Positions 1 to 64,000 of a stretch of DNA of 64,000 bases are shown in pieces. Numbering within the stretch: the stretch's first letter is position 1; every line of letters begins with the position of its first letter. The notes under the pieces are model-generated. The model searched no databases. It saw only the letters and a list, made by a program, of their open reading frames with translations, and was not told where the DNA came from. The translations under genes and the position numbers were made by a program. Source of the DNA: Tetradesmus obliquus. Taxonomy: Eukaryota; Chlorophyta; Chlorophyceae; Sphaeropleales; Scenedesmaceae. The stretch spans positions 4,402,001-4,466,000 of the forward strand of contig CP126198.1 in assembly GCA_030272155.1 (NCBI GenBank), in the 5' to 3' direction.

Positions 1-480
1 CGCATACTGCTGCTGCTGCTGCTGCTGCTGCTGATCAGCGCTGCGGCCCCACCAGCGACCTCTGCTGGGCTGCTGAGGGGGTGGAGGCGGAGGTGGCGGC
101 GGCGGTGGCTGCTGCTGCTGCTGCTGGGTTGCGTTGCCGCTGGGAAACATCGGCCAGCGCCATTTAGGGTTCACAGTTGCGTCGAGCAGCATGTCCTGCA
201 CAGCCTGCTGCTGCTGCGGCGACAGCTGCTGCTGCTGATTGCGCTGCTTTTGCGGTGCTTGCCGCTGCTGCTGGGGTGTTTGTGTTGCAGCAGTGTCTAC
301 AGCTGGCCAGCTGCGCCACTTGGGGCTGGTTCGCAGCAGATCCTGCTCTATTGATGAGGGCTGGGCTGGTGGGGGAGGCACAGGTGGGGGTGGGGGTGGG
401 CTAGGCTTGGTGCTGCGCTTGTTCCATGGCCAGGGCCCACCCCCAGTGCCTCTGTTGTCTGAGGTTGCACGGCAGTGCAT
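1..480 (-). CDS. Partial Gln/Pro-rich protein, coding sequence running off the window edge
   Basis: On the minus strand one frame stays open from an ATG at 480-478 to the window edge, so the stop lies outside. The reading is a Pro-run region, then two related short blocks, ending in a Gln run. The blocks contain QDLLRTSPKWRSWPAV and, after a Gln-rich spacer, QDMLLDATVNPKWRWPMFP, so the core PKWR-(S)-WP occurs twice. Between and after the blocks lie poly-Gln and an 11-residue poly-Pro run followed by GRWWG. The non-repetitive, internally repeated core argues for real coding rather than chance translation of CAG repeats. The start is uncertain: the frame is also open upstream of 480, and a possible splice acceptor (CCTCAG) near 460 could make this an internal exon. 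I do not recognise the family. Confidence 0.55.
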   Translation of the reverse strand, partial: MHCRATSDNRGTGGGPWPWNKRSTKPSPPPPPPVPPPPAQPSSIEQDLLRTSPKWRSWPAVDTAATQTPQQQRQAPQKQRNQQQQLSPQQQQAVQDMLLDATVNPKWRWPMFPSGNATQQQQQQPPPPPPPPPPPQQPSRGRWWGRSADQQQQQQQQQYA

Positions 481-1106
481 GCGTCTGTGCGTGCTGCATC
501 CTGCATGCAAGCATGTAAGCAAGCTGTTAGAGAGGGTTCATGAGGGTTGATCCTTCAGCCTGGTGCTCGAAGTTGCTGACTGATGAAAATTACTGTTTCT
601 GTTGCTGGCAGAGCCAGGTGTTGGCAAGCAGGGTTTGGGTGACCTGGCCAATTGCTCACCGTGGCCAGGAGGTGCTAGAGACAACGAACTACTACGTACT
701 AAAGCATGCATGTTGTGTTGCTACAGCTTTTTTGAAACAGAAGGCCCAAACAGGACAGACGAAAAGGGGGTTCTTCAGACTTGCTGATCCTGTTTGCTTG
801 TACGGTTACCCCATGCAACTAGCATCAGCACCACATAACATACTTGGACGCTGCAGCAAACCCGCAAGCAGCAATCGGTGTGTTCTGGCGTAACGTGTCA
901 TCTCACCTTGTCATCCCAATGCATCCAACATCGATCGCATCAGACCGTGTTGCGCATTTGGTAGTGAAGAAAGCGTGTTTTTTGTCCGCTGCAAGATTGA
1001 CTGGTTGATGAGTTTGAAATTTTGCACTACGAGCAACAAGTGAAGTCTCGGTACCATCTGGCTGCTGCTCAAACCACCATTTCACACGCTACACAAGATT
1101 TGGTTC
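481..1106. other. Intergenic, no supported gene
   Basis: This stretch separates the minus-strand Gln/Pro-rich gene from arogenate dehydrogenase. Short ORFs at 540-893 and 903-1085 show no family signature, repeat or splice context. If both neighbours start here, it is a shared divergent promoter region. Confidence 0.5.
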
Positions 1107-3237
1107 ATGCAAAGCTTTCGTTGTCCTCATACTGCATCGGAAGCCCGTCTGGGCCGACAGAGTTGTAGTGGCACCCCGCGAGTGCTTGCTGTATCCTGCA
1201 GCGCCAGTTCCCGCCGCAGCAAACCTCTGAGCTGTCATCAACGTAGGCAGTTTAAAGGCGTCGGGAGAGGTGCGGGAGCAGTGCTGCTGATGACGCCTGC
1301 TGGATGCACTAGTTGCTGTTGCCAGCTGTTTGTTGCAAGTAGGGTCATGTAGCTTTACATCCAGCACCCCGGTAGCATATCAATGTACTGCAATGTGTTG
1401 TTTAGTAGCTTTGCAGCTTGCAGAATGCACGTCAAGCTTGCAAGCTTACGAGCAACAGCAGCCTGGTCCTGACAAACAGCTGTGCGTGTGCATGCTGCCC
1501 TGACCCCTATCCATCATCTGCTAACAACAACTTCTGGTCGCTGCTGCAGCGCGTTACGTACAAGTGCTAGCCCTGGACGCTGCTCAGCCGTTTGATTTCG
1601 AGCACAGGATGCAGCACAAGATATCAAAAGACAAGCAGCTGACCATAGGCATTGTGGGCTTTGGCACGTTTGGCCAGTTCTTGGCAAAGCGCTTTGTGCA
1701 GGCAGGACACAGGTGGGAAGCTAGCCTTGATAGCAGTATTGCACGAACAAAAGCAGCCGCAGTTTCAATTGCAGGTGACGGCATGCACGCCTTTGACACA
1801 ATGTAGAGCAGATGGCAGCAGGACAGTGACAACAGTCGGACGCTGACACTTGTAAGAGGGGCATGTTGCAGGAGCAAGCAGCAGGTAGAAGTGCGTCTGC
1901 AGGCAGTGTCTGTGCCTGTCAGCAGCACCCAGCAGCCTTGCATGTGCAGCGGCAGTTAGTTATCACCAGCCAGGTTGCTGCTGCTCGTATCAGGTGGACG
2001 TTTTGTCTGCTCATTAGCCGTAGTCAGTAGTCCGTAACGTTCAAGCTTATCTAAAGGCATCAAACAGTGGAAGCTGCGGCAGTGCTACGGGTTGTTCTGT
2101 CGCAGCAAGGGCAGGTTGCAGCCTTGCACGCAACTGGCAGCAGGCACACCTTCACTCAATTGATAAGCAGCAACTGCAACCCTGCTGCTGCTGCTGCTGC
2201 TGCTGCCGCCAGGGTGCTCGCCACCAGCCGCACGCCCTACTTCAGCGAGGCTGCTGCCATCGGAGCTGAGTACTTTGAGGATGCAGATGACTTTTGTGAG
2301 GAGCACCCAGACGTTGTCATCCTGGCCAGCAGCATCTTGTCGACCGAGCCGGTGCTGCGCCACCTGCCGCTGACGCGGCTCAAGCGCAGCACGCTGATCG
2401 TGGACGTGCTGTCTGTCAAGGTGCGCTGCTGCTGTGACAGTCGTTCTTGCATGCCTGACTGTCCATGGGCTGTGGTTATGGCAGAATTTTGTGATGTTCA
2501 GGGTTACATTGCTTAAACCTCTTCTGTCACATCACAGGTGTTTCCCAAGCAGCTGCTGCTGAGCCGGCTGCCGCCTGAGCTGGACATCCTGTGCACACAA
2601 CCACGTTTATAAGCCTTGATGCGTCAATTGCTGCCTCTGACAGTGGCTGTGATGCGTTGTTGCCACAGGTTTTCCCCAAGCAGCTGCTGCTGAGCCGGCT
2701 GCCACCCGAGCTGGACATCCTGTGCACGCACCCCATGTTTGGGCCAGACAGTGGCAAGGGCAGCTGGGAGGGACTCAACTTTATGTATGAGGCCGTGAGG
2801 GTGGGCAAGGACCCGCGGCGGCAGCAGCGGCTGGAGCTGTTCCTGGACTTCTGGCGCTCCCAGGGCTGCAGGTGCGTTGACTGGTCAAACCCTGGTCAAA
2901 CTTGGTCAACGTTTTGTGTTTCTTGTATGATGGTTTGATTTTCATGTGAGGCTGTGAGGGTGGGCAAGGACCCGCGGCGGCAGCAGCGGCTGGAGCTGTT
3001 CCTGGACTTCTGGCGCTCGCAGGGCTGCAGGTGCGGTAACCGGTCAAACTTGGTCAAACTTGGTCGGACCTGGTCAGACCCGGTCAAACATGTTGTGTTA
3101 TCTTATACAATGTTGCGACATGCTGTGCACGTCCTTGCATTGCTTGCCGTGCACTATGGCTGTACAGTCCACCTTGCTTGCTGTTGTTCCTGCTGGCAGA
3201 TTTGGATAAGCACCCTCAAGCTTTCCTGTTGTGCTGC

Positions 3238-3279
<42 letters not shown>

Positions 3280-4137
3280 TGCAGGATGGTGGAGATGACG
3301 TGTGAGGAGCACGACCGCCAGGCAGCCAGCACGCAGTTTGTGACTCACACCGTGGGTCGCATGCTCGGGGCAATGGACCTGGCAAGCACAGACATTAACA
3401 CCAAGGGCTACGAGAACCTGCTGCAGCTTGTTAATAACACAAAAAATGACAGCTTCGAGCTGTACTACGGCCTGTTCCTGTACAACACAAATGCCACAGG
3501 TGTGTTTGCGGTGTCTTGCGAACACACTCAATGTATTGGAAGCTTTGCTGCTCATCTGTTGTCATCAGCACCTGTTGACTGGCTGATCAGGCGCCTGCCG
3601 CCAGCGACATCATCCAGTTTTTCAGTCTGAAGTCCCCACTTACTCGTGAAATGCTTTGCTGAATACGCACTTCATGTCTGCTGTGTCAAGCATGACGGGG
3701 TGTTGCTGCTGTGCTTCACCTTTCACTTCACTTACTGACATATTGGTTGCATATCATTTGCCTGCTGTGCTGCTACAGATGAGCTGGAACGGCTAGAGAA
3801 GGCCTTTGATGTGGTCAAGAAGCAGCTCTTTGGCAGGCTGCACGACATTGCACGCAAGCAGCTCTTCCCAGCACCCGTGCCAAACGAGCAGCCGCCACGG
3901 CAGCAAGCCAACGGCGGCAGCAGCACCAGCAGCAGTAGCGTGCGCAGCGCCAGCAGCAGCAGCAGTAGCATGAGCTCATTGGACAGCGCTGCTGCTGCTG
4001 TGAATGGTGCAGCTTCTACTGCTGTCAGCCTGGCAAATGGTGTTGCAACAGGCAAGGCTGGCGCTGCCCCTGGAGCTGCTGCTGTTGGCGGCGACTTCAC
4101 ACTTGTCGACAAAGAGAGGGCAAAGGGTGCTCAGTGA
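1107..4137 (+). CDS. Arogenate dehydrogenase (TyrA type), plastid tyrosine biosynthesis
   Basis: Oxidatively decarboxylates arogenate to tyrosine with NAD(P)+ (family knowledge). Proposed exons are 1107-1269, 1550-1712, 2213-2420, 2669-2871, 3285-3499 and 3779-4137; all junctions are GT-AG, phases agree, and the product is 436 aa. Exon 1 gives an Arg/Ser/Cys-rich leader like an algal plastid transit peptide. Exon 2 carries LDAAQPFDFE and the dinucleotide-binding GFGTFG (about residues 91-96). Exon 3 has VLATSRTPYF and HPDVVILASSI. Exon 4 has THPMFGPDSG with the conserved His at about 199. Exon 5 carries ASTDINTKGYENLL. The C-terminus after about residue 345 is a Ser/Ala-rich tail. Arogenate rather than prephenate specificity is inferred from plant-like motifs. 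Exon 4 has extra partial copies on both sides (2538-2600 and 2946-3036). The first exon is the least certain part. Confidence 0.92.
2538..3036 (+). repeat. Partial duplicates of arogenate dehydrogenase exon 4
   Basis: At 2538-2600 an acceptor plus the first ~60 bp of exon 4 (reading VFPKQLLLSRLPPELDIL) is repeated 131 bp before the intact exon at 2669. After the intact exon, 2946-3036 repeats its last ~80 bp (reading EAVRVGKDPRRQQRLE) including the donor, about 157 bp downstream of the original. The first copy runs into a stop and the second lacks an acceptor in the right frame, so neither is needed for the protein. Confidence 0.9.
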
Positions 4138-5187
4138 ATGGAGTACAGAAGAGTGAGATGGCAGAAGAGTGGGGGGCGGCTGGTGCTGTGCTGTATCTGC
4201 TGGCATACTGATGCATGTGGTGTTTTTCTGCGGCTGCGTGTTTGCAGAATGGACTGGGCAGTCATGTTCTCCGAGAGAGTCGCTGCTGTGATTTCTGCTT
4301 TGTTACCAGGGCAAGCCTTGATCAAGGAGGGGGGGGGGGACGAGGTCCAACTGGCTGGTTTGCTGCTATGGTTGTTGGGGATGCTGGTGTGCAGGCATGT
4401 ACATGCGCAGCATACAGTTTCCATCTGCTTACATGCTAAACAACTCTGAAAACTCTATGTTAACAGTTGTCATCTGCATCTGCCGACTGGCATGTGCCTC
4501 GGCCGTCTGCTGCAGTACTGCTGTCAAAAACCTGGCCAGTGCCGTCCCCAGAAGCTGCTGCGGCCAGCCTAGCGCAGCGGCATCTGCAGGCTGGCAGGTC
4601 ATGGCCGATGGCGTTGATGCTATGGCTTGATGAGTAACATGATGATGATGAGGCTGGCAGGTCATGGCCAGGAGTGACAGATCCTCTGTCACGCGTGGCT
4701 GCCATGCTGCATGCAAATGGCATTGGCATGCCCACCGGCATCTACGTCAGACTGCATGAATAGTCAAACTTGAGTCGGTTTCACAAATGGTCTGCACGTG
4801 AGAAATGGAGCTCTCGCATTTTGGCCGCATGGTGACAATGGTGACTGCATGGTGACAGCATCATGATCTTTGAACAGAGAGAGGACGGTCGCTGCTTGCA
4901 CGGTGCACCCCTTCGTGTCAACTTCTGATATGATCTCTCACGTTCCATGGTTCAAATCAGCTGGGAAATGCTTCGGCGCTGTCCGCACCGCTGGCTGTTC
5001 GTGTCACTCGCCTGCTTGATGTGCCGCACATCATGTGCCGGACGAAAGGGTTTACGGCCTGCACAGTTCGCGGTGGTACCGTATGTAGCTAAGCTAAAAT
5101 GTGCACACTTCAGTCAGTAGTTGCCTGGAATGGTACGCCTGTACGTGCTCTGCTCGTTAACGATTTGTCACTTACTTCCCACTTGAG
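4138..5187. other. 3' flank of arogenate dehydrogenase and intergenic sequence
   Basis: About 1 kb with no ORF of recognisable family. It holds a short direct repeat of GGCTGGCAGGTCATGGCC (about 4591 and 4651) and an isolated AGTCAAACTTGAGTC near 4762, related to a motif seen in introns elsewhere in the window. Confidence 0.5.
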
Positions 5188-5475
5188 ATGAGCCTTCCCG
5201 CGGAAGACGGCAGTTTCCGTTCACCAAATTCGCCTTTGCAGGCAGTGGATGTCCCTTGGCCTTCTGAGACGGGTCGCCGAAGTGCCAGCAGGGAGCTGAC
5301 TGCTAGCATTGAAGCCTTTAAGAAACACCGTAGCGATACAGCTTGCAGGACAAGACTCCAAATCGCCATATCAACGGCGAAGTCGCTCATCTCGATGGCC
5401 AGCGCAACCAAACCACGAGTTCGCTTCAGTGACCTTGAGGAGCTGGTTGTGAAGGCCGAGAAGCTCCTGGCCTAG
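5188..5475 (+). CDS. Small intronless ORF, 95 aa, unknown
   Basis: An uninterrupted ATG-to-TAG frame with mixed, non-repetitive composition, unlike the Ala/Gln-rich shadow translations typical here. The C-terminal half (about residues 40-95) reads as amphipathic helix, with ELTASIEAFKKHRSD, ISTAKSLISMAS and DLEELVVKAEKLLA. There is no signal peptide or membrane segment. It ends 55 bp before the next ORF on the same strand. That spacing, and the absence of introns in both, suggests co-transcription. I do not recognise the family. Confidence 0.5.
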   Translation: MSLPAEDGSFRSPNSPLQAVDVPWPSETGRRSASRELTASIEAFKKHRSDTACRTRLQIAISTAKSLISMASATKPRVRFSDLEELVVKAEKLLA

Positions 5476-5530
5476 AAGGCCGACGAGGAGCTGGCAACGA
5501 GCGCGTTGCGAGATAGTTTGAGCCACAGAT

Positions 5531-6112
5531 ATGTCGCAGCCCTGGAAGTCGTGGCTTGACTGGAGGCTAGGTCACCTGTCTAGGTACCAGCAGGTGTCGT
5601 ACAAGTCTGCAGGTCAGACCGGGCAAGCTCAAGATCTGCTGGAGATATTGACCGCCAGCATTACCGTGTCAGGCCTGCTGATCGCTACATCATACCCCTC
5701 AGTGTTTGTGCAGTTGCCAGAACCCAGGGGGTATGCAGTTACTGCACTCGTTGATGTATTCCGCTTCTGCAACGCTGTGGCATTTCTGTTGGCTCTGCTG
5801 GCCACTGTGGTAGCCTTTGGAGTACTCCAGTTTCTTGCCACCTGGCGCACAAAGAAAGATGACCAGTTTCTGCAGCCGTGGGCTGCTGAGATGTGTGTTC
5901 GTGTGCCATACCAGACCGCGTGGTGGTTGTTCCTTATGGCCCTTGTCTTTGAGGCTGTTGGGCTAGCATGTGCTGTGCTGTACCTCTCCCCTGTAGGATT
6001 TGGATTTGCAACTCTTGCAACTGTTGGTGCTGTGTTGGCAGGCGTCGCAGTCTTTACCTGCATTCAGTACAAAGCAAGCCCATCATCATCTTGTGAAGTA
6101 GCAGATATCTAA
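5531..6112 (+). CDS. Four-helix membrane protein, 193 aa, unknown (weakly PGG-like)
   Basis: Single-exon frame from ATG to TAA. Hydrophobic segments lie at about residues 40-60, 78-103, 127-151 and 155-180, with short polar loops and a charged WRTKKDD loop after the second. LLIATSYPSVF followed by FRFCNAVAFLLALLATV loosely resembles the plant PGG-type membrane module found on ankyrin proteins, but the PPGG signature is absent and there are no ankyrin repeats. TGTAA, the usual green-algal polyadenylation signal, occurs near 6271, about 160 bp after the stop. It sits 55 bp behind the 95-aa ORF. Function unknown. Confidence 0.7.
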   Translation: MSQPWKSWLDWRLGHLSRYQQVSYKSAGQTGQAQDLLEILTASITVSGLLIATSYPSVFVQLPEPRGYAVTALVDVFRFCNAVAFLLALLATVVAFGVLQFLATWRTKKDDQFLQPWAAEMCVRVPYQTAWWLFLMALVFEAVGLACAVLYLSPVGFGFATLATVGAVLAGVAVFTCIQYKASPSSSCEVADI

Positions 6113-7686
6113 AAATTTTAAGCTGCCTCCCCTAGCAGAAGCAGCGGCGGTAGCAGTTATCGCAACTGTCTATAGAGCTGTAGAATTGTACGTGGTGTCT
6201 TGGGACTGCTAGAAGGCCTTGTGGTGGTCACAGGCGTTGTGATTCACCTACACTTGAAGCTCGTTGCAGGGTGTAAAGAGTGTGTGTGGTGTTCTGTGCT
6301 CTGTGTTTGGTCAATGCGTACTACACATGCACCATTATTTGCAGGTACAAATTATGCGAAAATGATGGGGATACCACAACAGTGTTGCATAGCGACTTCG
6401 CTATGCTGGAATAGTAACACACAGATGATGGTCATCCAACCGTGTTTCACTGCAAGCGTGCTGGCAAAAGGCTGACTCCGTGTGACAAAGCAGGACGTTT
6501 GTGCACGATTACATAATACTCAGGGTTCTGCAGCCACAAACTCTGCTCGGAGCAGTACTACAGGGCAGTACTACTGCTGTGTAGTACACAGCCTAATGCA
6601 GTTCTCTATAGCGTACTGTAAAAACCTTTTTGTTCGTAATAATCCTTGTGGCTAGATTTCTTTGACACCCACTTCGATCCGACTCCATTTGCGTTTACAC
6701 GCAGGAACTCTCAAACTCCCTGTTAACAGCAAGAGCAGAGCGTTGCAAATCACTGACTACACTACTGCCAGCGGCTGGCAGCCACAGCAGCACTGTACCC
6801 CCCCCCCCTTTTCCTACTGAAAAGCAAATTCTACTCAGACGGTCAGCTGTACACAAACAACAGCATCTAGGCCAGGCTGCTGCAGCAGCAAATTCAACAA
6901 GCAAAACCACAATAGAACACAATGATGCTCAAGGTCCACTTTCACTTTCAGAGCAGTTCAAACCAGCTCTGCCAGACTCACCACCCACGGCACTACTACT
7001 ATCATGCGGGATGCGATTGACTTTAAACTGCTGGCAGAGCAACACACACTGTACTACTCGCATGCAATGAAATCTAGTAACAGCATCCATCCCAGTGCTC
7101 TACTGCTGTGCACTGCCAGAAGGAGGGAGAAATGCTACACTGCAAGTCAGCTACGGACATGTCAACAAGTCAGCATGTACTACTGCAATAAAGACGTACT
7201 GTACAACCATCAGACAGCAGCCCCAGCATGGCGCCCATCCCATGTCAGCATGCCGGCCCCTACCCCACCACCACCATACACAAACGCGAACCCCTGACAC
7301 GCATGCACTTCCAAACATGTACTACACAACCACAAGACAGTGCCAAATCAAAGCTCGTGCTGCTTATGTTAGCACAGCCGGGTGCTGAGCACACATCCAG
7401 CTCTAGCATATTGCTGGCATGCAAGCAACGCGATGATGAACTCTGCAGCATTGCATGTGGCCTGCCCTGCAGAGCTGCGCTGAAGCCCAAAGGCCAGCTC
7501 CTGCTGGGCCACCTTGTTGCTGCTACAGCAGCAACACAAACGCGTCAGCACATGCGCGCACATGTGCTCCAAGCCGTCAGCACTCCCCCAGCTATGCCAG
7601 CAGCACATCTGCTAGCATGCAGCTGTGACACAACACGACACGTCCTCCCTGTCCACTGCTGCGCAGAAAAACGTGCTCGCTGCTGC
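6113..7686. other. Intergenic between convergent genes, small hairpin
   Basis: No supported gene. An inverted repeat at 6555-6587 pairs GTACTACA with TGTAGTAC and GCAGTA with TACTGC around a tiny loop. The ORF at 7228-8013 (+) overlaps the Dpy-30 last exon on the opposite strand and is a shadow. Confidence 0.5.
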
Positions 7687-8695
7687 TCACTCCTGCTTCA
7701 CTGCTGTGCCGGAGGCTGCTGCTGGCCCTGCGGGGCCCTTCTTAGGGTTGTGCTGCAGCAAGTAATTAGCAAGGTACTCCACTGGGTCCTCAGGCCGCTC
7801 CTTGCACAGGGACTGCAGGCCCTGCATCAGCAGCGGCACCACGGTAGACTCCTGCAAGCACAAAAAGTACGGTACGGTCACCATGCAGCAACAGGACAGG
7901 GGCAATGTGTGATTCAAGGTGACTGGCTGCGCACTCCTGCAAAAGGCACTGCTGCCAATTCCGTGTGCGTGCTGCCCACACATCCTGTCAACCGCAGGCT
8001 GCTGGTGAAGTAGCGCTGCAGATGTGCGAGTTGTGGCTTTATACACTGCTGCGCATGATAGAAGGCCGCAATTGGTGTGGGAGGCCAGGCTTCATGTTTG
8101 CTGTTTGTGCACATGTCCAATTACATGCTGCCTAGCTGTTTGTGGCCTCTGCGAGAACGACCAGTAGCTGCTGCAGAAGGATATGCCTCGACCTTGTGGC
8201 AACTGCATCTGACAGCAGCAGCTGGCAGTGCTGCTGCTCTGCTCACCAGGTACTGCCGAATGGGCAAGGCATGTGATGTGAGTCGTTTCTGTATGTTGAC
8301 TGCTGCCTTCTCTGCTGACTTCACCTGCACATAACAATACGCAGTGCATGCGGCAGTGGGTACAGCAGCACGCGCTGTCTTGTGTTGCTGAAAGACAAGT
8401 CAGCGTCTAAGCATGCGGTTGAGATGATGCAGTAGTAGGCAACATGAGGAGGTAAGCCTCATGGTGCGGCCAGGGTATGTGCTGACTGAAGTGTGCGCAA
8501 CAGTAGACAGGCCAGGTGCACCTGCTGATGCTAGGATGAATGATGGAGACACGTAACAGCTACAGCACATGAAGCGTGGGCGAAGGGGACTCGAAGAAGC
8601 TGGCAGCACGTGAGATCTAGACCGCTGCAGTTCTAGATACCCACATTGTCCTGTGTCGAGGGCTCCTTTGAAGCGTCTCCTGCTGCATCTGCCAT
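7687..8695 (-). CDS. DPY30: Dpy-30 domain protein (97 aa), COMPASS-type subunit
   Basis: Dpy-30 is a small dimerising subunit of histone H3K4 methyltransferase (COMPASS/MLL) complexes; related modules dock in ciliary radial spokes (family knowledge). Three exons on the minus strand: 8695-8645, 8324-8247 and 7851-7687. All are phase 0, with GT-AG introns. The predicted protein starts MADAAGDASKEPSTQ. It continues with LPIRQYL across the second junction into ESTVVPLLMQGLQ, then KERPEDPVEYLANYLLQHNP, the Dpy-30 dimerisation helices, at about residues 40-80. Total length of 97 aa matches the family. The first exon was placed by phase and by its donor (AAT/GTGGGT) and is the least certain part. 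It lies tail-first downstream of ARP4 on the same strand, so two chromatin genes are neighbours. Confidence 0.9.
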
Positions 8696-9754
8696 TGGCT
8701 GGTCCACGCCTGCGAACAGCCCTCCGATACGATTAACAGAAGCCTTAAGCTTTTATTATGCCTTATTTTGGCGCCAGAACCTCACCGCTGGACATGCTGT
8801 TGAGCGTTCTTTACTGCCCCCTCCTCTCCCAACAGCGCTGCAGGATGCAAGGCTGTATACTCGAGAATACAACCGTCAAGATAGTGTAGTAGTGAGCGAA
8901 CAGCAGAAAATGAGACAGTGTCTTGCACACTCGACTGTGTTGGTGTGTTGACTGGATTCAGCTTCACGGTACAGCAATCCTGTGACTCGTCTTAACATGG
9001 CAAGATGCCGTCTGCAAAGCTTGGGATCGCCATCGCCGCGAATGTGCCACAGCATATTGACGGTGGTCCAGGGTTACAACCAATAACAGACACTCGTACT
9101 GGCCACCACTCCAGAAGATCACGCCATCTTTCAGGGTGCTTGTATGCCAGCTTCAATCACTAGCACAATGTGCTGCACATGCGCACAGGGGCTCTGTGTT
9201 GAGAACGCATCCCTTGCAATGCAGTGCTGTGCCCTTGTGAACCTGTCCACCCCAACAACAATCTCAGCACACAAGCTGCTTGCTGACACATTCTCATTTG
9301 CTTCAACGTCAGCAGTAAAACAGCCCAGCATCCAGTTCATACACAGCTGTGCGATGCACGTGCACTTGTGCGCTCCCTGATCGCCGCACCATTATCACCT
9401 GCTCCATGCACGCAGTGCATTTACTGCAGCCACACGCAGCCACGCAGCGCCCCTTGCAGTTGCTGGCCTCAGGGGTTCGTGCAGTAACCAGGCCATGCCT
9501 TACTCCTCGTGCCAGGAGCGCCTGCTCATCCCAATCTGCCGAACGCAGTTGAACAGCCAGCCAGCCAGCCATCGATGCAGCAGCCGCAGGCAGCCTCATG
9601 CTCAGGGCGCCTTGCGGTGAATCAAGCCCGGCCCGTGCTCCTCGTACTCCTGCTTACTCACCCTCCACAGCTGCCCTGCGCAGCTGTTGCAGCAGCCACA
9701 GCTAACACATGTGTACACAGCCACCCTGCTTTCGGGCTGTAGAAGGCCTGCTAA
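8696..9754. other. Intergenic between ARP4 and DPY30, with copies of the ARP4 tail
   Basis: This holds the DPY30 upstream region and the ARP4 3' flank. At about 9605-9665 and more weakly at 9495-9540 there are copies of the last ARP4 exon ([17 protein letters not shown] region), beyond the ARP4 stop. No separate gene is seen. Confidence 0.6.
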
Positions 9755-10790
9755 CTAAGGCGCCTTGCGGTGGATGAGCCCCGGGCCGTGCTCCTCGTAC
9801 TCCTGCTTGCTCATCCACATCTGCTGGAAGGAGCCCAGGCTGGCCAGGATGCTGCCGCCTGCAGCAGCAGCAGCAGCAGCAGCAACGCGATGCAGCAAAA
9901 CACACAATGCCACATGCTTAGCTTCACAGCGCAAGTTTGGGGCTTGGCATGGCACAAGCCCAGCGGCATAGAAGACAGCGGCTGCATCCTGCTAGAGGTG
10001 ATTGATGAACCCTCTTGTGCTCATACGCTGCCATACACTGCACATGCCACACCCAGCAAACCCTGCAAAGACCAGCAATGCAGCCCCCTCCTCCTCCCCC
10101 ATTGCACCGCGCTGACAAGTGGCCAGCAGTGCGCCGATCGCAGCAGACACCCGATAATAAACAGCCGGCTGGTGGCAAGACAAGTCCAGTCCTACAGCTG
10201 CAGCAGTACACAGCCACTGCAATAGTCAATCATATGAGTTCATTGACAGCGGCACCCACCAATCCAGACTGCGTGCCGCCGCTCCGTAGGGTTGACTGGC
10301 GCTGTCACTTTGACCTTGGTGCCGCCTGGTGCTGCTGCCGAGATGTCCAGCTCCAGCCGCTCACGCATCTGAGTCAGCAGCGACGTGCCGCCTGGCAGCA
10401 GCAGCAGCAGCAGCAGCATAGCACAAGAGCCGAAGGTATTGATGCAAGAGCTCTGGGAGGAGTGCAATATGCTGCTTGACGGCGGCAGCAGCAGCAGCAG
10501 CGAAGCGTACGCCCAATGTACCAGGTCTGCGGCAGCCATAAGACAGTAAGGATTGTAGTTGAGCACACCAACCTCTTTCAAACTGCTGCCTTTTCATCCT
10601 AAAAACATTTCGATCCAATGCAAGACCGTGCATCACCACCACTCACCCACAAGCACCACGTGCTGGTACAGGTCCTTGCGCACGTCCGTGTCGCATCTGT
10701 TCACGCTGTCCACCACCAGACCAGCCAGGCCCTTCAGCCCATCAGGCAGCGGGTGATCAGCCATGCCAGGGAAGCTGCGCACCAGTTGCT

Positions 10791-10861
<71 letters not shown>

Positions 10862-11537
10862 GGCAGCGGAGGAGGAAAAGAGGGGCGGTCAGAGCGTGCA
10901 AAGAAAGAGAGGCCGAGGGGAGTGGAGGCGGTACATGTGTATTGTAGGTGGCGGGCTATGGGATGCACGGACGCGTCAAGTGTGCTGCAATGATGTGCGA
11001 TAGCACTAGCTGCTGTAGCCCCACTGCATTGTGGTGCGCCCCGCATGAGGCAAGCAGCGGGTGGTCCGGCTGCAGCTGCAGCAGCAGGGACTTTTAGCGT
11101 TGCAGTAAGCACAGTGTGTGCAGGCTGCTTGTAGTGCACCACAACCTGCTGCTGTTGCTGCTGCAGGTGCTGCTGCTGCCAGCTGCAGTGCTCACCGGCT
11201 GGAACAGCAGCTCGGGCACCTTGAACCTGTCCACGCCAACCTGGATCTCATTGCCATCAGGCAGCTGCAAACAGCAGCAGCAGCAGCAGCAGGATTAGGA
11301 CACAACACCTTGAACCTGTCCACGCCAACCTGGATCTCATTGCCATCATGCAGCTGAGAATGCGAGGCAGCAGCAACAGCAGCAGCAGCAGCAGCACAGC
11401 AGCAGCAACGGACAGCATGGTCAGGCAATAACAGCAGCAGCAGCCGCAGCAGCAGCAGCAGCAGCAGCACCAATCTCACCTCGTACGTGATCGCCGGCAC
11501 GGTGAGGTTGTCCGCCTCTACAACACACAACAACAAA

Positions 11538-11588
<51 letters not shown>

Positions 11589-14279
11589 CACCTCATATGT
11601 AATGGCCGGCACGGTGAGGTTGTCAGCCTCCACAAAGTGCACGTCGCTCACACGTGACACCAGCTCCTTGATGTCGCCCACAATCAGCTCCGACTGGTGC
11701 GCCAGGAAGCTGGCGGTGAGGCCGGCTGCATCAGGTGCTGGCAGCACCTGCAGAGGCAGTTGATGTAGCAACAAGCACAGGTGTGTATGTGAGATGGAGG
11801 GAACGGCAGTCAAGGTCTTCAACTCTTTGAGCCAGGAAGCTGGCGATCAGCGTAGCTGTGTCACCGGCAGCACCTGCAGGGGCTGTGAGTGCAGAGTGAG
11901 TGCCTGGCACCAGCTCCTTGATGTCGCCCACGATCAGCTCTGACTGGTGAGCCAGGAAGCTGGCGATGAGCCCGGCTGCATCGGGTGCTGGCAGCACCTG
12001 CAGGCGCAGTTGATGTGGTAACAAGCATGTGTCTGTGAGATACACGCAATGGCAGTCAAGGTCTTCAACTCTTTGAGCCAGGAAGCTGGCGATCAGCACA
12101 GCTGTGTCACCGGCAGCACCTGCAGGGGCTGTGAGTGCAGAGTGAGTGCCTGGCACCAGCTCCTTGATGTCGCCCACGACCAGCTCAGACTGGTGAGCCA
12201 GGAAGCTGGCAGTCAAGCCGGCTGCATCGGGTGCTGGCAGCACCTGCAGAGGCAGTTGGCGCAGCGTTACACAATGAGGATGTGTGTGAGACAGCGCAAG
12301 CGATGTCAGCAAGCTGGGTGTGAGGCCGGTGGCAGCAGCCAGCGGCACTGCAGCGGCGAATTGGGCAGGGAGTGAGAAGAGACGTGACATGTGGTCAGGG
12401 CCCACCCAGCGCGTGACACCAGAGCTCCTTAATGTCGCCCACAATCAGCTCAGACTGGTGTGCCAGGAAGCTGGCGGTGAGGCCGGCTGCATCAGGTGCT
12501 GGCAGCACCTGCAGGCAGAACAGCACCACAGGATGTCTTCTGGTCAAAACACAACAAGCAATGAGAAGAGAGCATGATGCGCTCAGCCTGGTCTCATTCA
12601 GGCCGTTAGCCTGTTTTGTAACACGGCAGCAGCCGCAGGGGTGGTGAGTGCATGACACGAGCTCCTTGATGTGCGTCAGGAAGCCGAGGGTCGATGCACA
12701 AACCTTCAGCACAACCATGCAATGACACGACCATCACACCCCCATACACGCATGGCTGAAATCCGAATGATGCCAAACCACCCACCCAAAGCCCCAGCCA
12801 CCCCACTCACGTCAAACTCGCCAGGGAAGCCCTTCTTTTCCACGCGCTTGAAGGTCTGCCGCGGCCGCAGCTGGCTGCCCCGCGCCTCCATCGCCTTCTG
12901 CAGGCAGCTGTTCAGCAGGCGGCCGCCCACGGGGCTGCGGGACACTGACTTCGTAAGCACGTAGCCATCATGCACGCCCGCGACTGCATTGCGGAGACAC
13001 ATTGCATGCGGCGGCGGCGCAGCAGAACAACACCAGCATTGGGGCGCAAGCAAGCCGGCCCGCCATGGGGATGCGCGGCTACAAACATGGTCAGCACGCA
13101 GCCGTCATGCACGCCAGCCTCTGCAGTGCATTGGATGCAGCAAACCAAGCAAATGAGCGGGTGCAACGTTAGTGCTTGCGGAGCAGCTACACAACAATGA
13201 TTGCAGACTTTGCCAGGACGCAGCCGCCGTGCAAGGCAGCCAGTGCGTCGCGTGCCGCAGCAAAGCGCGAGAGGGTGAGCAATTCGCACGCATGCTGTCC
13301 ACTGAGCCGCTGTACAGCCACTGTCTCTGACTTGGCCCACACCACCATGCATACATACATTGGCAATACGCCGGAACACGCACCAGCACACACAGCACCA
13401 AATACAACCCCTGCTAGTGCAAACATACTCAGATAAATAGATACAAGGTACCTTTGCATTCAATCCTACCTGTGGTGCAGCCGTAGCCCGCGTCCACCAC
13501 CACGCTGGTCTGCTTGGCAACTGAGAACGTGGCCAGCACCGCATCCTTGGCCAGGAACAGCGCGGGGCAGCTGCAGCAGAACAGCAGCAGCAGCGGCGGA
13601 TGCGAAACAGTAAGAAGGTGGCCAGCACCGCGTCCTTGGCCAGGAACAGCGCGGGGCAGCTGCAGCAGCACAGCAGCAGCAGCAGCAGATGCCAAATGCA
13701 CAATGGGCAGCAACCAGGGAGAACAGACGACACTGTTCAAGAATTCCGGCAGGCGCTCAAGCCCATGCCCCTAGCCCCCTTTGCCACAGCATCCACCATG
13801 CTTGCCAATGCCGCTCCCACTGCATCTTATGACCTTGCCTTTGCCACTGCTGCTGCTGCTGCTGTTGCAGCGCTGCCGAAGGAAACCGCATGAACCCGCA
13901 GCACTCACCCCAGGTGCTTGAAGGTCGCCTGCACCGTGCTCTCACGCGCCTTGCTAGTGCATCTGATGTGCTTTCCGCTGCTGCTGCGGCTGCTGCTCTG
14001 CAGTGGCGCTGGCCCAAGGACCAAGACAAACCAACTCACCCCAGGCGCTTGATGACCGCCTGCACTGTCTTTTCGGCACCTTGCTACTGCTTCTAACGTG
14101 CTTACCGCTGCCGCTGCTGCTGCAGCAGCACTGCCGCAAGGACCAACACAAGTCACTTCGTCAACTCACCCCAGGTGCTCGAAGGCCGCCTGCACCGTCT
14201 TCTCCCGCACCTCGCGGCTGTTGTGAGTGGGCTCAGCCAGCAGCACTGCATTCTCACGAGGGTCGATGTGCAGCCGCTC

Positions 14280-14312
<33 letters not shown>

Positions 14313-14884
14313 GGCGGCACGGTGTGGTCAAGGTGTGAGGCACTGGTGCTTGCTGCGAGTGTGCTGCAGCTGTTGCCGTGTTTCACCGCTGCTGCTGCTG
14401 TTACCGAAGCCTGAATCCTGCTCACATCACGCAGCTGCTGCTGCTGCTGCTGATGCTCAAGTCCACAGCCCCCTGCCAATGCTGTTGCTGAGCAGCTGCT
14501 GCCCACTGCCAAGCAGGCTGCATGTTGTTGCTGGTGCTAGTGCTGCTGCTGCAACTGCTGGTGTCACACCTGCTGCTGCTATTGCTGGCACTAGTGCTGC
14601 TGCTGCTGCTGCTGCTGCTGCATCTCCTCCCCAGCAGTAGCCTGGGCCCTCCCCTGCCGTACCTGAGCGCATACTCCCACAGCTGCTGCTTGCTGTTACA
14701 GCTTGCCAGTGCTGCTGCTGCTGCTGCTGCCGCATCTCCCCACAGCAACCCCCGCCCCTCTCAACACACACCATGCCCCTGCTTGCGTTCTATCCTGTCA
14801 CGCACCTGAGCGCGTACTCCCACAGCTGCTGCGTGATCTCCCAGTCACCCAGCAGCCCATCTGCGGTGAAGGGAGACACCACCT

Positions 14885-14924
<40 letters not shown>

Positions 14925-15380
14925 CAGGAGTGACCCAGCAGCCACCGTATAATGCAAACTGCAATCTCATTGTCAATAACTCGTGCACCTCCTGTCTATG
15001 TGACATATCAGTAGGGGCTTGGGCCGCTGCCTGCCGCTGCTGTCCTTGGCGCCGTGAGGCATGCCGCTGTTTGTTAGACACATTCACTTATATGTATTGC
15101 ACATTACTGCCTTTTCCTTGCTGCCTCGCCTCCACGTCTGGCCGCTTGTAGCCAAACTCCCCAGCACATAGTGTATCAACAGCAGACAAGGAACTGTTAT
15201 GCTGCTATGTTGCTATGTTGGCGCTGCCTCACCTCCATGTCTGGCCTCTTGTAGCCAAACTTCCCAGCACAAATTCTCTCAAAGGCAGACAAGTAACTGT
15301 TATGCTGCTATGTCGTTATGTTGGCGCTGCCTCACCTCCATGTCTGGCCGCTTGTAGCCAAGCTCCTCAAAGCAATAATA
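9480..15380 (-). repeat. Families of partial exon duplications within and after ARP4
   Basis: At least nine exon ends have extra copies. The last exon is repeated at about 9495-9665, the exon 9 5' part ([11 protein letters not shown]) at 11300-11360, and the exon 8 3' end ([12 protein letters not shown] plus donor) at 11465-11522. The exon 8 5' part ([15 protein letters not shown]) starts again at about 11997, 12243 and 12508, with worn pieces near 11874 and 12123. The exon 7 5' part (GVHDGYVLT) recurs at 13090-13250 and the exon 6 5' part at 13610-13670. The exon 5 3' end ([10 protein letters not shown] plus donor) recurs near 13910 and 14040, the exon 4 3' end at 14655-14695, and the exon 3 3' end (GYKRPDMEV plus donor) near 15130, 15235 and 15335. 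Only one member of each family keeps the full frame. Confidence 0.9.
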
Positions 15381-15869
15381 TCAAATACACACATGATGAT
15401 ATTATATCAAAGCTGCCTCACCTCCATGTCTGGCCGCTTGTAGCCTAGTTCTTGGCTGCCGTAGAAGAGCTTGCGGCCCTGCTGCTGCTGCTGCTGCTGC
15501 CCGTCCACCTCCATGCCGTTTGCTGCTGCGCTGTTCGCCACAACACCCGCCAGCTGCAGCAGCACAGAGTAAGGTTGCAGCGCCACATAACACATCAGTT
15601 GACATCAAAGCACGTGTGCTGGTGACAACGCTATCGTGCTGCTTGTGGTGCTGCTGCAGTTCTTGTGTTGATCTAGGTGATTGTACATGTGTGTGAATTA
15701 GCAGGAAATACAGCTGGACGCAGTTGAAAGACAGCGGCACCGACGCAGTGGCGCCAGCAGCTACTCCCCTACAACTGCTGCTGCTGCTTCTCACGCATGC
15801 TCGCAGCTGTTCACTGCTGCTGCTGCTGTAGGTGCTGTTTGTAGAGCGGGCATTGTTAGCTGTCATCCC

Positions 15870-15900
<31 letters not shown>

Positions 15901-16225
15901 CACCGAGGGGAACACTGCCTTGGGCGTGTCATCTCCTGCATAGCCTGCCTTGGTCTGCCACGTGCCCAAGTCTAGCACCACAGCATTCACCTCATCTGCA
16001 GCAGCAAGATGCAAGAAGCAAAGAGGCGAAATCTCATTTATTTGAGTGTAGATGGGCGACCTGCGTGTGTGTTATGGAGCCCCCAGTCGATGTAGATAGA
16101 GCAGGGTGTCTGACACGGCAGCTGCTGCAAGTGACGCAAACATACTGGTATATTGATAGATGCGGTTGCTGTGGGGACACGCAGCACATGCATCGAAACT
16201 CACCTCCTCCGTATATTGCCGCCAT
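9755..16225 (-). CDS. ARP4: Actin-related protein 4 (ARP4/BAF53 family), 436 aa
   Basis: Nuclear actin-related subunit of SWI/SNF, INO80, SWR1 and NuA4 chromatin complexes (family knowledge). Twelve minus-strand exons: 16225-16204, 15995-15904, 15553-15422, 14882-14806, 14280-14170, 13570-13470, 12983-12811, 11747-11592, 11264-11196, 10788-10647, 10391-10260 and 9858-9755. Junctions are GT-AG and phases close to 436 aa, near the plant ARP4 length. Landmarks in order: [172 protein letters not shown], and the terminal HRKAP. The lineage call rests on the [14 protein letters not shown] and YELPDG motifs. The gene is 6.5 kb for a 1.3 kb CDS, because introns are filled with partial copies of adjacent exons and CTG tracts. 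Confidence 0.95.
10789..10859 (-). repeat. Long CTG/CAG tract forming an ARP4 3' splice site
   Basis: An almost pure (CAG)n run of about 23 units on the plus strand is, on the gene strand, a CTG repeat ending in the CAG acceptor of ARP4 exon 10. Similar tracts abut exon 4 (14883-14922), exon 9 (11265-11293), exon 11 (10392-10410) and exon 12 (9859-9889). Another run at 11540-11586 lies between exon 8 and its partial copy. Confidence 0.9.
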
Positions 16226-17047
16226 GTTGGCGGCCTATCACCGGCCCTCAGGCAGGGCCTTGCTTGATGAGGTGGCTACTGCTGGTTGCTGCTGAGCAGT
16301 GCTGCTGTTGCTGCTGAGAGCGGTGATGACACGGCAATCAAGGTTCCAGGCACTTCCAAATCGATGGATTAATTGTGTGGAATGGTGATCAGGCAGATCA
16401 AGTGGCTGTAGGAAGCTTTTGCAGTAGCAAGGAAGCACGTTCAGTTGTATCGACGACAAGCTGCACTAAAACGGGACAGTAAGTGCTCGTGTCAGAAAAA
16501 AAAGAGACAGCAAGGCAATATAAAGGTTCGGAGTAATAGCTTAAGCTGCCTACACACAAAGTGCACACCAGGTCGAGGAGACAACACACCTGCAACACAA
16601 TGACACATGCCAACACCAAACAGTCTCACGACGTAGGCAAACCATGCATTTCGTCACGTTTCAATGCCTTTCAAGCCAACCGACTGCTGGTGACCGGCGA
16701 TTGCTGTAGCGTTGTACGTCTGCACAAGTCGGGTTGCAGTTCGATTTCTGTCCATCGGTTAAACTCGCAGTTTAGAAACGTTTGTTGGGCTGCTTCGGTG
16801 ACGGCGTTGCAGCTGGTGGGTGCTGAACCAAATGCATCACTTGCAGCAGCAGTTGGGACCCCTGGTGCTTCGTGCAGCAGCCATTGGGCTGTCAACTGCG
16901 TTTTTAAACCTTGCATTAACACCCACACTACGCCTAGCGGGCTTTGCGGCTGACCAGTGCTCTCTGCCACTGCTGCTGCACTCAACCCTCTCACTCCCCC
17001 CATCACTGACAGGCTTGCCCAGGCAATACACCGCAGCCCTGCACAGC
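16226..17047. promoter_or_regulatory. Divergent intergenic region between ARP4 and the disordered-protein gene
   Basis: ARP4 starts at 16225 on the minus strand and the next gene at 17048 on the plus strand, so these 822 bp must contain both promoters and 5' untranslated regions. The frame of the plus-strand gene stays open upstream of 17048 from about 16820, but that part has no ATG I prefer. No motif is clear enough to call a TATA box or operator. Confidence 0.5.
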
Positions 17048-20045
17048 ATGTGGAAAAGTCAACCAGTACTTGTGGACGACGATGATGCTCCTCCACCCGG
17101 CTTTGGGCCAAAACGATTTGAAGATATGATGGCAGCGGGCAGCAGGGGCCCTCCTGCAAGCGACCAGTATGCATCAGCACCGCAGCAGCACCACAGGCAG
17201 CAGCAGCAGCAGCACTGGCAGTCCTCATCCCCAGAGCCTTACAGCAGCTATAAACAGGGCCCTCCTGCAAGTGCTACTGCTGCAGGGGCCCGCAGCAGCA
17301 GCAGTTATGCAGCTGCTGGGTCTGCAGGTGCTGCCGTGCCTGCTGTCGGTGCAGCTCGGCAGTTTCAGCGGGCTCTCCACAGCAGCTTAGGAGAGCGGCA
17401 GGAAGCACTTAGCTCAGCAGCAGCAGGGACCGGCAGACTCCGGCAACCGCCTGGTATGCAGCAGCAGCCCCAGCAGCAGCCCCAGCAGCAGCAGCAGCAA
17501 CGGCAGACATCGCCCCTGCCCGACTATGGTGACTACAACGATGATGATGACGACTACGGAGCGAGCAGCAGCAGGCGCAGCAGCAACAGCCGCAAGTACC
17601 CGGCAGGCGGTAGCAGCAGCAGGCCCGGCAGCAGCAGCAAATTGACAGGGAACCGTAGCTACGGCAACTTGAGTGTGTCAAGTGCAGCATCACACCACTC
17701 CCAGCACTCTCAGGCGAGCCCCCAGCGCAGCACGCAAGGCACACCGCCACGTGTGCCACAACAAGCTGCAGCTGCAGCTGCTGACAGCAGCCGCTCCCCT
17801 GCACCACACCAGCAGCAGCTGCAGAGCCCGCAGCAGCAGCAGCAGCAGCAGCGGGCGCAGCTTGCCAGGACGCCTACACCAGACTATGGGGAGTACGATG
17901 ATCTAGATGACTACGGCAGCAGCAGCAGCAGGCGCGGCAGAGGCGCAAAGGGATCTCGGCCCGGCTCTGCTGCTGGTGGTGGCCTGGACCCGAACAGTGC
18001 GCTGGCAGCAGCCAACCAGGCGCTTGCAGGCATCCCCAATGCAGTGCCAGCAAGGAAGGTGAGCCACTGCTGCTGATGCACACTTGGCCAGCTTTTGCTA
18101 GTGCTACAGATTTGGTCAGAGCCATGAGCAGCTTGTGTTGCTGGGGGGCATCCCCAGTGCCGTGCCTGCAGAAAAGGTGAGCCACTGCTGCTGATGCGCA
18201 TTCGGCCAACCTTTTAATGGTGCTACTGATGTGATCAGAGCCATGAGCAGCTGGTGTTGCTGGGGTCCATACCCAGTGCAATGCCTGCAGAAAAGCTGAG
18301 CCACTGCTGCTGATGCGCACTCGGCCAGCCTTTTGATAGTGCTACTGATTTGATCAGAGCCATGAGCAGCTTGTGTTGCTGGGGTCCATACCCAATGCAG
18401 TGCCTTCCTTGCAGGTGAGCCACTGCTGCCGCTGTAAACTGATTCCCAGAGGAGCAGGCCAGCTGATGCTCTGTTGCAGTTGGAGTTTGGGGGCACTGTG
18501 CGATGATAAGTCATGTGCCCTGGCTAGGAGCTGCGCTCGGCTGCAACACTAGCCACAGCCGAAGCCTTTGTCTGCGTGCACCTGAATATGCACAGCAAAG
18601 TTCTCACCTGCTGCTGCATTGCTAACGAGATGCCTCTGCTGCCCGATGTCCCTGTCCCTGTCCCTGTCTCAGCAGCGCCGCACACGCCGCGGCGGCCAGA
18701 AGACGCGCTTGATCGCGGCGGCAGCAGCAGCAGCAGCAGCCGGCTCGCCAGGAAGTAACACAAACAATAACAAGCTCTCTGCGGAGCGCTCAGCTCAGCT
18801 CGAGGCTGAGCTTTCTGCGCTGCGTGCTGCGCTAGCTGAGGCCGAGGAGAGACAAGTTGAGGCTCAGATGGCTGTGCTGAGCTTGGAGACGGACAACTCC
18901 ACGCTGGCGGCGCAGCTGGAGGGCATGCGGGCGCAGAAGCAGCAGCTGGAGACAATGCTGCTGTTTGGCGGTGAGTGAGGGTGTTTTGTGCGGGTGTGGT
19001 GTGGGGCGGTTTCGGGGTTGTGGAGCAGGCTGAAGTGGTGGTGCGTGCTGGCTGCTGCTGCAGCCCTGCTGCCAGCGTGTCTTCAACTGTCTCCCTGCGT
19101 CTGACTTGCCGCTGCTGATCCTTTTCATGCTGTGTCGCTTCATCTCATTGCTGATGCCTTGCTGTGCCTCAGGTGGCGGCGATCAGGAGGGCGACGGCTA
19201 CCAGCCGTACCCATATGTGTGCTTGCCTTTTACTGAGTCGGTGCATCTCATTGCTGCTGCCGTGCTGTGCTTCAGGCGGCGGCGACCAGGAGGGTGACGG
19301 CTACCAGCTGTACCCGTATGATGATGACGAGGATGAGGATGACGAGGACTACACATCAGATGACGACGATGACAACGCAGCAGATGCAGCAGATGCAGCA
19401 AACGCTGAAGGTGCAGCAGGAGCAACACCTCTTGCTGAGCAGGGAAGGCAGCAGCAGGCTGCGGTGGCGGCAGATCAGCCGGCCACGCCAGCAGCAGCCA
19501 AAGCGCGCTTCAGCTGGGCTGACGATGCTGATGCTGCTGAGCTGGAGGAGGCAGCTGACCTGTCACCTATTATTGCAGTTCCTGAGCTTGCAGGAGCAGC
19601 AGCAGGCGGCAGCAGCAGCAGCGGCGGCGGCGCGCTGGGCCAGCGCTGGCAGATGCCAGATAGCAGCCTGCCTCCTGGTGCTGCTGATGTGTTGGAGGCT
19701 GAAGACGAGTTGCGGCGGCTGGGGCTGCTGCCACCAGAGGCTGCAGCAGCAGATGCTGCTGCTGCTGCTGGCGGTGAAGCTGCTTCAGGTGCTGCTGATG
19801 TGTTGGAGGCCGAGGAGGAGCTTCGACAGCTGGGGCTACTGCCACCAGAGCCTGCAGCACCTGCAGCAGCTCTAGATGCTGCTGCTGCTGGTGGTGAGGA
19901 GGCTGCTGCAGATGCTTCTGCCCCAGATGCAGCTGCTGCTGCTGCTGCTAGTGGCGAGGAGGCTGGCGATGGTGCTGCTGCTTCTGCGGAGGAAGATGTT
20001 GCAGCTGCTGGTGCAGGCGTGGATGCGGCGGAAACGAAAGCATAG
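17048..20045 (+). CDS. Large disordered acidic/coiled-coil protein, 692 aa, unknown
   Basis: Exons 17048-18058, 18673-18970 and 19276-20045, phase-consistent with GT-AG introns. It starts MWKSQPVLVDDDDAPPPGFGP. Residues up to about 337 are Ser/Gln-rich, with two related acidic blocks, PDYGDYNDDDDDYG and PDYGEYDDLDDYG, each followed by a Ser/Arg stretch. Exon 2 adds a basic patch (QRRTRRGGQKTR) and a likely coiled coil (LEAELSALRAALAEAEERQ). Exon 3 begins with a long Asp/Glu run, then FSWADDADAAELEE, and has two repeats of the form DVLEAEEELRQLGLLPPE before an Ala-rich acidic tail. No catalytic domain is seen and I do not recognise the family. Exon 1 and exon 3 ends have partial copies in the introns (18059-18420 and 19173-19220). 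The start codon is a choice among in-frame options. Confidence 0.7.
18059..18420 (+). repeat. Tandem ~120-bp copies of an exon 1 donor region
   Basis: The end of exon 1 (coding for GIPNAVPARK plus the donor GGTGAGCCACTGC) is followed by three more copies, with junction-like points near 18177, 18296 and 18413. The units are about 120 bp. The second unit keeps GGTGAGCC and the third has GCTGAGCC, so at least one copy has lost the GT donor. Confidence 0.85.
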
Positions 20046-21038
20046 GTTGCAGCTGCTCGGTGGAACTGTAGAGTGGTTGCATAGGACTGTAGCACTGTGT
20101 CCACAAAGCAAGCTGGTGTACTTGTCCTTTCTGTGCAGGGTGTTGTGCGGGGCTGTGTGCAGATGTGGAGGTGTGGTGGTGCTTGCAGGGCTGCTTGAGG
20201 TGGCCTGACGCTGTGCTCGGCATGTGCATGTGGGTGTGTATGATAGCAGCGGCGCTGGTGTGCACACACAAACCAGCCTTGAACAGTGATATTTGTGTGT
20301 GGAGCTTCTTTGAATACTTAAAATGCATTGAGGGAAGGTTCAGCTCTCAAGGCAGTGCACCCTGTGCAGGCTCGGCTGAAAAGCTTTTGGGCGTGTTGTT
20401 GCATTCAAGGTCAAAGTGTGACAGCTGGCGCTTGTGAAGTAGCTGTACAGACGGTGCGTGTTTGTGAGCGGCCTTCTTGTGTTGAGTGTCTGTGGCCTGC
20501 CTTTTTCATGCCTTTGTAGATGTGTCTTCGTCTCTGGTTTGGGGTACGTAGTATCCATGTGCAGCTGCTACGCTGGCTGCGGATACGTGGCTGCCAGAGA
20601 CAGCAACGTCCGAAACCGCAACGTAACGTGACTGGCTATGGGTGGCCACGTAGCTGGATTGCGCAAGTTGCAGGTGCGTGTGCTTGTGCTTGTGCTTGTG
20701 CAGGTGTGTGTATGTATACAACGTTGTCTTGCCTGAGACCAAGCTGCAGGCTCTGCAGGCGGTCTTGGCGCGGAGCAGAGTTGGCACATGCTTTGGTTGG
20801 TCGGTACAGCTCTGCACACCAGAGGCGCCATGCTGTCAGCTTTTTTGCAAGCATGGCTGTGTGGTTGGAATTCCAAGCAATCTGTGTGCAGCAGCAGGAC
20901 AGAGGTTGCATGGTGTGCGCTGCTTTGAGTTGTTCTGGCTGTTGCTGCTGCGCAAGTTGGTGACAAAGCATTGCCTGTCACTGCCAAAGTTCTCAGTAGT
21001 GCAGCCCCTATGACAATGCATGGCTCATGCGGCATGAA
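20046..21038. other. 3' flank of the disordered-protein gene, no supported gene
   Basis: Contains a short TGTGCT microsatellite (about 20668-20705) and no convincing ORF. It ends at the GAA target-site copy (21036-21038) left of the CACTA-like element. Confidence 0.5.
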
Positions 21039-23472
21039 CACTATGCCGAGAGGGGCTTGTTTGATCCAGTGGATCGCACCTTGGCAGCCTTAGTGAACCA
21101 AGCCCTCCTTGTCTACCCACCAGCTGCTAGGGTGCCTACCAAGGCCTCTCCCGCCAACTAAGGGCTACTAGGGGGTACTAAGTAGTGACGAAGGGAGTGG
21201 TGCCAGGGCTTGCTCGCCTGGTGAAACCGACCAAGACTGCGTAAGCAAACGTTGGTCATGCTTAGTTGCTACTTAGTGCGGCTCTGACTGAGGCGTTCGG
21301 CCGCAGAAGGAGCCTCATATGCTGTTCATTCTTGTAATAAACATCGATCAGACACGCACTACCATAAGCGATGCCCCAATGAAGCTCTGTCATGTGTTAC
21401 GATACAAAAAAGACAGGCAGCACGCCGCCCGTTCAAGCTGAACAACCGGATAGAAAGAAACGAAGATATCCATGAGCATCTAGCGAGGTTTCGGCGTGAT
21501 AGCACATGATCGCACACCGCAGCTGCAGCTGGTGCATGCTGCTGCTGCAGAGAATGCCAGCGACTGCGCACCAAAACGCAGCTCTCGAAAGTCGATGATG
21601 AAGCTGAATAGCTATTCAGCTTCATATGCGAGTATCACATGCACTGATCTTGCGAACGGACGCAGATCAAACAGTAGGGGCTGTGCAGTATTTGTTGGCT
21701 TCATGCTGCATTCTGCTGGCTGTGGCTGTTCCATGCACCTGCATCCGCGACTTCAACCTAAATGAACCTTAAGTAGCGAGAAGTTAACCTGGTGAGCCCT
21801 GGTGAGCCTCGTAACCTGCTGAACTGCATCTGCAGAGACAGCAGCAGCTGCTGCTGCCCGCGGCATTGAGCGCTCGCCAGCCCCAGCAGTGCAGTGGAAA
21901 ATGGCTGGCATGACGAGACAGACCCTATTGCAGATCGGCAAAAGCTAGGTCTGTGTGCACACCAACACGCTGCGCTGACTGACGAGCTGGGTGCTTGCAG
22001 GTGTCCCACCAAATGCTGTTTGGTTCCAATGCTGTGCGCTTGCAAGCAAGCAGGATCACCAGTGTGCTTCCCATATTTTGATCACACAGGTAAGTGAAAA
22101 ACCTGCTCCCTGCAGGATGACAGCTTTTGTGGGTAGCAGGTAGCACTGTGGCTGTGCTGTGTTGACTGGTACATCCTGCAGAACAGCCTATCCGCATGCT
22201 TTACGCTTGCAACTGCTTCACATGCATGCAGTGCGGTACCCGTGCGCACCAACCTTTTTCAGCGATGTTGCCTGCATGCTTATGAATGAGTGAGAAGTCT
22301 TGATGCTGCTGCTATCTCCAGGGTCAGCCATCACGCACAAAGACAAGCCGTACGTCATGGGTAATCATTGGCTGGCATGGCATCAATCTGGCACAGCAAT
22401 TGTCAGGCAACATGATGCTGCTGGTGCACTGAGGTGAGCTGACTGACCAGTCGCCTGCTGTTGCCAGCACTTTGCCTTCAAGACGCTGCTGCACCACGCA
22501 GTTGCGGTTGTGTTGTGCATGTAATGGTTGACGAATTGACCGCTCCATATGTTTCTGGCAACTACATGCATAAGTATGTGCTTAGTGCGTGACAGATGCC
22601 AGTGACATGCTGGTGTGCATTGTGATAGGGACCAGGCTCGCCTGAGCAGGTCCACAGTGTGCTGCCCACCCCTCTTCAGAGTATTCTGCTGCTGTTCTAA
22701 TCTGCTGCTGTTTTTTCTGCTGTACTGTGCAGGGTACTCCCAGGCAAAGCCGCAACAGCGGTGCACATGCCCAATTGCACAGGCCCAGCTGCTGAAGTTG
22801 GGAAGTCAACTGAGGACAAGCAGGAGCATGTTTTAGCAGCAACATTCAGCATCTTGAGAGGAAACAAGGATAGGCAGCAATCATAGCAGTTTGTTGTTGT
22901 GTATGCTGCTGTCAACTGCAGCAGCGTGTTCAGTAGCAACGCGCCCCTTCCATGCAGTTGTGAAGGCAATGCTGTTGGCGCGTTGCTTTGTTGCTCATCA
23001 TGTGTTGCCAAGGGCCGTTTCCGTTCCCCGTTTGTTCCTTCCAAATTGTGCCACATGTTGTGTGATGCTAGGTCAGCAGCTGTGGGTTCGTGAATCCACA
23101 CCTTGAATCTGGCAACTGGGCACTTGCATGCAGCAGTACGGGGAAAGACTACTGAACTTGGGCCTGCTACTGCGAAGCCCTAGCGGCACGTGTGCCTACG
23201 CAGCCTTGATTGCTGCACGACCAAGGCTTTGTTGACAAGGCTTATGAACCAAGCATTGATAAGCGCACACGCCAGGGCTAGTAATCAAGCATTGATTATG
23301 ACAAGCCTTGTCAGCTCGGTCAAGGCTTGGCCGTCCGAGACCTACCAAGGCCTCGCGAGGCCTACTAAGGGTACCAGGGCCTACGAAGCCTGTTACCTAA
23401 GTCGGACCCTTGATGTCCTCCTTGTCTAACCACCAAAACGCGTGGTTCAAACAAGCCCCTCTCGGCATAGTG
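21039..23472. mobile_element. CACTA-like (En/Spm) DNA transposon, 2434 bp, apparently non-autonomous
   Basis: The two ends are perfect inverted repeats for 26 bp, both starting CACTATGCCGAGAGGGGC (21039 inward and, reversed, from 23472 inward). The element is flanked by GAA on both sides (21036-21038 and 23473-23475). A CACTA terminus with a 3-bp target duplication is the hallmark of the CACTA superfamily (established knowledge). The subterminal 250 bp on each side are packed with CCAAGGC/CTAAGGG-type short repeats, also typical. I see no transposase or TNP2-like ORF. The longest internal frames (minus 22383-22766 and plus 22615-22836) show no known motif, so I infer a non-autonomous copy, perhaps carrying host sequence. 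Confidence 0.85.
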
Positions 23473-23475
23473 GAA

Positions 23476-24175
23476 GTGCCGACTGGCAAGGCATGTGCGC
23501 TGTCTATGCGCTGACCTGCACCACTCTGGTGTTAACATGAAGTTTTCAGAGGTGGTGTGTTGTGTTTGCTTGATGCATGCAAGGCACCAAGCCAGGGGCT
23601 GCAGGGCTGCTTTTTGCCGCTCAAGGCCAATGTTGGTGTTCAGCCAGCTGGCGGTTTTGTCACTGTCATTGTCACTGTAATAGCCTGAAGCAGCTGCAAG
23701 AGCCTGGCTGTCGTGTGGGAACTACGTTTACTATAGTTTCTGATCTGCTGGTTTTAGGAGGTGCAAGGGCTCAAGCTTTCTCTGCAACAGACGTTGTACA
23801 AGCCTGTACTTAACAAGACCGTGCCTGGGTGTGACGTCTCAACCGATGCAAACACAGTTGATGGCGCAATAGTCTGTGTGCTGACTTACGACCGCATCGA
23901 AGCCTGTCACCTAGTTGTCGTTGCTGAGCAGTTCGATCACCTCGTCTTTGTCACCTGTATCCAAGGGAGTCACCAACCTCGTGCATGTGCCTTTCCAACG
24001 ATTATGCTGATGGTCTTAAACATTGATGCTTGAAGACACTGTTTGTTTTGGTTCAACGTAGCAGGGCCATGCGGCCTTCCTAGGGTAGCTGTGGCAGTGC
24101 TTCTGCTGCAGCTGTTCTGTTGGACTGCCCAGAGCAGCAGCTGGGCTGTGACAGCAGCAGCTCGGCTACGTCAGG
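23476..24175. promoter_or_regulatory. Upstream region of the golgin gene
   Basis: About 700 bp between the CACTA-like element and the golgin start codon. It must hold the golgin promoter and 5' untranslated region. An ORF at 23761-24033 has no family signature. Confidence 0.45.
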
Positions 24176-26820
24176 ATGAAGAAGCTACTAAGCAACATTG
24201 GCAACAGCACTGCACAGGCAGTGAACAATGCCGTGAAGCAGATAGACAGGACGTTGGACAAGACGCTCACGCCAGAGCAGCCCTACCACCAACAGCAGCA
24301 GCAACATGCAGCCCTACCTGCAGCCCACTCTCCAACACCTGAAAGCAAGCAGTACCTGCGGTAAGAACCAGCAAACACCTACTGTTCCGACTGCCACATG
24401 TTGGCATGCAATTTGCATGTCTGGCCAGGCAACACCCTGCCCTGTCAATTGCGCGAGGCAGCAATCACTGCTGCTCAACCACCTCCTCTTTTCCTGCAAG
24501 CAGGCATGTTGCTGCTCTCGCTGCACCGTGCTGTAACCATGAACCCCTGCTGCGCCTGCTGCTGCGCAGGCTGCCCCTGGACAGTGCCAAGAAGCTGCGC
24601 TGGTATGACAAGTCTGATGTTGCCTCACTCACGCGCCAACACGTGCGGGAGAAGCATCTGCTGCTGGACACCATCACAGCACTCAAAAAGGTGGGTCAGC
24701 ATAACACACACATTCACACACCAATCACACAGGCACGCATGAGTTCCTGCAAGCTGCCTTGTACAGCTGCCTGCACAATTCAAGCAGTTGCAGACATTAT
24801 CAGGGGTCTGTTTCTGGCTCCATCTCTTGATGCCTACTTGGATACGCTATGCGCAAGGCCAAGTGGTTATCTATTGCTACATCAACTAGGGAGCTTACAT
24901 GCCATAGCCTGGGTTGGTGTTCTATCTCGCGCCTCCTGCAAGCATCCAAGGCTTGCTGCACTTTTCCCTCCTCTCTCTTTACACTGCCGCAGGTGATGAT
25001 CCGGGCAGGCTTCACAGATGCAGCGCAGAACGCAGAGGTCTGTGTTTGCATTCAGTATGGCGATTGTAAGTATCCAAGGCATGCTGCACTTCTCCATCTG
25101 CCGCAGGTGATGATCCGGGCAGGCTTCACAGATGCAGCGCTGGATGAGGAGGCACGGCAGCTGGTGGCAGCAGCAGAGGCGGTGCGCCTGGCAGACCACG
25201 GCACAGAGTCTGTGCTGCTGCTGGCAGTGCAGGCTGAGCTGGAGGAGGTCAGCGCATCACGGCAGCAGCTGCAAGATGAGCTGCAGCAGCTGCAGGAGAG
25301 GTGAGGGGGTGGGGCCGTTGGCGGGCTGTGCTGTTGTGGGTGGGGCCAGGTCGCTGCTGGCTGGAAGAGGTCAGCGCATCACGGCAGCAGCTGCAGGAGG
25401 GGGTGGGGCTGCAGCAGCTGCAGGAGGGGGTGGGGCTGTTGGCCGGCTGGGGACGCTGGTGCGCATGCATGCAGCAGCAACTGCCTTTGAGCAGGGTACG
25501 ACATCTGCAAAAGCATGCTTTGGTGGTGGGGTTGTTGACAAGCGTGGTTGCAACAGGTGGCGGCGGTGGTATCGGCAGCAACGCATGCACAATAACGATG
25601 TCCGTTGTGCTTGGCGCTGTGTTTCCTGCAGGATGCAAGAGCTAGAATCTCAGCCGGCCCCGTCTGTGCAGATTGCTGCAGCCGACAAGCAGCAGCAGCA
25701 GCTCTACTCCATCAGCAGCGAAGGCCTGGATGCCGCACAACAGCAGGAGCAGCTGCAGGAGCAGCAGGAGCAGCCGCATGCCAACGGCGTGGCTGGGCCT
25801 GCAGAAGACACAGCGGCAGGCAAGGCAGCGAGCCTGCTGCAGGAGCTGCAGGGCAGCTATGCAGCGCTGCAGGCTGCTGTCGCTGCAGCAGCAGATGCCT
25901 CCGCAGAGGTGAGGCAAGCGGCAGCAGGTGCACTGCACTGTGCAAGCAACAGCACCTGCCTTGTTCTGTGCTGTGATGTGATGTGATGTGTTGTGCCAAC
26001 AGGTTAGGCGCACACAGCAGCAGGCGTCTTACTAAAATGCATGTATGGTGCTGCTTGTGCATGTCTTCAGCTGTTTGGTACGTAACAGCTGTGCAGGCGC
26101 GCACACAGTCTGCACCAGCTCCCTGGCATGCCTCAACGACTGGTTCAACTGCTGGTTTGTGTCATGATCGTCTGCAGGTGCGAGTCCAGGAGCTGCAGAT
26201 CGCATCAGCACAGCAGCAGCAGCAGCAGCAGCAAGAGCAGCCGCCAAGCACAGCAGCAGCAGCACCCAGCACTCAGCAGCAGGACGCCAGCAGCTCGACA
26301 CCCTTACAGCAGCAGCAGCCAGCAGCAGCAGCAGCGGAGCCGGCAGCGCCGCCTGCTGATGTTGTGAAGCGCTACCGTGAGTTCACAATGCAGCTGGAGG
26401 AGCGCTGCAGGGCTGCGGAGCGCTCCGCCAGCCTGTCTGCTGCTCGGGTTGCTTCGCTGGAGGAGTCGCTTGCTGCTGCGCAGGCCTCGCTGGCGGCAGC
26501 GCAGCAGCGGGGCGCGCAGGCGGCAGCAGCGGCACGGCAGCAGGTGCGGGGCTGGGTTGCTGTGTGCTGTTGACAAAGAGGAAGGAGTTTGTGCGTGCAA
26601 GGTGTTGTGAGATCAACAGTGCAGCATTGTGTCACAGCGCATCTCGACACACAGGCAGCGCTAGGATGTCAGACAACAGGGCCTTACAGGTTGTGGTCTG
26701 GAAGATGAGTGTGCATGAGTGCATGCATCTGTAGCCTGCTCTGATGTGTATGGGTGTTGATCTGATTTGCTGAAAGCTCCATTGCCGCTCCTGCTGCTAT
26801 TGCTGCTGCTGCTGCTGCTG

Positions 26821-26851
<31 letters not shown>

Positions 26852-28036
26852 AGATAGCACAGCTCGAGGAGCGCCTGCGAGCAGCAGAGTCCGCCGCTGC
26901 TGCTGCGGCTGCCACGCCCAATGCAGCTGGAGGCGGCGGCGCAGCGGCAGTAGCGGCAGCGGCAGCAGCAGATGAGCAACTGGCTCAGCTACAGCAGCAG
27001 CTGGCAGCTAGTCGCACACAGGTGGGTCCTGTTGGTGCATCTGCAGCGCGTAAGCGTCTTGGCTTTCGCCCTGTGCTGTTGAAGAATGTGTATGCAGCAG
27101 CGCCCCGTTGTGAGGATACGAAGTAGCCTTTGAGCAGAAACGGGTACAGTACGCCGTTCTAATGCAGATGTAACTGCCACAGTCCGTGTTTACGCATCTT
27201 GTGTGTGCAGGTGGCGAGTTTAGAGCGGCAGCTGGCTGCCGCGGAGGGCCGCCAGGCGTCACAATTGGCACAGCTGCGCAGCGCTGAGGCGGCACTGGCT
27301 GCATGTGAAGCATTCATATAAATGCTCAATAAGTGCTTTTGCAATTTGTGTTTGCAGGTGGCAAGTTTAGAAAGGCGGCTGGCTGCTGCGGAGGGCCGCG
27401 AGGCGTCACTGATGGCGCAGCTGCGCAGCGCAGAGGCGGCACTGGCGGAGCGGGATGCAGCGCTGGCTGCTGCTGCTGCGCTGCGGGAGCAGCTGGGCGA
27501 GAGTGCTCGGGAGGCGGGGCAGCTGCAGCACTACAAGCAGGTAAGGGGCAGGCAGGTAGAGACTGGACATCCTAGCTACCCCCTGCTGTGAAAGTGTGCA
27601 CATCGTGCACTCTGGCATCCACCATGTCATGCTGCTCTCTCTCTTGTTACTCGCTTCATACCTGCCTTGTCCTGCACTTTTTTTGTCTGCAGCGTGTTGC
27701 TGAGCTTGAAGCGGGCAAGGCTGAGTTAGAGGCGCAGCTGGGCGGCCTGGCGTCACTCGTGGCGTCACTCGAGGCGCGGCTGCGGGAGGCGTCAGCGCAG
27801 AGCGCGGCGGCCAGCGCTGCTGCGGAGCTTGCGGCAGCAGCAGCAGCCAAGGCGCAGGCGGCTGTGGCTGAGCAGGTGCGGCAGGGGCACAGGGGAACGG
27901 GTGTGTACATGCCTTACAGTGCCTTGAATGAAAGCAGTAAGTGGCCAGCAATTGGCGCTGGCTGTACTAGCGGGAAGAGCAGCCCGCTGCCGCAGACTCT
28001 ACAGGAGACCAACTGGTAGCTCGTGACCTGCTGCTG

Positions 28037-28075
<39 letters not shown>

Positions 28076-30022
28076 GCCGCTTGCATTGGAATGCAGGTCG
28101 CTGCGCGGCTTGCTGCTGCTGGGCGCAACAGGGCGCTGTGGCCGCATGCAGCGCTGCATGAGGTGGAGCAGCTGGAGCAGCAGCTGGAGGCACTGCAGGT
28201 GACACTGCTGCTGCTGCTGCTGTTGCTACTGCTGCTGCTAGGCCAGACGCTGATGGTGGTAGTGGAAATGGGCATTAGATGCACTTGCCGTGTGTACTGT
28301 GTGGTGTGCAGCATGGTATGGGACAGCTGCTGCTGCATTGTGCCTGCATTGCATGCTGTGCAAAGTACCACACAGGAGCAACATCCAAAGGCTGCTGCAT
28401 GTCACTCAGCACCGTGTGTATGTTGATGTTTCTGCAGGCGCAAATGGGCAGTGTGACTGCTGACCTGGACAGCAGCGTGCGGCAGCTGCAGCAGGAGCAG
28501 CAGTCGCAGGCAGAGCTGCAGCACCGGCTGCAGGAGGCTGAGGCAGCACTGGTGCAGGTGAGCTGTGGGATCACAGGCTGCGCGCTGCTGCTGCTGCTGG
28601 TGGTGGTGGTGATCGGCAATGTTATTTTGTAGCCTGCAGTTGAGCGTATGACTGCTTGGGTGCGGCGGGCACTGGCGCAGGCGAGTTGTGGATGTGGCAG
28701 GGCGTATGCGCTGCATTGCAGCGCACTGCATGTGATCAAAAATGTCTGTGTTGATGCTGTTCCGGCCACAGTCTGCCCCAGCATGCGGCACCACCATATG
28801 CATGCATGTAGTGTGATGTGAACAATGCTGTTTGCTTGTCTGTATGCTGCATGGCAAGGCATGGGAAGGCAGTGTCCCCTTGCTGCTGGGTCACACACAG
28901 AGCCGTTGCTGCTGCTGCTGCTGCTGCAGGCAGAGCGTGAGGCCTCCCTGCGGGCAGCTGAGCTGCAGAGCTCCCTAGAATGCTGCCAGGCAGACGCAAG
29001 CAGCCTACGGGAGCAGCTGGAACAGCAGCAGCAGCAGCTACAACAGCAGCAGCAGCAACAGCAGGCGCTTGGGCGGCAAGGCAGTACGCCGGTGTCGAGG
29101 CGCGGCACAGGCAGCAGCCAGCAGCAGCTGCAGCTGCAGCAGCAGGGCAGCCCCTTTCTGCTCAGCAGCAGCGGCACTCAAGGCAGTACTGGCCTGGTTC
29201 ACATGTCCTCCACTGGATCTGTTGTAGCTGTGGGCAGTCCAAATGCGCGGGGGGGTGCTGCGCAGAAGTGGCAGGCGCAGAACAAGGTCGGGGGAGGCAG
29301 CCTCTATGGTGTGGCTGACTCAGCAGTGGAGGCGGCAGCACGCCTGCCGGTGGGCTCCTGCAGCCAGCGCGACGTGGTGAGTGCTGTGCTGCAATATTGT
29401 TGTATAGTGTGCTAGTTTGGGCAAGGGCAGCACTGCCTGTGTGCTTTGTTCGCGCGGCGGTGCCCTGTGTGTTTCTTGTGGGGAAGGTGTGGTGTTGTGG
29501 TGTGTATGCTGTGCAGCTGTTACTCTGCTCTGATTGCTTCATGGTTGAACAACATGTATTGCCGCAAGGTTAGTGTGGACTGCTGCTGAGCTCTGTTGAA
29601 GACCAACCTGCAGGCCACACACAAGTCTGTATTCCATGCCCTGCCGTTTGATTTTGATCCTGTTTGCAGGTGGGCGGCATGGACCTGGTGTATGTGAAGA
29701 ATGTGGTGCTCAAGTTTCTGGAATCTCTGTATTACCAAACGCCACCTTTTCAAACCCTGCTGCTTTGCCACCTGACCGTCAAATGCTATTGCAGGTGGGC
29801 GGCGTGGACCTGGTGTATGTGAAGAACGTGGTGCTCAAGTTCCTAGAAGCAGTCATGGCCGGCAAAGCAGCGGAGCGCGATGCACTGCTGCCAGCAGTGG
29901 CTGCGGTGCTGCAGGCCACGCCGGCTGAGTTTGGTGCGATGCGGCGCGTGGCGGCTGCCACTGCCCCACCCGGCACGCAGGTGCTGGGCGTGCTTGGCCG
30001 CCTGGCAAACCTGGCCAGCTAG
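24176..30022 (+). CDS. GRIP-domain golgin, coiled-coil Golgi tether, 879 aa
   Basis: Golgins with a C-terminal GRIP domain bind Arl1-GTP on trans-Golgi membranes and tether vesicles (family knowledge). Twelve exons: 24176-24360, 24504-24690, 25107-25300, 25632-25908, 26178-26543, 26854-27021, 27358-27540, 27693-27875, 28097-28198, 28438-28557, 28930-29376 and 29795-30022. All are phase-consistent with GT-AG introns. It starts MKKLLSNIGNSTAQAVNNAV. Exon 2 gives LRWYDKSDVASLTRQHVREK. From about residue 190 to 720 the protein is Ala/Gln/Glu-rich heptad sequence, for example VKRYREFTMQLEERCRAAER and RVAELEAGKAELEAQLGGL. The last exon is the GRIP domain: VDLVYVKNVVLKFLEAV, then AERDALLPAVAAVLQATPAEF. 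The Tyr in YVKNVVL is the conserved Arl1-contact position. Exons 3, 7 and 12 each have a truncated duplicate upstream, and the C-terminal block recurs three times after the stop. Confidence 0.92.
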
Positions 30023-30630
30023 CGGTTGCGCTGTATCAGAGTAACAAACATCTGCATGATGTGGCTAGCCGGTGGGCTGTTGTAGGGTGGCGTGATAGCA
30101 GTTGAGCGTGCTGGGCTAGCTGGCAAACCTGGCCAGCTAGCGCTTGTGCTGCAGGCCACCCCTGCTGAGTTTGGTGCGATGCGGCGTGAGGCTGGTGCCA
30201 CTGCCCCACCCGGCACGCAGGTGCTGGGCGTGCTTGGCCGCCTGGAAAATCTGGCAAGCTAGTGCTGAATGTAGCAGAGGGCCTGTTGACAAGCTGTTGG
30301 TGCGACGCGGCGCGTGGCGGCTGCCACTGTGCCACCTGGAACGCAGGTGCTGGGCGTGCTTCGCCCGCCTGGCAAACCTGGCCAGCTAGCAAATGCGCTG
30401 TTTTAGATTTAAAAATACATATGCATGATGTAGCTGGTGGGCTGTTGTGGGCTGGCGTGATAGCAGTTGAGCGTGCTGGGCTAGCTGGCAAGCCCTATTG
30501 GCCAGCGCTTGTGCTGCAGGCCGCGCCGGCTGAGTTTGGTGCGATGCGGCGTGTGGCGGCTGCCACTGCACAACCTGGAACGCAGATGCTGGGCGTGCTT
30601 GGCCGCCTGGCAAACCTGGCCAGTTAGTGT
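24993..30630 (+). repeat. Partial exon duplications within and after the golgin gene
   Basis: The exon 3 5' end (VMIRAGFTDAA with acceptor) has a copy at 24993-25040. The exon 3 3' end (EEVSASRQQLQ) has copies at about 25366-25430. The exon 7 5' part (VASLERQLAAAEGR) has a copy at 27212-27321 that ends in a stop. The exon 12 5' part (VGGMDLVYVKNVVLKFLE) has a copy at 29670-29730. After the stop at 30022, the C-terminal block (PAEFGAMRR to GVLGRLANLAS) recurs at about 30150-30262, 30300-30390 and 30510-30627, together with its downstream flank (GGTGGGCTGTTGT). Confidence 0.9.
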
Positions 30631-31829
30631 TGTGTATGTAGCCGGTGGGCTGTTGTTCAGCTGTATCAGCCGCAGCTTCGCGCTTGGGCGGCTGGCAAAG
30701 TTAACAACCCAGAGCTGATGCTGAGGGTGTGGCTGGCCGGGTGTGGCTGTTCAATGACTGGGTCGGCTGCCAAACGCGACCAGCTTATACAGGCTAGAGA
30801 GTACAGCATGTGCTGTACGCAGTTGGTGAGCTGTTCGGCAGTTGCAAACTTTGCAGTGATAGAATCTGTCGCCTGCATAGTTGTTTATGTTGGCACGATC
30901 AAAGGCACGCATGCAGATGCACATGCCAGCCATGCACATGTGGTTGCAATGGCACTCGCGGAGTGGGTTGCTGCCAGCAGTGCAAGCAGCGGCTTACTGC
31001 TGCTGCTGGCAGATGTCCGACGGGCGTGGCATGCCAACTAGCGGCCGGTGGTTGCCATTATGTTGCATTGTGCCTTGTGCAAAGTCTTCTTCCTGCAACT
31101 CTTTACACACTTTGTGCCACAGCAGCAGCGCTGCCAGCGCAGTGCAGCAGTGCTGCAGTGCAGCAGCTGGTAGCTGTGCTGCTGAGTTTGATGCGGCAGC
31201 TTGCTGCACCTGGCATGCAAGCAGGCTACCATGTGAGCATGCGTTACGCTGCATTGTGCTTGTGATGTATGACCTGCATGCACGTTGCAACCCTTCTTCA
31301 TGCAAGCAGCCTGCCCGGCACCAGGCCAGCCAATGTGCACGCAGGCTCATACTATAGTACGGCAGCTGGTCAGGCGCGGGTGCAACCCGCTTTTGGCTGG
31401 TTCCATTAGCACATGGCTGCTGTGCAGTTGTACGGTGAGCATGTACACGGGCGCATTGGAGACGGCAACTTCATTGCCCATGTTTGTTTACGGCATGCAT
31501 GTGTACACATGTGTCATGTGGTAGACTAACTGAGCCGATCAAGTTGACCTGCACTTCTGCTGCAGCCATTTGCCATTGCCCTCCGAGTTATGTGCGTCGT
31601 GGGGCTGTCTAGGTTCCGTGTGCGGCAGCATAACATGCGCTCATCCCGAGGGTCACATACTTTCATACTTTCAACAACTGTGACACCATGCCACTGCTGA
31701 TGACCAGACTGCACACCATCTCGTCGTTGCACTTTTCAGCGCCTCGCCCTGTGTATAATCTTCCACCCCGCCCGTCACACTGCTGCACTCGCCACCCTCT
31801 CCACTCTGCAACTGCCAGCTCCGCACGGC
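30631..31829. other. Intergenic, no supported gene
   Basis: Short overlapping ORFs on both strands, none with a recognisable motif. The first part is flank of the repeated golgin tail; the last part abuts the decayed tyrosine recombinase. Confidence 0.5.
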
Positions 31830-32748
31830 TCAACGCTGCTTGCGCTGCATCTGCGCTGCTGCATGCATCAGCTCCACCGGCGCTGCGTACAGGTACAGCC
31901 GCACCACGTCTGACTTCCATCTGCCCATCATCTGTATCTTGCGCAGCGCAATCTTCTGGCGCGCCGCGTGTGTCGCCCCACCCCGCCTAAGGGAGTGTGC
32001 CGCATACTGATGTGCCTCCGCCACCCCAGCCTCGCCCAGGTCCTGCTTTAGCCTCGATCCCACAGTGAGCTTCTTCATGCCCACTCCACCCGCATACGCT
32101 GTGAACACCTTCCCATCCGCACTGCCCCACTTGCGCAGCCGCTGCAGTGCCTTCAGCGGGCACATCTCCTTCTCCTCCTCGCAGGCTGCCACAAACACCC
32201 ACGCACCCTCCCCTGCCTGATCCGTCTTGGAATACGGCACATAAATCGCTACGCCCTTCTCTGCCTCCCCCCATTCTCGTACACATGCAGATCCCTCCAC
32301 TCGATCCCCACCAGCTCTGCCGACCTAAACATGCCCGCCCAGCCCACCAGGAACACTGCAGCATCCTGTCACCAATGAAGTCGCGCCTGCTGCGCAAGTG
32401 CTTTACCAGCACCCGCAGATCTGCCCTGCTCAGAGGCCGCTACTGGCTCACAGAGGTCACTGCATGCTTAGCTGCTACACGCATGGCCCTGCGGACCAGC
32501 ATATGACTCGCCAAGCTCTGCTGCTCTGCGCCAAACAGCCCTTCATCCGCTGCCCACCGTGAAATGGCTGCCACTCCCACTTCTATCGTGGACAGCTTGT
32601 AGTCATTCAACGCCCTGCCCACCACGAACCTCGCTAACACCTCGGCATCAGGAACCTCTGGCTTCCCGATCCTCACGCAGAACTTCCTGTACTGCCTCTC
32701 CTGCGAGTCGTAACTGCGACCTGTCGAGTCTGCCAGATCGAGGCGCAT
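31830..32748 (-). pseudogene. Decayed tyrosine recombinase (integrase-like)
   Basis: The frame starting at 32748 reads a core-binding (SAM-like) domain (GRSYDSQERQYRKFC, STIEVGVAAISRWA) and stops near 32440 after SVSQ. After at least one more frame change, the catalytic half resumes, with a last frame of 32300-31830. It has VAIYVPYSKTDQ, then HSLRRGGATHAARQ (His-x-x-Arg), GRWKSDVVRLYLY (Trp and the nucleophile-like Tyr). The in-frame stop plus frame shifts make it non-functional as read. It is distinct from the recombinase in the DIRS element at 48 kb (SLRRGGAS context). It could be a remnant of a DIRS-like or Crypton-like element; no RT lies beside it. Confidence 0.78.
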
Positions 32749-33409
32749 AAAGCTCCTGAAATCATCACGCAGTCAGCCTGTGTATCATCTTGGCGGTGTT
32801 CGATTTGCAACTGCTGTGCACACCTTTGGCCTGGGATAAGGCCTCTCAAATTGAGAATCGAAGCAACAGACAAGACTTTCGGTTGTGCAAAAGGCATGAT
32901 TACCGCCAGTTCAAATAGCGTTTCCATCATCAAGCCATGCAGCGCAGGGGCCACTGCACATGCAAACCCACTTTCATGCCAGCCGACATGCAACTGCCTC
33001 CACAAACCTTGATACAGGCGCAACACACATGCCCGGACCAAGTGAAAGAAACACACACCGCAACACAACTCAAAACATGGATGCCGCGCTGATGCGACAC
33101 TACTCACAGCGGCAGGCCAGGAGATGAATGCTGCTGCACCAACAGAATGCTGCTGCTGCCGCCGCTGCTCCTGTTGCATTGAACAGCTGGCTCAGGCAGC
33201 ACTTGCAACAGCGCAAATTGTGCATCTGTCAAGTGTCTCCCAGCTCGCACCAGCAGGCCAGCTAGACCCAACAAGCTGCCAGCCGAATCATGCAAGTAAA
33301 CCTAGATGCAGAAACATCCTCCTGCCTGATTTCGCACACTCAGCAGTCATCCGCTGAGGCCGTACTCTCATCACACATCCACCTTGTCACCTAACATCCT
33401 CGAACACCC
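32749..33409. other. Intergenic, no supported gene
   Basis: Flank between the recombinase remnant and the downstream end of the plastid membrane-protein gene. The minus ORF 32673-33179 has no recognisable motif. Confidence 0.5.
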
Positions 33410-33968
33410 TTACGCGCTGGTGCTGCTGCTGCTGCTGCCCGCAGCGCGCTTGTCGAGCAGGTACCCCGCAGCCGCCAGCCAGCCCGCCACGCTCAAAACC
33501 CTAGGCATGAACAGCGACAGCACGGGCGCATGCGACGCAGCCTCCAAGATCAGCCCACCAACGCCCACCACTGCAAGCACACTCGTGATCGGCAGCTTTG
33601 GCAGGCCATTCTCGCCGATCGTCCAGCCGGCGCCGCTGCTCGCGTCGTTCGAGAAGTCGACCGTCTTGATCGCAGTCGGGATGATCTGCGTGAACGGCAC
33701 CCGCACCGCAGCACGCGCATCGTTTGCCTTCTCTGCGTTGAGCACAGTGCCCTTGGGGGCCAGCGTGGAGGGGTCCACAGCAGGGGCTGACAGCACCAGC
33801 GTCATCATGTATGCCACTCCGGCGGCTGCGCCGGTGGGCTCTGCCAGCAGCTGCAGCAGGATGGACAGGCCGGGAATGCTGTGTGCGATTGCGTCGACAG
33901 CGATGGCGGCGGCCACGGGGGCGGCACCCTCGACGGTCTTGATGCGCTCGAGCTGCATTTCAAAATGT

Positions 33969-34006
<38 letters not shown>

Positions 34007-34103
34007 AGGCAAGGTGAGGGATTATTGATGGTTGGCTGAGGAGTGACGGGTGCGGCGCGTTCGACGGTCTTGATGCGCTCGAGCTGTGCGTGGGAAGATG
34101 GGA

Positions 34104-34139
<36 letters not shown>

Positions 34140-34368
34140 AGGGAAGGGAAGGTGAGTAATGGTGATGGTTGGCTGAGGAGTGACGGGTGCGGCGCCTTTG
34201 ACGGTCTTGATGCGCTCGAGCTGTGCGTGGGAAGATGGGATGGCAGCAGCAGCAGCAGCAGCAGCGAAGGGAAGGGAAGGTGAGTAATGGTGATGGTTGG
34301 CTGAGGAGTGACGGGTGCGGCGCCTTTGACGGTCTTGATGCGCTTGAGCTGTGAGTGGGAGGACGGGA

Positions 34369-34416
<48 letters not shown>

Positions 34417-34516
34417 TATGAACGAAGCTGAGTAATGGTGATGGTCGGCTGAATGCTGACAGGGGCGGCACCCTCGACGGTGTTGGTGCGCTCGAGCTGT
34501 GAGTGGGAGGACGGGA

Positions 34517-34554
<38 letters not shown>

Positions 34555-35377
34555 CGGCGCCGAGATGCAAGGAGCAGAGGGTTGAGAGGATCAATGTGAA
34601 CACATCAAGAGGCCACAGTGGGGGCAATCTGTTTGTGCAGGTGAAGTGTGTGTGCTGGTGCGGGTGGTTGCTGCATGGAGGAAAGGGGCTGTTGCGTGCA
34701 CCCTGTACAATCAACATGCACGTTCGTTTGCAGCCATCGGTGAATGTTTTGCAAGCAACCATACCATCACTGCGCAGGTCATATAACCAAATGCATGCAT
34801 GCACGGTCTCCTGCAGGGACTGCAGTACAATGCAACACAGCATCTGATGGTTGGCCATGTGGACATGCTGCTGTAGACATGCTGCTGTAGACATGCTGCT
34901 GTAGACATGCTGCTCTGCGCTGGCTGTAGTTTACTGGTGGTGACTGCTGTCTGATGCACTGCAGCACCACCGCAGAGGCAAGCAGGCAGACATAACATCA
35001 ACAGCATCTAGGCCAACTGCAACAATCACCACCCGCACTCGGCTGCTGGGTCAACTCCACGCATATGTTGCTCATCCTGTAGCTGCTGCTTTTGTGGGGC
35101 ATTGCTGGCCATCGAACAGGAATCAAACACCAAGGCTCCAGCCTGCTTGATCTCTCACCTCTGCATCAGTGTTCTCTGCTGTCACCAGCGTCACTGCTGT
35201 TGCCATGGCGCCGCAGGCTGTGCTGGCAATCAGGTTCACAAAGATGTTTGTGTCCATGGCTGCCTTTGTCACAACTGCATGCCTCCTGCTGCTGATGGCG
35301 CGCATGGGGGCCCGAGCTGACAGCTTAGCTGTGCTGCTCTTGAGGCAGCTGCCCCTGACGGTCTGCTGGCACAGCAT
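33410..35377 (-). CDS. Plastid-targeted membrane protein, 253 aa, unknown
   Basis: Two minus-strand exons, 35377-35159 and 33952-33410, both phase 0, separated by a 1206-bp GT-AG intron. Exon 1 starts MLCQQTVRGSCLKSSTAKLS and is Arg/Ser/Ala-rich, like a chloroplast transit peptide. Cleavage is likely near VVTKAAMDT, then a first hydrophobic segment (NLIASTACGAMATAVTLVTA). Exon 2 begins LERIKTVEGAAPVAAAIAVD. It has hydrophobic stretches around LSILLQLLAEPTGAAAGVAY, ITSVLAVVGVGGLI and PRVLSVAGWLAAAGYLL, with a conserved-looking lumen- or stroma-facing loop VPFTQIIPTAIKTVDFS. Localisation is inferred. I do not recognise the family. The intron carries a tandem array of the exon 2 5' end. Confidence 0.78.
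34020..34560 (-). repeat. Array of ~135-bp units copying an exon 5' end plus a CTG acceptor
   Basis: Four units, each containing the start of exon 2 (LERIKTVEGAAPV in varying frame), an acceptor-like junction, a (CAG)n/(CTG)n tract of 7 to 16 units and a GAAGGGAAGGTGAGTAATGG-like spacer. Copies of the exon start lie near 34060, 34200, 34330 and 34480. The real exon start at 33952 also has a CTG tract upstream (33971-34002). Confidence 0.9.
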
Positions 35378-36308
35378 ACTTGCGAGTGGATGCCCTGCGG
35401 CAAGACAACGGCAAACAATTATAACAAAAAGCGGACTTAACAGCTGCAGCTAGCGAATGAGCGGGCCTGCTGGCACAACGGCACATTCCGAGATGGCCTC
35501 GCCACTTGCTGACAATTGAGCGTGCGACAGATGCGGCTTCAGAAAGATTAAACTTGCAGAAAAGCTTTAGTATGCAGCATCTGCGCTCTATCCACGTAGC
35601 GGGAGCTTACCAGATGGATCAGAAGCTGGCAAGGCAGAAGCGGGCTGTCTGAGCCTCTCCACGCAAGATCTGAGGTGTATGATGAATGCTGGTGCAGCTG
35701 CTGTGCGTGTTGAATGCCCTTTACACCGGCACTCAAGTAACATCGCGATCACAACAACCACGTAACAAGTCCGGGCCTCCTGAGCAGCTGCGCCGAGGAA
35801 CGCCAGAATCATGGTCAAGATAAAAGTAGCGTATTATCTAGATTACTCTACGGAGTTGCTGATAATGCTACCTAACAGGCAGTCCTGCGCGCACGCGGGG
35901 TCAAAGCGAACGTCAGGCCATTGCAATAGATGGACAAAACTTTGTGTGAATCAAATGCGTTAGCTGCTTTTGTTAAAGAGATCATTGCTCTAAATCACAG
36001 CTTTGACCATAGGTGGTTTCAGTTGACCATGGCTGTGCGTACGAGCAGCTGCAGCATACCATGGCGACAGGATGTAGAGGGAAGCAACCTGCAGATGCAC
36101 GGAAGCAATGGATTTGCCATGCTAGATGGTGTATGTTATCTTATCTTAACGTCCATGACAGGCGCAATGCTAGCCGGGACAGGCAGTGTCGCTGCCACAG
36201 CGGTCAGCAGCCACGCTGGTCACCAGCAACAGTGTTGCTGCTTGCTGCTAACCAGCGTGGCTCAGCTGGGTGTGCTCTGACACATCTCTGCCATACCTGC
36301 TGCCATTG

Positions 36309-36359
<51 letters not shown>

Positions 36360-36404
36360 TAGCCGCCAATGGACTCCAAGTGACCATAAGCCATAGCATC
36401 AACG
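35378..36404. other. Intergenic with a CAG tract, no supported gene
   Basis: Upstream region of the plastid membrane-protein gene. It has a (GCA)n tract of about 15 units at 36313-36358. The plus ORF 35930-36280 has no family signature. It ends at the MITE target-site copy (36397-36404). Confidence 0.5.
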
Positions 36405-37222
36405 AAGGGGGTGTTGACTCCCCTTAACTCCTGTCACACCCCTTGTAGCGGAGGGGTAAACGGTGGAAGTTAGTGATTCTGCTTGCACAGCTGTGTTGTA
36501 CGCGGTCTAAAGGGGCCAAATCAACATAGTGGAAAAATAAACTGTTGCTAACTCCCAACTTCCATGATTTTGGGCTCTCCCAGTGGAGTTTACCTCCCAA
36601 CTTCCCCTTGAAAACCTCATTTCAGGAATTTGGGGGAAGTTAGTGACACAAGCCAGGAAGTTAGTATTTGCCAAGCCACTGGTGTTATCTGACATCATTG
36701 TCAGGGTGCAGGGTCCTCTCACCACCGGCTTATTTGACGGCAAGTGCCCATGCGCACTGCGCGCCTGAGGCATGCGACGCAGTGGCACCGTGAAGACACT
36801 GTTGCTGAATATAATATCAATTGGCTTGCTTTTAAGCCCACCACATGCCACAGTACACCATGCGCACACCCCAAGGAGGGGCCCAGGGGACCACTCGCAG
36901 TTACAGGTGCCCAATCCATGCCTTAAGCAGCTAACCCCCCTAAATTCTTGGCTGTCTGCACTAACTTCCCGCTTTTGCTTACCACTAAATCCCACTAGCT
37001 CCCAACTTCCCTGGTTTTCACCCTCCCCACTGGATTTGAACTCCCAACTTCTGCTGATTTCCCACCCTTTTTGGAATACGTTGGAAGTTAGTGGAAGTTA
37101 GCACATAGACATACCTCTGAGGCATGTAGCAATATTTCTGTCGTTTTACATTAACTAACTCCCATCACTCACCCCTCTGCTACAAGGGGTGTGACAAGAG
37201 TCAAGGGGAGTAACATCCCCTT
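36405..37222. mobile_element. 818-bp MITE with long inverted repeats and 8-bp target duplication (hAT-like)
   Basis: The left end reads AAGGGGGTGTTGACTCCCC and the right end, reversed, AAGGGGATGTTACTCCCC. The inverted similarity continues for about 75 bp (CACACCCCTTGTAG inside both ends). CATCAACG flanks the element directly on both sides (36397-36404 and 37223-37230). An 8-bp target duplication fits the hAT superfamily (established knowledge). The interior has many GGAAGTTAGTG motifs and their complements near both ends, which look like subterminal transposase-binding repeats (inference). No transposase is encoded. The minus ORF 36507-36995 has no motif. Confidence 0.85.
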
Positions 37223-37346
37223 CATCAACGCCATCCTCATTTGCTACCCCAGCCAACAGTTGGCGCTTTTTGCAGCGCCACTGCTTAACAAAGAGCGCCC
37301 GAGACCTCAAAGACCTTAACAGCTACCAACTGAACTCTGGAGAACT

Positions 37347-37450
37347 TCACACAGCCGGCTTGCACTCCGTGCAAAACTCGATGTCCTCTGCATCGTAGGG
37401 CGAGAACATGCTCTCCAGCTTGCCCTGACCTTGCGGCCTGCAAGCAACAT

Positions 37451-37521
<71 letters not shown>

Positions 37522-37996
37522 GCACCCAACACGTCAGTTGGCTTACAGTGCCGATGATGAGCCCAACAACCAGCAACAAGAGTCCGGTAACGAAAGCTCG
37601 GCATACAGGACTGGGATGCAAAGCAAGAAGTGCCCACTGCCCACTACTAAGCCACACGCAAGCTGATGTTTGCACAGCAATTTGTATGGCTGCTGCCGGC
37701 TTTCCTCAAACTGCAGCAACAGCCAGCGCTGGCGCACCATCAAGGTGACAGCAGCTTCAGCACAAGCTGATTCACAGCAGCATACTACAATCTATTTAGC
37801 CTGCGCGCCAGCTGATGATAAGCAGCATCGTGTGCCTGTGACGGCATCTGCACTCACCACCTGTACTTGTTACGCAGCAGCGATGTAACGTTATGATAGC
37901 CATCCTGCAGCATCTCCGCCTGCACTCCCTTCGCCAGCCAGCTGGCATGCCCCTGCAGATCTATGCTCGGTGCCGGCACTGCCACAGGCACTGCAT

Positions 37997-38034
<38 letters not shown>

Positions 38035-41000
38035 GATGGCGGCTGCTGTCCCTTTGCCAGCCGCATGTTTGCATCTCCAAGCAGGTAGTCTCCCCCATCG
38101 CTCGGCTGCTGCAGCACGTCCAATGTTTCGCCCGCAACCAGCCGCCGCATGCGGATGTTATAAAAGTTTGAAAACACGGGCTCGGCCTGGGGTTTTGCGC
38201 CTGGGTTTATGAGCTCGAGGCATGCGTCCCACTTTTTGCCATTTGAGGAAGGCAGGGTGAGATTGCCCATGATCTGGCCTTGCACAGTAGTTGGCTGCGG
38301 GCGGGGTGCAGGTCAGGGAGCGGGACACACGCTCTTAAGACACATGAGAACACCAAAATTTACAGAACGTGAACATGCAATTACCTCAGCCATGCATATC
38401 AGCAGACCGTCTGCGCGACAAGCGTTACAACATGTTACTCCCGTCACCTATAACATCGCTCACCATTGGCGGCAGCTGTGCCTTGATGGTCGGTGCTTTG
38501 CCAGCCTTGATGTCTGCATGCGGGCCAATTGACAGCTTGAACAGCCCGTTGTACTTGGAGGTGTAGAACATCACAGCATAGTATGTGCCTGGGCTCTCAA
38601 CCTGTAGTGTGCAGAGCACGTGGCACAGTAACGAACTGTCGTGCAAGGTAGCAAATCAGCTGATGATGTGGCTGAAGCTGCTTCAATTTAAACTTTGAAT
38701 AGAAACCAGTCTGGCCTCAAGGTTGAAGACAACATACCCAAGAGCGCAGCTGGCACTCGTTCATAACAGCAAACGCCAAGCACAGCACGCCTAGACCAAC
38801 ATGTCTACATGGGCTGACTGCTGACTGCCACGCTGCCCCAAATGCTGCAGCACATGCACTGCATACAGATATCCACAACAAAGCACCTCCCACCTTCAAT
38901 CCAGAAAACTCCTTGTCTGAACTTCTGCAGCATCAGATCTGCACACACCATTCCCCCACAACACAGCACCAGCCACACCGCCCACCTTCACTCCAAAGCA
39001 CATCTTGTCACCCTGCTTGTAAAAGCCCTTGGCTCCATTCACCAGCAGCCGGATCGCCCCCGGCGTACGCTCATGCGCCCCGTCAGCAAGCATATTTGTC
39101 ATCGTCCAGTTGCCCATTCCCAAATAGTATGTGGGCTTAGTAAAGCTTGAAGGAGAAGACACAACAGTCTGCCACCAGGCGCGTGCAGCAGCAGCTATGG
39201 CTTTTGCAACGTGGCTGGAGTAAGGTTGTGGTAGCTCTGTGCAAGGCAGCTCAATGTGGGAGGAGGAAAGGCTGCAAGCAGCAGCAGCAGCAGCAGGGGC
39301 AGGAGCAACATCAGCGCCGGCAGCAGCAGCAGCAGCAGCAGCAGGGACATGGCAGGCAGATGTGCATCTGTCTGAACATGCTGTGCAGTAGCAATCTGGC
39401 AGCACTGCTCCCCGCCGCCTGTGCTAAACCACCCCCTAATGCCTCCATGCCTTATGCACACTCACTCGTAGACCTTGTCAGGCTGAAAGCCCATCCATTT
39501 GTAGTCCCTGTACCGTGCAGCAATGCACATCTGGAAGCCGGGGTGCAGCTTCATGCCCGGAATCTGATCTCCATAGCCGGAGTGCGGCACGCCTCCCCTG
39601 TCATAATCCAACATGAGTTGACTGCGGTTGACTTCCCTGCAATGCCGAAGAAGATGCACCATCGCAGGCAACAGCTGAGTTGGACAGCAGTAGGTTCCGT
39701 AACGAAGAAGCTGCACACCTTGACTGTATGACGCTGCTGTGATGCTGACAGATGCACCTGCCCACACCTAACCGCGCTCCCATTCCTCTTGAACATCCAT
39801 TCAGCATCACCAAAGCACCCACCTGTTCTCATCGAGCTCAGGCACCGCATCCGCATCCAAACAACGAGGCACCTGTGTGCACCTGCATCCCTACACTTGT
39901 GCCAACCTCACCAAGCTCAGCGGCCACATCGACATCTGAGCCATGTTTTCAGCAGCAGCAGCATCCCACCTGTTCTCATCAAGCTCAGGCACCGCATCAG
40001 CATCCCAGCAATGCGGCACAAGCGTGAACAGGATTCGATCCTGCTGCTTCTTGTTTGACAGGTTGCTGCCACGCAGTGCTGATGGCTCAGGGCCGCTGCT
40101 GTCAGTGGCCAGCAGGTTCTTAAAGCTGAGGCCATCCCAAGGCAAGTGCCCGCCGACAGCTGCGTCAGTAACACCTGCAGGAATTCGAATTCATATTCAA
40201 ACATGGAACGTGCGCTTAAAGGATGGATCACAGCGTGTGAGGCATTTGCATGAGTAGCACAACTTTGTCCGGGTGCAGACAGGAGGCACAGAGGTACATC
40301 TCCTGCAAGCAGCGTGGTCAAACCTGGCTCGGTCAAACTTCAGTCAAACTTAGTCAAACTTCCGCACCTGCCAGGTCAGCAACAGTCGGCAGGATGTCCA
40401 CGAGCCCCAGCAGGGTGCTGTCAACCACGCCGGCTTGAACCCCGGGGCCCTGAACCGCCAGGAAGTTTCGAATGCCGCCATCATAAGGCAGACTCTTTGC
40501 GCCCTCCATGTTGCTCGGCATGCGGCGCTGCAGGAGAGCAGGCAGCAGCAATGCACAATTTGGCAGAATATTATTATCAATATCTCATGGGTCATGATGC
40601 CAGGGCTTGCTTTGAAGTCAACGGACGTCTCTTGATTAAACAAGAAGGCATGCTGTTGAAATCTCTTCAAGCTCCTGCGCTGCACACATCTGACCTCCAA
40701 CGTCAACTTGATTGTGTATGCCAAACACAAGGCAAGCAAACTTCATGTCACGGTTATGCAGTGCAATGTCATACGCACTCACCATCTTGTTCAGGCCGTC
40801 CTTCTCTCCAAACAGCAGCTGGGGCCCGTTGTCGCTCATGATCATGACGTATGTGTGCTTGCCCAGGGGGCTGTTTTCCAGGAAGCTGAACAGGCGGCCG
40901 TAAATGCCATCCAGCCACTCAAGCATTGCCCATGCCTGCAGGAGAAATTGCATTGAATTGAAACATGTGATCAGTTGACTTCTTGTCAGGCCGCAGGCAT

Positions 41001-43640
41001 CTGATTGCTTTGCAAGACCCTGCAGTGCTGGGTGCTGTTTTTGAGATGCACACACACTGCGTGGCACGCAAGCACAGCTGTTGCCCTCGTCACATCCGCG
41101 CTGCTGCCGCAGCTGTCGGTGTGCATGCAACTGGCTGGCCATTGTACAATGACTGACGCCCACATTTGGGCGCGCTATACAGGCAGCATATACAGCATGA
41201 AAGCAGGGCCTGATGTAAGCAAAACAAGTATACAGTAACAATACATGGCAACTCACGTCCTTGGTGGCGCTTGCAATGCCTGCATACCTGGGGCGCTCAT
41301 ACAAGGTGCACACAAGCAAGCAGTCTTGGCCACAGCAACGTATGTAAAGTGATCACATGTTTCAGCTCACGTCTTTGGTGGCGCTGGCGATTCCTGCATA
41401 CTTGGGGTCGCTGTCGTACTTGTCCCGCCACTCTTTGGGATAGGAGCGGTACACCTTGCCCTTGAAGGGGCCACCGGTGCGGCTCCTGCAAGCCAGTAAA
41501 AACAGGAATACGAATCTTTCTAGCCTTTGCATCTTGACTTGGGGTAGGAGCGGTACACCTTGCCCTTGAAGGGGCCACCGGTGCGGCTCCTGCAAGACAG
41601 TGAAAACAGGAATACGAATCTTTCTAGCCTGTGCATCTTGACTTGGGGTAGAAGCGGTACACCTTGCCCTTGAAGGGGCCACCGGTGCGGCTCCTGCAAG
41701 CCAGTGAAAACAGGAATACGAATCTTTCTAGCCTTTGCATCTTGACTTGGGGTAAGAGCGGTACACCTTGCCCTTGAAGGGGCCACCCGTGCGGCTCCTG
41801 CAAGCCAATAAAAACAGGAATATGAACATTTCTAGCCTTTGCATCTTGACTTGGGGTAGGAGCGGTACACCTTTGCCCTTGAAGGGGCCACCCGTGCGGC
41901 TCCTGCAAGCCAATAAAAACAGGATTTTGATTTTTCTAGCCTTTGCATCTTGACTTGGGGTAGGAGTGGTACACCTTGCCCTTGAAGGGGCCACCTGTGC
42001 GGCTCCTGCAAGCCAACAAAACAGGAAGTCGAATCTTTCTGGCCTTTGCATCTTGACTTGGGGTAGGAATGGTACACCTTGCCCTTCAGGCGGCCACCCG
42101 TGCGGCTCCTGCAAGCCAGACAGAGAGACAGCTATGATATTGTCACGAGCGTATCTTTGGATGACATGTGGCGTGTACTAGGTGCACACACAACCATACG
42201 GCATGTGGCAGTGAATGCTGCCTGCTGTAACACAAAGGTGCGCTTGCACGCTGTCCTTGTGCAGCAGCTGTCGTTTTAAATTCAAACATGATTGTAACAA
42301 ATGTAACACTCAGGCAACTTTGACGGTGAGACCTGCACACAAGCATTTGGCCAGGCTGCGTACGTGTGGATGGCGTGTGGCGCACAGTAAGTGAACGCAT
42401 AATGAAACATGACATGTGCAGATATTGCTGCTGCCTGTTGCAACACGAAATTGTGCGTACGTGTGGATGGCGTGTGGCGCGTAGTATGTGAAAAAGGGCT
42501 TGCCGTCTGTTTGTCGCCTGTCCAGGAAAGATAGCACTTGATCCATCAGCTGGTCATCCACCCACTTCTTGGTCTGAACATACGCGCCTGCACGACACAA
42601 CATGAAGTTCAACATGAAGTTTAGCATGAAGTGCAGTGTGAAGTTTGCCTGTGCAGCTTGCAGTGCAGCTGGGTGCTTCAGTGCAGGGATGCAACAGCGA
42701 ATGCTTCCATCTGCTTTACATGCCGAGAACAGCTTTACATGCTAAGACTTCTGCGTACTCCCAGTCAACAGCATGGTCATGCGCGTGTGAGGCTGCTGTA
42801 GCCTGGCAGGACACCAGCTGTGCCACATTATCATGTAAGGGTATATGTGTTTGGGGCCACAGTACTGGCGCCAAATTTGAATGTAGGGGTTCATGCAAGT
42901 GCAAGCTCTGTTGCACGCTGCCCTGCAGACCTCTCATCTGTACTGGCTCAACAGTTGCTGCGGCAGGGCTCATGCAGTAATGTGCTGGTTGCACTGCACT
43001 GTGCAAGTCAGGGCCCCTGGTAGCACTCACCATTGTGGCTGCACTCATCATTAGCATCATGAAGACAGTTTGCAGCAGCAAGAAGCAGTGCTGTCAGTGC
43101 CAGGATTGTTCAAGTGACGAAGTACAGCAGCTGCAAAGCCCTGAGTGCATGTGCGCATACACTGTATGTGTTCGTCTTTCTCCATGCTCTGTTTGCAGCC
43201 AATGCTGCCGTCAGCATGGCAGCTAGTGCAAGTATATGCTGCTTAGATGGCGCTGTCTGTCAGCATTCAACATCTTCTCAGCCAGCAGCAGCTTGTAAAG
43301 TTTTTAATCATTGAATGTTGTGCAAACTTGTCGCCACAAGCATGTGCAACACTGCACGCCATGTTCCAGTGTGTGCTTTGCAGTGCATAGCGGGGGCTAG
43401 TTTACTGCACATTGTGCGGCACCACACACCTCATCAGCGCGTCCTCAAACTGGCTGTCACACATTTGCAGCACTGCACATAATACAGCAGTCGAAAGGTG
43501 GCTAGCAAGCTGTTCTCTTCACCATGCGGCACCACACACCTCATCAGCGCATCTTCGAATTCGCTGGAAGGGAACCAGCTGTCTTGGAAGCCAACAGTCC
43601 ACGGCTCATAGCCAAGTGTGCGCCCGTTGTGCCTGCAGGG

Positions 43641-43689
<49 letters not shown>

Positions 43690-46600
43690 GGCGGCAGTTC
43701 GTAAAGTATGCTTTTGCAGACCACGTCAGAGTTTGACACCAGGAGCAAAAGTCAGCTGCAGCCAAGTCACTGCCTAGCTTGCGCCTGGCACCGCTGCTGT
43801 TCAACATGCATGAGCTACATGCAGACCTTTCGGCTTGGTGGTGCACACAGCAACATTTGCAAATCGTCAAGCGTCTAGTTGCTGACTTTCCGATCTGGGC
43901 ACTGCTGCAGATGCAAACAAAGCAGCAGGGAAAGCAGTAAGGGCGTGTTTCTCACCATTTGCCGTAGTGTGCAGTGTGGTAGCCTGCAGCAGACATGACT
44001 TCGCCAGCCGTGGCCTCACCACTATTGATGTAGTCCCAACCTGGAAGCAACACAGGCAAAGTTGGAAAAGGGAAGCGTCCAGGTGAGCTGAAGGCTTGCT
44101 TTAGGCTCTTGTTACAGTGTGGCATATAACATGTCACGTTGTGGATGTGATGTTAGGCATCACATTCGTGTGTGATGGGGCCGCATACACTGCAAATTGC
44201 TGCACTGCTGCAAAATGCTGCACTGCTGCCAAAGCACAGGAAAGCACAGCTCTGGGTGGCCAAGCCAGGCTGTCAACCGCAACAGTTATCTCAAGTATTT
44301 ACCTACACACGTGCAATGCCCGAATTCCCTCAGCAGCAGCAACTACAGCAGCAATGTCAGCCGCTCACCTCCATGCACCAGCATAGTCCCTGCAACCGGC
44401 AACATGTGCAAGAAGTGCAGCAGACACACATTCAAACACGTCAGTCGCATGAACTCTTTGCTGTGGGATATGCAGTCAAGCACCAGCTGAGTTGAGCTCT
44501 CACAAGCAGCTATCCTAGCTTGGTGCACAGCTGGTTCAGTCAGTGTCAAACAGCACGTTGAACCAGTGTTTCTTGGCTGACTTGTAGTTTACACAGTTTT
44601 GTTCCGTAATGCGGTTTGAACAAGTGTGCAGGCTAAGCCAGGCGCCTCCCCTGCTGTAACAAAGAAGTCCCAGCGGCAGGCGGGTGGCATGCCAGGCTCA
44701 CCTGCTCTGGGCGGGTACCTGCCAGTCAACAGCGCTGCCCTGGACTGCGCACACTGCGGCGTGACATAGAAGCTGCACAGCAACAGCAGCAGCAGCAGAA
44801 GCAGCGGCATCAGTCAATAGTTGTGAATGTACTGTTTATCAATCGCATAGAGGCATTGATGTCGTCTCTAAGCAACCTTGTCCCCCTGTATTGTACTGTC
44901 AGTTTGAGCTGTACTGCTTTCCCCTCCTGGCAGGCTCAATCACATTCGCAATGTCTCTGCTGATGCTGCATGCAGCACAATGCGCGCGCTTGCTGTCAAC
45001 GCGTCAACATTTCCACGCAAAATCAGCTGAGCTTTCCACTTACTTGTCAAATAGAGTGCCGTTCCGGATGAACCTACAGGCACACAGAAAGAAACACCAT
45101 GTCAGCCAGTTTAGTAGAAACCAGGCTCAGTGCAATCAGACGTGCACGGGTGCCCTGCACTGCGTATCAGCTGGCACTCCTGGCTTCACCTGCTGCTGCC
45201 GCTTTCTCAGATGTTGTCATTGAAAGACATGATTAACTGCTGCACTTATGCACTGTAATGTTGCAAGTTTGTGAATGCATGACTCCGTTACCTGTTCTGC
45301 TGCTGTGCCCGTACCTGCCATTGAGTTCTTCACAAAATACCAAAGTGTACAAACAGCTACTGCTGCTGCCTCAGGTCATGCATCTTGCCGCTGCTGCATT
45401 GCTGCTGTGCTGGCCTGCTGTTGAGCTGCCCACCTGTCCAAGTTTGGGGTGTTGACATATCTTGGGTTGTGCAGGCCAATGTCGTCCCACCCTTGATCAT
45501 CTGCATCGACAAATGCAGTAAGCGTGTTCACATCAGCATCACACATCAAAGCTGATGCAGTTTACGTGTCATTAAAAACAGGGGGCACTACACTGCAGAG
45601 GCATGCTGGACCTTGACTGCTATGTCTTTTGTGTGAGGACTCAACTATGTTGTTCAAGCAGCTGCTCCTGCTCAGCCGATGCATACATATCAGGTCAGCA
45701 GGAGTGTGTTGAGCAACAGCTTTACTGAGTAATGAGTATGACCGCGATCTTGCCACACCTGAGAGGATGACAATGAAGTTTGGCTTTTCTCCAGACTGTA
45801 GTGCAGGCTTCAGCACACCCTGAGGCGTTGACAGCTTCACAGCTGCATGGCAAGGTGCGCCAAAGGCAGCAGCAGCAGCAGCTTGAATGCCATGAAACAG
45901 CTCCGTGATGTTGTGTTACTTTTTGGTCTGCACTGGCCCTGAGTGAGTGCAACTGATCGCGTGTAACAGTTGCTGGCAGCTGTGCAATCGCTCCTGACGC
46001 ATACTGCAGACTTGGGGTAGGCACAGCCAGCTGCTGGTCGCTGTGCCAAACACGCGCAAGCATCTGCATCTCTGTTTTCTGGTAGATACTGTGCTGTTGC
46101 TTGCATGTAGCGCGGGCTGAGAGCAGCAGCACACATGTGTGCGGCACACATGCAAGGCAGCACGCAACATCTGCGAATCTCACCTGCTGGCCGGCATGCA
46201 TTCCTAGCAGCCATCGTCTCTGCATCTATGTAAGGCTGAAACGGAGTCTGGTTGCTGCTGTTGGTTGCCCCTGCATTGCCTTTGCTGGGGTTTGGAGCTG
46301 CGCCGCTGCCACTGCTTGTGCTGTTGCTGCTGCTGGTACTGTTGCTGTCTAAGAAGCCGCTGCTGCTGCTTTTTACTCCCGGTGCATTTTGAGTCTTTGC
46401 AGGAGATCGGGAGCGCGGTCTTGGGGCTCCTGCATTGCGAAAAACGCAGCATACTTCAGATGTACGCAGCTCCGTGACCAGCACTACAGAGCGACACAAG
46501 GACACTTAGCTGTCGGCAATAGATTCAGAAAGTTACATTTGACGGTATTTATCAAGCGTTGTGGTGGCAGCGGCTAGACTGGTGCGCAGGGATCGGAAAC

Positions 46601-46703
46601 AGAACACTGCACTTGCACTTTCACTCCATTGTTGCCGACCTGCGACTTCTGCTACAACCAATAACGAAAGAACCACTGCAGCTGCTGCGAGCTTCATCGC
46701 CAT
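37347..46703 (-). CDS. Secreted sulfatase (arylsulfatase family), 828 aa, 20 exons
   Basis: Sulfatases hydrolyse sulfate esters using a formylglycine made from an active-site Cys (family knowledge). Exons: 46703-46640, 46429-46184, 45842-45759, 45500-45434, 45073-45044, 44772-44702, 44389-44369, 44040-43956, 43632-43540, 43038-43031, 42587-42461, 41485-41371, 40935-40783, 40527-40368, 40174-39970, 39597-39466, 39145-38986, 38601-38464, 38294-37858 and 37437-37347. Phases close. Exon 1 is a signal peptide (MAMKLAAAAVVLSLLVVAEV). A Ser/Asn linker precedes KPNFIVIL and DDQGWDD (metal site, about 132-138). The signature is PQCAQSRAALLTGRY with Cys171. AAGYHTAHYGKWHNG, APHAIHT and SDNG (about 371-374) follow. 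The long C-terminal part (from about 470) has no clear domain. Odd points: Gln instead of Pro in CxPxR, and an 8-nt exon. Exons 10 and 17 (acceptor AAG) are least certain. Confidence 0.9.
39815..43460 (-). repeat. Partial exon duplications in sulfatase introns
   Basis: The exon 12 5' half with its CTTGCAG acceptor (reading SRTGGPFKGKVYRSYPK) is repeated six more times in a ~107-bp tandem array at about 41486-42112. The exon 12 3' end with donor (YAGIASATKD) recurs at 41256-41300. The exon 11 3' end (APHAIHT plus donor) recurs at 42356-42400. The exon 9 3' end (FEDALM plus donor) recurs at 43425-43460. The exon 15 3' end (PELDEN plus donor) recurs near 39815-39850. Confidence 0.9.
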
Positions 46704-47969
46704 TGGAGTGTCGAGCTGTAGCGAGGAGCTCTCACTTTAGGCGCCAACACAGAGGCGCGCTGCTTCACCGCTTGCTGCACATGCTGCAAAGCCGCATGAA
46801 TGTTTGGTCGGTCCCGGAGGTACTTTATGAACATGAGACGGACAGCCTCATAAGCCGGTCTCACTCTGTTGGTTGGTGGCGTGACAGCCAAAGTTGAACC
46901 ATCATGACATGTGCTTTTAGAGCACAGACTCTGTGCCACAGAGCCTGCACCCCTCCGACAACGCGACTACTCACTTTTGTGCTTACTGCTGAGTGAAGAA
47001 CACGTGTATGATGTCATCATGAGCCAGGATTCTGAATAACTCACAGCACAGGCATTCAGCCTCTCAAACCTTCCAGTTCAACTGAGTTGGCATTGCTTGG
47101 CCCGGCCTGCATCAGCAAGGCACTCGGTGCCTGCAAGCTGCACATGCGCATGTGGCAAAACATGTTCTGCCTGTTTGAGAACAACTTGCGTGGCATCCTG
47201 GCCATAGCCAGGCACCTTGCTCACCACAAACGTGTGTGTGCAAATTTCAGTTGATAGCACAGGTTGCTGAGGCCACTGCAGCAAATGAATACACCCAGAA
47301 GTATGGCAGGCAGAGCCACTTACCATGTTGGTTCCATACCTGAAGTGCACTCAAGCTGGACCCACACCTGTTGCCTGAGGCAACTCCACCAGTGCAGTAC
47401 TGCGCAGTAGACTGAATGCAGTCCCCAACCACCAGAAAGTTGTTTGGCTTTCATGACGTTTCTCAGCAGCACCAGCACCAGAATAAGGCATGGTATGGGG
47501 TGTTGATTCGTTTACGTTGTGTAGAACAGCCGTTGGACACTCAGCCAGCTGCTTGAAGGTCCACACCCAGCAAGCCTGAGAAGGCTGCAAATCTGGTGTG
47601 TTGCTGTTAGCGTAAAGTATGATTTACTTCTTTTCCCGTGCTCGTAAATACCTACAAACATGCAGCTACCTTCATGCTGCATACTTGTCAGTGTCACAAC
47701 ATGTTTCCCAGTCAAACATGTTGCACACCACCGTCAAAACAGGTCACCACCCTTATTTCCCTTAGTCAATGCGATACACAAACAACATGCCAACGTACTA
47801 CTGCATCTGCCTACATGCAGCAGCTTGGGGGAAGTTGTGCATGGGCTGCTGCTCACAGAGCACTGCTGCTTCACTGCAAGCATGCTATGAGCCACCAGCC
47901 CACACTGCACAAAGCCAACAAACCCTGCAGTGCATACCAGCACTGCCTCCTCCCCCCACAACCTCCCCC
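46704..47969. other. Sulfatase upstream region, no supported gene
   Basis: Holds the sulfatase promoter. A minus ORF 46694-46939 overlaps the sulfatase ATG in another frame and is best read as 5' untranslated sequence. Minus ORFs at 47247-47590 have a Cys-rich look (CIQSTAQYCTGG) but no family I can name. Confidence 0.45.
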
Positions 47970-49060
47970 CTACGACCCACCAGCCGGCCAAGCGCGGTTC
48001 ACCTGGCTCAGCATGGCAGCCGAGATCCGCAACATGTCACGCAAGCCCAGGGTGTAGTAGCGGAGGTAGCACTCCGACTTCCAGTCACCCTGGAACCGCG
48101 TGAAGAACGGCGCCAGACCCGATGCAAGGGCCCCAGACGCACCACCACGCCGCAGCGAGTGTGACGCATACTGGCTGGGATCCAGCCCCAGCAGCGCCAC
48201 CAGCTCCTTCACACCACTGGCCAAGCCGTCAAAAGTGAGCGGCTGCAGCACTCCATCCGCACCCCTAAACATGAAGAAAGGGTCAGTGGGGGCTGCGGGG
48301 TGCGCTGCCACATAATCCTGATACAAGCGAACAGGATCCAGCGGCGCACCCTTGCTGCCCGTCACAAAGATAACATGCTCCCGCTCGAGAAACTGCAGCG
48401 TCTTTGTCTCACGCAGCGTGAGGCGCAGCGCATACAGCTCAGGCACAAACACCACATCGCAGCGACGCAGGTGTTTGCGCCCTTCAAATAAAGCACTGCT
48501 GCCAGGCACCAGGTTGGACCTGCGCAGCATGCCAACACGCCTATCACACAGGCAAGCACCAAGCACTGCACCCTGCTATCCCAGCCACGCTGCAGCTGCA
48601 GCACCCAGCACAGCAGCATCTCCATGGTGATGGGGCGCTTCTGCTGCTGGCAGGCACCGCGCACCCGCCGGATGCCCTTCAGCTGCCGCTGCAGCAGCGT
48701 GTAGCCAGACCAATCGACCGGCCCAAACGACCCCAGATGGTACTTGAGGCCAGCCAGCTGATTCTTGATGGTGTCGGCTGAACACGTGGCTGCAAGGAAG
48801 GCCGCATAGGCTTGCAGCAATCGTTCTGTGGGATGTAGCCAGCAGGGGTCCAGGGGCAGGCCGCACGCCAGCAGCCACCGCACGTAGTACAGGGCGGAAT
48901 CACTGTACTTGGCGGCCATGCGGCCGGCAAGGCCCTGGCTGGAGTACGCCAGAGCCCGCAGCCCAAACATGAGCAGCGCAGGTGTAGGCTGCACGCCTGC
49001 CAAACAACACACCGGTACACACGCAGAGCATACATGATGCTGTAAGAGAGAGACGGCCAC
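47970..49060 (-). pseudogene. DIRS tyrosine recombinase, one frame shift
   Basis: The N-terminal part (49060 to about 48550) has SALYYVRWLLACGLPLDP and TIKNQLAGLKYHLGSFG, a core-binding domain. After a frame change near 48550 it continues through GMLRRSNLVPG (first catalytic Arg region), TLRETKTLQF, YASHSLRRGGASGAL (His-x-x-Arg) and QGDWKSECYLRYYTLG (Trp, and Tyr nucleophile), ending at 47970. Only one lesion is obvious. Confidence 0.85.
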
Positions 49061-49306
49061 AAGAAAGATGTTGAATCAGGACAGGGGGGCCAAACCTGCC
49101 ATGAAGAAGCAGCGGACTGCAGCGGGCATAATACACGTGAGCGGGGGCGATGCACAGGCAATGCAAAGAATGCAGCGACAGCATGTGCACGTGCACAGCA
49201 CGACTCAGACAAGACCAGGCCTCAATGCCATCCTGACGCTGCGGCAATCACCCCGCCCCGCCCAACCCGCTGCACCGCCCGCTGCCAGTTGCTGGCGGCT
49301 GACACA

Positions 49307-51616
49307 TCAGCAAGGCTGCAGGAACGCCAGCGCAGGCACGGGGCTGCGCCCCTGCTGCCGCAGCCAGTCGCGCAGCGCTGAGCGGAAGGTACCCCATTCC
49401 TGCCGCGACGCTGCATCTGCCAGAACATTGGTGCTGCTGCTGATCCAGAAAGGCTGCAGCCGAAAATCCAGCTGCACCTCAAGTGTGAACAGCTGCAGCA
49501 GGTACTGCAAGGCCTGCTCATAGCAGACCTTCCCCTTAACCGTCCCCTTGCTGAGCCAGGCGAAGACGTTGCTGTTGTCAACGCCCAGCTGCCAGTACTG
49601 GCCCTGCAAGTAAGAGCCGTACAGCCGCGGCATCACCAGCACAGCATACAGCTCCCACAGCTGGATCGGCGCCTCTACTGCCGGTGCATCCTCATACAGC
49701 TGCCGGCACTGCTGTGCTGTCAGGCCACAGAAGCCACCATCCACAAAGATCCCAATTCCTGGCACCTCGGTGTCCCAAACCCCGCAGGCGTCAGTGCTGA
49801 GAAGCTGCCAGGGGCGCGGCTGCCGGTACAAATGCTGCGGCAGCCATTGAACTGCTGCAGCGCTGCATGCCACCACCGCAAGGCCAGCCGCGCCTCGCTC
49901 CGCAGGTACACCTTGTGGTGCGGCTTGCGGCACCGCAGGCCACACCGGCGGATGGGGTTAAGCAGCAGCGGGCCACCCCAAACCACGTCGCTGGCCCACT
50001 GAAGCCTGCCCACCACTGAATCCAGCTCCCGCTTGGTGCAGCGGCTGTTACTGCTGAACTGCCGCACCAGCTGCTGCAGCTGCGCCACACGCCCAGCTGT
50101 CAAACGCAGCTGCATGCTGCAGCTGTCAATCTCCAACTCCAGCGTCTGCATCACCTGGGCAGGCGGTGCAGACTTGTGCAAGCTGGGCACAAAGCCAATG
50201 TGCAGCAGCGCTGCACACAAGACATGGAAGCCCAGCAAGCAGCGCTGCACACAAGACATGGAAGCCCAGCAAGCAGCGCAGACGGGCGCTGTCGAAGATA
50301 TTAAAGTCATCCAGAAGCGCATACACCACCTGCCATCCCAGGCGCTGCATCAGCCTGACAAGCGCCTGGCTGAACCTGTCAGCCACCTCAGGCCCGTGTC
50401 GCAGGCCGAACAGCACCCGTGTGCCCCATACCTCAACCTCCGCTGCCCGGTCACCATTGCTGTGGCTGCTGCTGCCGCAGGTGCCGCTGCTGCTGCTGCT
50501 GCCAGAGCTGTGGTGATCGCCGCTGCTGTTGTCACTGCTGGCGGCTGCCATTTCACCAGACAAAGACACTGCCGGCACCCGGAAGGCCAGGTACGGCCAA
50601 TGCCAAGGGCTGGCCGGCAGCTGGTGGAAGTACGAATGCACATCCACCTTGCACATCCAGCCGCCAGGCTGCACTGCCTCTGCAAACTGCCGTGCTGTCA
50701 TGAAGCGGCGGGGCTGGTAGCGAATGTGGTCATTAACAGCAGCGCCAGACGGTCGAGCAAAGTCATGTATACGACGAGCTCCAGTCGGCGCTGCTGCCGG
50801 CCCTTTGGGCACCACACCAGTGGCATGCACCCAAGGAGAGTGCACGCCAGCTGGGGGCACCGCCACGTGGCATTCACTAAGCTCCTGTGCTGCCGCCTCT
50901 GCTGCAAACGCGGCAAGGCCAGGCGGCACAGAGTAGTTGGTGCAATCAAAGGCTGGCACCACATGGCCGGGGTGCACAATAGGCACACCATCCTCCAGCC
51001 AGCGTACCAGCGCATCGCAGTCCGGGTCCCCGGCAAACAACTGCCGTGCATGAGCTGCATTGAGGGGCCATCGACTGCGCTGCGCAGCCACCCAGTCCAT
51101 GAGGCCCGGGCCCCACTGCTGCGGCTCTGGGCGGCTGCCAGACGTAGCGTCTGCTGGGTCGTCTACTCTGCAGTCTTTACTGCTAGGCGACGGCTGGTGG
51201 GGCTGGGCTGCTGCTGCAGCACGCTGCGGCTGCAGATCATCAACAACCCCTGGGCTGCCACTGCTGTCAGCTGACGGCTCATCACCCCACTCCCAGCGTT
51301 CTGCGTACGATGAATCAAGCACCTCCAGCAGCACCGCTGCACGCTGCTTGATGACAGACAAAGGGTACAATGTCACCAGCTCGCGCACCAGCGGCGGGAA
51401 CTCCAGCAGCAACGTGCCGTAATCAACATGATCCGGCACATCACCAGCCGCCACATGCTGGCACTGCTGCAAAGGCTGCTGCCCTGGCCCTGTCAAACGC
51501 TGCTGCTGCAGCTGCTGCTGCTGCGGCTGAGGGGGCGCCGGGCTACAGGCTGCTGCGCGGATGGAAAAAAAGAAAACAAGTATCTCCGCCACCTCATGAA
51601 TCACGCAATTGTGCAT
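49307..51616 (-). pseudogene. DIRS reverse transcriptase / RNase H, frame-shifted
   Basis: The RT part (51616-50126) has ARRIHDFARPSGAAVNDH, MCKVDVHSYFHQLPAS (motif A Asp), FGLRHGPEVADRFSQAL and YALLDDFNIFD (motif C, LLDD). A 34-bp direct duplication at about 50212-50279 shifts the frame. The thumb-like part continues in the next frame (LELEIDSCSMQLRLTAGRVA, TKRELDSVVGRLQWASDVVW). A second shift near 49830 leads to the RNase H part ending at 49307, with LLSTDACGVWDTEVPG, QLWELYAVL, QLGVDNSNVFAWLSKG and STNVLADAASRQ. These are the Asp-Glu-Asp-Asp positions of RNase H. A Ser/Gly/His-rich insert of about 45 residues lies between RT motifs A and B. As read it cannot make an intact enzyme. Confidence 0.88.
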
Positions 51617-52044
51617 TCATGAACATTTGTGACCTGTGCATCAGCTGATGAATCCACAAGACCGCACTGTGTCCATGTTAGATGTCAGACAGCCATGCCC
51701 TAACGCTCTCGCTAGCAAGCATGGCTGTTCTGCACCAACTGTTCGCTGCTACCACATTGACAGAAATACACCAGTGCATTTCACGCTGTTGAGCACATGT
51801 TGTACTGCCATGCTTGACTCTCAATTAATCGTGCAGCGCACCAACAGAAAAGTAACGAATGCAAAATATTGCGTTGTTCATTTGGCGTGTGGGGCTGCAA
51901 GCAGTTATGCAGCCAGGTTTCATGGCGTCAGGTCTAGGCACTTCTACAGATATTTCCAGGAACACTGCTGCCAACTAGAGAGTACTGGAGAGAACATGCC
52001 GGTGGCAATCCAATCGTACTGCTGTAACCGTGGATCCAGCATTC
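51617..52044. other. Short intergenic between the DIRS copy and the zinc-finger gene
   Basis: No gene seen. The plus ORF 51636-52064 shows no motif. It contains the RR-TZF promoter, or the unrecognised left part of the DIRS element, or both. Confidence 0.4.
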
Positions 52045-54876
52045 ATGGTGTGGGAGGCCTGTGACGGGGCAACAACGAAACAGCTGGTGCCAAACGCGGC
52101 GCATCTGCAGGCGTCATCGGCTGTCGCAGCGGTATTGGGTCCAAAACATGCAGCAAGCTGGTTGGAGCCGATCTGGACACGCAACGTAGACATCGGACAG
52201 GGAACAGGGCAGGCAGAAGGCTTCACAGCAAACTGGGCTTCAGCGAATGTAAGCGGATACGCGGACGACTGATCAAGTATCGGCAAACGTGCAGCAGTTT
52301 ATTGTTCCTCGGAAGAACCCTGCAGCATGCCTGGACACAGTGTTTGAACTGAGCAGTGCTGCCTGCTGCTGCCTTCACTAAGCTTGTCAAAGCTGCAGCA
52401 CCTCGCATGTATATTCACTGCTCCAGTGCTGCTGCTCCGCTTGCAGATGCAGGGTACTAGTGCACCCACGTGGGCCGTGCAGCGGCAGCGAGGCAAACTA
52501 GGCGTGCTGCTTGATGTGGCCCTGCTGCTGTTTGGCTGCGCCGTTCCTGCAGCGGTGTGGCAGGCACTGCGTGCTTGCAGCATAGCAAACATGCTGCTGG
52601 CCTTTGTACTGTCCGCGTGCACAGCGCTTTGCATCGTGCCAGCCAGGAAGCGCTGCGTGTGCGGACCCCGCAGCATTTGGCACCGGGTGCTGCTTATGGC
52701 TCTGCTAGGAGCGCCGGTGCCGTCTCAGCCAAGCAGCAGTATCAGGGCGCTTGCTTGGCTGCTGTATGCACCCATCTGGCAGTGCATGCGGCGCCATCGG
52801 TTGCTGCTGGTGCATGCCAGCACAACAGCATTGAGCGCCCCACTGAAGTGGCACATGCAGCACGGCAGGCCCGCGTTGTGCTGGTACCTGCTAGGTGTGC
52901 CGCTCTGCTGCATGACAGCTGCCCTGACAGATGCTGCAGCAGCAGGCTGCACGGCAGAGCCTTGGCTGTCCAGCTGCTTGCTTGCAGGAACTTTAGGGTT
53001 GTTGACTGGCGGTCCTGCGAGTTTGATTTACAGGGCCAGCTCTGCAGCTGCAGCAGAGAGCGGCAGGCGACTGCTGCCTGCCCTGCAGGCATGCTTGCCT
53101 GCACTGCTTGCGGCATGCATAGAGCACGTGTCTGCGCATCTGCAAGCAGCTGCAGACGCCAGCGCGGCAGCAGCAGCGGCACTGTCAGGCGCTGCAAGCA
53201 GGGACCAGCAACTGCTTGCAGGAGCGTCAGACAGCCAGGCTATGCCAAAGCAGCAGCAGCAGCAGCATCCTCAGGGCGTGCAGCTAGCTGAAGCACAGCA
53301 GCTGCTTGGCACCAATAGCAGCATCAGGGAGAGCAGCAGCAAGATAGCCAGCCAACCCTGTGCTAGCAGTGCAACCGCTGTTGCTGCTGCTGCTGCTGCG
53401 CAAGCAGTGTACTGCTCACCCCTGCAGAGGACTCTGGTGGCCATCAAGTTGGAGGAGCCTGATGGCACAAGTGAGCCCTGCTGATGTGGCGCGCTGTGCT
53501 TGCAGAACAGACACGTGCTTGTATGACAGATGACTGCTTGCAGGAAATATGATTGCAGGACGGACAAACGTTTGTAGGACAGATCATTGCTTGCAGCACA
53601 GATGAAGGCTTGCAGGACAGATGATTGCTTGCAGGGACACACAAACGCTTGTAAGACATATGAATGCTTGCAGGACAGGTGCATGCCTGCAAGAAGCTGT
53701 CACAGCCTGCACTGTTGTGCAGGGCATGCCTCAGCTACACTGCCTTGTGTGTTTCAGTTCACGGCAGGTTGTGCATACACCTTGGACACTGCTGCTGTCA
53801 TAACACTGCTGCTGTCATGACAAAGAACCCTGTGCGTCGTGGTGGTGTGTTGCATCCATCTGTAATGCAGGTGCGCAGGAGCTAGAACGTGTGCGGCAGC
53901 ATCTGGGATCAATCCTGCAGCTTGCGCTGGCTTCAACAGCAGCACCACCTGCACCCAGCACCGCAGACAGCTCGCCTGCTGCTGCTGCCGCAGCGCTGCA
54001 TCAGCCGCTGCCGATTGTTGCGCAGTCTACTGCCTTCAGTGGCTGCTACCAGCTGGTGTTTGAGCTGGTGCGGCCGACAGGTGCAGCCAGCAGCGAGCAG
54101 CAGCAGCCGCTGCAGCTCGCGTCAGCAGCAGCTGGTGATGCAGCGCTGCAGCTGTCAGCAGGACCCGCTGAGCAACCTGAGCTGGCGGAGCAGCAGCTGG
54201 AGCAGTTGCAGCAGTTCTTGGAGCAGCAGGTGCGGCAGCAGCTGCCTGCAGGGTGGGATGTGAGGGGAGTGCAGATGGTGGGCAAGAGCAAGAGTGGTTC
54301 GCCAGAATCAATCGCAGCTGGGTCGCCATTAGCCGCAGAAACGCCTGCACAGTCTTGCACGACAGGGTCAGATGACAAAGCTTCAAAGGAGCGCAGCAGC
54401 AGCAGCAGCAGCAAGCGGCGCTCGGCGCAGCGCACGCAGCCGCAGCAGCTGACTGCGGTTGCTACCGCTAACGCTGCCAACAGCCTTGCTGCTGCACTTG
54501 CATGCCTGTGGTCACGCGATGGTGATGGCGAACGGGGCGGCATCATGCTGCAACCGCTGGCTGCTGCTCTTTCCGAAGCAGCAACACCCCCAGCAGCAGC
54601 AGCAGTTGCGGCAGGCAGCTCCGTGGCAGGCGGTCCTGCAGCGAGCTTCAGAAGCGGCAGCAGCAGCGTAGCTGTGGTTGAGGTGGAGCTGCTGCTGTCA
54701 AGCGTGCTTGTGCAGCAGCTGCTGGAGCAGGGGCATGAGCGGGTGCGCTGCGTGGTAGCTGTGCAGCCGCAGGGGGCTGTGCTGCTGGACCAAGTGTGGG
54801 AGCTGCTGCCTGGTAAAGCAGCAGCAGCAGCAGCAAAGGCGGCAGGCGCCGCTAGTCCATCCTCATCCTCATCACT

Positions 54877-54907
<31 letters not shown>

Positions 54908-57900
54908 CCGTCAACAGCAGCAGCGGCAGCCTCAGAGGATGGGTTGAAGTTGCGGCTGGTGTTCAGCAGGGAGGCTGCGCTGCAGCTCGGCTCAGAGATG
55001 AGCAAGCAAGGGCCTGTACGGGTGCTGTCAGTTGTAGTGCTAGCAAAAGACAGCAAGAAGGACAGCGCTAGGCCCTGCAGCAGCGGCGCAGACAGCATAA
55101 CCGCAAGCATCTGCAGCAGGAGCACCGGCACTGGCAGCAGCGGCAGCTCGAGCGTGCTGGCTGCAGCTGCAGCTGCAGCAGCGGTGTCTGGCGCTGTTGT
55201 GCCAGGGGTGATTGCGCACCTGCCGCTGCTGCTGCTGCCGCCGGCTGCTGCCAAGGAGATGCAGGGGGTGTTTGAGGCAGCAGTGGCGGCTGGCGTTGAC
55301 CGGATGCAGGCCAACCAGCAGCTGCTGCTGCGGCTGGTGCAGGATTGGGCGCTGCTGATGCTGCTGCTTGATGGGAGCTCTGGCAGCGACGGCAGCAGCA
55401 GCAGCAGCAGTGTTGCTCACAGCCCTGGCAGCAGCAGCTTGCTGCGGTCGCCTCTGCAGCTGATGCAGCAGTCGCTGAACGAGTCGCTGTCGACGTATTT
55501 TGCGCAGCACAAGCTCGAGCGGTGCCTGAGCCTGCTGCAGTCGGTTGCAGGCGCCGCCGGCAACAGCGCCGCGAAAGCTGCGCGGCTGCAGCGGCAGCAG
55601 CAGCAGGCGCAGCAGCAGCAACAGCAGCAGCAGACGTACAAGCCGCACTTCTCTGCGGACTTCTACCTCTACACGTTCAAGATTGCCAACTGCACAGCGC
55701 AGCATCCGCACGACTGGTCTACGGTGAGTGTGCGGCAGCAGGAGTAGCACAGGCATTATCTGTGGCTGGCTAAGCGATAACAAGCAGTGTGACTGTGCGC
55801 TTGTACATGCTGTCCTGCAAGCATGGTGCTGCCTCTTGTGGGTGTTCAGTAGGTTGCACATCATGCCCACACCACCCCTGTATGCTGACCTGGACACCTC
55901 TACCGCGTGCTCGTGCCACATTTGTTCCGCTGCACATCTCTGTGGCTCTTTCGCTGCAGTGCCCGTTTGCGCACCCGCGGGAGAAGGCGCGCCGGCGCGA
56001 CCCCCGCCTGTTTGACTATGAGCCGCTGCCCTGCCCCGATGACAAGAAAGGGCACAGCTGCCCGCGCGGCGACAGCTGCAGCTACACACACAACGTCTAC
56101 GTGAGTGTCGGCAGCAGCAGCAGCAGCAAGGCGCAGAAGTTCCACCTGCACGCAAAGCGCTGCCATACTTAAATGTGTCAGTTGTCCTTCCTTCAGCGTC
56201 TGGGCTCTCACTGCTGCGCTGTTTTTGCACTGCTGCACTGCACTGTTGCGCCGCCTTGCCGCTGCGCATGAGTTCCACCTGCACACGAAGCGCTTCCGCA
56301 CACAGATGTGTCACGTGTTCTTCTTGCTTCAGCTTCTCCGTTCTCACTGCTGCACTGTGCTGTTGCGCTGCTGTCCTGTACTGTTGCGCTGCCTCGCCGT
56401 TGCGCAGGAGTTCCACCTGCACCCGAAGCGCTCCCGCACACAGATGTGTCCCGTGCTCTTCTTATTCTATCTTCTAGGCTCCCACTGCTGCACTGTTTTT
56501 GCACTGCTGCGCTTTCCTGTTGCGCTGCCTTGCCGCTGCGCAGGAGTTCCACCTGCACCCCAAGCGCTTCCGCACGCAGATGTGCCAGCACGGCGTGGCC
56601 TGCACGCGGCCGCTGTGCTTCTTCGCACACACCCTGGAGGAGCTCAGGTGCGGGGGTGGGTGGGGGCATCATGCAAGCTGCTTTGCTAACTGCTTTGCAT
56701 AACTGCTCTGCAAACTGCTTTGCAAACTGCCGGCCGCTGTGCTTCTTCGCACACACCCTGGAGGAGCTCAGGTGCGTGGGTGGCGCAGCAGCAACAGCAC
56801 TTAAGTGGACGGATGGGTGTGTGGGTGGTCGGGGATCCCAGCACGGTGCTATGCAAAATGCTTTGCAAACTGCCGGTTGCTGTGCTTCTTCGCACACACC
56901 CTGGAGGAGCTCAGGCGCGGGCAGCAGCAGCGCACAGCATTGTCGGAGCTGTGACCAGCAGCGCTAGCAGCAGCAAGCCTTGCAGCAGCGCACAGCAGCA
57001 CGAAGCAGCAGCAAGCAGTGCTCAGTATCACTTTGCTGGCTCATCGTGGCTTCTTTGTCCAGCCCAGGCTGTTACGTTTTGTATTGCTGGCATTATGTGG
57101 CAGCTTGAATTGAGGAAGCGAACACAACACTGCTGACATCACCAATGAATACAGCTGGTCGACGTACGCAGACTGCCATGCAGACTGCTATGCTACTGCT
57201 CGGCAAGCTGTCGCAACGGTTGATGATTGCGTATGACATGCAGGGTCGTAGAGGCAGAGCACAAAGAGGAGGAGCAGGAGCAGCATAAGCAGGGGCTGCA
57301 GGGCCAGCCACCGGAGCGGCAGCAGCTGGCACAGCCAGCAGCGCAACAGCAGCAGAGGCCGCAGCAGCCGCAGTGGTTGGTGCCACCCCGGCAGCAGCAG
57401 CCGCAGGCGCAGCAGCCGCCGCAGCGGCAGCAGCACATCCGCTCTCAGCCACCTTCAAAGCCAACTCAGGTGCAGGCCCAGGGACAGCAGCCTGCATTGC
57501 AGCAACCCCTGCGCCCGCAGCCACATGCTGGCGCTGGCAGTGTGCCGCCGCAGCAGCAGCAGCCGCTGCTGCGGCGTGCTGCTCCAGACCTGGGCATTCC
57601 CACAGCAGCTGTGGCAACAGCAGCAGCCGGGCCGGCAGAGAGCGCCCCTTCAAGTGCTGCAAGCAGCGTGGTAGGTGCAGTGGTGCAGATGCAGATGCCA
57701 CCACCACCAGCAGCAGCAGCAGCTGTGCCGGGTTCTTCAGCAGGTGTCTTGTTGGGCCTGAGTCCGCGTGCTGGATCTGGCCTGGTTGCTAGCCCAAGGT
57801 ATGTTGCGGCACAGCAGCAGCCGCAGCAGCTGCAACAGCAGCAACAGCAGCTGCAACAGCAACAGCAACAGCAGCAGCAGCTGCAACAGCAGCAGCAGCA

Positions 57901-58534
57901 GCTGCAACAGCAGCAGCAGCAGCTGCAACAGCAGCAGCAGCAGCAGGCCATGCTCATGTCTGGCGTTGCCGTGCCTGGTATGCAGCCTGCTGCTGCCGCA
58001 CTGCAGGCACCAGGGCTAACATGGCTGCAGCAGCAGCTGCAGGCAGGCGGGCAGCTGCAGAGCAACGCTGGGCTGTACGATGAAGTGGCAGCGATGTCAG
58101 CAGCAATCAACCGCCAGCCGCCACAGCACCAGCAGCAGCAGGTTCAGCAGCTGCAGCCGTTGCTTGAACAGCTGATGCTGCAGCAAGCAGCACAGCAGCA
58201 GCAGCAGCAGCAGCAGCGGGCCAGCGCGGCTGGCACAGGGCTGTTGATGCAGCCGGGTGCGGCAGCCGGCAACATGATGATGATGCCTGCTGGTGCAGCT
58301 GCAGACTACCAGCAGCAGCAGCAGCTGCAGCAGCAGCAGCAGTGGTTGGCCAACTATGCGCCGCAGGGTGCACAACTGCAGGAGTTGATGCAGTTACAAG
58401 CTGCTGCTGTGGCGCCGCAGCAACTTCAACAGCAGGCACTGCAGCAGCAGCAGCAGCAGCAGCAGCAGTACCAGCTGTGGGGCCAGCAGCAGGGTTCACC
58501 ATACCCGGGGTCCCAGACACAGCCCTTGTGGTGA
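52045..58534 (+). CDS. Plant-type arginine-rich tandem CCCH zinc-finger protein (RR-TZF), large
   Basis: RR-TZF proteins bind AU-rich RNA and control mRNA decay and translation (family knowledge). Exons: 52045-52248, 52447-53470, 53871-55723, 55960-56100, 56544-56647 and 57244-58534, phase-consistent, 1538 aa. The hallmark is FYLYTFKIANC with C1017, H1023, C1028 and H1032 in C-x5-H-x4-C-x3-H spacing. HPREKARRRDPRLFDY follows, then C-x8-C-x5-C-x3-H (1052-1071) and C-x5-C-x4-C-x3-H (1088-1103, CQHGVACTRPLCFFAH). After LEELR comes a Gln-rich tail to the end. The N-terminal exons (residues 1-409) carry several hydrophobic segments (LLDVALLLFGCAVPAAVW, WYLLGVPLCCMTAAL, SCLLAGTLGLLTGG), unexpected for this family. 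The junction 53470/53871 is phase-compatible, but a separate membrane-protein gene ending at 53484 cannot be excluded. Exon 1 is tentative. The exon 5 region is multiplied in flanking introns. Confidence 0.88.
53495..53700 (+). repeat. Minisatellite in an RR-TZF intron
   Basis: Eight or so degenerate units of GCTTGCAGGACAGATGATT, about 24-36 bp apart. Many contain TTGCAGG, resembling an acceptor. Confidence 0.8.
56115..56915 (+). repeat. Partial copies of RR-TZF exon 5 ends
   Basis: The exon 5 5' part (EFHLHPKRFRTQMC with acceptor GCGCAG) is preceded by three copies in ~136-bp units, starting near 56133, 56270 and 56409. The exon 5 3' part (PLCFFAHTLEEL plus the donor AGGTGCG) is followed by copies near 56731-56772 and 56874-56917. 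The intact exon is 56544-56647. Confidence 0.9.
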
Positions 58535-58779
58535 GATTCAGGCATTTTGGCGTGCAGTTGTTATATTTGAGCGGGTGACAACATGTGCTCTTTCTGAGTA
58601 TGTTGCAGTCTGTCAGGTTGCATTCAGGATGTCTCATGAGCACACTGAAGTTGCGTCTGTTGCAATCTGTTCCGTCGCGTTGGGATCCCACAACATGTGC
58701 TCTCTTTGCGTCTGTTGCGATCTGTTCCGTCGCGTTGGGATCCCACAACTTGTGCCGTCTTTGGGTCAGGTGCAATATA

Positions 58780-60250
58780 GTGGTTTGTTGCTGGCAGCAG
58801 CTATGGCCAGCTCTCGGTTGGGCTGTGTTTGTTGGCAGCAGCTGGCCACAGATGGCCAGGTGTTTTGTGGTCCTGTTGTGTTTGCAGCAGCTGTGGCCGG
58901 GTCTTGGTCGGGTCATGTTTGCTGGCAGCAGCTGTGGCCAGCTTTCTGTGGTCATGTTGTGTTTGCAGCAGCCGTGGCCGGTTTTTGGTCGGGCTGTGTT
59001 TGCTGGCAGCAGCTCTCGGTTGGGCTGTGTTTGTTTGCAGCCTCCTGTGGCCAGCTCTTGGTTAGGCTGGCAGCAGCTGCGGCCAGGTTTGTGTGGTCCT
59101 GTTGTGTTTGCTGGCAGCAGCTGTGGCCAGGTTTCTGTGGTCTGTTGTGTTTGCTTGCAGCAGCTGCGGCCAGGTTTGTGTGGTCCTGTTGTGTTTGCTG
59201 GCAGCAGCTGTGGCCAGGTTTCTGTGGTCTGTTGTGTTTGCTTGCAGCAGCTGCAGCCAGGTTTCTGTGGTCTGTTGTGTTTGCTTGCAACAGCTGCGGC
59301 CAGGTTTGTGTGGTCCTGTTGTGTTTTCTGGCAGCAGCTGCGGCCAGGTTTGTGTGGTCCTGTTGTGTTTGCTGGCAGCAGCTGCGGCCAGGTTTCTGTG
59401 GTCCTGTTGTGTTTGCTGGCAGCAGCTGCGGCCAGGTTTGTGTGGTCCTGTTGTGTTTGCTGGCAGCAGCTGCGGCCAGGTTTGTGTGGTCCTGTTGTGT
59501 TTGCTGGCAGCAGCTGCGGCCAGGGCTCTGTGGTCCTGTTGTGTTTGCTTGCAGCAGCTGCAGCCAGGTTTCTGTGGTCTGTTGTCTTTGCTTGCAACAG
59601 CTGCGGCCAGGTTTGTGTGGTCCTGTTGTGTTTTCTGGCAGCAGCTGCAGCCAGGTTTGTGTGGTCCTGTTGTGTTTGCTGGCAGCAGCTGCGGCCAGGT
59701 TTCTGTGGTCCTGTTGTGTTTGCTGGCAGCAGCTGCGGCCAGGTTTGTGTGGTCCTGTTGTGTTTGCTGGCAGCAGCTGCGGCCAGGTTTGTGTGGTCCT
59801 GTTGTGTTTGCTGGCAGCAGCTGCGGCCAGGTTTGTGTGGTCCTGTTGTGTTTTCTGGCAGCAGCTGCGGCCAGGTTTGTGTGGTCCTGTTGTGTTTGCT
59901 GGCAGCAGCTGCGGCCAGGTTTGTGTGGTCCTGTTGTGTTTGCTGGCAGCAGCTGCGGCCAGGTTTGTGTGGTCCTGTTGTGTTTGCTGGCAGCAGCTGC
60001 GGCCAGGGCTCTGTGGTCCTGTTGTGTTTGCTGGCAGCAGCTGTGGCCAGGTTTCTGTGGTCCTGTTGTGTTTGCAGCAGCTGTGGCCGGGTCTCAGTCG
60101 GGTTATGTTTGCTGGCAGCAGCTGTGGCCAGCTCTTGATCGGACTGTATTTGCTGGCAGCAGCTGTTGCCAGGTGTTTTGTGGTCCTGTTGTGTTTGCAG
60201 CAGCTGTGGGTGGCACTGGTTGGGCTGTGTTTGCTGGCAGCAGCTCGGTC
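58780..60250 (+). repeat. 44-bp minisatellite, about 30 units
   Basis: Tandem units of the form GGTTTGTGTGGTCCTGTTGT followed by GTTTGCTGGCAGCAGCTGCG and GCCA, with variants at the edges. The array starts about 250 bp after the RR-TZF stop. Because 44 is not a multiple of three and the unit lacks stops, long open frames appear in several frames of both strands. They are by-products. Confidence 0.95.
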
Positions 60251-61877
60251 AGTGTGTGGCAGTCCTCCGGTCGTGCAGCAGAGGTTTGCAGCAGGGGTGT
60301 CAGAGTTGGGTGGCTGAGCATCCATAATAGCGGCAATGCTTATAAATGCTGACAGCCAGGAGCAGCTGCAACAGCTTTGTGCTGAAGTGCACCAGCCAGC
60401 TTGCGGTGCTTGCTTCAGAAAGCCTGAGGAAGAGAAGCTACTTGTGCACAGGTTGTCAAGTTGTTGCTGCAGCTTTGCTAACGCGTGAGGCGGCTGCAGG
60501 GCAGCTGCCGGTGCACTGCTGCTCTTGCACAGAAACATGTGCATGACAACATGCGAGACTGCTGACTTTCCGCGTGTATGGTTGCAGCTGTTTGGCCCTC
60601 GCACATTGCATCGGGGCTCAAAGCACAGGAGGCGCATGCTGCAGGTGTTGCTAGCTGCACTGCGTTGGACTGTCACTTTGTGTCTCTCACACAACGCGTA
60701 GGCTGCTAGCATTGTGAACACCCGTATGGCCGACTTTGCCAGGATGCCTGTCTCAGCTGTGCTGTTTCTGCTCATCTGGCTTGCAATGAAGGTTTGCCTC
60801 AAAGGTTTGGCTGAAAAGGTTTGCCTGAGTGATTGCTCATCAGCCTTGCTTGTTTGCCTGGCTTTGCGTGCTTCTGTGGATCTGCTCCTCAGGCCTGGCG
60901 CCCCATTGCATCAGTTTGCATCACAACCCTGCGCATGCGGCATTGCAAACCGCAGCAACCTTTGCACAGCACGTGCTCCTCTTGTTGCTGCTGCTGCTGC
61001 TCAAGTGTGCGGCCGTACCATTTGAGAAGGCGGGCATGCCGCAAGTGTTTTTTGCAATCGTGTGGCTAGCTTGTTGACTTTGCCCCTGTTTGGCAGTTTG
61101 CTGTATGCAGACGGGCACTTCGTGAAATGTTTGCAGGGTGCATCATGGGTCTGGCGAGAGCTACTGCGCGCGTGTTTGGCGCCTGCAGGTGCCAAGTTGC
61201 TTTTGCAAACGCACGTGTGCGCACAAATGTTGGTGCGCACCTGCTTTGGCATGTAGGGATGCGCCGCAGGCAGATGCGGCGCCGCTTGAGATGCCTTGTT
61301 ATTGTGATGTGTGTAAACAAGGAGTTGACCAAATGCATGACCCCATGGGCGCACCCAACTTGCATTAGCAGGTGTGAGCTTATCCGCATGTCAGATATTA
61401 GGCGTCACATCAGCTGCATTCGGGTGTCGACTTGAGCACAGATTACTATATCTGGTGCGCGCAACCTATGCTGGCGTCGGCAGGCAGTCCGCTGCTCTGG
61501 CTGTGGCCCTGTTGGCTGCTGTGTCTGCCTGGGCAGCTGCTGCCGCAGGGCTGAATTGTCCTGCAAGGGTTGTGTGTGTTTACTGAGGGCCTGTGTTTGT
61601 AGGCATGCAAGCAGACGAGCACTGCATTCTACTGGGACACACAGCGGAGTGCCAGGAGCCTTCGGGCAGGGGGGCTTGTGGACCAGCATTTCCTGCAGGG
61701 TGGATGGTTGTGCATTTCACCATGCCTAAAACTGTCCATTGATAGCTGTGTCAGTGCTGCGCGTGTTCTGAGCGATTGAGCAGCTTCGGCAGCTGGGGTG
61801 GGCTTTTCCCCAGCTGCCGCGTGCTTGACAGGCTTGAACCCTTGCACGTTCTGGTGGTTTTTCTTTCTGAACAGGTG

Positions 61878-62400
61878 ACGTTATGGTGGAAAAGTGTGCT
61901 GGGGAAAAGCCGGGCATCCAGGCAGATGGGCGGCACATGCCGTGCTAGCATGGAGGAAGCCGATGCCACATGTGCCGTCCGTGCTATGCTGCTGCTTGCT
62001 CGAGTGCGTGTGCCAGCGCTTGCGGAGGTATGTTTCCCGGGGTGTCGCCTTTGTGGAGTTATTCTTACCCTTTGTGCCTGGTATAACGGTGCTGTTTGGT
62101 GGAAGCGGGCGGGAGGGGTGGGGCCTTGCTGCTGCACGTTATGGTAGATAGTGTGTTGGGGAAAAGCCGGGCATCCAGGCAGACGAGCGGCACAGGCTGT
62201 GCTAGCATGGCGGGCACAGATGCCACATGTGGCGTCCGTGCTATGCTGCTGCTTGCTTGAGTGCGTATGCCTGCGGTTGTGGATTTATTCTTCCCGGGGT
62301 GTCCGCCGTTGTGGAGTTAGTTTTACCCTTTGTGCCTGGTATAACGGTGCTGTTTGGTGGAAGCGGATGGGAGGGGTGGGGGCCTTGCTGCTGTGTTGTG
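61878..62400 (+). repeat. ~262-bp tandem duplication
   Basis: Two adjacent units share long identical blocks: GGGGAAAAGCCGGGCATCCA, GTCCGTGCTATGCTGCTGCT, and TTTGTGCCTGGTATAACGGT with GTGGAAGCGG. The first unit reads RGVAFVELFLPFVPGITVLF in one frame; the second has lost that frame in part. Confidence 0.85.
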
Positions 62401-62837
62401 CAGCAATGTTACACAAACCGCCTCCGCAGGTCTCCGTGCGCAGTGGTCGTTGTAGTAGACTGTGTTGGTGTTAGGGGCTGCGGTAGTCAGCACACAGCTC
62501 CGACCAACACTTCGGTCAAACGCTTACAGGCAATAGCGAACTCTCTGTCAGCAGCTGCATGCAGGCGGTGACGCTCATGCACGTTGTACGTACGTACTGT
62601 CGAGTGGTTTCAAACCACGTCGCATTATAAGCAAGTCGCCCTGTCCTGCACTTGCCAGGTCATTGCCAATGGGATGGGCCATAGCACCATGCATTGTGTG
62701 GTGTGTGCTGTTTGTCCACATCAGCATGCACGGTCAGCGATGTGGGTGGTTACGATTGCCCAACCAATGACGGAAGGACTGGGTACAAGTGCGCTAATCC
62801 TCATAAGCGGAGCATCGGCTCGCTGGGCTTGTGCCTG

Positions 62838-62990
62838 AGGGAGGTTTCAATCCTCAAAGTATTGTATAGTATTGGATGATGACGATGCGGGTGCATAGCG
62901 CTTGCAGGGGGGTTGCCATCCTCAACACATCATTGTATTGTATTGGATGATGATGCTGGTGCACAGTGCTTGGTTGCTTGCACTGCCGGC
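62838..62990 (+). repeat. ~76-bp tandem duplication
   Basis: Two units contain ATCCTCAA, then ATTGTATAGTATTGGATGAT or ATTGTATTGTATTGGATGAT, then a [15 protein letters not shown] block. No coding role is evident. Confidence 0.8.
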
Positions 62991-63687
62991 AGGTGCAGTG
63001 CACGCGCAGCGCCATGTAGGCTGTGATGGTGGTGCCACAGTAAGACGTTGAAACCACAGCGTTGGCATGCACCAGGCAAAGGGCGCCTGATGGCCCGCTC
63101 CGCACGCATATGCATGCACTACATATGGCTATCCAGGGGAGGATCTGTCAGGTCAAGAGTGCTTGTGATGGTTGTTGAGGGTGTAAGTCTAAGAATGCTT
63201 GTTACATTTGGTGTCAAGCAAAGACATCTGCAAAGTGCAATGCAAGGCCACCACCAGAGGATGGTTGTTGCGTGGTTGTCGCTGTGTGATCAGCCGGAGG
63301 GATTACGCCCCCGCCCCTCTTTGTGACAGGACATCTACCTTTGCGGCAGAACGACAAGAGTACGATGTCAAGTGCATTGATGTCATTGCTACCTGTGCAA
63401 GCTACGTTCATCAGCATGGTGTGAGCTCGATCTATCCAAGGTTAACCTTGGATTGGTCACCAGCAGACAAACGATCACCCCGGGGGTGTTGCAGCCAAAT
63501 TATGCTCTTTTTCCACAAGAAAATAACATTTCTTGGAGAAATACTTCATCAAACGCCGTGCTCAATACGCAAGTTTAGGATCGTGTTCCCTGTCGCAGTG
63601 CGCCTTCACGCTGAGCTTGACGCAACAGCATCGGCCCTGCTCCGCGATAGTCTGTGTTTTTGAGCCACGAACCATGCAGAATTCTCA

Positions 63688-64000
63688 ATGTTGAACAGCC
63701 ACGAGAAGCCTGCCCAGCGCAGCATCTTATTAGGCCCACTTGGTGCAGTGCTTGTTGGTGCTGTGCTGCTGGTATTCGTTGTGCTACAGGAGATAGGTTT
63801 GCTGCAGCAGGCGCTACAGCCCCTACAAGTCAGAACGGCAGCAGATCAAGCCCCTTGGCTCCCTCCTACACAACCATTAGCCAGAATCAAAGCAGCTCTA
63901 GGCAGGGCAGCAGCACATCCAGGCTGCAACAGTAGCAGCAGGCCTGAAGGCGCTGCAGCTGCAGTTGCTGCTGCAGCTGGCGCTAGCAGCTTCAGCAAAC
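63688..64000 (+). CDS. N-terminus of a type II membrane protein, cut by the window edge
   Basis: From the ATG at 63688 one frame stays open to the end of the window (104 codons plus one base). After a short polar start (MLNSHEKPAQRS) there is a strong hydrophobic anchor (LLGPLGAVLVGAVLLVFVVL, about residues 13-34) and then a Gln/Ala-rich stem. This layout fits a signal-anchored Golgi enzyme, such as a glycosyltransferase, but no catalytic domain is visible, so this is only a guess. A competing frame (63654-63935) has no such structure. Confidence 0.5.
   Translation, partial: MLNSHEKPAQRSILLGPLGAVLVGAVLLVFVVLQEIGLLQQALQPLQVRTAADQAPWLPPTQPLARIKAALGRAAAHPGCNSSSRPEGAAAAVAAAAGASSFSK

Follow-up and report, generated by a model that had tools for sequence, protein, structure and literature searches.

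Local copies of exon edges in introns and 3' flanks of Tetradesmus obliquus genes

The window analysed here is a 64-kb stretch of the green alga Tetradesmus obliquus (C8:4402001-4466000, CP126198.1), taken from a genome of 104.66 Mb in 17 contigs with a GC content of ~57%; it holds no N. Its genes include a prephenate/arogenate dehydrogenase-like gene, the actin-related ARP4, a sulfatase-like gene and four genes called golgin-like, disordered-protein, membrane-protein and RR-TZF. The last four names are labels of the first-pass annotation; for the others Pfam backs the actin-related gene above cut-off, and the matches of the prephenate dehydrogenase (PDH_N) and sulfatase genes fall below it. 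When the window was compared with itself by blastn, 63 direct pairs were found, of which 58 lie no more than 1 kb apart, along with 3 inverted pairs. A looser cut-off gave 59 near direct pairs in 30 clusters and no inverted pairs ≤600 bp apart within the 64 kb, and one dinucleotide shuffle of the window compared with itself gave 0 pairs. The self-comparison yields 28 direct-repeat families with an offset of 60-600 bp, a 44-bp minisatellite at 58.5-60.3 kb being left out. Tandem copying of exon-intron junctions, which the first-pass annotation had described in several unrelated genes, is real: read by eye, the alignments of 25 of the 28 families extend over an exon edge, in most cases together with the splice signal. 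Families hold between 2 and 7 copies, with the maximum at 41435-42119. The loci are listed below, the three non-edge families last; heads are the 5' and tails the 3' ends of exons, and changed codons are those that differ between copy and real exon.

2533-2602 and 2664-2733, plus strand: prephenate/arogenate dehydrogenase-like gene, exon head with acceptor; the copy (2533-2602) precedes the real head (2664-2733) by 131 bp; 4 silent and 0 other changed codons of 19, spacer not seen duplicated.
2788-2907 and 2947-3065, plus strand: same gene, exon tail with donor; real tail 2788-2907, intron copy 2947-3065, 159 bp downstream; 2 silent and 0 other changed codons of 26, spacer resembling the flank.
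9606-9674 and 9759-9824, minus strand: ARP4 (actin-like), last 55-69 bp of the coding region in the 3' flank; copy 9606-9674, real 9759-9824; 4 silent and 0 other changed codons of 16, each piece matching Pfam Actin separately.
11217-11360, minus strand: ARP4, exon head; real at 11217, copy at 11306, 89 bp upstream in the transcript.
11478-11523 and 11590-11635, minus strand: ARP4, exon tail; real 11590-11635, intron copy 11478-11523; 6 silent and 0 other changes by hand count.
11655-12516, minus strand: ARP4, exon-head array with acceptor at 11655 (real), 11905, 12151 and 12412, partial copies at 11828 and 12074.
12917-13129, minus strand: ARP4, exon head and a decayed upstream copy, 75% identity.
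13524-13696, minus strand: ARP4, exon head and copy, offset 89 bp; 2 silent and 0 other changes in 14 codons.
13821-14215, minus strand: ARP4, exon tails with donor at ~13904, ~14041 and ~14165 (real); neutral-looking decay, 1 silent and 5 other changed codons of 15.
14658-14835, minus strand: ARP4, exon tail; real at 14801, copy at 14658; spacer resembling the flank.
15120-15451, minus strand: ARP4, exon tail (real at 15412) and three copies, unit ~103 bp; outer spacer not found.
18029-18440, plus strand: disordered-protein gene, exon tail with donor, ~3.4 copies, unit 118 bp.
19130-19320, plus strand: disordered-protein gene, exon head with acceptor; copy at 19130 upstream of the real head at 19233; 4 silent and 1 other changed codons of 14.
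24937-25140, plus strand: golgin-like gene, exon head; copy at 24984, real at 25098; exon part identical.
25233-25449, plus strand: golgin-like gene, real exon tail and copy.
27186-27446, plus strand: golgin-like gene, exon head; copy at 27186, real at 27333; 5 silent and 4 other changes in 25 codons.
29664-29848, plus strand: golgin-like gene, exon head; copy at 29664, real at 29789; 3 silent and 1 other change in 18 codons.
29906-30664, plus strand: golgin-like gene, end of the coding region, several copies in the 3' flank.
33915-34554, minus strand: membrane-protein gene, exon head with acceptor; real at 33915, copies upstream in a CAG-rich array (read from the alignment).
39800-40019, minus strand: sulfatase-like gene, exon tail; real at 39948, copy at 39800; 2 silent and 0 other changes in the 11 codons kept.
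41249-41412, minus strand: sulfatase-like gene, exon tail; real at 41363, copy at 41249; 5 silent and 1 other change.
41435-42119, minus strand: sulfatase-like gene, seven exon heads and six spacers, unit 104 bp; real at 41435.
42357-42492, minus strand: sulfatase-like gene, 39-bp exon-edge pair, offset 97 bp; the least certain of the 25.
43415-43566, minus strand: sulfatase-like gene, exon tail; real at 43525, copy at 43415.
56131-56588, plus strand: RR-TZF gene, exon-edge array, unit ~133 bp, last copy read as real; outer spacer not found.
56607-56939, plus strand: RR-TZF gene, exon tail with donor, ~2.7 copies.
19677: in-frame coding repeat.
53497: short minisatellite.
61878: non-coding tandem duplication.

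More than twenty families in 64 kb had been taken to indicate an ongoing, genome-wide process that builds introns from exon edges. Recurrence holds well beyond the window: the same kind of family occurs in the sampled stretches L012, L014, L021, L022, L024 and L028, and exon-edge copying was found on at least nine contigs. That rate, however, is not the rate of the whole genome. The window belongs to a dense region, since its two 20-kb flanks hold 22 families in 40 kb, whereas two other contigs gave 19 families in 170 kb sampled (counts that include coding repeats and non-coding families), so that local-family density in the window region is ~4-fold that elsewhere (28 in 64 kb versus 19 in 170 kb). 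The 170 kb are 17 unselected 10-kb stretches, two repeat-rich stretches and one masked one having been dropped from the 20 taken. Some arrays are recent, such as L014:2627-2959 with its identical copies, and the lengthening of introns by exon-edge copies is likewise supported.

The copies fall on exon edges more often than random placement on the same locus gives. Across 274 kb, a predicted coding edge is crossed by 37 of 62 families, where units of equal length would give 24.1 (P = 4e-4). The coding segments come from a codon model that was trained on this DNA, and 7 of 69 families, being repeats confined to a single coding segment, were excluded. In the test set by the first-pass annotation, whether junction-spanning copies are commoner than random partial duplications, these 274 kb show enrichment. 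Families in which the match covers <80% of the unit cross an edge in 17 of 28 cases (11.3 expected, P = 0.019), and those matching over ≥80% of the unit at ≥85% identity in 6 of 9 (3.3 expected, P = 0.057). The junction habit is real, at ~1.5-fold enrichment under imperfect annotation, and 39% of random placements would cross an edge by chance (24.1/62).

Most copies keep the acceptor or donor, as had been claimed, with exceptions such as 15120, one L029 copy and L038:4653079. The further statement that one copy per family keeps the full frame stands in part: only one copy continues into the exon body, yet in many others the copied piece stays in frame and differs from the real one by silent changes. 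The proposed seeding of new exons or introns finds no support in the donor/acceptor pairs: 40 alignments contain 12 in-register pairs against 9 in a mirror control, with one alignment (12435/11677) entered out of register; on the same count, in-register splicing between copies was rejected as a general account. At 41249/41363 an in-register splice would, by our reading of the alignment, leave the protein unchanged. About 11 donor-type copies were checked by eye, unscripted, and around one-third have a compatible splice-site phase, as chance predicts.

The spacing of copies is narrow. Unit sizes of 105-265 bp, as first described, are roughly right: the smallest offset per family has a median of 128 bp (IQR 110-147) in a set of 61 families, of whatever kind, drawn from the window, both flanks and the sampled loci. 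Offsets of 80-170 bp account for 84% of these 61 families in a search range of 60-600 bp, a distribution in which the method partly hides short offsets and leaves the sharp upper edge unaffected. Six exon-edge arrays (41435, 18029, 15120, 56131, L014:2627 and L031:9152) have the form A(XA)n, where the edge A is present once more than the spacer X. Spacers within these arrays are identical in L014 and L031 and clearly similar in the others. Beyond the last intron-end copy no spacer was found in the six (p 0.08-0.89), and on the exon-body side there is a weak match in L014 only (p = 0.003). Two units (the first two of the 41435 array and ARP4 11905-12150), searched against the 104.66-Mb genome with simple repeats and very common words skipped, match their own arrays only, and a dispersed element was rejected for both.

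Of 23 exon-edge pairs, 8 have a spacer similar to the expected flank, and 3 show similarity on the control side; no similarity was detected in 15 of the 23. Such similarity is recovered in 86-100% of simulated tandem duplicates, and old tandem duplication with a decayed spacer is therefore disfavoured for most of the 23 pairs. In three young cases (the outermost L014:2627 copy, 15326/15412 and L022) the close match reaches no further than 5-10 bp into the intron. The non-coding duplications at 61878, 62838 and L018:7107 repeat the whole unit head-to-tail, as tandem duplication does, with the spacer absent or one base long. The last of these spans L018:7107-8313, a 597-bp head-to-tail duplication of 98% identity outside predicted coding segments.

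A route free of DNA self-comparison gave the same kind of copy. Three Pfam profiles were run against the whole genome and the best candidates scored, with two or more nearby same-strand matches counted as a gene cluster and the better-scoring match taken as the real exon. The best candidates form 22 clusters (11 Cpn60/TCP1, 6 tRNA synthetase and 5 actin), 9 of which (8 of 21 outside the window) carry extra exon pieces that match the same stretch of the profile beside a better-scoring exon. These 24 pieces comprise 8 heads upstream and 16 tails downstream, the sides expected under local copying. In two of them (C16 247-281 and C15 374-401) neither end coincides exactly; the weakest of the set is the C15 synthetase piece, and one ambiguous C15 Cpn60 piece was left out. 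The best case is the C16 Cpn60 gene, where one exon has three head copies in front of it and a different exon has four tail copies behind it.

Two further loci show related arrangements. At C7:776121-776700 a second actin-like gene has a near-identical C-terminal coding end ~450 bp downstream, as ARP4 does in the window, with 2 silent changes and 1 other in 34 codons. At L029:2700-4200 a single exon is preceded by two copies of its head and followed by five or more of its tail, in a higher-order array; in one pair of these tail copies, 457 bp apart, divergence is greater in the exon parts than in the neighbouring intron (13/67 versus 11/100).

The differences between copy and real exon are too often silent for neutral decay. 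With a single pair taken from each family whose frame could be set confidently (31 of 61 families kept), 72 of 131 changed codons are silent and 59 are not (45% nonsynonymous), a count in which at least two of the 31 rows seem misframed or non-coding (56131, placed in the wrong frame by the codon-count script, with 0 silent and 4 other; 61878, with 1 and 1) and were kept, lowering the silent excess. In simulation, 63% of the changed codons of a neutral copy next to a constrained exon are nonsynonymous, and a neutral simulation on predicted exons passed through the same frame-finding pipeline gives 0.635-0.654; the frame model was trained on the same DNA, and the simulation indicates that the pipeline itself does not create a silent bias. 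The observed 59/131 lies below the simulated 63-65% (P = 3e-5, assuming independent changes). An earlier count by eye gave ~76 nonsynonymous of 202 changed codons, and the scripted count is preferred.

The excess is unevenly spread. Silent changes outnumber nonsynonymous ones in 15 of the 31 families and the reverse is true in 9. Split by the match classes used for edge crossing, the 16 families with a match over <80% of the unit have 35 silent and 19 nonsynonymous changes (35%), and the remaining 15 have 37 and 40 (52%). Among the 18 pairs in which four or more codons changed, 6 carry no more than a single nonsynonymous change, a share that is 3-5% in simulation for neutral copies and 29-37% for constraint on both sides. 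In 20 of the 24 Pfam-found pieces 76 changes are silent and 39 are not, a count biased by their discovery through protein similarity. The 16 families with alignable intron have an exon/intron substitution ratio of 0.59 (exon limits set by hand), close to the ~0.63 that a hand calculation gives when one copy is neutral and the other constrained, and indels of 0.0063 per column in exon and 0.0200 in intron; families alignable into the intron thus look closer to neutral in rate. Frame-breaking indels or stops occur in several copies (ARP4 12412, the L029 heads near 3890 and 4020, L034:4180597 and L036:3960592). Many copies, above all partial-unit matches, show the divergence of working exons, and some appear unusable now. 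Gene conversion between real exon and decoy was rejected as a cause of the silent bias by argument, given that conversion erases silent and other differences alike.

Our favoured explanation, held tentatively and at somewhat under even confidence, is local copying of exon edges followed by unequal exchange, with a diverged working exon supplying or later replacing the sequence of some copies. A local DNA-copying event with a step of ~128 bp, whose structure is seen in the repeats and whose enzyme we infer, would duplicate exon edges, so that an exon piece of ~25-110 bp with its splice signal would land in the adjoining intron or 3' flank. Copies would survive where the version joined to the exon body still works; because head copies lie upstream and tail copies downstream of the real exon, the protein is unchanged. 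To judge from the copy counts, A-X-A would arise first, and unequal exchange between the A copies would then give A(XA)n. Families in which part of the intron was copied too would diverge nearly neutrally afterwards, and partial-unit copies would owe their sequence, at origin or through later overwriting, to a diverged exon that is in use, for example the allele carried by the homologue if the alga is diploid. PMC7955037 reports a related strain, Scenedesmus 46B-D3, to be probably diploid, with its alleles separated. The two searched units have no second copy in this assembly that would prove a homologous source.

Local copying, selection that spares the working edge and unequal exchange account for the position, direction, arrays and near-neutral class of the copies but not for the silent class, which calls either for a diverged working exon as source or overwriter, or for present or recent use of the copies. 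Silent divergence in some families, such as the six silent changes in ~15 codons at 11478/11590 (hand count), counts against the favoured explanation, as it would need very diverged alleles, and so do the 9 of 31 families with more nonsynonymous than silent changes. The favoured explanation accounts neither for the 128-bp step nor for matches ending 5-10 bp into the intron. A further-reaching reading, possible though doubtful, is that recurrent copying is aimed at junctions with a fixed ~130-bp step and that spare edges are exchanged with working exons, through the homologue or array turnover; introns would then be continually rebuilt from exons and would act as a store of exon ends that are nearly functional and have diverged by silent changes.

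A rather doubtful alternative is that random segments of ~100-150 bp are duplicated in plain tandem and decay neutrally, those spanning junctions being harmless and visible for longest, as one of their exon copies is under selection. The 39% of random units that would cross a coding edge speak for this, as do the almost neutral ratio of 0.59 in families with alignable intron and the 40 nonsynonymous changes among 77 changed codons where most of the unit matches. However, edges are crossed 37 times rather than 24.1, the spacer is often not duplicated, and only 19 of 54 changes are nonsynonymous in families matching over <80% of the unit, against the 0.635-0.654 expected.

Use of the copies as alternative exon ends or splicing decoys, kept by selection, may explain the coding-type divergence (72 silent and 59 other; 76 and 39 in the Pfam pieces, with the bias of a protein-similarity search), the mostly intact splice signals and the persistence of pieces recognisable as Actin, Cpn60 or tRNA synthetase. 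We consider it unlikely: no consistent route to a normal protein was found, with in-register pairs at 12 against 9 in the mirror control, some copies lie in 3' flanks after the stop, and several carry frame-breaking indels or stops.

An assembly artefact, such as merged haplotypes placing both versions of an exon edge in tandem, is improbable. Silent differences beside unalignable introns are the pattern two alleles could give, and alternate haplotype contigs were part of the assembly of the related strain (PMC7955037), but the narrow 128-bp offset, arrays with as many as seven copies, the higher-order L029 array, young copies that are identical, the presence of copies on nine or more contigs and a window free of N all argue the other way. 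Creation of introns by tandem duplication of AGGT-bearing exon segments (the Rogers model) or by introner or transposon insertion fits the direct repeats adjoining splice sites and the protein-preserving splice that 41249/41363 would permit, but is most improbable, given 12 in-register sites against 9 in the control, copies inside introns that have their own splice sites, and two searched units without dispersed copies.

The exon-edge copies share features with several known systems. Tandem exon duplication and mutually exclusive exons give adjacent exon copies with silent divergence, whereas the alga copies one exon edge with one splice site, often without a phase-compatible second site. Introner elements form dispersed families of pervasive, gene-embedded, intron-associated repeats and have been described in some algae; the two searched units here match their own arrays only. 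End joining by polymerase theta leaves templated insertions, in which short nearby sequence is copied beside a break. This could give A-X-A; to our knowledge, the exon-edge preference and the 128-bp step lie outside its usual description. In PMC4974935, on the potato RdRp gene, the copied block carries the parental intron/exon structure, and internal duplication and intron gain by duplication are treated as already known. As described there, the potato intron gain is, like the present copies, a direct duplication of a short segment including an exon-intron boundary; the alga differs in that its copies lie inside existing introns or 3' flanks, the spacer is often unduplicated, dozens of families exist and no new intron is demonstrated. 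Among the matches listed from open-licence literature, which largely leaves preprints and subscription journals outside, none reports pervasive exon-edge copying in green algae or a genome with narrow-step A(XA)n exon-edge copying and silent divergence.

If routine, such copying would be an abundant and direct source of cryptic splice sites, intron growth and possibly new exons within one genome. The ages of the copies range from identical to barely recognisable, and intron lengthening and the origin of decoy splice sites become testable by comparison of strains. Annotators should also be warned that protein-homology searches pick up exon-edge pieces as extra exons.

The window holds other repeats and candidate mobile sequences. 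A large 44-bp minisatellite of ~26-32 copies occupies 58853-60209, and 20521-20666 has matches of 81-94% identity at seven other places in the genome and is probably a dispersed repeat. On the minus strand, the coding stretch at 47976-51541 reads by eye like reverse transcriptase/RNase H, and 31836-33900 holds a tyrosine-recombinase-like gene with a Phage_integrase match below cut-off; together they suggest DIRS-like or related mobile elements between the genes.
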